From positions 173,246,317 to 173,310,316 of the forward strand of contig CM037584.1 in assembly GCA_021018995.1 (NCBI GenBank): a stretch of 64,000 nt of DNA, in the 5' to 3' direction. Source of the DNA: Chloranthus sessilifolius. Its lineage: Eukaryota; Streptophyta; Magnoliopsida; Chloranthales; Chloranthaceae. Of this stretch, positions 1-64,000 are shown in pieces (positions within the stretch are counted from its first letter, which is position 1; each line of letters begins with the position of its first letter). The notes beneath the pieces were generated by a model. The model was not told where the DNA came from and did not search any database. It saw nothing but the letters and a program-made list of their open reading frames with translations. The translations under genes and the position numbers were made by a program.

Positions 1-34
1 TACCCTCCTTACTGGAGGGCAAAACCTGGAAAAA

Positions 35-304
35 CTACCAAGATATCTTCAAAACCGTCGGCTGGTTTTGAAATTCACCGCCACGTGCCGAATCACAAGA
101 CACCTGCAGAGATACCACCTCGGCATTGAAACCCAAAAACCACGGCTTAAAAACAGCTTCTTTTCCATCCTCCAAACCTCTTACGCCCTTCACTTTAATT
201 GAAGCTTTTGGATCCTCCCTAGACTCATCCCCTTTGTTCATACAAGTGCCTATCCAACTCAGCATGACATCTTCCATTGATTTGGAATTCAAAAGGGTAT
301 CCAT
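35..304 (-). other. Unidentified minus-strand coding fragment
   Basis: An 89-codon open frame on the minus strand ends at the window edge side and begins close to the solo LTR at 318. I do not recognise a domain in it. Before the LTR inserted, this sequence was continuous with the minus-strand open frame at 1420-1610, because the two are separated only by the LTR and its 5-bp target duplication. It may be part of an old LINE or of a host gene. There is no conserved motif, so no function is offered. Confidence 0.25.
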
Positions 305-317
305 TGCGGAGGAGGTC

Positions 318-1414
318 TGATGCGGGAACTTACTAAATGCAATGTTAGGGCTGAGATTATAATTAAAATTAATTTAATCAATTAAAAAAATAGCAATTTC
401 TGATAACAAATTATCACGAAAAATTCTAGAAATTCAATTAGGTGATTTAATTCCGGCCCAAAATAGCGTTACTTTAGTGTGCGTTCCCTATCGCGGATCT
501 AGAAGACTAGGGTTCTTATGAACGGCTAGATCTCCGGTAGTTTTAGGGTGTCGAACAAACTCGCAAGCGGGTTCTCTCGATACTAAACGAAAATAAAAGG
601 CTAACAAAATTAATGATGAACAAAATATTGATTTTGGGCTTTTATGAAATTAATAAAATAATTAGGATTACGCTACTTACGCAAACCGTAGATCTAAAGA
701 AGATAGAGATGAAAGAAGAGTTGGCCTCGCACCAAACTGCAAGTGGGAATTGAAGAATCGCTCTCTGTTTTGAGAGAATCACACCCTTACGAAAGTTTAG
801 AACTCTCAATTTGCATAAACAATTTTCATTAACCAAACACTTACAATAAAAGTGTTTACAAGCCTTGAAATAGGCTAATTAATGCATAAAATTAGAAATC
901 CTAGTATAACTCTAATTCCTAATTCAAATAAAAGAAATATCCTAATTCTTCTAAAACAAAAAATCCTAAAACAATAAGGAAACTTATCCTATTTCTAATA
1001 AAAGAAACAACTCTTACTTTCTAAAATAAAATAATAAAAGAGACTAATCCTAATTCAATTAGGATTCTTGAAATTCGTCACTTTATGTGCAACTTCCGCA
1101 AACTATCCATAACTTCTTCAATACTTGTCAGAATTGCACGTTTTTTGGCACGTTGGAAAGCTACTTCGATAAGCTTTTAAATATGACTAATTTCGCATTA
1201 ATCCGACCTCCTTTGACACTTCAAAATAGGCCAAATATAAAAGTGACGGGATTGAAAGTTGAAGACCCTAATAAATTTTGGATTTTCTTCTTTTTAATCA
1301 AACGAACTTTTTACGGGCCTTTTTTTAAAAACCCATTCGTGGGTCCACTTTCTCTTTTGGCGTCTCCTCTTTATCCGACCACGATTCAAACAAGCGAATC
1401 TCAAATACGCATCA
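318..1414 (-). mobile_element. Solo LTR (LTR retroelement), 1097 bp
   Basis: The segment starts TGATGCGG and ends ACGCATCA, so its ends are TG...CA and form a 7-bp terminal inverted repeat. It is flanked by an exact 5-bp target duplication AGGTC at 313-317 and 1415-1419. No gag, pol, primer site or second LTR lies next to it, which makes it a solo LTR left by LTR-LTR recombination. Minus orientation is suggested because the reverse complement ends like the LTR of element A (pyrimidine-rich leader, AATTCCGG block, then CCCGCATCA). It is AT-rich and noncoding. Family is not resolved; it is probably Ty3/gypsy. Confidence 0.8.
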
Positions 1415-1419
1415 AGGTC

Positions 1420-1839
1420 GTACCAGCAGTGATTGAGGTCGTTAGATCAACCAACGGTGGTAGATTCATAGACTCCTCCCCAAGTGACTCCACGGCCACC
1501 ATGCCGCCCCGGCCGGAAATCCGAGCCTCGCGTTGAGGGCGTCCCTCGATGGTCTGATACATCCGCGGTCGCATACCGCTCTGCGCCCTCCGTCCCAGGC
1601 CTAGGCCCACTGCAGAGATCTACCACGTCTCCACCTGGGTTGACGAACGTCGAGCCTTTTTTGTCGGAGCAAATGAGTACGTCTTCCTCGTCTCTCCGCC
1701 ACCCCTTCGCTTCGTTCTCCGCATGCCTCGGGAGGAGGTGCCTTTCCAACAACTCCATTTCTATAGAGACCCGATAGTCCTTGCCGCTGACGCAAACGAC
1801 ACATGGTCTCGGGAGGAGGTGCCTCTCCAAAGGCTTGAT
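1420..1839 (-). other. GC-rich stretch with coding-like minus-strand frames, unidentified
   Basis: This is markedly more GC-rich than its surroundings and has open frames on both strands. A short motif, TCGGGAGGAGGTGCCT, occurs twice about 78 bp apart (near 1728 and 1808). The minus-strand frame that runs toward the solo LTR is the natural partner of the fragment at 35-304. No domain was recognised. It could be the remains of a LINE ORF1 or of a host exon. Confidence 0.25.
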
Positions 1840-2419
1840 TGTAAGATCTTAGGTTGTACCTTCGTATCGTGAACCACAGAAATATAATAAGGCAATAAAA
1901 GTGCGTTAAACAACGGAAGATAAAATTTCTTTAAAACATTAATTAATCAAAATAAAACTCATGATAATGTTCTTATTCCAATAACAAAGTCTAACATGAT
2001 TAAAGCTTAAACAGTCTTAATAAAATACTAACTAATCAATGTCTCATTTATTTAAAAACCAATAATAATAACTAAAAAGGAAAATAGATAATTAGGCCAC
2101 CAAGCCTTCATCGCCATTCATTTCAGGTTCCTGAGCACCACTTGCAGTCTCATCACCATAGACCCATACGTTGTCCTCGGCTACACCTGTCTCATTTGGT
2201 CACCCACATTAATAAGGGATGTAAGTTTACACTTGTATGAACCAGACATATAATCCATTGAAGCATAAAATAACAATCATAGCAATATGAACGTTGCTAT
2301 ATATTTTATGTGTGTGCTTGCGCATATATAATCTCTATAAGCTCAAATGAATTGAACATAAACATGGATATCAATGTTGCATGAATGCATCATTTTTTTA
2401 AATTTCATCTTTCTTGTCA

Positions 2420-2775
2420 TTTAATGCACGTTAGACTCCGTCCCGCTCAAGACGTTGGGTCGTAATCATGCTTATCACTTATTTAGTTAGACTCTGTCAT
2501 GCTTAAAACGTTGGGTTCAATCATTCATATCATTTATTGCATGTCAAACTTCGTCCTGCTCAAGACGTTGGGCTTAATCATGCTTATCATGTTCTTGTTT
2601 AGTTAAACTCCATCATGCACAAGATGTTGGGTCTAATACCTTCTTAGACTCCTTCAGGTACAAGATTTTGGGTGTAATGTTTCTTAATAATGTTTAGTTA
2701 GACTCTATCAAGCACAAGATATTGAGTCCAATACCTTCTTAGACTCCATCATATATAAGATGTTGGGTCTAATGC
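2420..2775. repeat. Degenerate 60-70 bp tandem repeat inside LTR
   Basis: About six units share the form TTAGACTCC-(A/G)TC-N-TGC-N-CAAGA-(C/T)GTTGGGTC-TAAT. The first and last bases of a unit (TTAGAC / GGTCTAA) are themselves near-palindromic. Units vary in length and sequence. Local subrepeats of this type are common in plant gypsy LTRs. Confidence 0.7.
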
Positions 2776-2998
2776 TCATCAATCATGGCTTGACATTTCA
2801 TCATGTTTTACGTATCTTAATTGTGCGTTGTATAGATCATCATGGTACACAAACATTGAAATGTATATAATCATGTAATATGACATTGACGTGCATATAT
2901 AATCATGACATATAATAATGAAGTGCATATGTGATTATGGCGTATAAACTTTAACCTTGCTTGAAGCATATATAAAAAGAACTGAGAAATAAACGTAA

Positions 2999-3295
2999 TT
3001 GTCTAGACTCAATCTATTGATTTCTCAAAATCAATCTATTGATTTCGTGTTTAGGATCAATCTATTAATTTCTCATAATCAATCCATGGACTCAAATCCG
3101 TGCATTTTTCAAAACCATTTTATTTATCAGTATCTGTTCAGGCTCAATCGATTGATTTCGCAGAATCAATCTATTGACTCCAATCTGTGTATTTTCCAAA
3201 ACTATTTTATTTATCAATATCTGTTTAGGCTCAATCGATTGACTCAAATCCGTGCATTTTCCAGAATCAATCTATTGATTTTGGCCCATGAGCAC
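2999..3295. repeat. Palindrome-rich ~110 bp tandem repeat (TCAAT-NN-ATTGA)
   Basis: At least seven copies of a 12-mer TCAAT-(CT/CG)-ATTGA or close variants occur in 300 bp, embedded in an imperfect ~110 bp tandem repeat (units beginning near 3085 and 3180). The layout is the same as the TCGAT-NN-ATCGA arrays elsewhere in the window but with a different arm. A TATA-like string lies just beside it at 2966-2980. Confidence 0.6.
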
Positions 3296-3535
3296 GCCCC
3301 AACGGTGCTTCAAATCTCATGGTGTTGTTTCAACCATCTTTTATCAAGATTATCAACATTAAGAATCATTAATCATAACATGCATCTCATTTAATCATAC
3401 AATCATTATTCATGAAATAAACGCACTAATTTGCATAAAAACTATTTAGAAACCAATATTCTAAGTTCAATGGAAGGCATAATTTCTCCATACTTAGATC
3501 AATCGTATCACCGCGATTAGATTAAGATCCCAACA

Positions 3536-3950
3536 ACGATGATGATTCTAGAAGGAGGCGAAGGCCGCTTGAGAATATACGCCAACGTCTTGGCGATATT
3601 CCAAAAGAAAAGTTCTAGAAAGGTAGATCTAGAATTTCTTCGCTAAGGTCTTTAGGGTTTCTGATGGCTCTTTGCTTAAGAAAAACTCTAAATGAAATTA
3701 TGATTTAGGGTTCTCCGTAAGACATTTATAATATTTTGGGGCTTATCCGGTGTTAAGCTAACACACTAAGGAAGGGTGTATAGGCTTTTACCTCAAAGCC
3801 CAAAATAGAGATTTAGAACACACATTACAAGGTTCGATCTTTAGACCTCTTGTCTAGAACTCAAGATTTTAACCAGTAGGCTACCACATAACTTGTGTCT
3901 ATAAATGACGGAAATAAATATAAGAGCTTGGAAAACTAAAACATGTATTT
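3536..3950. other. Intergenic, nothing identified
   Basis: AT-rich sequence without a usable reading frame. Some of it (3700-3800) has the look of an LTR or leader remnant, but I found no ends, repeats or motifs that would support a call. Confidence 0.3.
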
Positions 3951-4421
3951 TTAGTTAAAACGTTTTGAATAGTCAAGACATGCGGTGTATACGCTATTAG
4001 GCACATACACATAAATTAGGTGTATCAAAGACATAAAATTCAAATCATAACACAGACAATCATCAATCCCACATTCCTTAAGCCTGCACAGCTCCTCTGC
4101 GTCGACCTTGTTTTGAAAGCGAAGAAGATATTTTGTATCAGATAGCTTAGAAAGGGCCGGGCGCCCCCTAAAGCCCCATCTATCATGTAACCATTTGAAA
4201 ATTTGTAAAGGATAGAAGGTCCTCCTTTTTGTATCCAGAACAATCCAAAACCAAGGTAGGTTAGCAGCTAGGGATGAGTAATGATGGCCATTAAAGGGTT
4301 CCAACTGATGGACCCCATCAGTAACGGTCCTCAGGATGCACGGATGAAGCACTTCGGTTTGATGGCCTTCCTCATTGTGATGAAGGCCATGGTTACCGTG
4401 AAGCGCTCTCATGGACGTCAC
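3951..4421 (-). pseudogene. Coding-like minus-strand frame, possibly DUF4283-type (LINE ORF1) fragment
   Basis: This 156-codon frame contains a stretch around residues 68-110 (IFKWLHDRWGF, then KYLLRFQNKVDAEELC). It has the spacing of the DUF4283 fold found in ORF1 of plant L1-type LINEs, where a Trp-Gly-Phe turn is followed by a Leu-Leu-Arg-Phe strand and an acidic helix. The first 60 residues do not resemble anything I know. A LINE RT-side fragment lies nearby on the opposite strand, so the two are not one element. Recognition is weak, and the frame may be spurious in its first half. Confidence 0.3.
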
Positions 4422-4587
4422 TTGGGGCCCCCGTCGGTGACATGTCTAAAAGAAATGCCCTGGCGCAAACATCGAGGGGCTTCCTTACTCCGATCCAAAA
4501 CCTTCTACACGGGCCCCACCACATCACAGAATCTTTTACCGGCAATGAACCATCCATCTCGAATATCCCTCGCCTGATGGCCGTTTA

Positions 4588-4625
4588 GAACAACCCTAAG
4601 AACCAACATGTTCTTAGGGTTGTTC
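4588..4625. repeat. Perfect 16-bp inverted repeat (hairpin)
   Basis: GAACAACCCTAAGAAC at 4588-4603 is followed by a 6-nt loop and its exact reverse complement at 4610-4625. The neighbouring TTGTTCGATTAG recurs at about 4669. This may be a small foldback element or part of the Helitron that ends at 5920. The rest of 4422-5027 contains nothing else I can name. Confidence 0.75.
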
Positions 4626-5027
4626 GATTAGTAGAGAGAATAGAACCTCGGTTTGGTGGAAAACGGTTTGTTCGATTAGAAAGGAGTTTAATCAATGTAT
4701 AAAGTTCGATTGGGGTTTGGGGGATTAAATATCCTTTTGGGAGTCGGTCTGGCTGGGGGATTTGTGTCTTAAGGATCGGCTTAGTGGTATTCCCAGGATT
4801 GCGGTGAATTGGGGGGTGGGATGAGTGGATCTAATTGGTAGATGTAAACCAAACACTAGTAAGATACACCGTAGGTTGCGAGCACTACAGAAAGAAGGGC
4901 TTTTCACCAATCGGTCTTTATTTTTTCGATCGGTCTTTCTATGGCTTTTTTGTCTGTCAGCCGTTAGTGCACCATGGCTATGTATTGGTTTGGCAAAGGT
5001 GTGCCTCTGAGGGTTAGGTTCATTGGT

Positions 5028-5400
5028 GGACTTCTTTGTCGGATTGCATTCTCACGATCAATCAATTGATAAAAAAGGTAAAAGGCTGCAAACTGGAGTC
5101 TTATGTGCCTAATCGAAGGGAGTCGGCCAACCATCTATTCGTTCATGGTTGGTTTGCGAGGGAGTTGTAGAGCAAGGTTTGGGGCTAGTTGAAACTATGT
5201 AAGTTAGCGTTAGGATGGGAGGGTTTTCAGTGTCATCAAGAGAGCTTTGTGGAATGCTTCTTTGATGGCTGTTATTTGGGATCTGGTTTGAAAGAAATGC
5301 TAGGGAGTTTTGGAAGAAGAGGATGCCCGTGCATTAGTTATGCGAGGGGCTAGAGATCGGGTTCTTAGTTTGCGTCACTGAACCGGGGGAACATGCACGT
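5028..5400 (+). mobile_element. LINE (L1-type) fragment, C-terminal zf-RVT region
   Basis: In one plus-strand frame the sequence reads LESYVPNRRESANHLFVHG followed by WFAREL, an in-frame stop where Trp is usual, then SKVWG. This is the zf-RVT module at the C-terminus of plant L1 ORF2, in which Cys/His positions precede HLF-H---AR-LW. The usual first Cys pair is replaced here (Tyr-Val-Pro-Asn). Further on, in another frame, ALWNASLMAVIWDL and FERNAR match the end of the same ORF2 region. So it is truncated at the 5' end, has at least two stops and one frame change, and is dead. No clear poly(A) tail or target duplication was found. Confidence 0.65.
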
Positions 5401-5892
5401 AATGATTTGGGCTGATGGAGTGTTGGGATGATATGAGGGTCATGTAGCTGGTTCACTTGGCCTAGTATTGTTTCCTGGGCTGGCTGGGGGCTTGTTCTCT
5501 TGTTGGGCTTTTAGTTTTTCCTTTTTGGGCTTTTGTTTTCTTGTTACTTCAGGTTGCTTCTTTGTTTCTTTGGTTTGCTGCTTTGTGCTATAGCTTCTGA
5601 GGTGGGTTTTGTCTCTTTTTATATTTTCTTTTGCCATTTCACAAAAAAGAATGAGCCAAAACTTCATGATGCATTAAACCCACAAGCTCATAGTTATAAA
5701 AAAAACACTATTGTTTAATACTCAAGTTTGTTGAATTAGAGCTATTTCAAATTTTATCCTTCACAGCATATTCATAATCTCACGTCGTTATAATTTACTT
5801 CATTATAAATGTGTTTTCTTCAGATCGTTCCAATCAAGGAAGCGCAAAACTTTTGGAGTTTGATCATTCATTTTTTCTTCCTGTGGTCATAT

Positions 5893-5920
5893 CCCGTGCA
5901 TCGCACGGGTTTCTTACTAG
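5893..5920 (+). mobile_element. Helitron 3' terminus (hairpin + CTAG)
   Basis: CCCGTGC (5893-5899), a 3-nt loop ATC and GCACGGG (5903-5909) form a perfect 7-bp hairpin. Seven bases later comes CTAG at 5917-5920, then T at 5921. Helitrons end in a GC-rich hairpin followed by CTRR and insert between A and T. The 5' end (TC...) could not be located, so the element's length is unknown; it may include much of 4.4-5.9 kb. The terminus is 22 bp upstream of the PPR start codon. Confidence 0.75.
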
Positions 5921-5942
5921 TGGCATAATAAAGAAAAAGCCC

Positions 5943-7704
5943 ATGCCCATACCCAATGCAACTCTCCTTTCTCTCAACCACTTCAAACCCATTAACATAC
6001 TGTGCAAAAACCAAATGATAAAAGCCATAAAATTCCCAACAAAACACACTTCCCTTTTCCTTCCTTCTATCTCTGCAAGCCTACAAAAACAATCAACAAA
6101 GGACACCAATGTCCTGGCAGAAACTTACCTTCAAAACCAGCAACTCAAGGCCTTACTCAGAAACCTCCAGAAAAATGGCAGCTCTGACCCTCTAGTAATC
6201 CTCAGAGATGAAGGAGATTGGACCAAAGAACAGTTTTGGGCTGTAATCAGATTCCTTCTTTTTAAATCTCGAGCCAAAGAGGCTCTCCAGGTAATTTCTT
6301 ATAGTTTTACTTCCTCTCTTTTATCCATTCTTTCCTAGTGACTTCTTAGTTTTACTACCTCTCTTTTATATATGCTTTTGTTTTAGTTTATGTTGCTTTT
6401 GTTTCTTCGTTACATTCCCTTGTCTTGGAAAATCTATGTAGAAATGCAAATTTGTACCGAGTCTGTGGAAGATTATGAATTCCTTTTGTCTTTAAAGCAG
6501 AACTGTTAGTTTTTCTTGAAGTTAAGATTCTGGAATATGGTCACAGGTGTTCAACCTTTGGAAGGACACAGAGAAATCACGGATCAATGAGGCTAACTAT
6601 ACAAAGTTCATTCAGTTCTTTTGTGAAGCGGGTCTTGTAGAAGAGGCAGTTTTGGCGCTCCAAGAGATGGAAAGCTACAGTCTCAGTCCATCTTCAGCCA
6701 TATACAATAAAATAATTCACGGGTTTGCTAGAAAGGGGGAATTCGAGTATGCTAAATCTTATGTGAAGAAGATGGGAGAGGTTGATTTAATTCCGGAACC
6801 TGAAACATACAATGGACTCATTGAAGCTTATGGAATGTATAAAATGTATGATGAGATGGGTAAGTGTCTGAAGAAGATGGAATCGGACGGCTGTTCACCT
6901 GATTACTATACGTATAATATCCTGATCAGGGAATTAGCCCGTGGTGGGTTGCTTGAAAGAATGGAACGAATGTATCGAACCCTTCTTTCAAAGCGGATGT
7001 ATTTGCAATCTATAACTTTGATCGCAATGCTTGAGGCTTATGCCGACCTCGGGGTTTTGGGGAAGATGGAGAAGGTTTACCGTAGGATTCTGAATTCAAA
7101 GGCCTTTCTAAAGGAGGGTCCAATTAGGAAAATGGCCGGAGTCTTTATTGACAACTACAGGTTTTCTCGACTAGAGGAGTTTGGGCATGAAATTTCTTCA
7201 AGAACAGGAAGGAATGATTTGGTTTGGTGTCTTCTTCTCCTTTCTAGTGCTTGTCTATTGAGCAGAAAAGGCATGGAATCAGTCGTTAATGAAATGGATG
7301 TAGCTAAAGTTAATCCAAGTATAACTTATACAAATATTATCGCTCTAGCTTATATGAAGATGAAAGATTTGAGGCATTTGGATATCTTGCTTGCCCAACT
7401 TCGAGCACGGAATATTAAACCTGATATTGTTACTGTTGGAGTCCTTTTCGATGCGTGTTCAAGTGGTTTTGATGGATCCGTGGTCTTAGATGTATGGAGA
7501 AAGATGGGATTTCTAGAAGAAGCTGTGGAATTGAACACTGATACCCTAGTTTTGGCTGCTTTTGGCAAAGGATTTTTCCTTAGAAGTTGTGAAGAGATGT
7601 ATTCTGCTCTTGGATCAGAAGCAAGAGAAAGGAAAGTATGGACATATAATGATCTAATCAATTTGGTTTCTGAACGCAATGGAAGAAAGCCTCAGTTCAT
7701 GTGA
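5943..7704 (+). CDS. Pentatricopeptide-repeat protein, P-type, organelle-targeted
   Basis: Two exons, 5943-6290 and 6547-7704, give a protein of 501 residues. The intron 6291-6546 begins GTAATTTC, ends TCACAG and is in phase 0 (...EALQ | VFNLWKD...). The ATG at 5943 was chosen because the next ~50 residues are rich in Ser, Thr, Lys and Asn with no Asp or Glu, as in plastid or mitochondrial transit peptides. The same frame is open upstream to 5811 but crosses a Helitron end. Degenerate 35-residue PPR motifs run from about residue 130 to 270 (four consecutive, e.g. TYNGLIEAYGMYKMYDEMGK and TYNILIRELARGG). More follow near residues 370-440 (TYTNIIALAYMKMKDLRHLD). No E or DYW domain follows, so it is P-class, expected to bind organelle RNA in processing, stability or translation. 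Its RNA target cannot be read off. The frame is intact. An AATAAA at 7848-7853 may be the polyadenylation signal. Confidence 0.9.
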
Positions 7705-8488
7705 ATCAAATAAGATAGAAATTATGCCCGCCTTATTAAACAGGCTGCGAGTAACAATTCTAGAGATTAAAAATATAAACAGTAACAGGGATATCGGATG
7801 CCAGAATCATGGGCAAGATAGTTTATATTTTGTATACCCATATGTGAAATAAAAAAAATGGGTTTATTTGTGTGGAAGCTGGAGATCATTTGTGAGAAAT
7901 ATTTGTAACTAGATGATGAAACCCCCATATGATGTCAGTAGTTTGTATAATACATGTTTCTGAGCTTGGTTCACTTATTATCAATTGCAGTTTGAAATTT
8001 GCCCATCACTGAGTGTAATCAATGGATCAGTTCGCTTGAATTGGATGATAGTTCGTGGGTTTTGACATGGATTCAGTAATTAAGGGTTGTGCATTAGCTT
8101 CATCAGTCTGGTGTCGAGCACATAAGTGATTTGTGTTGAGGTTTTTGGTTTGATCCTGGCTGATATAACATAAGAAAAGGTTTATCAAAATCGTTTGGCT
8201 GCAGGCCTTCTTGAAGTTGAATCTATGTTTCTGTACATACTGCTAGTGAGATGGAGAAGCTGCCTGCTTCCTTTGCGCTTTCGGGAAGATCAGTTTTGCC
8301 CGTTTAGAGCTGTAATTGGATTCTTCTCTAGCGTTGGTGATGTGTCCTAAGTTGTATATTGGTTCTGAGCTGCATGTTCAATTCTGAGGAACAAATGCTG
8401 TGCCAATCTTATAAGAAGTGCGCAATTTCGAGGCTTATTGTTCAAGGTGCATCTGTTGTCATGTGAGTACCACTGGAATGATTACTAA
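7705..8488. other. PPR 3' flank, no further gene
   Basis: This holds the likely 3' UTR (AATAAA at 7848) and then ordinary intergenic sequence of mixed composition. No open frame, repeat end or RNA gene was seen. Confidence 0.5.
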
Positions 8489-8855
8489 GGCTGTGTATGG
8501 CATAACTCTTTGCTAGCCCCTGCCACAGCAGAGTTCACCTTCTTTAGTTGGTTCCTTTCTCTTTTCTAACTCCCTGCGAAGGAGGATTTATCTGCTCTAG
8601 CAACAAGCTCCCTGCTCTCTACTAACTCCCTACCAGAGCAAATAAAATCTGCTCTGGCAAGGAGTGAGTAGAGAGGAGGATAGAACTGGTGAACAGGTAA
8701 ATCTTGCATAAAGTCTTGCTATGCAAGGAGTTATCAAGGAGAAGGGGTACCTGCTAAAGCAGGTAGCAGGATGTTAGCAAAGAGGATGGGAACCTGCTAA
8801 AGCAGGTGAACTCTGCTATGGCAGGGGCTAGCAGAGAGCTATGCCATACGCAGCC
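8489..8855. mobile_element. Tourist-like MITE (PIF/Harbinger type), 367 bp
   Basis: Long terminal inverted repeats start GGCTGTGTATGGCATA on the left and GGCTGCGTATGGCATA on the right (read inward) and extend about 60 bp with few mismatches. A 3-bp duplication TAA flanks it at 8486-8488 and 8856-8858, the target choice of PIF/Harbinger. Internal shorter inverted repeats (CCTGCTAAAGCAGG, TCTGCTCTGGCA) let almost the whole element fold back. It has no coding capacity. Confidence 0.88.
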
Positions 8856-9002
8856 TAAGTCTCTTTTGTTTTTCAAACCAGTAAATGTGAAATAGAAAAT
8901 GGTTATGAAGTTTATTATTATTGTTGGAGAGGAATTTAACATTCTTCGGTATCATTTTGAATCTTCCATCTATCTTGGATACAAATAAATTTATGCATTT
9001 TA

Positions 9003-9412
9003 GGTAAGGGTTCCAGTATTGCACCCGGGAAAAGGTATGTGCACCCACGTCCAAAGCCATTAACTACTTTGAATCAAAAGATGGAGATCGTTTTTTTGTT
9101 CCAATCTTCCACACAATGGATCTTGAGATCATGGGCATACCATCAAATGGTCAGTTTTTTTTTCCTTGTGGCACATCCCAAAAAAGTGCCCGGAACACCA
9201 CATGGCACACATCATGCTCTAAACGTGATTTCAGGTCACTTTTGGTATGTGTGCCACGTGGATTAAAAAACTGATCGTCTGATGGTAAGCTCACGATCTC
9301 AAGATCCATTATGTGGAAGATTGGGACAACAAGCAATCTCCATCCTTATACATCAATTGTTTCCGGCACGGGTGCGCCTACCTTTCCTCGGTGTTAAAAT
9401 ACTGGTAACCTT
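9003..9412. mobile_element. Foldback MITE, copy 1
   Basis: The two halves are imperfect reverse complements over most of their length. The outer part matches around CCAGTATT...GGAAA-GGTA-GTGCACCC and the inner part around CCAATCTTCCACA-AATGG and ATCTTGAGATC. The spacer is short and holds a GTGGCACA-ATCC block on each side. Related foldbacks occur at 36963-37247, 60455-60615 (partial) and 61262-61690. No certain target duplication was found, so the superfamily (hAT or Mutator) is open. Confidence 0.7.
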
Positions 9413-9567
9413 TAAATAATTCAAAGCAGTTCTTCTTTTATCAATAACTTATATTACAAGCAAGAAAAGAGGTTTTTTTCTTTCTTTCCTCTTAATAAAC
9501 TTTGCACATGCATAAATTCATGTAAAAGTCATGGCAATCTTTTCCAGAATTAGTACATAATCACAGT

Positions 9568-10536
9568 AATCAACCTGGATCATCACCATTCATAGCCTTA
9601 TCCCATCTATTTGGGTGTAATAGGTTTTATCATAAGGATTTGGCGAGTTTGTTTAGAGCTGGCTGCCAACCTAACACTAACCCTCCTTTCTCATCCGGGC
9701 TTGGGACCGGCAATGGCGGAGTTAGTAATCTACCTGGATGGTGTATTTTATTACTTGATTTTGTTTGAGCTGGTAAATGTGTGCGTTCTTTTGACATTTG
9801 AAACATCTATTTATTTGTCGAGTACTCTTATAAAGCATTGCTCATATAATTTTATTTTTGTTATGACATTTGAAACATCTGTTTACCTGGATGGCTCCAC
9901 TCCTTAGTAGTCAGGCTAAGGGATTGATTTCTCCATGGCCATGGATGAGAGTCAAAACCCATATTCTGCAGAGATGGCAAATCTCCTCAATATAAACCAT
10001 AGTGACCAAGTCAGGGTTCAGACTAAATTGGCTTAAAAAAAATTCGGAAAAATCCAGTAAAATTCGTCAAATGGAGGGAAAAAATGGTCAATTTTTTTTT
10101 TAAAATTTTTATGTAAATATATAATTAAAAAGCTAAAACTATAAAAATTGAAAAATAAAAACTTCAAAAAACATTTGGAAAGTTTGAGAAACTCACAAAA
10201 TAATTAGTGAAATTCGTAAATAATTCTTGAAATTCGTGTTTTTTTTTTTTAAAGTCGCGAATAATTTTAATATATTGGTTTTTTTTAAAAAGTTGTGAAT
10301 TAGTCGCACTTTTTCAAAAAGTTGGAGAATTTGGTCACTATGATATAATCATATAAACAATGAGTCTCCAAGCCCATAAAATCTCGTACAAAATATTAGA
10401 AAGCAATAAGATTTCATAAACTTTTGGTCTTTTGACATTTTCTGATTCAATTGACTATCTTCCATGATTCTATTCAAGTCTAATGCTTTGGCTTGCCTTA
10501 AAAAAAAAAAAACATTGCCAACTGTCAGATCAATGG
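9568..10536 (+). repeat. Direct repeat, copy 1 (~0.95 kb), SINE-free
   Basis: This matches 35495-36695 in the same orientation along its whole length, e.g. CTGGCTGCCAAC near 9659, CCCATATTCTGCAGAGAT near 9958 and TCTAATGCTTTGGCTTGCC near 10476. The middle is AT-rich and low complexity. The start (CATAGCCTTATCCCA) and the block CTTGGGACCGGCAATGG are of a kind common in dispersed plant repeats, and a shorter relative of that block lies at 12982-13075. It has no gene. Near 10325 it carries the empty site of the SINE present in copy 2. Confidence 0.75.
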
Positions 10537-11071
10537 GTCTAAATGAACGATGAAATGTTATATCATTTGTGCGTCCATTTTGAACTGTTGAATTGAGGCC
10601 GTAAAAAAAATTATGTTTGTATTTCTAAAACCACTTTGGGTAGAGGGAGGGGGGTGCCAACCTTCGAGTGCCATGTGCACCAAATGAAGGGTCTAGACCA
10701 TTGTACGGTCTCTGGGCATGGACCAGAGACCCTTTTCCTTTTAGTTTGGGATGAATTTGATTGCTTTTTGTCCTTCAATCATTCATTCATGAATTTCTTA
10801 GAGAGTTTGCATTTACCCATAAAAAGACAAAGCTTATCATGTACTTAAAAAGTGTTAGCACCTCAATTCAATCCAAGTAAGTCAACTAGCGGTCCATCGT
10901 CGACACATGTCTCAGCTGAACAATCACGCTTAGTAGAGGATTCTAAGCATCTCATTTATGCACTTTAATTTAAATTGTTAAAAGAAAAATATGAACAACA
11001 GTTTGTTTTAGAATGCATAGTACCCAATTGGCCCCGAGTGGTACCGAGTTTCAGTTTGGTCTAGTTTGCTG
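10537..11071. other. Intergenic, nothing identified
   Basis: There is no gene-like frame. A small perfect 9-bp hairpin (GGTCTCTGG...CCAGAGACC) lies near 10708-10732 and the rest is featureless. Confidence 0.4.
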
Positions 11072-13084
11072 CTAGCTGGGGATTTTTGGTTGTATATGAA
11101 ATGAAAGTATTGAGTGGAGAAATAGGACTCGCAAAGTCGACTCAAATAAATGGGATAATCCTATAATGATGATGATGTCGATGAAGGTGACATGTAGATA
11201 GCTTCTTTTCATCAGTTGACATGTAGATAACTTCTCATAGAGTTTTTTGCAAAAAGTAAGAATCTTATGTAGGTGGTGTACAATTTGTAGTAGAGAAGAG
11301 TAAATACCTACCCCAGCAATGTAAACACTTAATGTTAGAATCCTGGCAATGATCACCAACTCAAATCCGCAACTCTGATAAGCCTTGAAAATTTTGAGGT
11401 AACATAAGCAAGGCAATAACATTGAAACTGCAGTGCTTAGAAATGATCCCATAAGTGCTAGAAGGTACCCAAAAATGGAAATATTAAAGCTACAACCACA
11501 GCGCTAGAGACTAACAGGGTTTTAACTTCTAAGTAAGATGCTAATGAGTTTGTTTTTGTAGGAGGGAAACAAATCTTCGATTGCAGTTGCAATGGGTGTA
11601 ACCACCAAAGCGTATTTAGTGAAGGGATTGATCACTGTGGTGTAAATTGCAATTTTTGAGCTGAGTTTTCCGACAGGGAGATTTAATGTCACTTGAGATT
11701 CTACATCATCTCCATACATCAAGTAACCCAGAACTGCCATTGATCCATAATTAAATGTGCAAAGAACAAAGGAAAGGATCAAAAACTGCAATTCAATTAC
11801 AACATAAGAAATGAATATAGAGTAAATTATATGCATGTACATAAGGGTAAATTACTTGTTACCTCCCATTTCAGTGGTCTCCACTTAATGCCCCCTAATC
11901 TTTTGGTGTGCCCAATTAGGGACATTAAGTGGAGCCTGCCAAAATAGAGAATAAAAATAATTTCGTAAAAGGACTGGCTCTCTGCATAGGGACCATAACG
12001 TTGTTAAGGTTATGAAGCACCTTCAACCCCGATGTCAGGTTCAATCCTAGCTTACCCATCCAAAAAAAAGGTTATGAAGTACCCTCTAGTCATTGAATCA
12101 TGTCAAAAACTGACTTCCACATCTCAAGGCCTGTGTATTCAGCCTGTGTCAGCTAACTTCTGATGGAATCCAATGGCGAAAAAGGCACTTCTTAGGTGAT
12201 GACATCTCTCAATTATGAATTATCTAATAAATAGATAACATGGTAGTTCCTTATTATGCTTACCTTATAAAACTGGGTCCTATCTCTCGTAGAAGTATAA
12301 ATTGTAGGGAAAACTGTATGCCCACAATAACAGAAGGCATATATACTAAGAGTGATATGCATTCCATTCAAATTTAACAATCTTCCTTTCTCATGAAACC
12401 CAACACCATCAAACACACCAGCCCACAAAACAAAACATACTATGACAACAGAAGCCAAGACTCCACCAGCAGACACATAAGAAAGTGAACTCAAAACTCC
12501 TTAGCCAAGTTGTAGGCAGAATTATAGCAGCAGCAATCAAAATAAAACCTCCTTTCCCTCTGATTTGAAGTCCCGCTGCTTTGAAACGCATATTTGGAAA
12601 CAATTTATCTAAGCTATAACCTTCCAATATCAAGAACTCGACGGCAATCATATATAACTCAAGATACAAGAAAATGGCTACAACGACCCTCCCTTTGTAA
12701 CCAAAAGCTAGTTCTCCTATGTCAGGGTAGCTTTGGATGTGTGAGTGCATATCCATACATCGACGCATGAGTAGCCCTGTGTAGCATAAGATGATGGCCA
12801 TCACAAAAAGAAGTAACAAGCTCAACCACCCCACTTCTGAGAGTGCATATGGAATTGATAGAATTCCAATTCCTGACAAATAAGAGTGAAGTCCATCTTT
12901 AGATTGAAAATTGCTCATATCAAAGATACATATAGTTATATTAGTAAAGAATTTGGTGTCTTAACTTTCAACTCTTGCCTGACTTAACTAGGCTTCTTAC
13001 TTGTTGCCAACCGGGCACTAACCCTCCTCTTTTGACTTTTCTCATCTGGGCTTAGGACAGGCAACATGGAGGACCAAAGTTTAG

Positions 13085-13085
<1 letters not shown>

Positions 13086-13131
<46 letters not shown>
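13086..13131. repeat. (TA)n microsatellite in transporter intron 1
   Basis: About 23 TA units lie in the first intron of the AVT1-like gene, next to a fragment related to the 9568-10536 repeat. Confidence 0.95.
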
Positions 13132-13132
<1 letters not shown>

Positions 13133-13315
13133 CAAACATGATTCAGGGCTTAAGGCTTAAAATGTTTATTAAGACAAAGGAATTGTTTTTAACATAAGAT
13201 ACACATGAAATTAAAGAAAATGTGAATTCTCTCTAAGATTCATTATGCCCTTAAATATTTTAGCTTTAACCTTCTCATATATCTATCTAAAATATATGAA
13301 TTTCACTGGTAACTT

Positions 13316-13350
13316 TAGAGAGAGAGAGAGCGATAGAGAGAGAAAGAGAG

Positions 13351-13385
<35 letters not shown>
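13316..13385. repeat. (GA)n microsatellite abutting a splice donor
   Basis: This is a mostly pure GA tract on the plus strand, CT on the gene's strand. It begins immediately after the GTTCTC donor of exon 1 of the AVT1-like gene, so the intron opens with a long polypyrimidine run. Confidence 0.95.
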
Positions 13386-13387
<2 letters not shown>

Positions 13388-13452
13388 CTGTCATCGCATT
13401 GATTCCATTGAAACAAGTCCTAAGGAAGGTGGTACCTGCCGGTGAATGCTTA

Positions 13453-13620
13453 TGGGTCTCCATTTTCTCTAAGTTCGAGCTCGTGTCATGCTCATGGATC
13501 TCCATTTTCTCTAAGTTCGAGCTCGTGTCATGCTCATGGATCTCCATTTTCTCTAAGTTTGAGCTCATGTCATGCTTATTACTCTCCATTTTCTCTACTT
13601 TTGAGCTCATGTCATGCTCA
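13453..13620 (-). repeat. 42-bp in-frame minisatellite in exon 1 of transporter
   Basis: Four consecutive 42-bp units (13453, 13495, 13537, 13579) encode a 14-residue acidic repeat of the form HEHDTSSNLEKMEI. Units 1-3 are nearly identical and unit 4 is more diverged. It lies in the hydrophilic N-terminal part before the first membrane helix, where AVT1 proteins are normally disordered. Confidence 0.95.
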
Positions 13621-14524
13621 TGTCCACCGTAAAGTGATTCCATGTCATATGTTGGTGCATGCCCCCATGGTCTTGAGATGATGGGGCGCAAATGAAGAGC
13701 AGCAAGCGAGACAAAATAGTGGATCAAGGGAGAGGCATGTGGTTTGATCTTACAAGAAGACTATTGTGCTCATCTGTTGTACCAATCTTGCTATTTCTCT
13801 CTACATTCTTTGCTCTCTCCACACCGCCTAGATCTTCTCCCAACAATATAATTATGCCCTACAACTCATTTTCATGTCTTTGTCTCATATTTGACTTAAA
13901 TTAAGATGAGGTCAGGTTTATTCTTGTGTTTTTATTGGCCTTTTTTTATATATGTAAGTTGGGATTGAACATGGACCTAAAGGTTTTGTTGGGATTTTTG
14001 TTTGTGGGCTATTAAATTGAGAAGCCCATCTTACTTTTTATATTTTTATTGTTTTTTTGTTTGTTTAAATTCGAATCTAGTGAATAACACAACCCATTTG
14101 AGATTTTTTCTTTATAATTTGTCTTTGTATAAGGTTCCAATGTGGCCCATATGAGATTATTATTATTTTTTGGCTTGTCTCTGCTTAATGTTCTTATGTG
14201 GTGATAAAGATCCAATTTCAGCTCAGCATATGCGCCAGCTCCTCTTTAATTCTCATCAAGAATAAAGTCAGATTATGCTAGAGGTTAGTAATAGAAGCAG
14301 TCAAGAGAGCTATGCCAACTGTGAAAGTTGAAACACCAATCAAGAGAACTGTGCCAACCGTTAAATGCAAGGAGATTAGAGAGCTTGACAGGGACGCCGA
14401 CATCGTAGACATCGGATATGGACCTTTTCGCGTATACCGACATCGGAAGAAGCGGAATGGAAATCATCAGAACTAGGCGAAAGCGGCGAAAGACGAAATT
14501 CTGGAGAAAATTGGAGGAATACAG

Positions 14525-14725
14525 CAATTTCGATCGCTCAAATTGCCAAATCGATCGATCGAATGACATCGACAAAGTATAGAGTTATGGAGTGAAATTT
14601 CAACCGATCGAATGGATTATTCAATCCACTGAAATTTTCAAGTCAATCGATCGAATGTCGACGGCGATTTTTCATAGAATTATGACATTTTGATCGATCA
14701 AATTTTTTTCGATCGATCGAAATCG
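14525..14725. promoter_or_regulatory. Palindrome array (TCGATCGATCGA core) upstream of LTR TATA box, element A 5' LTR
   Basis: Several copies of (T)CGATCGATCGA and half-sites such as CCGATCGAATGG lie in 200 bp, ending about 110 bp before TATATAAG at 14837. The 3' LTR carries the same arrangement at 32958-33220 and 33334-33341. Confidence 0.7.
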
Positions 14726-14836
14726 CGCTAGGTTGTTTAGTTAATTTAGGAGTTTAATTTCGAACTTATGTTTTGAGGGTTTATTTGTCTTTTATTTATT
14801 AATTGTCTTAGGGTTTTCTTTTATTGAAAGGACTCC

Positions 14837-14844
14837 TATATAAG
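14837..14844 (+). promoter_or_regulatory. TATA box of element A LTR
   Basis: TATATAAG sits inside the short inverted repeat AGGACTCC...GGTCCT and is conserved in the 3' LTR at 33334-33341. It follows the palindrome array and precedes the presumed transcription start near 14870. Confidence 0.7.
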
Positions 14845-15395
14845 GTCCTTAAAATTGAACAATGTAACTAGTTATTAATTATGAATGAAAAGCTTCTGCT
14901 TGTGTGTGCTTGAGATGAGCCTCTACGAAGAGTGAGTCTTCTTCCCAAGAAGGGTTTGGTGCGAAGCCAAGGGTGTGATGCCTGCCAATCAATCAATCAA
15001 TCTATCTATCTATCTTTTATCTTTACTTGTGTGGTCCTACAACCCCAAATTGACCATCATCCTTGTGAAATCCTAAACCCTAATTGTCCCTGGATCTTTG
15101 AATCGATCCGTATCAACAACCGTAGATCCCAACTGAGTTATTAAATCTTCCACACCAAATATTCAGAGGAAACCAGTGATCCCATCATTGAGTCGTGAGC
15201 GCCCTAATCTGAGAAAACCTAGAGTTCTATCTCTAAGATCGATCTATGCTGCAACCTAACGGATCTAGTGCCTGGACTAAACCTGAGGTGTTCGTTATAT
15301 TTTGTGAATTTTATTGTTTAATTTAATTCTAATTTAATTCCGGCAAAATCAATCATATCATTCACGTAGTTTAGGGAACCGTCCTGCGTCAGTTT

Positions 15396-15407
15396 TGGTA
15401 TCAGAGC
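15396..15407 (+). other. Primer-binding site, initiator Met tRNA (element A)
   Basis: TGGTATCAGAGC begins four bases after the LTR end CA at 15391, the usual initiator-Met primer site of plant Ty3/gypsy elements. Confidence 0.9.
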
Positions 15408-15532
15408 CCTAGGTTTCTAGGTTAGGGCATACTGTGTGATATTGCATTCATTGCACTTTAATTTTCATCACATATTATTTCAGTTTTGGCCAAAGTGTTC
15501 ATCTTGCATTCCATTCTAGAGCCCGTCACTTA

Positions 15533-16711
15533 GTGAACTGTATCACTATGGACATGAGTGGGATTGCCGAAGCTCTTAACGGCATGAGGGTTGATCTAAA
15601 ATCGATCAATGATCGAATGACTGCCTTAGAGACAGCCCAAAGGACTCTCGAAACATCCAATGAGAGGTTGTTAGACCGAGTTACTCGGTTAGACGAGGGT
15701 GATGAGTATTTTGAACCACCCCGTGAGCGTAATGGTCCACGTTTTGAACGAAGTGGCTACCAACATAATCGGAACCGGAACCATAGGTTTGATCATCATG
15801 GAGATGACTACGACCCGAAAGGGAGACTCCTCAAAAATGTCCGAGTTGAGTTCCCGACTTTTGATGGAAGACTAGACCCTCAGGTCTTCCTCGATTGGTT
15901 ATCCGATATGGACCAGGAGTGGTATGGCATGAGTGATGAAAGGTGTGTTAGACTTGCTAAGATAAAGCTCATAGGCCAAGCCCGACTCTTTTGGGTCAAC
16001 GTTGAATGCATCAGAACGAATGCGGGTTGTACTCCCATTACCCATTGGGAAGACATGAAGGTGCGACTTACAGAGAAATACGTTCCTTCTTCACACTACC
16101 ATCGTCTCCTTAACCAATGGCAAAATCTGCGCCAAGGTAGTATGCCCGTATCGGATTACATTGGCAAATTTGAAGAGTTCATGATGAGAGCCAAGGTATC
16201 CAAAAACCCTCAAGTCACTCTATCCAGATTTCGCATCGGATTGAGACTTGACCTGCAAAAAGAGTTAGTCTCCCACCCTGTTAAGACTCTCGCCGAGTGC
16301 TACACCGTCGTTCAAGACCTTGAACGATATTTAAAAATGATGGTGACTAGGCGATCTGATTTTCACCCCGGTCAATTCCGAACTGGCGAAGTGAAATCTA
16401 GTGCTGGAAACCCGCCTGTCAAATCCACGCAACCTACATCTACCAATGTGAGGTTTGACAAAGGTAGGGGTGTAGCCAGAGAATCCTCGAAGAGTGGGTC
16501 TCATGTTAAATGCTATAAATGTCAAGGATTGGGTCACTTTGCTCCCCAATGCCCCACAAGGGACCCACGAAGGAATCTCTTCATTGACGGAGAAGGAGAT
16601 GAAAGTGAAGGAGTTTATGAGGAAGAAGTCTTTGAGCCGAATGCCACACCTAGTGACGAGGAAGGTGATGACATGGGTCGTGCTCTAGTTGTGAGGTGTG
16701 CTTTTGCATAA
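15533..16711 (+). CDS. gag of chromovirus A
   Basis: An open frame of 392 residues. The retrotransposon gag core runs at about residues 105-270 (VEFPTFDGRLDPQVFLDWL, W-E-M-LTEKYVPSSHY, QGSMPVSDYIGKFEEF, LAECYTVVQDLERYL). A CCHC zinc knuckle follows near residue 330 (CYKCQGLGHFAPQC, spacing C-x2-C-x4-H-x4-C) and then an acidic tail. In this family the protein forms the capsid-like particle and the knuckle binds RNA. Protease sequence (IVDTGS) follows at about 16795. The ATG used here is the first in frame after the primer site; a second one lies at codon 6. Confidence 0.85.
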   Translation: MNCITMDMSGIAEALNGMRVDLKSINDRMTALETAQRTLETSNERLLDRVTRLDEGDEYFEPPRERNGPRFERSGYQHNRNRNHRFDHHGDDYDPKGRLLKNVRVEFPTFDGRLDPQVFLDWLSDMDQEWYGMSDERCVRLAKIKLIGQARLFWVNVECIRTNAGCTPITHWEDMKVRLTEKYVPSSHYHRLLNQWQNLRQGSMPVSDYIGKFEEFMMRAKVSKNPQVTLSRFRIGLRLDLQKELVSHPVKTLAECYTVVQDLERYLKMMVTRRSDFHPGQFRTGEVKSSAGNPPVKSTQPTSTNVRFDKGRGVARESSKSGSHVKCYKCQGLGHFAPQCPTRDPRRNLFIDGEGDESEGVYEEEVFEPNATPSDEEGDDMGRALVVRCAFA

Positions 16712-16850
16712 CCTCAACGGGATGAAAAGCAGGATTGGCGAAGGGAGAACATCTTCCACACCTTTGCCACATGTAGGACGAAGAGTTGTAGGGTTATCGT
16801 GGATACCGGAAGCTGCACCAATGTGGTGTCAGAACATACCGTCACCCACT
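16712..16850 (+). other. Element A protease N-terminal part, up to the B insertion
   Basis: The active-site motif of a retroelement aspartic protease (IVDTGSCTNVVS) is visible at about 16795-16835. Element B begins at 16856, after its target duplication, and the rest of the protease lies at 29501 onward. Confidence 0.8.
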
Positions 16851-16855
16851 TAGGG

Positions 16856-19363
16856 TGTAATAACCCGAAAAAGCACGTCAAACAAGGACCTCGGGATCCG
16901 TGCCCGATTGGTCTTAGGTTTGACCATGAGATAGTTCATTGATGAACTTATGGTGAGATGAGCGAATGTGATGTGTGAACCAGTGTAGAAGAGTGGAGAG
17001 ATAGAGGAGTGTGTAGAGTGGCATACACTGATGAGTGTGTATGTGCTCCACACCGAGAAAAGAGATAAGATAAAAAGGGTTGAAAACCCTAACTTTCATG
17101 TTTTGGTGGTTGAGAGAAGTAAAGAAGAGAGAGAAAGAGAGAGGAGTAAGAGAGGAGTTATTGTGGGTGATTGGAAGAAGGATTCAAGCATTAAAGAGGC
17201 CGGATTTGTAACGAGAATCCGTTAGAAACCAAAGTCGAACCCTAGCCTTCCAACCCTAGATTTGAAATCAACTTGAGAGTTATTCAAGGTAAAATTTTTG
17301 TAAATAAGATGCATAGATTATAGGGGTTAAGTTGCAGTAAAATGTGGGTTAAATCATAGGATAATGGCTTAGAAAAATAGAAGAAAAAGTATGGAAAAAG
17401 ATTGGGAAGAACAGCTTGAAAGGGGCTGAATCTGACAATTTCGATTAATCGAAATTGGGTTTCGATTAATCGAAATTGGCCAGGAAGTTGAAGAGTCAGG
17501 GGACCCCGATTTTGATTAATCGGATTGGATTTCGATTAATCGACTTTGGATTTCGATTAATCGATTTGGGAATCGATTAATCGAGAAAGAACTATGGACC
17601 CGTGGGTTGGAGGAAATAACAGGAAAAATCGACTAATCGAAATGGGATTTCGATTAATCGATTTTAGTTTCGATGTCGATTTGGAATCAATTAATCGACT
17701 TGTGAAACTCGACTATTGACGTAAAATTACTTTGCGAAAGAAGGATTTGATTAATCGAAATTGGATTCGATTAATGAAAACTCGACTATTGAGCAGTAAA
17801 ATTGCTTTGCGAGAAGAAGGATTTGATTAATCGAATGAATCGAACTCAATCGAGAATGGACTTTGCGAAAAGGAGGATTTGATTAATCGAAATTGCTTCG
17901 ATTAATCGATATTGACCTTCGATTAATCGATTTTGGAAATCGATTAATCGAATCATTCGATTAATCGACTTTTGAATCGATTAATCAGTTGACTTTTGGT
18001 TTGACTTTAAGATTCTTGGGGGATCTTATGCCTTCTTTATTGCATCCTTTGTGATGTGTTTACTGTTATGTGGTACCATAGGTGATGCGTGTGGACTAGT
18101 GCACAAGGAGTCACGTGGGACCTTGATGCATTGATCAAGTGAAGACTTGAGGTAGGAACACCTTGAACATGTACTTTATTTTACAAGAGCATGTATGTAG
18201 TGATATCAATTCAATTCAAATGTTTTACTACTCAATGATTATGAAAAGTGTGCGTGTGTGACATTCATAAGAGAACTTAAATGAACCATCCCGGGGATGA
18301 TGAAGTGAAAAGTAAAGGCATCGGGTGTGATGCAGTGAATGGATACATCCAGGATGTATCCATGATTGAATCATGTGATGAGGCCTAAGCGATATAAGAT
18401 AGCACAATTACGGTGAATAACTATATGTAAGGCACCGATATTTTTTTATTTGAGGTTTGATAGGTTACCCCAGCGTGGCGGGATAACCACGACCCACGCG
18501 CAGGATATCCGTGGCCGTCTGTTGGCTAATCCAAACCGTAGCGGAGGCTTATCCGTCTGACAGTAAGCACACCCGAGGGTGTTGATGAGATATGAAACCA
18601 CCAATCCCGGGAAAGGGGCTTGGTACTATTGGTATTCGGGGAATACATTTAAAAGCTCTATATAGATGACGATGAAGGGTATCTCATGGGGCTCGATGCT
18701 ATATTGCTCGGGGATTATTTAAGTTGAAGTTTAAGTTTTGCTTTAGGCCTTCTCAAAGATCATTCTTGATTAACTAAAAGACATGAGTAATCTAGAATGG
18801 TGAAGTGTTTTTTAATTTTCATCAATAAATGCATAGACACATCATGCATGCATATCATAGAATACATGTGAGTTATATTTTATATGTTCAATTGTGTTTG
18901 TTCCTATTGAGCTAGGATGTAGCTCACCCTATAGACTATCGTCGCAGTCCACTACTAGCATGGCTTGAGGCAGAGAGGCGACCCGGTGGTCGGACCTTGC
19001 GGTAGGGAGTTAGAGCCACCTCCGGAGGACTTCTTAGAGGACTCTGTGCATGCGACTTTGAGGAGTTTTAGTTGGAGATTTATGCGGCTTGGTATGTCAA
19101 GCCGGTTTTTGATTAAACCTTGTGTATATGGATATCGAGTATTCTTTTGCGAACCATCCATGATGATGGTTATCATCGATGGTTCGGATCGGTTCTCCTT
19201 CATGCGAGGCATGAGGTAGAATCTTTGAGAAGTGTTTTATGTAGATTTAAATTCATGAAGTTGTTCTTATTTATTTTATGCTTGATATACCGGTGTTAGT
19301 GCATAGTTGAGGGCACGGTCAAGATGATCGTCTTGATGGCACGGGTTTGAATTGAAATCAACA
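16856..19363 (+). repeat. 5' LTR of element B
   Basis: About 2.5 kb, collinear with 26899-29495. It carries a dense array of TCGATTAATCGA and half-sites at 17441-17990. TATA-like CTATATAG lies far downstream at about 18658. The exact 3' boundary is blurred; I placed it at ACA just before the decayed primer site. Confidence 0.85.
17441..17990. promoter_or_regulatory. TCGATTAATCGA palindrome array, element B 5' LTR
   Basis: Around twenty copies or near-copies of the 12-mer TCGATTAATCGA lie in 550 bp, separated by short AT-rich spacers. The 3' LTR has the same array at 27459-28065. Confidence 0.85.
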
Positions 19364-19366
19364 CGA

Positions 19367-19380
19367 TTAGTATCAAAGCC
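19367..19380 (+). other. Primer-binding site, initiator-Met type (element B, decayed)
   Basis: TTAGTATCAAAGCC corresponds to the TTGGTATCAGAGCC site used by plant chromoviruses, at the expected place just inside the 5' LTR. Confidence 0.6.
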
Positions 19381-19439
19381 ATTTTCTTTTAGCAATTCGA
19401 CAAGGGTTCTTTTAATGAACATAGGGGCTTCGCTAACGA

Positions 19440-22400
19440 AACTTTAGTTTCAAATGCATGATAATGTCGGCTAGAGGGAGAGGCCGCCCAAGGGGAGGCC
19501 ATCAAAGGAGTTTCATGGTGGAGATGATTTCATCTCTCCTACCAATAGAGTGCCTTTAGGAGTAGCGAGGCCCGAGGCGATGTTGAAAGGATCGAGATCA
19601 TCGGGATCAAGATCGAGAGAAGCAAGAAAGATTGAGAGAAAGACAAGAAGATAGAGAAGGCGACAAAGGATGATGCACACTATGGAGACTATGGCGGTTG
19701 CCATGGCACAACAAGCGACATCCTTTGCTCATCTCAAGAGAAATGACCACCTACACCACTGTGGGATCTCGTTGCCTTTGCCCTCATCTTTTCTGAATTT
19801 AGGAGGATGAGACCTCCTTCATTTTTAGCGGCGGACACAATGGCCCGAGAATGGTGATGGAGATGGAGAAAGTCTTTAGCGTGCTAACTTGCACGGAAGA
19901 TGAGAGTGTAAGATGGGCACTTACATGTTGGATGGGGAGGTGGGCCTTGGTGGAAGTCCGTGATACGGACTCGGGCTCAGGAGACCCCAGAGTTGCCTTG
20001 GACTTGGGAGGAATTTGTTGAGGAGTTCAACAAACAATATTTCCCGGAAGTGGTGAGGAACCAATTAGAGATACAATTTTCTGATTAATACAAGGGAGAA
20101 TGGCGGTGAGAGAATACAGGGTAGAGTTTCTCGACTTGCCCGTTTTGCTCGGATTACGCTCGAAGTGATGAAGTCCAAGAGGTTTTGACAAGGTTTGAAG
20201 CACTGAAGTTAGGGGAGGCGTAGCTCCATTTCAACCGAGGACCTATAAAGAGGTCATGAGCAAAGCGTTGATTAGAAGAGGAGAACAATAATAGATATCG
20301 GCGAGAGAGCGGAGAGGAGAAATGAACAAGGAAGAACGGGGCACTATGAACCGGTGAACAAAAAGCCGAGGTTCATGGGCCAGAATCAGAGACCACAATT
20401 CAAGGGGGTTTCGGAAGACCGGCGCAACAACAACAACAACACCAGCAGAGGTTTCCATTACTTGCGTCGGGAGACCTATTGCTATGAGAGCCACCATGTC
20501 TCTGGCCACTATCACACAGGGTTCTCGTCTTTGTTTCTTCACCTCGGAGACTTGCAAAGTGTAGCAAGCCTCATAGAAACGATGGATGAATTGGGAACTA
20601 GTTGTTTGATGTGGCAAGGTGGGCCACTTGATCAAGGATTGCCCAAGGCGAGATAAGAGAAAGACGGTTTGATTCGGCACCACGACCAATTCAAGCAAGG
20701 AAGCCGATCATCGAGGGAGAGCTTATGCGATCCTTTGCTCGAGAAGCGAGGAAGCGTGCATAGCGTCATCAAGGTGAGATTCCTTTTAAAATTAAAGGAA
20801 AATTTTCTTTTTCATTAAAACTTTAGATAGAGAAGAAGCATGCATTAGAATTATATAAATTTTCTCAATACCAAAAGCGGTATGTAAATTGAGGGTGTAA
20901 ATTAATGTAAATCATTGTATGTGTATGTATACTATAGGTACTCTAAATATATATGAAAAAGGATGCTTGGTGGATATGCGCTCGAGTGTTGATAGACCGG
21001 GTCTACCACTCATTAAATCCTCCACGTTTAAGCTAAGAAGATGAAGATTGTTCGGCGTTGGATTTCGTCCTATCGTATACTGCATTTGGAGAGTTAGTAG
21101 ACACGGAGTTAGCTTGCAAATCCATCATCGTAGCGATTCAAGACTTAGAAGTGCATGAATTGGAAGCAAAGTTGGTCTTTATTAGACATGCAAGGGTTTG
21201 ATGTGATCCTTGGCATGGGTTTGGTTAGTGACATTGTGCGATAGATTGATTGCAAGAACAAGGTAGTCATTTCGGACCCAACAAGAAGATCATTTCGGTT
21301 TCAAGGGTGAGGTGCGTCATACGTACCTTGATCTCGTGATAAGGGTAGAAAATGATCGAAAGGGTTGCGATGGATACTTAGCTTTCTTAAAGGAGGACAA
21401 GGAGGAAAAGAAACGTCATTTACGAGATAGCGGTTATGCGAGACTTCACGCGTGTTTCGGAAGAATTGCCCGGATTACCTCGGAAGAGAAGTAGAATTGC
21501 CATTACTTAGCACGTGAACGGAGCCTATTTCAAAGCACCTTATAGAATGGCTCCCGAGTTAAAGGAGTTGAAGGAACAACTACAAGAGCTTATGGACAAG
21601 GGGTTTGTTAGACCAGGCGTGTCTCCATGGGGAGCACCGGTCTTGTTTGTCAAGAAGAAAGATGGGTCAATGCGGCTATGCATTGACTATCGACAATTGA
21701 ACAAACTCACCGTGAAGAACCGCTACCCTTTGCCTAGAATAGACGATCTATTCGACCAACTGCAAGGAGCAAGGTATTTTTCTAAGATTGACCTGAGATC
21801 TGGGTATCATCGATTCTTGAGTTAAAGGCGAGGACATCTGAAGTATGAATTCCTTGTGATGCCGTTTGGATTAACGAATGCTCCGTCGTCATTTATGGAT
21901 CGATGAACAGTGTTTAAACCACACTTGGACTCTGCGTGGTAGTGTTAGTTGATGATATACTAATATACTCCAAATCCAAGGCGAACACGAAGAACATTTG
22001 AGGATTGCTCTCTGACGCTTCGTGAACACCAATTGTACGCCAAGCTCAGCAAGTGTGAGTTTTGGTTGGAAGAAGTTAGCTTTTTGGGACATGTCGTCTC
22101 GAAGCATGGTGTCACGGTAGATCCAGCAAAGATAGAAGCAGTAGTTAAATGGGAGCAACCAAAAGCGATTGGATGTCCAAAGTTTTTACGGGCTTAGCGA
22201 GGCTATCATCGGCGTTTCGTTGAGGGGTTTTCAAAGATATGGACCTCTCACTAAGGACACGTAAAGATTCAAGGTTTGAGTGGAGTGAGGCATGCGAGAA
22301 GAGTTTTCAAGAACTCAAAAGCGAGACTCACTTGGCTCCGGTGTTAGCGATTCCTTGAGCGATGGAGGATACGCGTGTCTGTGACGCGTCATACAATAAT

Positions 22401-24240
22401 GGCCTTGGTTGTGTGCTCAACCAACACAAGAAGGTGATAGCTTACGGATCGAGGCAGTTGAAAGAACACGAGAAAAATTACCCGACTCATGACTTAGAAC
22501 TAGCGGCGGTCATTTTTTGCGCTAAAGATTTGGAGACATTACTTGTATGGTGAAACCTTGAAATTTTCACCGATCATAAGAGCCTCGATATCTGTTTACA
22601 CGAGAAGAGCTCAATATGAGGCAAGCAGATGGATGGAATTCCTCAAGGACTACGATTGCTCTATACAATACCATCCGAGCAAAGCGAATGTAGTAGCCGT
22701 GCATTGAGTCGAAAAGGTTCGATCGATTAGCTTCTTTGATTTTGGGTATGCAGTGGAAATTATTGGAAGACTGGCAATCTATGATCACGAACATTGAGTC
22801 AAAGGACCGGATCCTTTTGGCTAACATATCGATAAAGCGGTGATATTTGAGCATATCCACGATCTACGGATGAAAGATCCGACATTAACAAGATTCATCA
22901 AGGCGTGAATGAAGGCATCGGTCGGACTTCTCGGAAAAGAAGATGGTTCTTTGTTGTTTAAAGGCCGTCTCGCATCCGGACAATGCCGATCTAAGGCGAA
23001 CAATTCTTGATGAAGCTCATAAGTCAAATTATGCTATCCACCCAGGTAGCACCAAAATGTACCAAGATTTGAAAAAGAATTCTGGTGGAGAGGACTGAAA
23101 CAAGACGTGGCCGAGTATGTGTCACGATGTTTGACTTGTTAGCAAGTGAAGGTTGATCATAGACATCCTGGGACTATTGCAACCTTTACCAATACCAGAA
23201 TGGAAGTGGGAATCGATCTCAATGGATTTCATTGTTGGATTACCCCGTACTGCCAAGAGACACAATGCCATTTGGGTCGTCGTAGATCGATTGACCAAAT
23301 CAGCGCACTTTTTGCCGTACAATACCACATATCTGCGGGAAGATGGCGGTTTATACATGAAGGAGATTGTAAGATTACGGGATTCCAAGCGACATCGTTT
23401 GGATCGTGATCCACTATATCGTCCAAGTTTTGGAAGAAATTTCAAGAAGGAATGGGAACACGACTAGACTTTAGTTGACTTTCCATCCTCAAGCGATGGG
23501 CGAATGAATCAAGTGATAGAAGACATGCTCGGGCGTGCATGCTTGATATGCAAGGAATCTTTGGGATGAGTATCTACCGATGCTCGAGTTCGCATATAAC
23601 AAGTTTTCAAGCGAGCATTGGCATGGCACGTATGAAGCTACTGTATGGACGGCGATGCAAGTCACCCTCAATTGGGAGGAAGCAGGTGAAAAATTTGTAT
23701 TAGGACCGAAACTACTTGAAGATAATGCTCTGGTCCTAATTATCGAGAGAAAGGTTGAAGGCGACCTGAGTAGAGCGGAAAAGTTCGACTAGTGTTGACT
23801 ACAAAGTGGGCGAGCATGTGTTTGTGAAGGTGTCACCTATGAAAGGTGTAATGAGATTTGGCAAGAGGGGAAGTTAAGTCCACGTTATGTTGGACCATTT
23901 GAAATTTTAGGGCGAATAGGTGAAGTTGCATATCGCATTGGTTTACCACCGCTATTTGATCGAGTACATAATGTCTTCCACATATCGATGCTCGAAAGTA
24001 TCGTGAATGATCCGTCTCATGTGTTAGGAAAGCAACCTATAGAGATGTGTGAGGACATGAGCATGGTAGAGGAACCATTGGAGATTACGGATCGAAAAGA
24101 GCAAATCTTTACGCACTAAAGTGATTCCCTTAGTGCTTGTTGTGGAACAATCATCCAAAAGAAGAGGCTACTTGGGAGCAGAGAGGCCGATGTGAGAGCA
24201 CAATATCCGCCTTGTTTCCAACGACGTGAGAAGTCAATGT
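19440..24240 (+). pseudogene. gag-pol region of element B (broken)
   Basis: Family landmarks appear in order. Gag comes first (WEEFVEEFNKQYFPEVVR near 20000). Protease is near 21180 (QGFDVILGMG). RT runs from about 21520 to 22200 ([44 protein letters not shown]). RNase H is near 22360-22560 ([20 protein letters not shown]). Integrase lies at about 23030-23800 (SMDFIVGLPRT, WVVVDRLTKSAHFLP). A chromodomain-like end follows near 24050-24200 (PLEITDRKEQIF). The motif set is that of the Tekay/Del clade. The region is too decayed to be functional. Confidence 0.85.
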
Positions 24241-24365
24241 AAACCACAAATATGTTGTAAAATCTCCACTATGCTTGAAATTCAATGGAAATTTGATACT
24301 ATCTGTCATAAATTGTCAAATGTAGTAAAGAACCAAAGAAATTGACAATCTACACAATTTGGGCA

Positions 24366-24957
24366 AAACCGATTAATCAATTTCAAATCGACTAATCGAT
24401 TTGGAATTTCGATTAATCGATTTTTATTCGATTAATCGATGTATGCCGGATTTGAAATGAAAAAATTGAGTTAGAATATACATAAAATGAAATTTGATTG
24501 ATCGAATTATAATTTCGATTAATCGATTTTGTAATCGATTAATCGAATATTTTCGATTAATCGAGTTACTTAAAGGACTTGAGAGATATTAAAGTCAAAT
24601 GGACAATTTGATTAATCGAAGTGATTTGATTAATCGATTTTGAATTTCGATTAATCGAAATGGATTTTGATTAATCGAATATAAAATTTTAGAAAAAATT
24701 GAAGTTATAGCGATTTGATTAATCGAAACTAAATTGATTAATCGATTTTGGAATTCGATTAATCGAAATGGATTTTGATTAATCGGCGGCTTCCGATGAG
24801 CTCAAAATTTTAAAATTTTAAGCAGACGATTTCGATTAATCGAAATGGTTTGATGTCGAATTTGACTTTTCGATTAATCGATTTGAAATCGATTAATCGA
24901 TTTCTGGCACTAACCTAGTTTTAAATTTGATTAATCGAAAGCAATTTCGATTAATCG
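24366..24957. promoter_or_regulatory. TCGATTAATCGA array upstream of an internal TATA box, element B
   Basis: Roughly twenty copies or variants of TCGATTAATCGA fill about 600 bp directly after pol. The last copy ends a few bases before TATATATAAG at 24963. This is outside the LTRs, so it is not there because of LTR function. Its position is that of an upstream element for the accessory ORF that follows. Confidence 0.8.
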
Positions 24958-24962
24958 GAACC

Positions 24963-24972
24963 TATATATAAG
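24963..24972 (+). promoter_or_regulatory. TATA box for accessory ORF, element B
   Basis: TATATATAAG lies between the palindrome array and the first ATG of the accessory ORF at 25176. The ~200 bp leader is pyrimidine-rich, as in plant 5' UTRs. Confidence 0.6.
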
Positions 24973-25175
24973 ATTGGGGATTTTATTCCCCATTAAAATT
25001 TTTCTTGCTTTGGGGTTTTGGCGCTTCACCTTCTTCCTTCTTCTCCAACCAGCACTCTAGGGTTTTGCGTTCTCGGTGGTTTCGGATCATTCAACTACCA
25101 TCCATCAAAACCCACGGTAAACCTAAATTCGTGTTTTCCTTTCAATTTGAGTTAGAAAACCTAGATTTTCCCAAT

Positions 25176-26610
25176 ATGCCGCCCAAAACCCGTTTGTCTT
25201 GAAGAAGGCAACCTCCTCACTTCTAGGTTAGGCGTAAAACGCCACCACCACCTACCCCCCATGCGGTGAGGACTCCATCACCGTCGGAATCGGAGACCAC
25301 CTCCGGTTCGGCAGCGCATCTCTGTGTGAGTCTTCCCGAATCCACCCCATGCCACCACCACCCACCAGCGTGGAGCAACCAAGCAGTGGTGGGCTGCCAG
25401 ACCTTTGAGGTCGAATACACCATCGACCCTACCCTATTCACAAATCCCGATTCTGGCGAGACCCAATGGGCTCGAACTACCTAACTAGTGCGGACTCGGC
25501 AACCTTCTCAAACCAATCAGGTTCCTATTACCTAGATTGGTGAGATTATTCTACCAAGGGCTAACCAATGGCCCTAGCGGACGATTGTATCATAACCAAG
25601 ATCGAGGTCGTCTCTGTCGATCACTCGTCGACACATACATGAGGTGCTTGAATGCTACCTCGACTTTACCCGAGACTACCCTATTCCACCCTTTGAAAAG
25701 GAACCCCGTTTTGAAGAGGTCATGACTCGCATGACCAGCGGGAAGAAGAATTGCACGTCCATCAAGAGGTCGATCTTCCACCCTACATGTGGATGCTCGA
25801 CTCCATAATAAAATGCAACCTTTACCCCGATGCGCCACGACACGGGCGTGGATAAAGTGCAACATGCACTTCTGTGACATACATGGCCGATGGTTTGATG
25901 CTACCATGGTCATCCTTGAGGATCACGGTACATCAAGAACAAGCTCATGAAGGGCAACATGCGGCCCAGGAGAAGATGCCGTATGCTCGACTCATCTCGA
26001 GCATGTTGGAGTGTTACTCCGTGAGCCCTCTACACTATTTCACCTCACGAGGTGAGGGCTACGGATCAGCGTGAAGGCGTTCACAAAGTCTTCATGGACC
26101 CGTGCTTCTAACCAAGCGGACCCTACCGGCTCGGGTCCACTCCCGTCCCGGCGGCGGCCAGCCGCTGCCACCACCCCACCACCGGCCGGGACCCACACCC
26201 CCGCACACAGCCGTCCGTGGGAAGGGCTACTTCCCAGTGCAACACCCACACCACCCACACTCACACGCCCGCGACTCCTACCTCATCCTACTGGCCGTGC
26301 CGCTCCATCCGTCCTACCATAGAGGGCGTGTTGGCGAATGGGCGAATAACGAGAGGATGAGCAGGAGGTGATTTCCTCATGTTTCACACCCTCCGGTTCA
26401 TCTACCCCACACCTACATGGATATCTTGGCCCTTGAAGAAGAATGGACCCGGCCTGACCTTTCATCAGGCCGGTCTTTGGGGCTTGATTACATGGTGGTG
26501 CCTCTACATCCCACAGCCGTTCCACCTCGCCTTGTATGACCTCCGACTACCAGGATACCACCATCGCCATACCATGTCCAAGCGGCTACCACACAGCACC
26601 ACCACCTTAC
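25176..26610 (+). pseudogene. Accessory ORF of element B ('plant transposon protein'-like), broken
   Basis: The region starts with ATG in good context (CCCAATATGCCGCCC; MPPKTRLS) and is GC-richer than the rest of B. Pieces resemble the accessory ORF of element C and the 'putative plant transposon protein' domain (Pfam PF20167 as I remember it). One is VRLFYQGLTN, and another is a NLYP-DAPRHGRG and ATMVIL stretch in the relative order of C's VRLFYQNMAW, NLCPRGHVSERTGDRV and NVPRII. The role is unknown. The region is broken several times. The far end (26100-26330) is proline-rich in one frame and may not be coding. Confidence 0.5.
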
Positions 26611-26886
26611 TTTGATTGTATACATGTATAGTTTTGTCGTAACTTATGTGGCGCTTTATATGATTTCAAATATTAATACAAAGGATATTTTGGAGGTAAA
26701 TGAAAGGTATTTATGAAAATTTGGTTGTCTATATTGTTGTATCGTGTAATTGCAAGTTTCATTTAAATTCACACTCTACTGAATTCTCGATTACGCGTCG
26801 TGCAGTCGCGATCCACCTCACCTCGAGTGTGGGGGGTTGAGCTGACCACCACACCTTTGGGTGATTTTCGAGGACGAAAAATTCCC

Positions 26887-26898
26887 AAGGTGGGAGGA
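26887..26898 (+). other. Polypurine tract of element B
   Basis: AAGGTGGGAGGA lies directly before the 3' LTR start TG at 26899, the standard plus-strand primer position. Confidence 0.85.
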
Positions 26899-29495
26899 TG
26901 TAATAACCTTGAAAAGCACGTCAAACAAGGACCTCGGGATCCGTGTCTTAGGTTTGACCATGAGATAGTTCATTGATGAACTTATGGTGAGATGGCGAAT
27001 GTGATGTGTGAACGGTGTAGAAAGAGTGGAGAGATAGAGAGTGTGTAGAGTGGCATACAGCGATGAGTGTGTATGTGCTCCACAGAAAAGAGATAAGATA
27101 AAAGGGTTGAAAACCCTAACTTTCATGTTTTGGTGGTTGAGAGAAGTAAAGAAGAGAGAAAGAGAGGAGTAAGAGAGGAGTTATTGTGGGTGATTGGAAG
27201 AAGGATTCAAGCATTAAAGAGGCGGATTTGGCGAGAATCCGTTAGAAACCAAAAGCTGGAACCCTAGCCTTCCAACCCTAGATTTGAAATCAACTTGAGA
27301 GCTATTCAAGGTAAAATTTTGTAAATAAGATGCATAGATTATAGGGTTAAGTTGCGATTAAAATGTGGGTTAAATCATAGGATAATGGCTTAGAAAAATA
27401 GAAGAAAAAGTATGGAAAAAGATTGGGAAGAACAGCTCGAAAGGGGCTGAATCTGACAATTTCGATTAATCGAAATTGGGTTTCGATTAATCGAAATTGG
27501 CCAGGAAGTTGAAGAGTCAGAGGACCCCGATTTCGATTAATCGAATTTGGATTTCGATTAATCGACTTTGGATTTCGATTAATCGATTTGGGAATCGATT
27601 AATCGACTGAGAACCTCCAGTGGACCCCAGGGGTTGGAGGAAATAACTTAAGGAAAAATCGACTAATCGAAATGGGATTTCGATTAATCGATTTTGGTTT
27701 CGATTAATCGATTTGGAATCGATTAATCGATTTGGAATCGATTAATCAGCTTGTGAAACTCGACTATTCGAACAGTAAAATTACTTTGCGAAAAGAAGGA
27801 TTTCGATTAATCGAAATTGGATTCGATTAATCGAATGAAAACTCGACTATTCGAACAGTAAAATTGCTTTGCGAGAAGAAGGATTTCGATTAATCGAATG
27901 AAAACTCGACTGTTCGAACTGAGAATGGACTTTGCGAAAAGGAGGATTTCGATTAATCGAAATTGCTTCGATTAATCGATATTGACCTTCGATTAATCGA
28001 TTTTGGAAATCGATTAATCGAATCAGATTCGATTAATCGACTTTGGAATTCGATTAATCGACTGTAGTAAACTATGTTGACTTTTGGTTTGACTTTAAGA
28101 TTCTTGGGGGATCTTATGCCTTCTTTATTGCATCCTTTGCGATGTGTTTTACCTGTTATGTGGTACCATAGGTGGTACGTGTGGACTAGTGCACAAGGAG
28201 TCACGTGGGACCTTGATGCATTGATCAAGTGAAGACTTGAGGTAGGGAACACCCTGAACATGTACTTTATTTTACAAGAGCATGTATGTAGTGATATCAA
28301 TTCAATTCAAATGTTTTTACTACTCAATGATTATGAAAAGTGTGCGTGTGTGACATTCATAAGAGAACTTAAATGAACCATCCCCAGGGGATGATGAAGT
28401 GAAGAAGTAAAGGCATCAGGTGTGATGCAAGTGAATGGATACATCCCAGGGATGTATCCATGATTGAATCATGCTTGATGAGGCCTAACTGATATAAGAT
28501 AGCACAATTACGGTGAATAACTATATGTAAGGCAAATGATATTTTTGTTATTTGAGGTTTGATAGGTTACCCAGGCGTGGCGGGATAACCACGACGACGC
28601 GGGATATTACGTGGCCGTCTGGCGGCTAATCCGTAGGCCAGTACGGAGGCTTATCCGTACAGAGTAAGCACACCCCAGGGGTGTTGATGAGATGTGAAAC
28701 CCCGCCACCAATCCCCAGGGGAAAGGGGCTTGGGTACTATTGGTATTCCCAGGGAATACATTTAAAATCTATATAGATGGCGACGATGAAGGGTATCTCG
28801 TCGGGGCTCGATGCTATATTGCTGGGGATTACTTAAGTTGAAGTTTAAGTTTTGCTTTAGGCCTTCTCAGCATCATTCTTGATTAACTAAAAGACATGAG
28901 TAATCTACCAGTAATTGAAGTGTTTTTAACTGTTTTTCATCAATAAATGCATAGACACATCATGCATGCATATCATAGAATACATGTGAGTTATATTTTA
29001 TATGTTCAATTGTGTTCTGTTCCCTATTGAGCTAGGATGTAGCTCACCCTATAGACCATCGTCATGGTCCACTACTAGCATTTAGGGCTTGAGAGGCCGA
29101 CCCGGTGAGTGGACCTTGCGGTGGGAGTTAGAGCCACCTCGGAGGACTTCTTCTAGAGGACTCTGCATTTGCGTTTAGTTGGAGATTGTACGGCTTGGTA
29201 TGTCAAGCCTGGTTTTTGATTAAACCTTGTGTATATGGATATCAGAGTATTCTTTTGGGCGAACCATCCATGATGATGGTTATCATCGATGGTTCGGATC
29301 GGTTCTCCCTTCATGCAGAGGCATGAGGGTAGAACTGTCTTTTGAGAAGTGTTTTTATGTAGATTTAAATTCTGCAAGTTGTTCTTATTTATTTTATGCT
29401 TGATATACCAGTGTTCCGTGCATAGTTGAGGGGCACGGTCAAGATGATCGTGCTGATGGCACGGGTTTCGGGGTGCCGAAATCCGGGCTGTCACA
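26899..29495 (+). repeat. 3' LTR of element B
   Basis: 2597 bp, TG...CA, with a TCGATTAATCGA array at 27459-28065. The downstream part shows the GTAGCTCACCCTATAGA and CACCTC-GAGGACTTC blocks typical of Tekay-type LTRs. Confidence 0.9.
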
Positions 29496-29500
29496 TAGGG

Positions 29501-32500
29501 CTTACACCTGAAGTCCACCCGAGACCTTACAAAGTCGCATGGGTTGACTCATCCATTCCCGTATCTCAGAGGTGTCGTGTACCCATACAGTCGGGTTCGT
29601 ACTCTGACACCTTATGGTGCGATGTGGTGCCGATGGATGTGGGCCACATTATCTTAGGGAGGCCATGGCTCTATGATTTGAACGTGACCATTTTTGGGCG
29701 ATCTAACGTTTGTACGCTCAATTACAAGGGCAAGAAAATCACTCTTAACCCTTTGACTCCCAAAGCACCATCAGTCAATAGAGTTGAGAAGGGAGGCCAA
29801 TCCAAGGCCATCAACATTGTAACCCCTTCAGAGTTCGAAAGAGCATCGAAAGATGAGAGCGTCGTGTATGTTGTTGTTACTGTTGAGAGTATTTCTGAGT
29901 CAGTCTGTGAGTACCCCAAGGAGGTAGAACCCATCCTGAAAGAATATGCGGACGTCTTCCTCGAAGACTTACCCAATGAGCTCCCTCCTATGCGTGACAT
30001 TCAACACGCAATTGGCTTAGTTCCCAGATCGACATTACCAAACCTTCCCCACTAAAGGTTGAATTCAGTTGAGCACACCGAATTGACTCGGGAAGTCAGT
30101 GAGCTCCTTCAAAAGGGGTTCATACAAGAGAGTCTGAGCCCGTGTGTTGTACCAGCATTACTGACGCCTAAGAAAGATGGTACATGGTGCATGTGTGTGG
30201 ATAGCCGAGCAATTAATAAGATCGCTGTTAAATATCGGTTTCCCATATTGCGGCTTGATGACATGCTTGACATGATGGTTGGAGCCACTATCTTTTCCAA
30301 GATAGACCTTAAAAGTGGTTACCATCAAGTTCGTATTCGCCCTGGCGATGAATGGAAAACCGCCTTCAAGACCAAAGACGGTTTTATGAGTGGATGGTCA
30401 TGCCTTTTGGGCTTTCCAATGCCCCGAGGACATTTATGAGGCTCATGACCCAAGTGTTGAGGCCATTCCTTGGCAAGTTCCTTGTCGTATACTTTGATGA
30501 CATTCTGATTTACAGTTCAGACAAGGAGCAACACGTTATCCACCTGAGGTTGGTTTGTGAAACCTTGAGGGGAGAAAGGCTTTACGCGAATCTCAAGAAG
30601 TGCACCTTCATGCAACACTCTGTTGTATTCTTGGGATTCATTGTCTCGGTAGACGGGATGGTTGCGGACCCTACGAAGGTTAAGGCCATTGTGGAGTGGT
30701 CCAAACCTCGAAATATTCATGAAGTCCGTAGCTTCAATGGTTTGGCCATGCTTTATCATCGCTTCATCCGGAATTTTAGCACCATCATGACTCCCATTAC
30801 CGATTGCATGAGAAAAGGGGAGTTCTTGTAGAGCAAAGCAACGACGAGGGCCTTTGCCAAGATAAAAGAGAAAATGGTTACTGCACCCGTCATGCGCCTA
30901 CCGGACTTTTCTAAAGTCTTCGAAGTAGCATGCAACGCATTGGGTGTAGGCATAGGCGGAGTGCTAAGCCAAGAAGGTCACCTTGTGGCCTATTTTAGTG
31001 AGAAACTCAATGAGGCAAAGCAGAAATACTCCACCTATGACAAGGAGTTTTATACAATCGTCCGATCTCTGTGGTATTGGAAATATTACCTGAGACCGCA
31101 GGAATTTGTGTTGTTTTTTGACCACGAGGCCTTACGTTTCCTTGTTTCCCAAAAAAAGTTGAACCCGAGGCACGCGAAGTGGGTCGAGTACCTCCAAGGG
31201 TTCACGTTTGTTTTGAAGCATAAAGCTGGTGCCGAAAACAAGGCTGCTGATGCGCTTAGTCGTCAAGTGGCGACTTTGCAGTCTATGAGCACCGAGGTCG
31301 TCGAATTTGAGCAGTTGAAACAAGATTATCTTGATTGCCCAGATTTCGGGGCAGAATACACTGCTTTCCTTGAGAATCCGAACAATATTAACTTCGAGTA
31401 TACCCTGTTAGATGGGTATTTGTTCAAAGGCAATCGTTTGTGCATCCCTCGTACTTCATTGCGTGATTTTCTCATCTGGGAATTACATGCCGGAGGGATT
31501 GCCGAACATTTTGGGCGCGATAAAATCAGTGCGCTTGTTGAGGATAAGTTCTATTGGCCTAGCCTTGTGAGAGATGTCTCTAGGGTCGTAAAACAATGTC
31601 GTACATGCCAAGTTGCGAAGCATATCAAATAAAACACCGGCTTGTACACCCCTTTACCCGTGCCGCACACCCCGTGGCAAGACGTCTCTATAGATTTCGT
31701 GCTCGGACTTCCAAAGACTCAACGGAAGCACGATTCCATTTTTGTGGTAGTGAACCGCTTTTTCAAGATGGCCCACTTCGTACCTTGCTCCAAAACCTCC
31801 GACAAAGCGGCTCACATAGCCAAATTATTTTTCGGGGAGGTTGTGTACCTACATGGTTTACCCCAAACGATTGTGTCAGTTCGAGATGTGAGATTTACCA
31901 GTTATTTCTAGAAACTTTCTGGCACATGATGGCTACCATGCTCCAATTTTCGTTGGCCTATCATCCTCAAACAGATGGCCAAACGGAGTTCACCAATAGG
32001 AGTTTAGGTAATCTCCTCCGTTGTTGGTGATCACTCTAAGACTTGGGATTCTATTTTGCCTTTAGCCGAGTTTGCATACAACAATTCAGTCAATAGGTCC
32101 CTAGGTATGAGTCCTTTTTAGGTCGTCCTTGGTCATAGGCCTAGAACACCAATTGATCTTATTCCCATGTCAGCATCCCATAAGTTTATGAATCAGCCGA
32201 TTCATTTGCATAACATATACATGAATTGCATGTCGAAATTAGAAAAAGAATTAATGCTAGCAATGAACAATACAAAATATCTACGGATGCACATAAGCGC
32301 TTCAAGGAATTCCAAGTTGGAGATTACGTCATGGTTCGGGTTAGGCCTGAGCGGTTCCCTTTAGGAGTTGCAAAGAAACTTCAAGCCCGCAGCGTCGGAC
32401 CTTTTAGAATTGTGGCAAGGAGCGGCCCTAATGCATATGTTCTCGAGCTTCCACCGGAAATAGGGGTCAGCTCTACATTCAATCTGGAGGACCTGGTTCC

Positions 32501-32915
32501 TTCTTTAGCCCCAGCCCCACCCCCCCCACAACCCCTTCCATGCAGTCTCGAGCCCGAATATCAGCCCCACCCTACAACCCCTAACCTACCCTTCCCTTCC
32601 CCACGCAAGCGACGCAGAGATGAGATCGAAGGGATATTAGATGATTTGGCGATATCCACCTTTGGGGGCGGAATTCAAAAGTACTTGGTCAAGTGGTTGG
32701 AAAAGCCGGACTCTGAGAACTCATGGTTAGCTGAAGACGAAGTGCGATGTTTGGACTCCGACATACTCAAGCGCTATCACGACGCCGCTTCATCGGTGAT
32801 GCAGCCTTCTCAGCCCAAGAGAATTGACGGGGACACCGACATCGTAGACATCGGATATGAACCTTTTCGCGTGTATCGACGTCGGAAGAAGCGGAATGGA
32901 AATCATCAGAACTAG
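29501..32915 (+). pseudogene. pol of chromovirus A (protease end to chromodomain), broken
   Basis: After B, the protease resumes (MDVGHIILGRPWLYD). RT follows at about 30060-30790 (PYFDDIL-type catalytic box seen as [23 protein letters not shown]), then RNase H at about 30880-31260 (YSTYDKEFYTIVRSL). Integrase runs at about 31420-32460, with a zinc-binding H-H-C-C start (HAGG-AEHFG, CRTCQVAK) and [11 protein letters not shown] chromodomain lies at about 32610-32790 (GGIQKYLVKWLEKPDSENSW). The coding end runs into the 3' LTR, as is known for several chromoviruses. A handful of breaks remain besides the B insertion. Confidence 0.85.
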
Positions 32916-33925
32916 GCGAAAGACGAAATTCTAGAGAAAATTGGAGGAATACAGCAATTTCGATCGATCAAATTGCCAAATTGATCGATCGAATGACATC
33001 AACAAAGTATAGAGTTCTAGAGTGAAATTTCGACCGATCGAATGGCATCGACAGAGTATAGAGTTCTGGAGTGAAATTTTGACCGATCGAATGGACTATT
33101 CAATCGATCGAAATTTCGATCGATCGAAATTTTCAAGTCGATCGATCGAATGTCAACGGTGATTTTTCATAGAATTATGAAATTTCGATCGATCGATTTT
33201 CAAAATCGTTCGATCAAAATTGCGCCAGGTTGTTTAGTTAATTTAGGAGTTTAATTTCGAACTTCTATTTTGAGGGTTTATTTGTCTTTTATTTATTAAT
33301 TGTTATAGAGTTTTCTTTTATTGAAAGGACTCCTATATAAGGTCCTTAAAATTGAACAATGTAACTAGTTATTGATTATGAATGAAAAGCTTTTGCTTGT
33401 GTGTGCTTGAGATGAGTCTCTATGAAGAGTGAGTCTTCTTCCCGAGAAGGGTTTGGTGCGAAGCCAAGGGTGTGAAGCTTGCCAATTAATCTATCTATCT
33501 ATCTTTTATCTTTGCTTGTGTGGTCCTACAACCCCAAATTGACCATCATCCTTGTAAAATCCTAAACCCTAATTGTCCCTGAATCCTTGAATCGATCCGA
33601 TTCAACAACCGTAGATCCCAACTGAGTTATTAAACCTTCTGCACCAAATACTCAGAGGAAACCAGTGATCCCATCACTGAGTCTTGAGCGCCCTAATCTG
33701 GGAAAACCTAGAGTTCTATCTCTAGGATCGATCTACGCTGCAACCTAACGGATCTAGCGCCTGAACTGAACCCTACCTAAAGCATACGTGATTCTCCCAT
33801 GGAATACTACGAAAACCTGAGGTATTCGTTATATTTTGTGAATTTTATTGTTTAATTTAATTCTAATTTAATTCCGGCAAAATCAATCATATCATTCACG
33901 TAGTTTAGGGAACCGTCCTGCGTCA
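32825..33925 (+). repeat. 3' LTR of element A
   Basis: 1101 bp, TGACGGGG...GCGTCA, followed by target duplication GAGCT. It has a GATCGATCGA array at 32958-33220 and a TATA box at 33334-33341. It is longer than the 5' LTR, mainly because of one ~45 bp stretch absent there. Confidence 0.9.
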
Positions 33926-35290
33926 GAGCTATAATCTACAGATATGAGTCAAAGATTTTGTTGATTTTGGCATCGTTTTCTTGAGCTTGTTTATATTAAT
34001 TGATTAGATTACAGATTCTGTAACAGTTTTCTATTTATTTGAAATTCTCAAAGAGAGAGGATAAGGTCTCTCATTCACTCATGGACGTAGGCATAGCTTC
34101 CGAACCATGTTAATCCTCGTGTGTTTTCTTTTCACGTATTTTATTATTCTTGATGTTGTCAAAGTCATAACTCCCCTTTCTCTTTCAGTTTTGTGTTTCT
34201 TCATTTCTCCTGTTGAAACTGCAATATGGTGTCATCTCCTTTCTGTTTGTTTAATGCTGCTCAACCTCTTGCCCATTATGTTTCTATCAAGCTGCCCATA
34301 ACCACTTACTCGATGCAGAAAACTCAATTCTGGTCGTATTCGAAGTCGAAGGTCTAACAAGCTTCCTCAATGGCTAGAGTTCCTTGAGAAGGAAGGTGTT
34401 GTCAAACCATCATACTCTGCCTTGAGATGATAAACCTGTATCCGATGAGGATAGCTCTCCAGTGGTCTGGGACCTCATTGCGAAAGTTTTTTGGCCATGA
34501 TGATCACTAAATCACCAGACCCCACCTATAATCGTACTTCTGCATTAAGTAATCACGAGTTGCGTCTTCAAATTTATAGAACGATCGAGAATGTCATCAA
34601 CTCCAATGCTGCCTTCATCACCCGGTGATCGAATAGATTGAACACACACTTGGTGGCTATCGTGGGAATTACCAAAACCAGTTCTTCAATTCGAAAGGAA
34701 AAGGCTTCACTCTCTCAAGTCAATCTTATCATACCAAACCCACACCAGTGTTGAATTCTCCTCAACTAAATTCCAACTCTACACTGAAGCCTTTTTCCGA
34801 TCAAAAAAAAAAAAAAACTCTACACTGAAGCTCAAAGCAGGTTTTCTCAATCAGGTTCATCACAACAAACTCAAAATTCTGAAGTTGTGTATCAAAATCA
34901 CACGACCTCGATATCTGCTTTTTGGACGGTGGAAACACCATGCTCTATGCTGCTGGAACACGTTTGACCACTCATACCAGCCTTCCGATGTCCCGCAAGC
35001 TCTTACCTCTATGACTTCCATGATCAGGATCTTTGGATGTCGCAATTTCCCTTATCTTAGGAATCATGCAGCACATAAGTTTAGTCCAAATCTTAGCCAT
35101 ATATAATTTTGGGTTACTGCCCCAACTAGAAGGATACTGCTGGCTTTATCCACCTAAATGGGGAGTTTACGTATCACCATCATGGCGTTTTTTATGAGCA
35201 AAAATCTTCATATAATTTCCCATCCTCTTTCTATGGCTGCAGCATCCAACATGAGCAATGTGGAAGAGTTGATCTATTACCTATTTAGAT

Positions 35291-35494
35291 CTTTTTGGGT
35301 CCTTTGTATTCAGAGTGTGAGGAGAGGTTCCCGAGACCAGCAATGTGGCTGGTGGCTCTACTGTCGGGGTACCAATTTGGGTCAACTGGATGAGTGGGTT
35401 ATGCTACTTATGTGGTAGATTTTGGCTGTTGAGTTGATTCTTTATGGTTGCGATCAGAGTAGTACCAGCAATCCACACCAGTGGTTCTTGCGAC
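35291..35494. other. Intergenic, nothing identified
   Basis: This is the transition between the truncated copia relic and the second direct-repeat copy. No ends or motifs were seen. Confidence 0.4.
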
Positions 35495-36695
35495 AGTTGG
35501 ATCATCATCATTCGTAGTCTTAGGTCTCATCATAGGGATTTGGCGATTTTTTTACAGCTGGCTGCCAACTTAACCCTAACCCTTCTCCTTTCTCATCTCA
35601 TCCTGGCATGGGACCGGCAATGGTGGATTTAGTAATCTACGTGGGTGGTGTATTTTATTACTTGACTTTGTCTGAGCCGGTAAATGTATATTCTTTTGAC
35701 ATTTGAAACCTCTATTTATTTGTTGAGTACTCTTATATATAGCATTACATATAATTTTGTTTTTGTTATGACATTTGAAACATCTATTTACCTGGATGGG
35801 TCCACCCTATCTTTAGCTGGTCATTCTAGGGAATTGGTTTCTCTATGAACATAGATGAGAGTGGAAAACCCATATTCTGCAGAGATCGCAAATCTCCTCA
35901 TTATAAACCCTAGTGACCAAGACGGGGTTCGGGAATAAATCAGCTTGGAAAAATTTTTAACATATCTGGCAAAATTTGTCAAATATGGAAAAGAAAAGTC
36001 CAAATTCAGGGAAAAAAAGAACGAAATTATAAAAATATATAATTGAAACTATAAAAAATTTTAAAAAATGAAAAAGTTTACAAATTCCAGAAATTCACAA
36101 ATAATTCTTGAAATTCGCGATTTTTTGAAAAAATTGTGAATGATTTCAATTTTATTTATTTTTCCAAAAAATTGTGAATTATTCGTGACATATATAAAAA
36201 GTAAGAGAATTTGGCCCTACATTGTGAGGGAGGAGGTCGTGGGTTCGATACTCGTCTTCTATGCTATTTCCCCACTTTGTCTTTAAACCTCAAGGGGTTA
36301 GGTGAGCTAGCAAGGTACCTGCTTCCAAAAGTAGGAAACCTGAGTTCGAATCCCCTCCCCCCCTTGAGGCCACCCTAGGGATTTATATCCTTTGCTGACT
36401 CGGCATATAGTGAATTTGGGGTGCGCATGTGCCCCTGGGATTAGGCGGGTGCTCTAAGAGGCCCGGATACCCAGATTATTAAAAACAAAAACAAAAAAGA
36501 GAATTTGGCCACTGATATAAGCAAATGAGTTTCCAGGGGAATAAAGTCTCATGCAAAATATTAGAAAGCAACAAGATTTCATAAACTTTCGGTCTTTTAA
36601 CATGTGCTGATTCAATTCCATGATTCTATTAACATCTAATGCTTTGGCTTGCCTAACGAAAAAAGGAACAAACATTGCCAACCATAAGATCAATC
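35495..36695 (+). repeat. Direct repeat, copy 2 (with SINE inside)
   Basis: Same orientation and order as 9568-10536, 26 kb away. Without the SINE and its duplication it is about 0.9 kb. The two copies have many substitutions and small indels, so the duplication is old. Together with copy 1 it brackets the transporter pseudogene and the nested retroelements. Confidence 0.75.
36217..36496 (+). mobile_element. tRNA-derived SINE, Au-like, 280 bp
   Basis: It is flanked by an exact 14-bp duplication AAGAGAATTTGGCC at 36203-36216 and 36497-36510. It contains a pol III B box (GAGTTCGAATCC near 36341), an upstream A-box-like GGTGAGCTAGCAAGG, and a 3' part GGGATTAGGCGGGTGC...GGCCCGGATACCCAGATTATT resembling the Au SINE tail. 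It ends in an A-rich tail (AAAAACAAAAAC). The empty site survives in repeat copy 1 near 10325. A second B-box-like GGGTTCGATACTC near 36240 suggests a dimeric head or chance. Confidence 0.85.
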
Positions 36696-36962
36696 CAATT
36701 CGTCCAACAGCCCATCATTGATACATCTTAGGAGGTTTTGGACCATCGATCCCCCAATTAGTGTAATTTCTACCATTTTGACACAAGCCATGTTACTTAA
36801 TTGGTGCACTCATGCTTTTCTATGTAAATGGGGTCATAGCCTATTAATCCTTTTAAGTGGGAGAGGGAGTAAGGTGTAAAACCTCAGAATTGCTTTTGTC
36901 ATTTTGCATGGATATTGAATCTATAAATGGGAAGTGTTTTGTTGGAAATCAAAGCAATTACA

Positions 36963-37247
36963 GTAGGGGGTGCCATTATTTGCACCCTGTGAAGCTGTAA
37001 TCTCACCTCGGTCGGAATGGTAATGGAGATCATTTTTTCGTCCCAATCTTCACCATAATGGATCTTGAGATCATGAGTGTAACATTATATGGTCAATTTT
37101 TCAGTCTATAAATAAAAAACTAACTGTATGATAATATTCTTATGATCTCAAGATCAGTTGAAGATTGGGACAAGCTATTGTCTAATTCAAAGCAATCCAT
37201 AGTGAAATTACCTTTTCAGCTTGGGTGAGATTAAAATATCACGGAAT
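36963..37247. mobile_element. Foldback MITE, copy 2
   Basis: Left arm ATGGAGATC...TCCCAATCTTCACCATAATGG and right arm its reverse complement around GATCTCAAGATC and GAAGATTGGGACAA. It shares both blocks with the copy at 9003-9412. The outer TCACC-C-G arms are shorter. The right end may have lost some sequence. Confidence 0.6.
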
Positions 37248-37299
37248 GCAAATAAAGGACCGTTTTAGTAGTGCTGATGATCAAAATTATTTTGTGAAA

Positions 37300-37346
<47 letters not shown>

Positions 37347-37697
37347 TATGCAGTCAAAAGAGTCAATTGCACAAAATAAACGGTAAAATCAGATTTGGTA
37401 TTATCGTTCATTTCTCACTACGGTTGACTCCATTGATTGTACAATTATATATATATTTTTACAACATAGTTATCGTCATGGAGCTACTCTTATACATGAC
37501 ACCTAATCTTGAGATTGGGTGTCAAGATTGGGTGTCACGTGGCTACAAATTAGTGTGGGGCCAGGTACGTTACTTCGTTCATAGTATCATGCCACCTTTA
37601 CCCTAATTCTTTTCAATTTTGATTAGAGGTGCAAACGGGTACTGGTTTACCGTTAACTTGGACCCAACTTGTTAACTACTTCCCTTAACCTAATTAG
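37248..37697. other. Intergenic with (TA)n at about 37305-37342
   Basis: A microsatellite of about 19 TA units and AT-rich sequence. There is no gene. It ends at the TTAAC target duplication of element D. Confidence 0.6.
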
Positions 37698-38396
37698 TTA
37701 ACTGTCATGACCCGGCTCTTAGGATGCTAATTCGATGGTGTTAGATGTTGTGGAGTACCAAGCATAATGTAAGTGCTCCACACTCTCATCCCAATTCACT
37801 TTTAAGAAAAGAACGATTATAATAGGATTCGGGCACCATATTTGGCACCGAATCCCTTTCATTATTATTATTTTTTTCTTTTCTTTCTTTATTTTCCTTT
37901 CCCTTCCTTTCGTGTCTCTCTCTAATTAGTAATTAGACTTATATTTAGACTGTTCCTCTCTATCTCTCTATATACCCCTCATCTCTATGTCGCCATCTAA
38001 AAATCCAAAGGCGACTGCAGCATATGCTGCTTCTTCTTCTTTATCCCCTCGCACCAACCAAACAGCCGGCCTATCTATTGTAACTATTAGCTTCTCCGAC
38101 CATCTGTTGTAACTATTAATTTCTCTCACCTCTGTCTTTATGACCCAACAACACCAAAACCTCACCCTTTGACACCTCGCCCAACCATGCAGTAATCACT
38201 TCATCTCAAGCCCCCAATTAATCACCTCTCAAAATCTCCCTTCCTTTCTCAAAATAAATTCCAAGCCCCTCTTTCCGTCTAATCCCCTCCATCTATATGT
38301 CTCTCCCTCAATGTGCACAGCAACAACATGCACACGGCCATGCGAGTAGCCCCCACTCCCTCTCTCTCTCTCTTTCTTTATTTGCACCCCCTCTCT

Positions 38397-38404
38397 TATA
38401 AATA
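38397..38404 (+). promoter_or_regulatory. TATA box in LTR D
   Basis: TATAAATA follows a CT-microsatellite-like run (38360-38396) and precedes AGCAGG. This is a likely LTR promoter. Confidence 0.5.
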
Positions 38405-40921
38405 GCAGGAGATCTCAACCATCTAATCCGTCTTCTCTTTTTCTATATTTGTGAAGTCCAACTTGGACCCATATCTTTGTCAAATACCAACTAATCCCTT
38501 TTTTTTTTGTCCCTGCTACTCTTGAAAGATTGCCCAACAAAAGAATCTTCAGCTAACTATGTTTGGAGTCCTAAAATTTTAAAAGACCTAGCAACATCAC
38601 TCGCCTCCCCTTAACCACCATCTTACGCCATCATCATCATTGCCAACATCGAGGCTTTACCACGGCAACACAAGGTGCAGGATCACTGCACCATCACCTT
38701 CATTACCCTTCATGGCCTTAAAATATAAGGACAAAGAAGCCTGATAGTGGAGTGAACAAATTGAGTCATCTTGGTATACCAAAATTGATCTATGTCATTG
38801 TGAGCTAACTGATAATGCAAGGTATATTATAAGTCTCGGTTCTTTATGTTGATAAAATTAGAATGTTATAAATAAGAAAATCTAATACTTGCATTCTATT
38901 GGTGAGGTTTATTATGGACGACCTAAATTTTTTATAATCAAAAGAAGGCGAGGTTGGACCCTAAAGCCGGATCTATGCCAATTCAACCGATCAAAAGCTT
39001 TTATGAGGTAGGTGCCCTTCTATCCATCTGAATTTACACATTTACACTTTTTATATGTGACGAATATATGACGACTTTAGAAAAATTAAAATTTCTTAGG
39101 TTTTGTGTGGATTCACAAGATGGTTATGGTCAAAGGATTAACCCTATAGTTGAACCTATCGGCCAAGAACTAAAGTGTATTATACCGTTCCTCATGGTAC
39201 CCAAGTGTGCCGGCAAAATAAATCCTACGTCAAGAATGGGTTGTTGCCCTATTTTGTTTTGTTGTGTACTCGATGTGAAGATCCTAGTTTGACCATTTCA
39301 ATCCTTGGGGTACGACCAGTTTCTGACCTCGATCAAACCATGGACTCCCTATAAAATCATATGCTTTATACATCTAACGGTTCACATTGATCCACATGTC
39401 CTTATTTTTATAAATTTTAGTACTCCAAATATGTGAATATATTTCTTTACACTTATAATATTTCCTGTGTTTATTTATTTAAATCTGTTTATACACTAGC
39501 TAAAGGGTCCAGTATGACCCATTAAATTTAGCGGACCACAGACCTATGGGTCGAAGCGTATGGATCGAAATAAAGATCATATGTCCGTCTATTGAATAGA
39601 TGATCAGATTTTGATTTAAATAGAAACATTGCGGTCTTTGCACCACTTAAAGTCGTGCACATAACTACCAAAATTCCTACACTTTATGTTTGTGACACCT
39701 TAGTCTAGGGTCTAATTTGACCATTTTAGATCTCAGGTTTTGGGTCGAATTGGGCCAGTAGTCAAAATCCACTTTTTCTATGACACCACATGGTTACCAA
39801 ACCCGATGTCCCACATCCGATTTATTCAAATTCTTAAAATGGACCTTAAATATCGTATAAGCCTTTATGAAAATTAAATCATTCAAGCCCCCCAAACATC
39901 ATAAAGGTCCATGGGCCTTAAGAGTCCGTCTAGTCTATGGACCCTTAATGGGCTCGTGTATCCAATATAGTCAAACGCGCGTTTTATAAAATCGTGAACC
40001 AAAACCTTTGGAATAGGCCTAACTCATCTTCTAAGCGTATAATAACTATTTAAATATATTTTTTGTCCATGCTATGAAGGTGTACATATCCTGAAAATCG
40101 TGTAACAATGATCCGACGATTAAAACTTGTTTGAATCACACGGGAGTCAATCTTTAGCCAAATTTTATAAATGACTAGTCCGTTTTCATCAGGTCGACAA
40201 AATCTATCTGATGAGACTAGTCTAATATCACCTTGTGATACGCATTTTAGTACTCACGTATCTTCATTGTAGGTCACATTCTTCTCTTTCTTAATGATCA
40301 GCGAGGCGTCCGAATTACGAGTAATATTAGTTCCCTTATAGTTAGATATTTTCTTATTATATATTTCATTTGCTTTGTGTGACATTCATCACTTAGAAGT
40401 ATATTATGGCATATGTATGTTAAGAAAAATGAATAAGATACGATACACAACTTTTAAGCCTTCATCACGGTGGGATTTCTTTCAGGGTCACGTGGAACTT
40501 GGAATGTTGGCGTTCATGTATGGATATAACCCCTCTATGATAGTATGAGATGTCACACGAAGTACAACTAGGTTACTACGGAACTCGTCCCTTGAAAAGC
40601 GTGATTAGTGAAACCTATCACACCGTGGCCCATTCAAATTAAATTTAAAAAAATATTGAATATGAATATGTTAAGCTACAAGATGTTAAGAAAGTAGAAA
40701 TTTAAGCCCATATAAATATAAAATCGGGGCGGAGACCTAAGTCCAAAACCAAATAATATTATGATATATTAAGATACGCTGTGAAGGCCAGCTAAATATT
40801 AGTTAAGTTTCTATACGTGTCATATCTTGCCTGCCACCGTAAGATTTAATGTCTGCAGCCAGGACGGGTCTTAAGGACACTATGATAGCTTTGTCTCGAA
40901 CTAAGGGGACATTATGATTAC

Positions 40922-42719
40922 TGATGTGATATTTTTAATGTATGTTTTACTCGCAAATGCACGAATCGGTTTGTATATAGTGGGTGCGGAGTACGAGATC
41001 GTTCCCACGAGGACTAATGTTGAAATACCTAAAAGAGACAAGCAATTCTAGAAATCTATTAAGATCTAACAGTATTCTACCAGTTTTATGATTTAAGCGG
41101 TTGATGGTAATTAATGACTACAAACTAAAATTCAATTGATGATTCACAAATAAAAGTGAAGATGATGATAAAGATGAAGATACTAAATCCTCCCATCTTT
41201 GGTCCGTTCTTCCTATAATATAAATCTAAGGATTAAATTATGAGATATTTCATTGGTAACAAACATCTTTTATGGAAGATCAATGGTCAACACCCTAATA
41301 GGTTCCATGTTGCATCCCTGCCATTAGGACTTAGATGATTTTCATATATAGATGCAGGATCGTGCGGCTGAACACGCATGATCTCAGGTTCAAATAAAAA
41401 CCATCCCCAAAGTGGGTGAAAATTCCAACAAGAATACCACTTACAAATTTGAAATCAAGGGCATGGCTCGGCACACTTTATTCAGATTATGGATTATTTA
41501 AGATAAAATTACCATTACAGAACCAAGATCCAGGGCATGGCTCGGCACACTCGATCCCAGAACATAATCGTAATTAGATCCACACGATAAAAACAAAAAG
41601 ACCATAACAATGATTGGGTAAAATTACCGTCACAGATCTGAGATCCCGGGCATGACTCGGCACACGCGATCCCGGTTAGTGGCGGGGATTTTATCCGTTC
41701 ATGATAGCACAACAACCATAAAAATAAAATCTCATATTTTAATCCCTAATTTATATTAGTAAAAGTACATCCCTCGGATGGGAATCATTAGATCCCCATC
41801 TCTATAAATTTAGCCACACATATTGAAAATAAATGACATAAATAAATAAAGATGGGAAAATAACATTATTTAAAATTACCTCAAACTTCCAAATAAATTA
41901 CCTCGATCCACACGTATGATAATCTTCAGAAACGAAATAAATGCAGGAATAAACTTTGAACAAAATTTATGAACTGAATACTGAAAAATTAAAGAACAAA
42001 GCTCTCAAAAAGAAATAATAAAACTTCCTATTTCTATGAAAAATAATGGCTAAAAACTAAAACTAAAAAAACTCTAATTCTCATCTCCTACGTTATTCTA
42101 ATGCTGAAAAGATATCTAATCTCTATTCCCCTTTTTCCCGAAGTGTTTGAGTCTTTAAATAGAACCCGTCGCGCAAAGGTATCCTAAATCGACTTTTTAT
42201 GGTCGATTAATCGACTAATGGCTGTCGATGCATCGAGCCGACAGAAAATCCTCAAAATCACGTTTCCAGTGTCAGAATCGTGTCAGACTCAATTTCTGGC
42301 TCGATTAATCGACCTGTAGGGTCGATGCATCGACCCCAGAAATCCGTGAAAATCAGCATTTCTTGTGGTTCAGACACTGCTTCAGTATTTCAGCCATAAC
42401 TTTCTGTCCCGAACTCGGATTGAGACGATTCTTGCGCCGTTGGAAAGCTGACGAAAAGATCTACAACTTTCATGTTTTGACAATTTTGTAATTCGGCCGT
42501 CTTGAAGGTCCAAATTTAGCCCCAAGTCGCACCAAGTTCTTGATTACCCGAAATTGCAGTGCTTTGGCATTGTATTCAGAATTCTTGCGCTGTTTTCTAT
42601 ACTTGGCTCATATTTACCTGAAACACTTCAAATCTAATCAATCTTATCAGATAGCCTTCATCGGACAGCTAAATATAGGTATTTAAGGGTGAAATATCCT
42701 CATTTTTCAGTACTCATCA
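40922..42719 (-). repeat. Left LTR of C
   Basis: 1798 bp. On the minus strand a TCGATTAATCGA/TCGATGCATCGA cluster (about 42190-42335) is followed by a TATA-like CTATTTAAAG (about 42155-42164) and then a long R-U5. Confidence 0.92.
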
Positions 42720-42733
42720 TACCCCCAAACCTA
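42720..42733 (-). other. Polypurine tract, C left unit
   Basis: On the minus strand TAGGTTTGGGGGTA abuts the left LTR. The same string follows the middle LTR at 51008-51021. Two further AGGTTTGGGGGT copies lie inside the unit near 44480 and 44531 and could act as central polypurine tracts. Confidence 0.8.
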
Positions 42734-44744
42734 CACTTTGCTAGTCCTCGAGCAAAGCAAACTAAAGAAAATAAATGCCACTTTCGTAGGGAACACGATT
42801 GCACTTAGCATGTGCAACAAGCCTTTAAACCCCTAGGTGATCCTAGTGGAGGAGTTGTGTCTCCTGAGGGTTTACAGTGAAGTTACCCACAAACTTCAAT
42901 ATATTTTTGAAATCATCGATAAAATTGAGTTTTCAAAACATGATTTTGATAACATATATACCATTCAAAAACAAAAATCATTAATCAATTCAACATGCGA
43001 ATTCTCAATTTTAAATAACAATGTTATACCAATCATACTAATATCCATTCAAATTAGTCCAATGCTCAAATCGTTAGATAGCTCATCCATTCATGCCTAA
43101 ACGTGAAGTGTGTGCATAACCAAACCAAAATTCATTCATCTCAGAACGAGTTCAAACGGAAAACCGTTGGATCTGTTGTTTTGACTCAATCCTCACTTTA
43201 GGTATACTCTCAAAATATAAAGACACCGATAGTGGATAAGTTTTCACACATATGTGAGAGGTCAATACAAAGTAAATAAAAAGGTCTCACATGATAAATG
43301 AAACACGATGCAATCAATGAACAAAAATAAATCTCATAAGAAGATACTTGTATATCCTAAGCATGTCATATCAAGTGTCATAAGTATCACATATTTACTC
43401 TCCACAAGGCAGTTACTAATGCAAGATCAGATCATGAAGGTCTTTTTAGGGTTGTAATGGGGCTCAGGAAAGGGTAAGAAAGAATTGGAAGTTGGGATTC
43501 AAAGTTTCTGAGAAATTGGAAAAGAAACAACTTTTTTTCTATTTCTCTTCTTTTCTTTTCTACTCTCTCACTATTTTTCTCAATTTTTTCTATTTTTCTC
43601 AACTCACTTTTTCTTTTGAATTTCCTTTTCTTGAAGCACCCTTTATTTTCATTACTTTCACAATTTTCTTTTCTTTTCTCCCTTTTCTTTTTATTTTGCC
43701 ATACACTCAAGAACACCACAACTCAAGATTCTCCACTTACTCTCTTTTCGCTCACACTCATCCCTCGTTCCTAATTTCTCAGAAATAAGAAGGGTAAAGC
43801 TGAATTTTCAGAAATGGTGAAGGGTTAAAGGTTAACGTGGCTTATCAAAGAATGTATAAAGGTAAATTTTTCAATAGGCTCAAAGGGGTACTAGAAAGAT
43901 AAATTTATTTGAGGTGGGGCATTTTAAGCACAAACGAGCCAAAGATGGCCTTCAATCATATCCTTAAAAGATAGTAACTTTGCCTATTTGTCTTGAGTAG
44001 ATATACAGTACATTCTAACATAATGATATAAATTTGATTTCATGCAAAGTCACAAGTCAAAATGAAGTGTATGAGATTATGCAAAATAAATCGTCGATTC
44101 AAAGAAAACTCCGAGTTTATATATTCACTCATCAATGACGGAAATTAGCTCTAAAGCTCATCGGGTTTAGTCTCCACTAAGAACCTAAGATTCAACATTC
44201 AAAACAGTTCATCGATTTCTAAGTCTTAGCTTGGTATCAGTGTAAAAAGTCTAAGCATGAATATCAAAATTATCCACAACATATCACATTAAGCTTCATC
44301 ATCTTAGATACAAGTAATCAAAATATGACACTATTATTCTCAAAATTAAATTCACATGCATCATCAACTAAAGTTTGAAAACAATCGTAAAATAATGTGT
44401 ATGATGACTTCAAAAATAAAATTTTTTTTTTTTTTTTTTTCAAATAAAATAAATAAATGACGTAAAATAATTAACCATACCCCCAAACCTAAAGATGACA
44501 ATGTCCTCATTGACTGAAAGAAGTAGCGCACCCCCAAACCTGTATGAAAAAAGTACCTCAACACAAAGATCAGGTGCAGAGAATATATGCATCAAATCGG
44601 AACATGACAAAAAATATATTGAAGGGAATATGGTTACACTATTTAGGGAAAGAAAAACAACCTAAACTAAACAAAACAAAAAGGAAAGAAAAAACTAATA
44701 AATCCTAAAACATAAATCCTAAACTACACATGAATCCAACTCTG

Positions 44745-45107
44745 TTAATCATTGGTAGGCGGACCCATCCACCTCGGGTCACTTAAATTGATATTCTTAG
44801 GCACAGGGAACAATTTCTCCCACAGATCAAGGGGAAATTGATGAGACACCGCCGATTGTAAGGATGGAGGTGGGGAGGCGAAAGTAGGAGATGAAGATGG
44901 GAGAGACGGTGACGGCATCACATCAATTATCTCGATATCAGTATGGATGCACGGTGTAGGAGATGTGGAGCGTTTTACCTTTTTTCGAGATGGTTCTCCC
45001 CAGTAAGGAATGATCATCGGATCGAGGTCGATGATTTCAACATTGTTTGGCACAAAAGGGACCGTCCGATGAGAGCGGCGCTCCCGCTTTTTAGCAGTCT
45101 CCTCCAT
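44745..45107 (-). CDS. C left unit, ORF3: basic/Ser-Pro-rich protein
   Basis: 120 residues starting MEETAKKRERRSHR at 45107. It has a basic N-terminus, two IEIIDV/VEIIDLDP repeats (about residues 25 and 62), a KKVKRS basic patch that could serve in nuclear entry, and a Ser/Pro-rich middle. It has no known domain. Upstream lie a TATA-like CTATATTTTT (about 45203-45211) and a palindrome array (45358-45632). ORF3 of the right unit is identical in the part I compared. It could be the C-terminal part of a longer product. Confidence 0.5.
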   Translation of the reverse strand: MEETAKKRERRSHRTVPFVPNNVEIIDLDPMIIPYWGEPSRKKVKRSTSPTPCIHTDIEIIDVMPSPSLPSSSPTFASPPPSLQSAVSHQFPLDLWEKLFPVPKNINLSDPRWMGPPTND

Positions 45108-45357
45108 CTTTGATACGGGCTCTGGTAAGATATAATCGTCGGGCCATAAGAAAGAATGTGCAGAGTTAATGAAAAGTGAGCCTAAAGGTGAATATAAAGG
45201 GAAAAATATAGAGTTGGAGTAGGAGGAATGTCCAAAAAGAAACAATGAAAAGTGTGGCGATCGTCTAAGGAGTCCATATCGTGAGAAAAGTGGCAAATCG
45301 AGTTCCACTAGGAGTGCCGAGAAAAGAAAAAAACAAAAAACAAAAAAGCAGAAGCGG

Positions 45358-45632
45358 TGGGGTCGGTTAATCGACCCTTGGAGGGCGATGCAACGACCCT
45401 TTGGTGGTCGATTAATCGGTGTCGATGCCGACACCCAAAAAAAATATATATATATATATATTTTTAAGCAATGAGGGTCGATTAATCGTTCCCTAAAGGT
45501 CGATGCATCGACCCTTTGGGGGTCGATTAATCGACAGAGGGGTCGATTCATCGACCTCCTACAAATTTTTTTTTTTTTTTTTTTTTCCGCAAACAGTGGG
45601 TCGATCAATCGAGTATAACCCTCGATTAATCG
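45358..45632. promoter_or_regulatory. Palindrome array upstream of ORF3 (C left unit)
   Basis: TCGATTAATCGA, TCGATGCATCGA and TCGATTCATCGA variants alternate, with a TA dinucleotide run and a long T tract. The right unit has the same array at 53663-53955 in cleaner form. Confidence 0.75.
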
Positions 45633-45806
45633 ACACCATCTTGGCAGAGAGTTGAAAATTTGTGAAAATTAACTTTTTAAAAGTGCGTTCCAACTACTCT
45701 AAAGGCAACCGGTAATTTGCAAAATTTTGACAATCCCACACAGATTAGAAAACACACTTTTTCATTGATAAAGACGATGATTACATGGACACTTCTGATT
45801 TGACTC

Positions 45807-46954
45807 CTAAAATAAACAGCCTAAACAAAAGAAAGAAAAAACACACAAAACGAAAAATCCTAATCCTAGACTAATCAAACTAATCATCTCCATCCTCGCG
45901 CCACAGATCTCATCATAACTATCAGGCCACATGCGCTGCCCGATTTGATGGAGGAAGGAACGATCATAGTGGCTACGGCGCAGGAGGGCACCATGGTGTC
46001 GCTGCTGCTCCTCTTGTAACGAGGTAATTTGGGCTTGGAGCGAGCCAAGCGACACACCCTCCTCGGGTCCTTGATCAGGTGCATGTTGGTCATCCTGACG
46101 GACGCGGCGGCGCTGGCGTGGTGGAGCCGGTTGGGCCGGTGCATCAGCAGGGCCATCAGGGACATTTCCCAAGAGACGCATACTGCGGTTCCACTGGGTT
46201 GCACCATAACGATAGAATGCAAGGTCCCCGATATCATCATCCCGGTAGAACAGGAAACGAAGAAAATTCAGCAACTTCATAACATAATGGGGGAAGTAGA
46301 CCAACGGGGCTTCACCAGTTGTAGGTTTAGTGAGTTCGTCATGGCATCGCCACATGCCATCATTAATAATCCTGGGCACGTTGATCCATGAATTGCGGTG
46401 GGCCCCATAAAGTGCTTGAACCCGATCACCGGTGCGCTCAGAAACGTGGCCACGGGGACAAAGATTGCTACTGACCACACTATCCCAACGCTGGTAACGC
46501 CGACGCTTAGTGGCGATCGTAAGAAAATATGCGACATCTCGCTGATTATATCCTCCACGAGACTCGCCGAGTTCCTCACCCGTAATGTGATTGTGAGGCG
46601 CCGCACGAAATATTAAAGACCTCCGCAATGGTGTGCGGAAAAATCGGTCGCGACCACCCATCAATTATAACGATGAAGTGGCGGCGACTTGATTCTCGAT
46701 GAGGCGGGCACCCATGCCATATTCGATAGAATAACCGAACAACAGCGTTCGGACACTTTGATCACGCGGGTGGAGTGAGGAGAAAATGGGCATTGGCGCC
46801 ATCGCATGGCGAGAAGCGGCGCGAATGGCGGTGCTTGAAAAGCGAGATCAAAAACATATTGAACACGGTCGCGGGTGTGAAGCGACTCTTGGTGATCACG
46901 TGGATGACGGTAGCGTTGTACAAGTCTTTGCGGCGCGGCAGAGGTCGAAGCCAT
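45807..46954 (-). pseudogene. C left unit, ORF2: 'plant transposon protein'-like
   Basis: It starts MASTSAAPQRLVQR at 46954. It is the left-unit copy of the ORF2 described for the right unit (54124-55294) and carries the same NLCPRGHVSERTGDRVQALYG and coiled C-terminal part (QAQITSLQEE). It shows a few breaks relative to an open frame. A TATA-like CTATTTAAAT is at 47026-47035, 72 bases before the ATG, and a palindrome array (47073-47880) lies beyond it. Confidence 0.6.
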
Positions 46955-47072
46955 GATTGCACTGTCGGAATGTCGGAGGCAGTCAGAAAAACAAACTCAA
47001 TGAAAAAAAATAGTGAGACTGCTCCATTTAAATAGGCGCAAAGGCGCCCCTCGGGACGGACACAATCAAAAT

Positions 47073-47880
47073 AATCGATTAATCGACCAAAAGTGTCGAT
47101 TAATCGACTCTATTGAAAAGAGGCGCGTCAGAAGTCCCCACGCATGTAAAACCCGCAACGTCTTTACGTGAAAAGACGCAACGTACGGAATGGAAAAGTC
47201 GATTAATCGACGCACTTACTCGATTAATCGACAGAAATCAAGGCAAACAAAAACCAAAAACGCACGTCCCGAAGTAAAAGTCGATTAATCGATCCATAAA
47301 GAGTCGATTAATCGACACCAAATTAAAACAAAATTGACAGAATTTTAAAACGGCACAAGTTTCAAAAAAGTGTAGTCGATGCATCGACTCAAGGAGTCGA
47401 TTAATCGACGAAAGAAAAGCCAAAATCCACATAAATGCAGTCGCCTTGAAAAAGGACACTGCATTAAATACTCTCGATTAATCGACCAAAAAGTGGTCGA
47501 TTAATCGAGCACAAAGTGATCGATTAATCGAGCACAAAGTGATCGATGCATCGACCATGAGGGGTCGATGCATCGATTCTCAAAATTTTTTTTTTTTTTT
47601 TTTTTTTTTCTTCAAACATAGGGTCGATTAATCGAACCCTAAAGGTCGATGCATCGACCCTTTGGGGGTCGATTAATCGACAGAGGGGTCGATTCATCGA
47701 CCTCCTAAAAATTTATTTTTTTTTATTTTTTATTTTTTTTTCATCGAAAAGAAATTAACCAAAAATGCAGACTGCATTGAAAAAGAAAACAGTCATTATG
47801 ATTGTCGATCAATCGACTACAAGTCGATTAATCGAGGGAGATTCGATTAATCGACATACCGCGTCGATTAATCGAGGAAA
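47073..47880. promoter_or_regulatory. Palindrome array upstream of ORF2 (C left unit)
   Basis: More than fifteen TCGATTAATCGA and several TCGATGCATCGA copies lie in 800 bp, interspersed with T tracts of 20 or more bases (e.g. 47587-47610). Poly(dA:dT) tracts exclude nucleosomes in general, which would suit a promoter. Confidence 0.8.
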
Positions 47881-48169
47881 AAAATAATTTTTTTTTTTTT
47901 AAGAAAAAATGCGAAATTAATCTACAAGGTGTAAATTCATTCCGAGTCCACCAGGATCCCAAATCTTCATGAAAAATTTTCTAAGCAGGATCAGCGATTT
48001 ATTTAATCGTCTCGGTATTTCTCTTTTTAAGGACTTAGTTACACCCCCATGGTGTGCCCAAGTGTCACCATTATGATCCATTTCTACCACAGATTGACAT
48101 TCCCAAAATCACACTTGATTCAAACCCATGAATCTTTTTTTTCTAAGATTCTGTTGATTATCTATGTAT

Positions 48170-48910
48170 TCAACGAATGGACAATGATTGAAATTCCTCT
48201 TTCTTCCCTAAATCGAATTCACACTCATCGAAAAAAGTTATGTTTCCCTTATCAGGTGTTGTAAGGGTGACATTTTCTTTCTCTTTCATCTCAATTTGAT
48301 TCTCAACTCCCTCCTCGACATAAGTATCGTTCCATTCCATTTCCTCTTCTCCTTGCACTTGCACTACCTCAACGCTCGTTATGCCATTCTCAAGCATAGT
48401 GACCAATTGGTCATCCTCATATTTTTGAACAAAATCAGATGAGTCCTCTTGAAGATGTTCTTTATTCTGATCGGTATCAATGAGGGACTCCTCTATTTCA
48501 ACTTTCCTTTGTAAGTACTCGATTATCTGACTAACTTGAGATTGTATCCTAGAAATTCTTTGAGTATTGGTGTGCACCAAACCTTTTAAATATTCTAAGG
48601 AGTAAGAAGAATTTTGGGCTGGTTCATATGAGTTTGTGTCTTGAAAGTATTGAGTTTGCTGTGAAAACTCATAAGGAAATTTGTTGGGATAAGAATTTTG
48701 ATCATTGTACGGCATCATATCACACATTAGAGGTTGATTAAAACCCCACATGTCATTAGATTGACTCTGCCAATCATGAGTGTTCCAAACCGGATTTAGT
48801 TGGACTTGTTCAGGGTAATAATTTGAGTTATTCAAGGGACACATAGGTGAAATGTGCATCGAATTTTCACAAATAGCACATGATTTTAGATTGAATCCAT
48901 GCATTGACAT
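48170..48910 (-). CDS. C left unit, ORF1: N-terminal zinc knuckle, Gln/Asn-rich gag-like
   Basis: 246 residues. Close to the N-terminus is CAICENSMHISPMC, an exact C-x2-C-x4-H-x4-C zinc knuckle, the RNA-binding motif of gag. A Gln/Asn/Tyr-rich part follows (to about residue 105), then an Arg/Gln helix (LVHTNTQRISRIQSQVSQI) and an acidic C-terminus. The usual gag capsid core is missing, so it looks like a rearranged or shortened gag. The ATG lies 52 bases after a canonical TATA box (TATAAATA, 48962-48969) and a palindrome cluster at 48970-49045. Confidence 0.6.
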   Translation of the reverse strand: MSMHGFNLKSCAICENSMHISPMCPLNNSNYYPEQVQLNPVWNTHDWQSQSNDMWGFNQPLMCDMMPYNDQNSYPNKFPYEFSQQTQYFQDTNSYEPAQNSSYSLEYLKGLVHTNTQRISRIQSQVSQIIEYLQRKVEIEESLIDTDQNKEHLQEDSSDFVQKYEDDQLVTMLENGITSVEVVQVQGEEEMEWNDTYVEEGVENQIEMKEKENVTLTTPDKGNITFFDECEFDLGKKEEFQSLSIR

Positions 48911-48961
48911 GATTTCACCAATAACAAAAGCTTTTTTTTAAATTTTTTTTTTTTTTTTTTT

Positions 48962-49045
48962 TATTTATAAAAATCGATTAATCGAGTAACACTCGATCAA
49001 TCGAGGAAAGCTCGATGCATCGACAGTGTGGGTCGATGCATCAAC
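48962..49045 (-). promoter_or_regulatory. TATA box plus palindrome cluster upstream of ORF1 (C left unit)
   Basis: Read on the minus strand, two TCGATGCATCGA-type sites, one TCGATCAATCGA and one TCGATTAATCGA come first. TTTTTATAAATAA follows directly, and the ORF1 start comes 52 bases later. The right unit repeats this at 57319-57400. Confidence 0.75.
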
Positions 49046-49200
49046 CTCCAAAAATTTTTTTTTTTTATTTTTTTATTTTTTTAAATTTGAAATTTTCGGA
49101 AATTTTTTTTTTTTTTTTTTTTTAAGCAGAAATACTATTTTAATCCTCGAAAATTCCTAAAATTTACTGTCTACCAAAAATTCAGATTTTCTAATTTTGA

Positions 49201-49218
49201 TCCCCGGCAACGGCGCCA
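49201..49218 (-). other. Primer-binding site for tRNA-Asp (C left unit)
   Basis: The plus strand reads TCCCCGGCAACGGCGCCA, the 3' end of plant tRNA-Asp(GTC) including CCA. So the minus-strand element has the complementary primer site six bases inside its 5' LTR (the middle one). It is not a tRNA gene: only the acceptor and T-arm end is present. Confidence 0.9.
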
Positions 49219-49224
49219 AAAACT

Positions 49225-51007
49225 TGATGTGATGTTTTTAATGTATGTTTTACTTTAAATGCACGAATCGGTTTGTATATAGTGGAGTGCGATGCGAGAT
49301 CGTTCCCACGAGGACTAATGTTGAAATACCTAAAAGAGACAAGCAATTCTAGAAATCTATTAAGATCTAACAGTATTCTACCAGTTTTATGATTTAAGCG
49401 GTTGATGGTAATTAATGACTATAAACTAAAATTCAATTGATGATTCACAAATAAAAGTGAAGATGATGATAAAGATGAAGATACTAAATCCTCCCATCTT
49501 TGGTCCGTTCTTCCTATAATATAAATCTAAGGATTAAATTATGAGATATTTCATTGGTAACAAACATCTTTTATGGAAGATCAATGGTCAACACCCTAAT
49601 AGGTTCCATGTTGCATCCTCATTAGGACTTAGATGATTTTCATATATAGATCACGGGATCAAAGTGCGGCTGACACGCATGATCTCAGGTTCAAATAAAA
49701 ACCATCCCCAAAGTGGGTGAAAATTCCAACAAGAATACCACTTACAAATTTGAAATCAAGGGCATGGCTCGGCACACTTTATTCAGATTATGAATTATTT
49801 AAGATAAAATTACCATTACAGAACCAAGATCCAGGGCATGGCTCGGCACACTCGATCCCATAACATAATCGTAATTAGATCCACACGATAAAAACAAAAA
49901 GACCATAACAATGATTGGGTAAAATTACCGTCACAGATCTGAGATCCCGGGCATGACTCGGCACACGCGATCCCGGTTAGTGGCGGGGATTTTATCCGTT
50001 CATGATAGCACAACAACCATAAAAATAAAATCTCATATTTTAATCCCTAATTTATATTAGTAAAAGTACATCCCTCGGATGGGAATCATTAGATCCCCAT
50101 CTCTATAAATTTAGCCACACATATTGAAAATAAATGACATAAATAAATAAAGACGGGAAAATAACATTAATTAAAATTACCTCAAACTTCCAAATAAATT
50201 ACCTCGATCCACACGTATGATAATCTTCAGAAACGAAATAAATGCAGGAATAAACTTTGAACAAAATTTATGAACTGAATACTGAAAAATTAAAGAACAA
50301 AGCTCTCAAAAAGAAATAATAAAACTTCCTATTTCTATGAAAAATAATGGCTAAAAACTAAAACTAAAAAAACTCTAATTCTCATCTCCTACGTTATTCT
50401 AATGCTGAAAAGATATCTAATCTCTATTCCCCTTTTTCCCGAAGTGTTTGAGTCTTTAAATAGAACCCGTCGCGCAAAGGTATCCTAAATCGACTTTTTA
50501 TGGTCGATTAATCGACTAATAATTTGTCGATGCATCGACGAGAAAATCCTCAAAATCACGTTTCGTGTCGAATCGTGTCGACTCAATTTCTGGCTCGATT
50601 AATCGAAATTCGATGCATCGACCCCAGAAATCCGTGAAAATCAGCATTTCTTGTGGTTCAGACACTGCTTCAGTATTTCAGCCATAACTTTCTGTCCCGA
50701 ACTCGGATTGAGACGATTCTTGCGCCGTTGGAAAGCTGACGAAAAGATCTACAACTTTCATGTTTTGACAATTTTGTAATTCGGCCGTCTTGAAGGTCCA
50801 AATTTAGCCCCAAGTCGCACCAAGTTCTTGATTACCCGAAATTGCAGTGCTTTGGCATTGTATTCAGAATTCTTGCGCTGTTTTCTATACTTGGCTCATA
50901 TTTACCTGAAACACTTCAAATCTAATCAATCTTATCAGATAGCCTTCATCGGACAGCTAAATATAGGTATTTAAGGGTGAAATATCCTCATTTTTCAGTA
51001 CTCATCA
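49225..51007 (-). repeat. Middle LTR of C (shared by both units)
   Basis: 1783 bp. It is bounded on the left by a primer site and on the right by a polypurine tract instead of target duplications, so it serves as 5' LTR of the left unit and 3' LTR of the right unit. Confidence 0.92.
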
Positions 51008-51021
51008 TACCCCCAAACCTA
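51008..51021 (-). other. Polypurine tract, C right unit
   Basis: Same TAGGTTTGGGGGTA string as at 42720-42733, abutting the middle LTR. Confidence 0.8.
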
Positions 51022-53029
51022 CACTTTGCTAGTCCTCGAGCAAAGCAAACTAAAGAAAATAAATGCCACTTTCGTAGGGAACACGATTGCACTTAGCATG
51101 TGCAACAAGCCTTTAAACCCCTAGGTGATCCTAGTGGAGGAGTTGTGTCCTGAGGGTTTACTGAAGTTACCCACAAACTTCAATATATTTTGAAATCATC
51201 GATAAAATTGAGTTTTCAAAACATGATTTTGATAACATATATACCATTCAAAACAAAATCATTAATCAATTCAACATGAATTCTCAATTTTAAATAACAA
51301 TGTTATACCAATCATACTAATATCCATTCAAATTAGTCCAATGCTCAAATCGTTAGATAGCTCATCCATTCATGCCTAAACGTGAAGTGTGTGCATAACC
51401 AAACCAAAATTCATTCATCTCAGAACGAGTTCAAACGGAAGACCGTTGGATCTGTTGTTTTGACTCAATCCTCACTTTAGGTATACTCTCAAAATATAAA
51501 GACACCGATAGTGGATAAGTTTTCACACATATGTGAGAGGTCAATACAAAGCAAATAAAAAGGTCTCACATGATAAATGAAACACGATGCAATCAATGAA
51601 CAAAAATAAATCTCATAAGAAGATACTTGTATATCCTAAGCATGTCATATCAAGTGTCATAAGTATCACATATTTACTCTCCACAAGGCGCTTACTAATG
51701 CAAGATCGATCATGAAGGTCTTTTAGGGTTGTAATGGGGCTCGTGAAAGGGTAAGAAAGAATTGGAAGTTGGGATTCAAAGTTTCGAGAAATTGAAAAGA
51801 AACAACTTTTGATTTTTTCTATTTCTTTTCTTTTCTACTCTCTCACTATTTTTCTCAATTTTTTCTATTTTTCTCAACTCACTTTTTCTTTTGAATTTCC
51901 TTTTCTTGAAGCACCTCAGATTTTTCATTACTTTTCACAATTTTCTTTTTCTTTTTCTCTCCCCTTTTTCTTTTTATTTTTGCCATACACTCTCAGTAAA
52001 CACCACAACTCAGTATCTCTCCACTTACTCTCTTTTCGTTCACTCTCATCCCTCGTTCCTAATTTCTCAGAAATAAGAAGGGTAAAGCTGAATTTTCAGA
52101 AATGGTGAAGGGTTAAAGGTTAACGTGGCTTATCAAAGAATGTATAAAGGTAAATTTTTCAATAGGCTCAAAGGGGCACTAGAAAGATAAATTTATTTGA
52201 GGTGGGGCATTTTAAGCACAAACGAGCCAAAGATGGCCTTCAATCATGTCCTTAAAAGATAGTAACTTTGCCTATTTGTCTTGAGTAGATATACAGTACA
52301 TTCTAACATAATGATATGAATTTGATTTCATGCAAAGTCACAAGTCAAAATGAAGTGTATGAGATTATGCAAAATAAATCGTACTCAAAGAAAACTCCGA
52401 GTTTATATATTCACTCATCAATGACGGGAAATTAGCTCTAAAGCTCACTGGGTTTAGTCTCCACTGAAATCCTAAGATTCAACATTCAAAACAGTTCATC
52501 GATTTCTAAGTCTTAGCTTGGTATCAGTGTAAAAAGTCTAAGCATGAATATCAAAAATTATCCACAACATATCACATTAAGCTTCATCATCTTAGATACA
52601 AGTAATCAAAATATGACACTATTATTCTCAAAATTAAATTCACATGCATCATCAACTAAAGTTTGAAAACAATCGTAAAATAATGTGTATGATGACTTCA
52701 AAAATAAAATTTTTTTTTTTTTTTTCAAATAAAATAAATAAATGACGTAAAATAATTAACCATACCCCCAAACCTAAAGATGACAATGTCCTCATTGACT
52801 GAAAGAAGTAGCGCACCCCCAAACCTGTATGAAAAAAGTACCTCAACACAAAGATCAGGTGCAGAGAATATATGCATCAAATCGGAACATGACAAAAAAT
52901 ATATTGAAGGGAATATGGTTACACTATTTAGGGAAAGAAAAACAACCTAAACTAAACAAAACAAAAAGGAAAGAAAAAACTAATAAATCCTAAAACATAA
53001 ATCCTAAACTACACATGAATCCAACTCTG

Positions 53030-53392
53030 TTAATCATTGGTAGGCGGACCCATCCACCTCGGGTCACTTAAATTGATATTCTTAGGCACAGGGAACAATT
53101 TCTCCCACAGATCAAGGGGAAATTGATGAGACACCGCCGATTGTAAGGATGGAGGTGGGGAGGCGAAAGTAGGAGATGAAGATGGGAGAGACGGTGACGG
53201 CATCACATCAATTATCTCGATATCAGTATGGATGCACGGTGTAGGAGATGTGGAGCGTTTTACCTTTTTTCGAGATGGTTCTCCCCAGTAAGGAATGATC
53301 ATCGGATCGAGGTCGATGATTTCAACATTGTTTGGCACAAAAGGGACCGTCCGATGAGAGCGGCGCTCCCGCTTTTTAGCAGTCTCCTCCAT
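53030..53392 (-). CDS. C right unit, ORF3: basic/Ser-Pro-rich protein
   Basis: Same 120-residue product as 44745-45107, starting MEETAKKRERR at 53392. A TATA-like CTATATTTT lies at 53488-53496, about 96 bases upstream, then the palindrome array 53663-53955. The frame is also open upstream of this ATG to 53530. I chose the ATG at 53392 because both units share it and the sequence upstream differs between units. Confidence 0.5.
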   Translation of the reverse strand: MEETAKKRERRSHRTVPFVPNNVEIIDLDPMIIPYWGEPSRKKVKRSTSPTPCIHTDIEIIDVMPSPSLPSSSPTFASPPPSLQSAVSHQFPLDLWEKLFPVPKNINLSDPRWMGPPTND

Positions 53393-53662
53393 CTTTGATA
53401 CGGGCTCTGGTAAGATATAATCGTCGGGCCATAAGAAAGAATGTGCAGAGTTAATGAAAAGTGAGCCTAAAGGTGAATATAAAGGGAAAAATATAGAGTT
53501 GGAGTAGGAGTGGAAAGAGGTGTCCTGCAAAAAGAAACAATGAAAAGTGTGGCAGTACGTCTAAGGGAGTCCATATACGTGAGAAAAGTGGCAAATCAGA
53601 GTTCCACTAGGAGTGCCGCCGAAAGAAAAAAAACAAAAAAACAAAAAAAACAGAAAGCGGTG

Positions 53663-53955
53663 GGGTCGATTAATCGACCCTTGAAGGTCGATGCATCGAC
53701 CCTTTGGTGGTCGATTAATCGACAGTGGGGTCGATGCATCGACACCCAAAAAAAAAATATATATATATATATATATTTTTTAAGCAACAGAGGGTCGATT
53801 AATCGATCCCTAAAGGTCGATGCATCGACCCTTTGGGGGTCGATTAATCGACAGAGGGGTCGATTCATCGACCTCCTACAAATTTTTTTTTTTTTTTTTT
53901 TTTCCGCAAACAGTGGGTCGATCAATCGAGTATAACCCTCGATTAATCGACACCA
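53663..53955. promoter_or_regulatory. Palindrome array upstream of ORF3 (C right unit)
   Basis: Four or more TCGATTAATCGA, three TCGATGCATCGA, one TCGATTCATCGA and one TCGATCAATCGA copies, with GGGTCGA/TCGACCC extensions that lengthen several palindromes to 16 bp or more. Confidence 0.8.
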
Positions 53956-54123
53956 TCTTGGCAGAGAGTTGAAAATTTGTGAAAATTAACTTTTTAAAAG
54001 TGCGTTCCAACTACTCTAAAGGCAACCGGTAATTTGCAAAATTTTGACAATCCCACACAGATTAGAAAACACACTTTTTCATTGATAAAGACGATGATTA
54101 CATGGACACTTCTGATTTGACTC

Positions 54124-55294
54124 CTAAAATAAACAGCCTAAACAAAAGAAAGAAAAAACACACAAAACGAAAAATCCTAATCCTAGACTAATCAAACTAA
54201 TCATCTCCATCCTCCTCGGCTTGGCGGGCCCTGGCGCGCATCTCATCATAACTATCAGGCCACATGCGCTGCCCGATTTGATGGAGGAAGGAACGATCAT
54301 AGTGGCTACAGAGGGCACCATGGTGTCGTCACGCTCTTGTAACGAGGTAATTTGGGCTTGGAGCGAGCCAAGCGACACACCCTCCTCGGGTCCTTGATCA
54401 GGTGCATGTTGGTCATCCTGACGGACGCGGCGGCGCTGGCGTGGTGGAGCCGGTTGGGCCGGTGCATCAGCAGGGCCATCAGGGACATTTCCCAAGAGAC
54501 GCATACTGCGGTTCCACTGGGTTGCACCATAACGATAGAATGCAAGGTCCCCGATATCATCATCCCGGTAGAACAGGAAACGAAGAAAATTGAACTTCAT
54601 AACATAATGGGGAAACCACCGGCTTCACCAAAGGTTTAGTGAGTTCGTCATGGCATCGCCACATGCCATCATGAATAATCCTGGGCACGTTGATCCATGA
54701 ATTGCGGTGGGCCCCATAAAGTGCTTGAACCCGATCACCGGTGCGCTCAGAAACGTGGCCACGGGGACAAAGATTGCTACTGACCACACTATCCCAAAAC
54801 AAAAGCGGGCGCGGCAACGCCGATCGCCTAGTGGCGATCCCAGAAGAAAATATGCCGCGGCACATCTCGTTGATTATATCCTCCTGAGACTCGTCGAGTT
54901 CCTCACCCAGAATGTGATTGTGAGGGCGCGACGAAACATTAAAGACCTCCGCAATGGTGTGCGGAAAAATCGGGCGCGACCACCCATCAATTGTAACAGT
55001 GAAGTGGGCGGCGACTTGATTCTCGATGGAGGCGGGCACCCATGCCATATTCTGATAGAATAACCGAACAACGCGTTCGGACACTTTGATCACGGGTGGA
55101 GTGAGGAGAAAATGGGCATTGAGAGCCATCGCATAGGCGAGGGAAACGGCGCAGATAGGCAGTGCTTGAAAAGCCGCGAGATCAAAAACATATTGAACAC
55201 AGTCGTGTCGGGTCGTGCGACCACTTGGCTGATCACGTGGATGACCAGCAGGGCGTTGTACAAGTCTTTGCGGCGCGGCAGAGGTCGAAGCCAT
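54124..55294 (-). pseudogene. C right unit, ORF2: 'plant transposon protein'-like accessory ORF
   Basis: It begins MASTSAAPQRLVQR at 55294. Family-like landmarks are VIKVSERVVRLFYQNMAW, FTVTIDGWSRPIFPHTIAE, LLFWDSVVSSNLCPRGHVSE and RTGDRVQALYG, then WINVPRII. They fit the order of the 'putative plant transposon protein' domain (PF20167 as I recall it; W-YFVSSRLLPT-HVS-VTRDRA--LYA and NVGRII). The function of that domain is unknown. The C-terminal part is Pro/Arg-rich (PAPPRQRRRVRQDD) followed by a short coiled coil (SLQAQITSLQE). A few breaks are present. A TATA-like CTATTTAAAT is at 55366-55375, 72 bases before the ATG. Confidence 0.6.
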
Positions 55295-55365
55295 GATTGC
55301 ACTGTCGGAATGTCGGAGGCAGTCAGAAAAACAAACTCAATGAAAAAAAATAGTGAGACTGCTCC

Positions 55366-56222
55366 ATTTAAATAGGCGCAAAGGCGCCCCTCGGGACGGA
55401 CACAATCAAAATAATCGATTAATCGACCAAAAGTGTCGATTAATCGACTCTATTGAAAAGAGGCGCGTCAGAAGTCCCGACGCATGTAAAACACGCAACG
55501 TCTTTAAGTGAAAAGACGCAACGTACGGAATGGAAAAGTCGATTAATCGACGCACTTACTCGATTAATCGACAGAAATCAAGGCAAACAAAAACCAAAAA
55601 CGCACGTCCCGAAGTAAAAGTCGATTAATCGATCCATAAAGAGTCGATTAATCGACACCAAATTAAAACAAAATTGACAGAATTTTAAAACGGCACAAGT
55701 TTCAAAAAAGTGTAGTCGATGCATCGACTCAAGGAGTCGATTAATCGACGAAAGAAAAGCCAAAATCCACATAAATGCAGTCGCCTTGAAAAAGGACACT
55801 GCATTAAATACTCTCGATTAATCGACCAAAAAGTGGTCGATTAATCGAGCACAAAGTGATCGATTAATCGAGCACAAAGTGATCGATGCATCGACCATGA
55901 GGGGTCGATGCATCGATTCTCAAAATTTTTTTTTTTTTTTTTTTTTTTTCTTCAAACATAGGGTCGATTAATCGAACCCTAAAGGTCGATGCATCGACCC
56001 TTTGGGGGTCGATTAATCGACAGAGGGGTCGATTCATCGACCTCCTAAAAATTTATTTTTTTTTATTTTTTATTTTTTTTTCATCGAAAAGAAATTAACC
56101 AAAAATGCAGACTGCATTGAAAAAGAAAACAGTCATTATGATTGTCGATCAATCGACTACAAGGAGTCGATTAATCGAGGGGGAGGTTCGATTAATCGAC
56201 ATACACTGTCGATTAATCGAGG
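55366..56222 (-). promoter_or_regulatory. TATA-like box and palindrome array upstream of ORF2 (C right unit)
   Basis: The TATA-like box lies at 55366-55375 (minus strand). The array of TCGATTAATCGA and TCGATGCATCGA runs from 55410 to 56222, with T tracts at 55926-55949 and 56048-56082. Confidence 0.75.
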
Positions 56223-56338
56223 AAGAAAAATAATTTTTTTTTTTTTTTTTTTTTTTTTAAGAAAAAATGCGAAATTAATCTACAAGGTGTAAATTCATTC
56301 CGAGTCCACCAGGATCCCAAATCTTCATGAAAAATTTT

Positions 56339-57267
56339 CTAAGGTGATCGTGATTTATTTAATCGTCTCGGTATTTCTCTTTTTAAGGACTTAGTTACAC
56401 CCCCATGGTGTGCCCAAGTGTCACCATTATGATCCATTTCTACCCTGTACTTGACATTCCCAAAATCACACTTCAGATTCAAACCCATGAATCTTTTTTC
56501 GGCATTCTGTTGATTATCTATGTATTCAACGAATGGACAACAGATTTGAAATTCCTCTTTCTTCCCTAAATCGAATTCACACTCATCGAAAAAAGTTATG
56601 TTTCCCTTATCAGGTGTTGTAAGGGTGACATTTTCTTTCTCTTTCATCTCAATTTGATTCTCAACTCCCTCCTCGACATAAGTATCGTTCCATTCCATTT
56701 CCTCTTCTCCTTGCACTTGCACTACCTCAACGCTCGTTATGCCATTCTCAAGCATAGTGACCAATTGGTCATCCTCATATTTTTGAACAAAATCAGATGA
56801 GTCCTCTTGAAGATGTTCTTTATTCTGATCGGTATCAATGAGGGACTCCTCTATTTCAACTTTCCTTTGTAAGTACTCGATTATCTGACTAACTTGAGAT
56901 TGTATCCTAGAAATTCTTTGAGTATTGGTGTGCACCAAACCTTTTAAATATTCTAAGGAGTAAGAAGAATTTTAATTTGGTTCATATGAGTTTGTGTCTT
57001 GAAAGTATTGAGTTCTTGTGAAAACTCATAAGGAAATTTGTTGGGATAAGAATTTTGATCATTGTACGGCATCATATCACACATTAGAGGTTGATTAAAA
57101 CCCCACATGTCATTAGATTGACTCTGCCAGTCATGAGTGTTCCAAACCGGATTTAGTTGGACTTGTTCAGGGTAATAATTTGAGTTATTCAAGGGACACA
57201 TAGGTGAAATGTGCATCGAATTTTCACAAATAGCACATGATTTTAGATTGAATCCATGCATTGACAT
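56339..57267 (-). pseudogene. C right unit, ORF1: zinc-knuckle, gag-like
   Basis: Right-unit counterpart of 48170-48910. It has the same C-x2-C-x4-H-x4-C knuckle near the N-terminus, a Gln/Asn-rich middle and an acidic end. This copy continues further at its C-terminal side (YRVEMDHNGDTWAHHGG) and is not one open frame. The start lies 52 bases downstream of TATAAATA (57319-57326). Confidence 0.6.
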
Positions 57268-57318
57268 GATTTCACCAATAACAAAAGCTTTTTTTTAAAT
57301 TTTTTTTTTTTTTTTTTT

Positions 57319-57400
57319 TATTTATAAAAATCGATTAATCGAGTAACACTCGATCAATCGAGGAAAGCTCGATGCATCGACAGTGTGGGTCGATGCATCA
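57319..57400 (-). promoter_or_regulatory. TATA box plus palindrome cluster upstream of ORF1 (C right unit)
   Basis: Same arrangement as at 48962-49045: palindromes at 57330-57400, then TATAAATA on the minus strand, then the ORF1 ATG at 57267. Confidence 0.75.
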
Positions 57401-57558
57401 ACCTCCAAAAATATTTTTTTTTTATTTTTTTATTTTTTTAAATTTGAAATTTTCGGAAATTTTTTTTTTTTTTTTTTTTTTAAGCAGAAATACTATTTTA
57501 ATCCTCGAAAATTCCTAAAATTTACTGTCTACCAAAAATTCAGATTTTCTAAATTTAA

Positions 57559-57576
57559 TCCCCGGCAACGGCGCCA
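57559..57576 (-). other. Primer-binding site for tRNA-Asp (C right unit)
   Basis: Same TCCCCGGCAACGGCGCCA string as in the left unit, six bases from the right LTR start at 57583. Confidence 0.9.
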
Positions 57577-57582
57577 AAAACT

Positions 57583-59400
57583 TGATGTGATATTTTTAAT
57601 GTATGTTTTACTCGCAAGTGCACGAATCGGTTTGTATATAGTGGGTGCGGAGTACGAGATCGTTCCCACGAGGACTAATGTTGAAATACCTAAAAGAGAC
57701 AAGCAATTCTAGAAATCTATTAAGATCTAACAGTATTCTACCAGTTTTATGATTTAAGCGGTTGATGGTAATTAATGACTACAAACTAAAATTCAATTGA
57801 TGATTCACAAATAAAAGTGAAGATGATGATAAAGATGAAGATACTAAATCCTCCCATCTTTGGTCCGTTCTTCCTATAATATAAATCTAAGGATTAAATT
57901 ATGAGATATTTCATTGGTAACAAACATCTTTTATGGAAGATCAATGGTCAACACCCTAATAGGTTCCATGTTGCATCCCTGCCATTAGGACTTAGATGAT
58001 TTTCATATATAGATCTGGGATCAAGGGTACGGCTAGACACGCATGATCTCAGGTTCAAATAAAAACCATCCCCAAAGTGGGTGAAAATTCCAACAAGAAT
58101 ACCACTTACAAATTTGAAATCAAGGGCATGGCTCGGCACACTTTATTCAGATTATGGATTATTTAAGATAAAATTACCATTACAGAACCAAGATCCAGGG
58201 CATGGCTCGGCACACTCGATCCCAGAACATAATCGTAATTAGATCCACACGATAAAAACAAAAAGACCATAACAATGATTGGGTAAAATTACCGTCACAG
58301 ATCTGAGATCCCGGGCATGACTCGGCACACGCGATCCCGGTTAGTGGCTGGGATTTTATCCGTTCATGATAGCACAACAACCATAAAAATAAAATCTCAT
58401 ATTTTAATCCCTAATTTATATTAGTAAAAGTACATCCCTCGGATGGGAATCATTAGATCCCCATCTCTATAAATTTAGCCACACATATTGAAAATAAATG
58501 ACATAAATAAATAAAGACGGGAAAATAACATTAATTAAAATTACCTCAAACTTCCAAATAAATTACCTCGATCCACACGTATGATAATCTTCAGAAACGA
58601 AATAAATGCAGGAATAAACTTTGAACAAAATTTATGAACTGAATACTGAAAAATTAAAGAACAAAGCTCTCAAAAAGAAATAATAAAACTTCCTATTTCT
58701 ATGAAAAATAATGGCTAAAAACTAAGAACACTAAAAACTAAAACTAAAAAAACTCTAATTCTCATCTCCTACGTTATTCTAATGCTGAAAAGATATCTAA
58801 TCTCTATTCCCCTTTTTCCCGAAGTGTTTGAGTCTTTAAATAGAACCCGTCGCGCAAAGGTATCCTAAACCGACTTTTTATGGTCGATTAATCGACTAAT
58901 GGCTGTCGATGCATCGAGCCGACAGAAAATCCTCAAAATCACGTTTCCAATGTCAGAATCGTGTCAGACTCAATTTCTGGCTCGATTAATCGACCTGTAG
59001 GGTCGATGCATCGACCCCAAAAATCTGTGAAAATCAACATTTCTTGTGGTTCAGACACTGCTTCAGTATTTCGGCCATAACTTTCTGTCCCGAACTCGGA
59101 TTGAGACGATTCTTGCGCCGTTGGAAAGCTGACGAAAAGATCTACAACTTTCATGTTTTGACAATTTTGTAATTCGGCCGTCTTGAAGGTCCAAATTTAG
59201 CTGCAAGTCGCACCAAGTTCTTGATTACCCGAAATTGCAGTGTGTTGGCATTATATTCAGAATTCTTGCACTATTTTCTATACTTGGCTCATATTTACCT
59301 GAAACACTTCAAATCTAATCAATCTTATCAGATAGCCTTCATCGGACAGCTAAATATAGGTATTTAAGGGTGAAATATCCTCATTTTTCAGTACTCATCA
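57583..59400 (-). repeat. Right LTR of C (outer 5' LTR)
   Basis: 1818 bp, ending CTCATCA next to the ATTAC duplication. A palindrome cluster (58885-59012) precedes a TATA-like CTATTTAAAG (58834-58843) on the minus strand. Confidence 0.92.
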
Positions 59401-60240
59401 ATTACTATGCGCGCAACCTCATCAGGCTGGATAGTGGTTTATGTTATGATATGGGAGTTAGGTGATTATCTACACGTGGACCTCGCGTGATAGGCTCGAG
59501 CAACGATCCTGACACAGATCGTTTAAATAAGATAAGTAAGATACGAAGTACGTTGTGTAGGCGTATGGAGTAATAATAAGATTTTCAATATGACATGTAA
59601 GTAAGTTGACAAGACAAATAAGAAAAGCATAAGTATTAGAAGCATTATATGCACTGAAATATGTTATGTTACTTCAGTTTGATAGTTTTATAGTTATGCA
59701 ATGATTATGAGAACTTTTATTATGTTATTTATATGAATTTTAAAGGATTCACCTTTACTCACAAGGCTGCACCCACAATCACCTGCGTAGATTGTGGTGG
59801 ATCGATTATGTAACCTACTAAGTTTACGTGACTAAGTAAACTCACCTCACTAAAAACTAATAGCTGCAGGTGAAAATATGAACTAAAATGTCCGATGGAC
59901 TTGATGCATTGGAAGATGATACGGATTATAAGGGTGACGACTTGGATGATTAGCTAGACGATGCCAGGTATATATTAATTGTTTAGAAAGATCTTTTAGT
60001 AGTTGACCGAACATCAATTTTTGGTCAGTTTGTTTATTGGACTCAAAATTCAATATAAGCTTATTAAAGAAAATTTTTAATATGAGAAGAAAGTTTGATT
60101 CATGATTATTTGGGAGCCCAATTTTATGCAAGATCTAGTAAGATGTGAATGTCCATTTATCGCGTTAACAAGCGTGCGGTGTTATAACACGAAATTCTAG
60201 GCGCTTGAGATCAGCTAGGATTCTGGGTCGTGACATTAAC

Positions 60241-60737
60241 CTCTATACTTTGACCTAAACTTGACCTGTTCAAATAGCTTGATTTGGAGCTGCCTGAACC
60301 TGACTTGCCCGTGTAATTTAATTGTATTTTTAGGTTTGTATCTTATTTGTGTACCACTTTTAGGCCTGACTTGGGTCCGTTAAAATTATAATGTATGTCT
60401 TACAACAAATAGGTATCTGGGTGGATTCTGGTTGAGTTCGGGACTATCATCAGTCGGTCACATGTCGATTTCACGTGGCACACATCCTAAAAAGTAGGCA
60501 AACACAATATATCATAATAAATAATTCATGTTCACTTTTTGGGATATGTGTTGCATGAAATTAACATATGACTGTCTGATGGTAGGCCCATGATAACAAA
60601 AATGGGTGTGCCAATAACGCTACTTATTTTGGGTTTTGCTGAGCAAAAAAAACCTGATTATATCGTACTCTTTGATAAGCCTCTTACCTGGGATTTTGCA
60701 CACAAGATTCAGCCCACAAGCTAAGGTCCCCTGTAAC
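60241..60737. other. Intergenic with a partial foldback element (about 60455-60615)
   Basis: The pair GTGGCACACATCCTAAAAAGT and ACTTTTTGGGATATGTGTTGC with CTGTCTGATGGTAGGCCCATGA matches inner parts of the foldback family. The outer arms are missing. No gene was seen. The last eight bases are the left target duplication of the next MITE. Confidence 0.5.
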
Positions 60738-61236
60738 TAAGGCTGCAACAGAGCTGAGCCAGCTCGACAGCTCGGCTCGGCCCGAAAATGAGAGTTTTTT
60801 CTCTCTTAAGCTCGGTTCGAGAGCCAGAGCTGAGCTTTTTATTTAAAGCTCGGTTGAAGTAGAGCTGAGTTTCTCTCTCTCCCTCTCTCTCTCTCTCTCC
60901 ACCGCAACCATTGAAGTCTTTTCTTACTCTCTCAATGACTAATCACTAGCACAACAATTGACCAATCAATTAACACCTATGACCAGCACCTGTACTCTTA
61001 ATCAATATTTAGGACATTAAATTTAAACAAAATTTTCTCCAATCGATCCATTAAATAAAAAAGGACTAAGTGATTAAAAGATATTAGGGCTTTCATTTAT
61101 TAAATTTTATTAAAGTTTTCATCTATTAAAAAAAGAAGATAATGTTTAAAACAATATTATAAAAAAATATATATAATATAACTTATTTAGCTCGAAGCTC
61201 GGCTCTGCCCGACTAGAGCTCGCTTTTGCAGCCCTA
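60738..61236. mobile_element. hAT-type MITE, 499 bp
   Basis: Ends are TAAGGCTGCAA on the left and TAGGGCTGCAA on the right (read inward). The 8-bp duplication is CCTGTAAC / CCTGTGAC (60730-60737 and 61237-61244, one mismatch). The subterminal regions are rich in GAGCTCG/AGCTCGGCT blocks in inverted order, as in hAT elements. It contains a CT microsatellite near 60870-60900. It has no transposase. Confidence 0.8.
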
Positions 61237-61261
61237 CCTGTGACCCATTACTATTTGTTAC

Positions 61262-61690
61262 CTAACCAATAATTCAAAAGGGTGCCTTATCTTACAACCC
61301 AGTATCTTACTTCTCAACCCAGATTTCACATGCTTAAACCGTTGACTTCTTTGAATCAGATGGTGGAGATCTTTTTCATCCGAATCTTCCACACAATAGA
61401 TCTTGATATCATGGACCTACCATTAGACTCTCAGATTTTGATTCCACATAGCACACATCCCGAAAATATCTGAGAACCACATTTGATGTATGCCCAAGAT
61501 CATGTTCTTTTTTGGGATGTGTGTCATTTGGAGTCAAAATCTAACCATCTCATGGTAGACCCATTACCTCAAAATCTATGATGTTGAAGATTGGGATGAA
61601 AAACAATTTCCATCGTCTGATTTAAAACAATAATCAAGTTAAGCACGTGAAATCCAAGTTGAGAGAGAAGAATTTTGAGTTGTAAATGAA
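61262..61690. mobile_element. Foldback MITE, copy 3
   Basis: The arms pair around GGTGGAGATC...CGAATCTTCCACACAATAGATCTTGATATCATGG and its inverted counterpart near 61560-61620. The inner ACACATCCCGAAAA and TTTTGGGATGTGTG blocks also pair. The outer limits are approximate. Confidence 0.6.
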
Positions 61691-61872
61691 GGTACTCAAG
61701 AGGCACTAAGAAGAAGCTAGGCCAAATAAAGTCCCCATCACAATAAAAAAAAATCCCAAATAACACCACCACCATGGTTCTAAATCTCAGCTGATATCAT
61801 ACTTTAGCCGAGCCGATACTTCAATAATAATATACTAGTATCTTATAGGTATCGGCCGCTAGTGATCTGTAT

Positions 61873-62035
61873 CATGGTTCAAAATTTCAGCCGAAATGTT
61901 TCGATTTCGGTCCCCATTGAAACTGAAACGAAATTTTAAATTTCGGTAATTTTAGGACCCCTTTGAAGATTTCGGCCACAATTTCGGTTTCGGTCCCCAC
62001 CAAAACTGAAACGAAATCCGAGATTTTGAACCTTG
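61873..62035. mobile_element. Small hAT-type MITE, 163 bp
   Basis: Ends are CATGGTTCAAAAT and CAAGGTTCAAAAT (read inward), with an 8-bp duplication ATCTGTAT / ATCCGTAT (61865-61872, 62036-62043, one mismatch). The interior repeats TTTCGGTTTCGGTCCCCA and folds back. It sits in another, older palindromic repeat (TATCGGCCG and GATATCAG blocks at about 61790-62060). Confidence 0.75.
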
Positions 62036-62489
62036 ATCCGTATTGATATCAGTGATAGGTATTGGTTGTCAAATAATCTATTTGTTGATTTATTTTAAAT
62101 TTTGACGGCCTTGTTCGAAAACTTAAAACGCCAAATATTGTTGGAAAAAAAATTCTACATTTCATATATTTATGTTTCATGGCATTATAAAGAGAATAAA
62201 AGGAAAGAAAGTGGTCCTCATGTAGAAACTCAAATTCTAAACATGAAGGTATTTTAGACCTAAATCAATTCAACCATTTAGGTTGCTGCAATTGAGTTTC
62301 TCACCAATACAATTAGGTTTTTTTGCATTTCAAAATTATTGTAGTAAAAAAAAAAAAATTTTATAAATAATAAGGGCTATTGTTTTTCTGTTTAGACAAA
62401 AGCATTATTTTCTAGATTCTCTTTCATATATACTAATCAAACATGAGAAATCAATTTCCAATGGAAATGACTTCTCAAAAGGTCTAATC

Positions 62490-62840
62490 TGTGACGACCC
62501 AAACCAACATGCTACAATATTGTCCAGTTTTAGGCTTTAGTCCTCGTCCTGATTTTGTTTCTGACATAGGCATGATGTTTTGCTATCTTCACCCAAAATG
62601 CGTCATGACATGCAGTGTCTAAAATCACATATGATATAGCACAGGGTTAGAACTTTTCCCTATTGGATGTAGGACTATTACAATCCCCACACCTTATAGA
62701 AGAGTCATCTTTGGCTATGATACCATTCTGTGATGACCGAGACCTACATGCCACAATATTATCCGGTTCTGGGCTTAGGTCCCTGCCTTGATTTTATTTC
62801 AGGCATGAGCGTTACGTTTTATCGTCCCCACCCATTATTC
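62490..62840 (+). repeat. Imperfect direct repeat (two ~110 bp units, 239 bp apart)
   Basis: CTGTGACGACCCAAACC...CAACATGCTACAATATTGTCC at 62490 and a diverged copy starting CTGTGATGACCGAGACC at 62729 correspond over about 110 bp. It is probably a local duplication within an LTR-like sequence. Confidence 0.65.
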
Positions 62841-62859
62841 CAATGAACGCTATATATCG

Positions 62860-64000
62860 CCTTCCCCATTTCATATTTGTGTGAGCTTAAGTCTCTACTT
62901 TCTTAACATCTAGTATCTTAATATATTCATATTGTATCTTTTCTTAAACTTAATTAGAATGGGTCACGGTGTGATAGGCTTCACTAAATCACGCTTTTCA
63001 AGAGACGGATTTCATAGTAACTTGTATATAATTTGTGTGACATCTCATACTATCATAGAGGGTTGCATCCGTACATAGACGCCTATATTCCAAGTTCTGC
63101 GTGACTGCGAAAGAAACTTCACCGTGATGAAGGCTTATATAATATGTCATGTCTTATTCTTAACTTATATGCGTATGCCTTATTGTAATTTTTTATATAA
63201 TTAATATTATATGATGATGATGAATATATATAAGAAGGAAATTATAATATGCACCCTAAGAATTGAAATAAAACAGAAAATAAGAATATTTAACTAAATT
63301 TATTTTGTGATTGAGTTAAAAATACACTTCATTGGGATCAGTTATATCTATGAAACTTGGTGATTGATTGGTATAATAATCAGACGTGTTTCGGATCTTA
63401 AAGGGGCACTCATGTCCATTCAAGGGCTGTAGGAGTTCAGAAAATAAGTTGACCCCTTAAACTATAGATTGTTGTCTGAAAAAAGTTATTTAATATATTT
63501 TGTATAGTTTTAGTATACAGGTTTAGAGATAAGTTGAGCATAAAATAATCTAAGAGTTAAAAAAATAACGTCAAATCCGTACAACCTTTGATCATCTAAA
63601 ACTTATCCCGACTTGCAGCTCAATTTTGACCTTTAAAACATTATATTCGTAAAATTGCTATTTCACTCAAAGTTGTAAAGCTCCTTGTCTTCTTTCTAAT
63701 GCCACAAGAATCACATCAATCCGAGTTCGGAGTAAAAAGTTAAGTTTTGAGTAAAAAGTTATGGCTAAAATATCAAGGTTGTGCTTGTTGAAAATTTTGG
63801 CCGAATTTTACAAAAATCTAGAAAAAACGACCGAACGATTTTGGGCCGAATTTTTTATGTTTCTAAAGCCCGAAATTAGTCTAAATTGGGGGAAAAAATT
63901 TTAGGGCGTCGAAAAAAGAACCCTATAAAAAGTAAAGTTAGAGTGAGGGATCTCTCTCGTTTTGTATAATAGTTTTGGGAGTTTTTTTTTGGGTTTCTAT
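62860..64000 (+). mobile_element. LTR-like sequence running off the right edge
   Basis: 62870-63135 is homologous, in inverted orientation, to 40455-40720 inside LTR D (TTTCTTAACATCTAG, ATCATAGAGGG, CACCGTGATGAAGGCTTA). Further on, the CCGAGTTCGGAGTAAAAAGTT block and a TATA box TATAAAA at 63924-63930 have the layout of a plant LTR promoter. No end is visible, so it may be a second, inverted relative of D. There is no coding sequence. Confidence 0.45.

Follow-up and report, generated by a model that had tools for sequence, protein, structure and literature searches.

Introduction

In some retrotransposons, LTR transcription is driven by U3 cis elements that are repeated or palindromic, such as the BI/BII boxes of Tnt1 and the heat-shock elements of ONSEN. 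They occur in few copies, and no matching internal promoter is known in Tnt1 or ONSEN. In Sirevirus Ty1/copia elements, palindromic repeated motifs (RM boxes) with a putative function have been described (Bousios et al., 2010; PMC2829016), and the same comparison of Ty1/copia elements reported them as a Sirevirus feature. A CGG-CCG core was found in 12 of 13 RM boxes, with ACAATCGATTGT of Tnd-1 as the exception, and the passages on these boxes name no binding factor. In Arabidopsis, VANC proteins bind short, family-specific motifs that are densely arrayed in the non-coding parts of VANDAL elements, which are Mu-like DNA transposons (PMC5735166; PMC10398659). The VANC motifs are reported to evolve by repeat formation, and a VANC6 motif was also seen in one unrelated element (PMC5735166).

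Here, palindrome arrays were analyzed in a window of Chloranthus sessilifolius DNA, i.e., the whole stretch of 64,000 nucleotides, and in the wider genome. Judging from sequence features, we consider it likely (probability about 0.68) that these arrays are promoter-proximal clusters of putative target sites of a dimeric DNA-binding factor.

Palindrome arrays in the window and the genome

The window contains 118 exact copies of TCGATNNATCGA, a 12-mer with a 2-bp centre between two inverted 5-bp half-sites, against 0.10 expected and a maximum of 2 in dinucleotide shuffles. The top palindromic 12-mer by count is TCGATTAATCGA, with 83 copies versus 0.008 expected. In the 2.17-Gb genome, TCGATNNATCGA occurs 335,892 times, compared with 967 occurrences of the reversed word and 1,519 of a composition-matched palindrome. 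These counts confirm that the arrays are real and extend beyond the window into the wider genome. A chance origin of the TCGATNNATCGA arrays was rejected (118 observed versus 0.1 expected). An earlier sequence-only reading had proposed a single motif design, but TCGAT-NN-ATCGA is only one of several palindromes, since further LTR-like elements in the genome carry arrays built of others. One such array lies in the window, within a minus-strand LTR-like region at about 1880-3750 (bounds by eye):

3009-3278, minus strand: six copies of TCAAT-NN-ATTGA (TCAATCTATTGA / TCAATCGATTGA)

Gaps between successive sites were counted in the first listed places of three palindromes. Among gaps of up to 130 bp, those of 18-23 bp made up 42 of 84 for TCGAT, 26 of 62 for TCAAT, and 10 of 18 for ACGGA, while gaps of 12-17 bp numbered 0, 4, and 0, respectively. 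The longer gaps showed a 10.5-bp phase (R 0.33, p ~0.01, 14 periods tested; similar at 11), a signal that is weak because the p value is uncorrected and the copies are related. Outside plants, site pairs were found at one locus in a viral collection and three in a bacterial and archaeal collection (titles: actinobacterium, elusimicrobium, archaeon); the viral-collection locus, the one inspected among the four, showed no sign of a link. A text search of the literature for TCGATTAATCGA and CGATTAATCG returned no paper whose listing deals with plant transposons.

Arrays in elements A, B, and C

Three LTR elements of the window carry TCGAT arrays, and those listed by the sequence-only reading were present where it had placed them or within a few bases; it had missed the arrays in both B LTRs. 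Common descent of the whole elements was rejected, as their pol types differ. Element A is a chromovirus with the following features:

14525-14725, plus strand: degenerate array of TCGATCGATCGA-type palindromes in the 5' LTR (2 exact)
14837-14844, plus strand: TATATAAG box in the 5' LTR, 116 bp past the last site
15440-16711, plus strand: gag ORF (PF03732, zf-CCHC)
32214-32915, plus strand: integrase C-terminus and chromodomain (PF24626, PF00385)
32958-33196, plus strand: the same array in the 3' LTR (3 exact), with a TATA-like box 137 bp beyond

Pieces of A match RVT_1, and a primer-site word lies at 15396; we take the primer sites of A and B to be Met. The palindromes of A are of the CG-centred form only, and exact copies are few. 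The pol region abuts the 3' LTR, leaving no space for an extra ORF there.

Element B, which we infer to be nested within A, has arrays in both LTRs and in its internal region:

16858-19355, plus strand: 5' LTR (ends approximate)
17441-17968, plus strand: TCGATTAATCGA array in the 5' LTR (10 exact), away from any TATA box
24366-24958, plus strand: internal TCGATTAATCGA array (10 exact, 9 with one mismatch), between the integrase and the extra ORF region
24963-24972, plus strand: TATATATAAG box immediately past the internal array
25176-26600, plus strand: extra ORF region, frame-broken and distantly PF20167-like (ends approximate)
27462-28061, plus strand: TCGATTAATCGA array in the 3' LTR (18 exact)

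A primer-site word of B lies at 19368. Pieces of B match RVT_1, and its relative L024 (L-numbers are labels of fetched loci) has a chromodomain. A piece of the L024 extra ORF matches B at 25775-26020 (tblastn, E 1e-5), while a Pfam search with ten pieces of the B extra ORF gave no match to PF20167 and nothing else relevant. Among relatives of the B lineage, an array lies downstream of the integrase in all 16 sampled loci, 12 of the TCGCT type and 4 of the TCGAT type. Two codes, i.e., two palindrome types, thus occupy one homologous place in chromoviruses that share 85-88% identity with L024 in their integrase pieces. Where examined, the LTR of L024 itself showed no array.

Element C is Athila-like and has the layout LTR-internal-LTR-internal-LTR, with LTRs at 40922-42719, 49225-51007, and 57583-59400 and units that are 96% identical; C sites are therefore counted twice. 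Its features, given in the sense of the element, are:

58884-59014, minus strand: LTR array (2 TA-centred, 2 GC-centred), with CTATTTAAAG 41 bp onward
57331-57401, minus strand: array before ORF1, with TATAAATA 4 bp onward
56342-57294, minus strand: ORF1, two pieces, no Pfam match at E 0.01
55415-56220, minus strand: array before ORF2 (21 exact), with CTATTTAAAT 40 bp onward
54127-55336, minus strand: ORF2; its piece at 54563-55336 matches PF20167 with 51.3 bits (cut-off 45)
53666-53950, minus strand: array before ORF3 (10 exact), no consensus TATA
53033-53560, minus strand: ORF3, no Pfam match at E 0.01
50504-50621, minus strand: array in the middle LTR
45363-49044, minus strand: arrays of the second unit, before ORF1 (48974-49044), ORF2 (47075-47875), and ORF3 (45363-45633)
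42203-42333, minus strand: array in the third LTR

Primer-site words lie at 49201 and 57559 on the minus strand and are presumably Asp. The C relative L041 matches rve, Integrase_H2C2, and RT_RNaseH. No solved structure resembling the ORF2 piece by sequence was found.

Mismatches between the two C units are patchy, with stretches of 300 columns without any and others containing many mismatches and short gaps. This pattern looks like uneven assembly polishing, and some of the frame breaks in B and C may be artefacts.

Position of the arrays relative to TATA-like boxes

For 20 of the 35 arrays scored, a TATA-like box lay no more than 60 bp downstream, compared with 2.4 expected; the 35 were hand-chosen, and L021 (second array), L022, and L024 entered after their TATA box had been seen. 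Leaving these three out gives 17 of 32. The arrays of L018, L020, L021 (first), L025, L029, L031, L038, L039, and L053 and that at 3009-3278 were unscored. Among TCGCT-type loci, 11 of 12 had a TATA-like box within this distance. Arrays precede such a box in the LTRs of C, of A (at a longer distance), and of two Ty1/copia-like families, and ahead of internal genes in C and in the B/L024 chromoviruses. The distance is nearly equal in the C LTR (41 bp) and before C ORF2 (40 bp); in the ACGGA LTR it is 14 bp, and of the 12 ACGGA extra-ORF promoters scored, 3 have the box at 13-14 bp and 7 have no consensus TATA within 60 bp. A consensus scan found no TATA-like box near the C ORF3 and L055 arrays either, and CTATATTTT, previously named as the C ORF3 box, is a weak candidate. 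In the B LTRs the nearest TATA-like box is 672-710 bp downstream. The order of array and then TATA box, which the sequence-only reading saw at each of its places, does not extend to every array, as those in the B LTRs break it.

These positions bear on whether the palindromes act in RNA. Retroviral dimerisation uses palindromes, and those of the genomic RNA could pair mutually as dimerisation or packaging signals; the internal-region arrays would be transcribed, and so would the B LTR arrays if they lie within the leader. However, arrays upstream of the LTR TATA box would be missing at the 5' end of the transcript, and neither arrays ahead of each of the three C genes nor the near-equal TATA distance of the C LTR and ORF2 arrays would be predicted. 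We regard an RNA function as highly improbable.

Neutral tandem repeats, expanded by slippage in non-coding gaps and without function, are nearly as improbable. Family-specific tandem repeats do occur in many Retand elements, where they lie after pol and before the 3' LTR and are reported to be of unknown origin and function (PMC11963269). However, slippage does not favour dyad symmetry, and mirror words form no such arrays (0 of 20 loci with PF20167, 0 of 120 arbitrary windows). Around exact C sites, the flanks are little conserved, at 0.02-0.69 bits per position (up to 1.3 bits in B), the motif itself being fixed through the selection of exact matches. Position and often TATA distance are kept. 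In addition, unlike palindromes occur at the same place. A simple tandem repeat was rejected on the C flanks and the mirror-word control.

Half-site codes and the extra ORF

One palindrome is used in both the LTR and the internal promoter in three families, namely C, the ACGGA family (L034 and L042, 2 exact LTR copies), and the GGTNNACC family (L039, by eye, and L044, with 4 LTR copies). A search of the 4 kb beyond the L040 gene (L043) revealed no GCCTC palindrome. The ACGGA/ACGGT loci, with CGG-CCG-like cores, probably belong to the known Sirevirus RM-box kind; a Ty1/copia reverse transcriptase (RVT_2) was demonstrated for L033 and L035 only, the others being assigned by likeness. Half-sites differ among families, although A, B, and C share TCGAT, suggesting turnover of the code within a conserved layout.

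An array stands ahead of PF20167 (Transposase_32) in 16 of 20 sampled loci, versus 7 of 120 arbitrary windows; 12 of the 20 loci belong to a single family. Besides C ORF2, the curated cut-off of 45 bits was exceeded by L040 (56.1), L041 (53.6), and L039 (57.1); the chromovirus pieces of L072 (32.3), L024 (20.4), and L073 (21.8 and 13.8) and the L034 piece (33.9) fell below it. The extra ORFs of L024 and L073, which have the same palindrome, are 57-78% identical by piece (62.9% over 89 aa, 77-78% over 128-133 aa, 56.7% over 67 aa), whereas those of L024 and L072, with different palindromes, are 31-37% identical, one extra ORF having been read per group for the comparison. In the integrase, the identity to L024 was 85-86% at two loci that share its palindrome and 87-88% at two that do not. 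Thus, the code accompanies the extra ORF and not the integrase.

This linkage would be expected if the PF20167-like ORF encoded a binder of its own family's palindromes, as VANC does, and the array also precedes the extra ORF in three lineages. However, the array and the extra ORF are adjacent, and a single recombination breakpoint could move both without a functional link; the integrase piece of B, a TCGAT-type element, is 73% identical to L024 in nucleotides, farther than the compared loci (77-81%). Pfam shows no known DNA-binding domain in the extra ORF, and A has no room for such an ORF after pol. Across all lineages, a half-site following the extra-ORF protein was looked for and not found, as the protein tracks the element lineage. 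We consider such self-recognition less likely than not. A broader version, in which Sirevirus-like Ty1/copia, Athila-like, and chromovirus elements share a movable module whose PF20167-kind product binds its own code at its own promoter, and in some families also at the LTR, is rather unlikely; by analogy with VANC, code and protein would co-diverge, giving many parallel private activation or anti-silencing circuits per genome.

Alternatively, the binder may belong to a host family of dimeric transcription factors whose paralogues differ in half-site, with the elements having converged on a factor active where they transpose. TCGAT is common to two chromoviruses (A and B) and Athila-like C, and the extra-ORF protein of a TCGAT-type chromovirus is no closer to that of C than to its counterpart in a chromovirus with a different code. 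Sirevirus motifs compared with a cis-element database mainly gave stress-related sites (Bousios et al., PMC2829016). Nevertheless, several codes coexist in the genome, two of them at the same place in close chromoviruses, and a stable host factor alone does not predict such turnover. We put this explanation a little below even odds; host factors have slightly better odds than an element-encoded protein.

Because the protein follows lineage, TCGAT in the chromoviruses and in C looks independent, which agrees with the repeated gain proposed earlier. The alternative of spread by recombination fits the joint change of array and extra ORF in chromoviruses, and co-divergence fits it as well.

Proposed role of the arrays

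The dyad symmetry, the spacing, the proximity to TATA boxes, the code shared by LTR and internal promoter in three families, and the two codes at one homologous place are observed features, and they are consistent with clusters of putative binding sites. The upstream element bound by a dimer, as suggested by the sequence-only reading, accords with this symmetry near TATA boxes in unrelated lineages, and binding itself is predicted. The two inverted half-sites would be bound by one dimer, and since adjacent sites frequently lie some two helical turns from each other, several dimers could share one face of the DNA. As the arrays lie upstream of TATA-like boxes, the bound factor would most likely recruit the promoter or keep it open, by activation or anti-silencing. 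Joint control of the LTR and the extra-gene promoter may occur in some families. Arrays in unrelated elements, with words differing by family, suggest a shared and fast-changing on-switch.

If the arrays are such a switch, many of the transposon promoters in this genome could be recognized by their DNA sequence, a single code having 335,892 exact sites, and the literatures on Sirevirus palindromic boxes and VANDAL anti-silencing would be connected. With several codes in one genome, two of them at one place in relatives, the sharing of and escape from retrotransposon control become directly testable.

Comparison with known systems

The VANC parallel drawn by the sequence-only reading applies to layout and turnover (PMC5735166). 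As in VANDAL elements, dense, family-specific motif arrays occupy non-coding parts, although TCGAT is common to A, B, and C, which are LTR retrotransposons and not DNA transposons. VANC21 motifs are reported to be arrayed in one orientation (PMC5735166), whereas those here are palindromes, and VANC binding is proven, whereas the factor here is putative and the linkage of code and extra ORF is what is seen.

Extra genes are also known from other elements. Like the elements here, Retand has extra genes as well as tandem repeats in the interval from pol to the 3' LTR, and its extra protein is suspected to bind DNA (PMC11963269); gene23 of Grande has its own internal promoter, as is proposed here (PMC7264820). 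However, the Retand TRP28 and Grande gene23 ORFs are antisense, the Retand domain is PF04195 and not PF20167, and the passages on these repeats do not describe a palindromic nature (PMC11963269; PMC7264820). In sunflower, an Athila extra ORF is partly similar to PF20167 and Tekay also has an extra ORF, but the latter lies 5' of gag-pol and the passages on these ORFs describe no promoter arrays (PMC11728184).

The Sirevirus RM box, to which the sequence-only reading made no reference, is the closer precedent. Its clustered LTR palindromes upstream of the TATA box have counterparts in C (4 sites, 41 bp) and A (116-137 bp) but not in B (672-710 bp away), and its extra copies before an extra, envelope-like gene recur in the C ORF2 and B internal arrays (PMC2829016). 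Sirevirus pol is of the Ty1/copia type, whereas A, B, and C are Ty3/gypsy elements or relatives thereof (A and B with RVT_1), and they have TCGAT half-sites instead of the CGG-CCG core. What is new here is the array layout in Ty3/gypsy elements and the use of one place by two codes in closely related elements.

Palindrome arrays in the window and the genome

The palindrome arrays are real and widespread. In the 64-kb window, TCGATNNATCGA had 118 exact matches against 0.10 expected, which rules out chance as the origin of the arrays. Genome-wide (2.17 Gb, 32 contigs; the window is C1:173246317-173310316), it occurred 335,892 times and its backwards word 967 times. The genes present and the kinds of element indicate a plant. 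Excesses over the backwards control were also observed for the related palindromes TCAATNNATTGA (the TCAAT-NN-ATTGA word; 91,218 vs. 5,727, 16-fold), TCGCTNNAGCGA (38,638 vs. 1,045), and ACGGANNTCCGT (13,976 vs. 3,450); the same-letter palindrome TAGCTNNAGCTA occurred 1,519 times and its backwards control ATCGANNTCGAT 15,321 times. A viral-collection contig (L001:5021-5694) contains TCGATTAATCGA in three exact copies, one pair of which has starts separated by 25 bp, in an apparently unrelated setting. Further arrays were sampled in twenty 10-kb stretches at round coordinates, in which the remaining repeats were non-palindromic.

Features of the window and arrays at other loci
3009-3278: TCAAT-NN-ATTGA, present six times within an LTR-like region (about 1880-3750, minus strand)
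6526-7704: pentatricopeptide-repeat frame (PF13041), flank
near 14378-15392 and 32818-33926: LTRs of A, a chromovirus
15440-16711: gag of A
32214-32915: chromodomain end of A
near 16858-19355 and 26900-29475: LTRs of B (90% identical), nested in A
40922-59400: C, encoded on the minus strand, with the LTR in three copies and the internal unit in two
L024: array of TCGCT-CG-AGCGA
L025: array of a CTTTT-CG-AAAAG-like palindrome
L020: array of CGATACGTATCG
L029: array of TCGGCCGA
L031: array of a CGCGAGGA-like palindrome
L018, L021, L022: arrays of TCGAT forms

Successive gaps of up to 130 bp, counted over the first listed places of each palindrome, were 18-23 bp in 42/84 cases for TCGAT, 26/62 for TCAAT, and 10/18 for ACGGA, and 12-17 bp in 0, 4, and 0 cases, respectively. 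At L018:6400-9000, dense AT-rich palindromes (TAGTATACTA, AGTATATACT, ATACTAGTAT) extend over about 2.5 kb with no clear 21-bp spacing.

None of the nine pieces of C searched matched a pol domain, and C ORF2 matched PF20167 with 51.3 bits. L041, a related locus, shares with C its ORF2 type (83% identity over 216 aa) and its palindromes, and carries an integrase/RNase H frame on the upstream side. This makes C look like a relative, lacking pol, of an Athila-like family. The name Athila-like has two bases, one being the primer site, which we take to be of that type. The other is the tie of PF20167 to Athila in the available text of PMC11728184. Between the two C units, 300-column stretches without mismatch stand beside others where mismatches are many and small gaps occur, a patchiness that looks like uneven assembly polishing.

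Arrays upstream of the PF20167 gene and of TATA-like boxes

A genome search with PF20167 gave 150 scored matches among 13,856 candidates, and the upstream sequence was read in 20 of them. Arrays, defined as four or more occurrences of a single palindromic 8-mer in a 400-bp stretch, were present in 16/20 loci vs. 7/120 control windows of 1.6 kb from the round-coordinate stretches (Fisher p about 2e-12, ignoring kinship, as 12 of the 20 loci are one ACGGA family). Mirror 8-mers gave 0/20 and 0/120. Three of the four misses (L038, L039, L053) have degenerate GGTYRACC arrays by eye. The fourth, L033, has no array by this definition at 1-1487, and a Ty1/copia RT frame (RVT_2, 618-1487) lies directly upstream of its PF20167 frame (1-726), overlapping it by about 100 bases. 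At one positive locus, L055, the array sits within an LTR-like stretch rather than before the gene.

The sequence-only reading had placed the arrays upstream of TATA-like boxes. This held within 60 bp of the last site for 20 of 35 hand-chosen arrays, some non-independent as members of one family, vs. 2.4 expected from random placement within the same stretches. Three of them (the second array of L021, L022, and L024) were added after the box had been seen, and 17/32 remain without them; ten further arrays outside the 35 were unscored (L018, L020, the first of L021, L025, L029, L031, L038, L039, L053, and window 3009-3278). It failed for the B LTR arrays, A (longer distance), C ORF3, and L055. 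In addition, 7/12 ACGGA loci have no TATA-like box within 60 bp by the consensus used, and at L044 the box is 106 bp from the array. In C, the distance is 41 bp in the LTRs and 40 bp before ORF2. One palindrome is common to LTR and internal promoter in three families: C, ACGGA (L034, L042), and GGTNNACC (L039, L044). No array was found in L024's own LTR, and the 4-kb downstream flank of the L040 gene contained no GCCTC palindrome. By eye, three features come before the array in a B LTR (17072-17300): a ATAAAAAGG word, AG-rich sequence, and a splice-donor-like CAAG|GTAAAA. The array may therefore lie within a leader intron. The most likely mechanism is a promoter-proximal array of putative dimer sites, that is, candidate sites for dimer binding.

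Two codes at one place, and the candidate binding factor

The chromoviruses L024 and B align over 4.8 kb of gag-pol (73% identity) and share the order integrase end, array, TATA-like box, and extra ORF, the PF20167-like gene beyond gag-pol. The palindrome at this place is TCGCT-CG-AGCGA in L024 vs. TCGAT-TA-ATCGA in B. A search with the L024 integrase gave 150 scored matches of 37,633 candidates; in the 16 whose downstream 800 bp were read, all had a palindromic array (12 TCGCT type, 4 TCGAT type), 15 with at least 4 exact copies of the 8-mer core and L070 with three. A TATA-like box lay within 60 bp downstream in 11/12 of the TCGCT group, at 9 bp in 7. Integrase identity to L024 was 85-86% in two TCGCT-type and 87-88% in two TCGAT-type loci (nucleotide identity in this comparison 77% and 81%; B itself 73%), while the extra ORF was 57-78% identical by piece in L073 (TCGCT type) and 31-37% in L072 (TCGAT type), one locus each. 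Because extra-ORF identity splits by palindrome and integrase identity does not, the code goes with the extra ORF within these chromoviruses, in a small sample where the two adjoin. This would favor binding by an element-encoded protein, on few loci and with code and gene as neighbors.

Across lineages, however, the half-site did not follow the extra-ORF protein. These proteins grouped by element lineage: that of L072, a TCGAT chromovirus, scored 95 bits against a TCGCT-type protein and 35-39 bits against TCGAT Athila-like ones. Such grouping argues that TCGAT was gained more than once or would serve a host factor. Repeated gain, one option of the sequence-only reading (gained repeatedly or spread), fits this pattern, next to the host-factor alternative. 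Because of this grouping, binding by host factors is slightly ahead of binding by an element-encoded protein.

Relation to known systems

The available text of Bousios et al. (2010; PMC2829016) describes Sirevirus LTRs with palindromic repeated motifs upstream of the TATA box, also found upstream of the envelope-like gene, with a CGG-CCG core in 12/13. The Ty1/copia-like loci here fit the pattern described there, and ACAATCGATTGT of Tnd-1, from the same text, is to be compared with TCAAT-NN-ATTGA at 3009-3278. No report of such arrays in Ty3/gypsy elements was found in the literature searched, in which subscription journals were thinly covered. The arrays are a variation on an already known feature; new here are their presence in Ty3/gypsy elements, a greater variety of half-sites, and the switch from one code to another while the place is retained.
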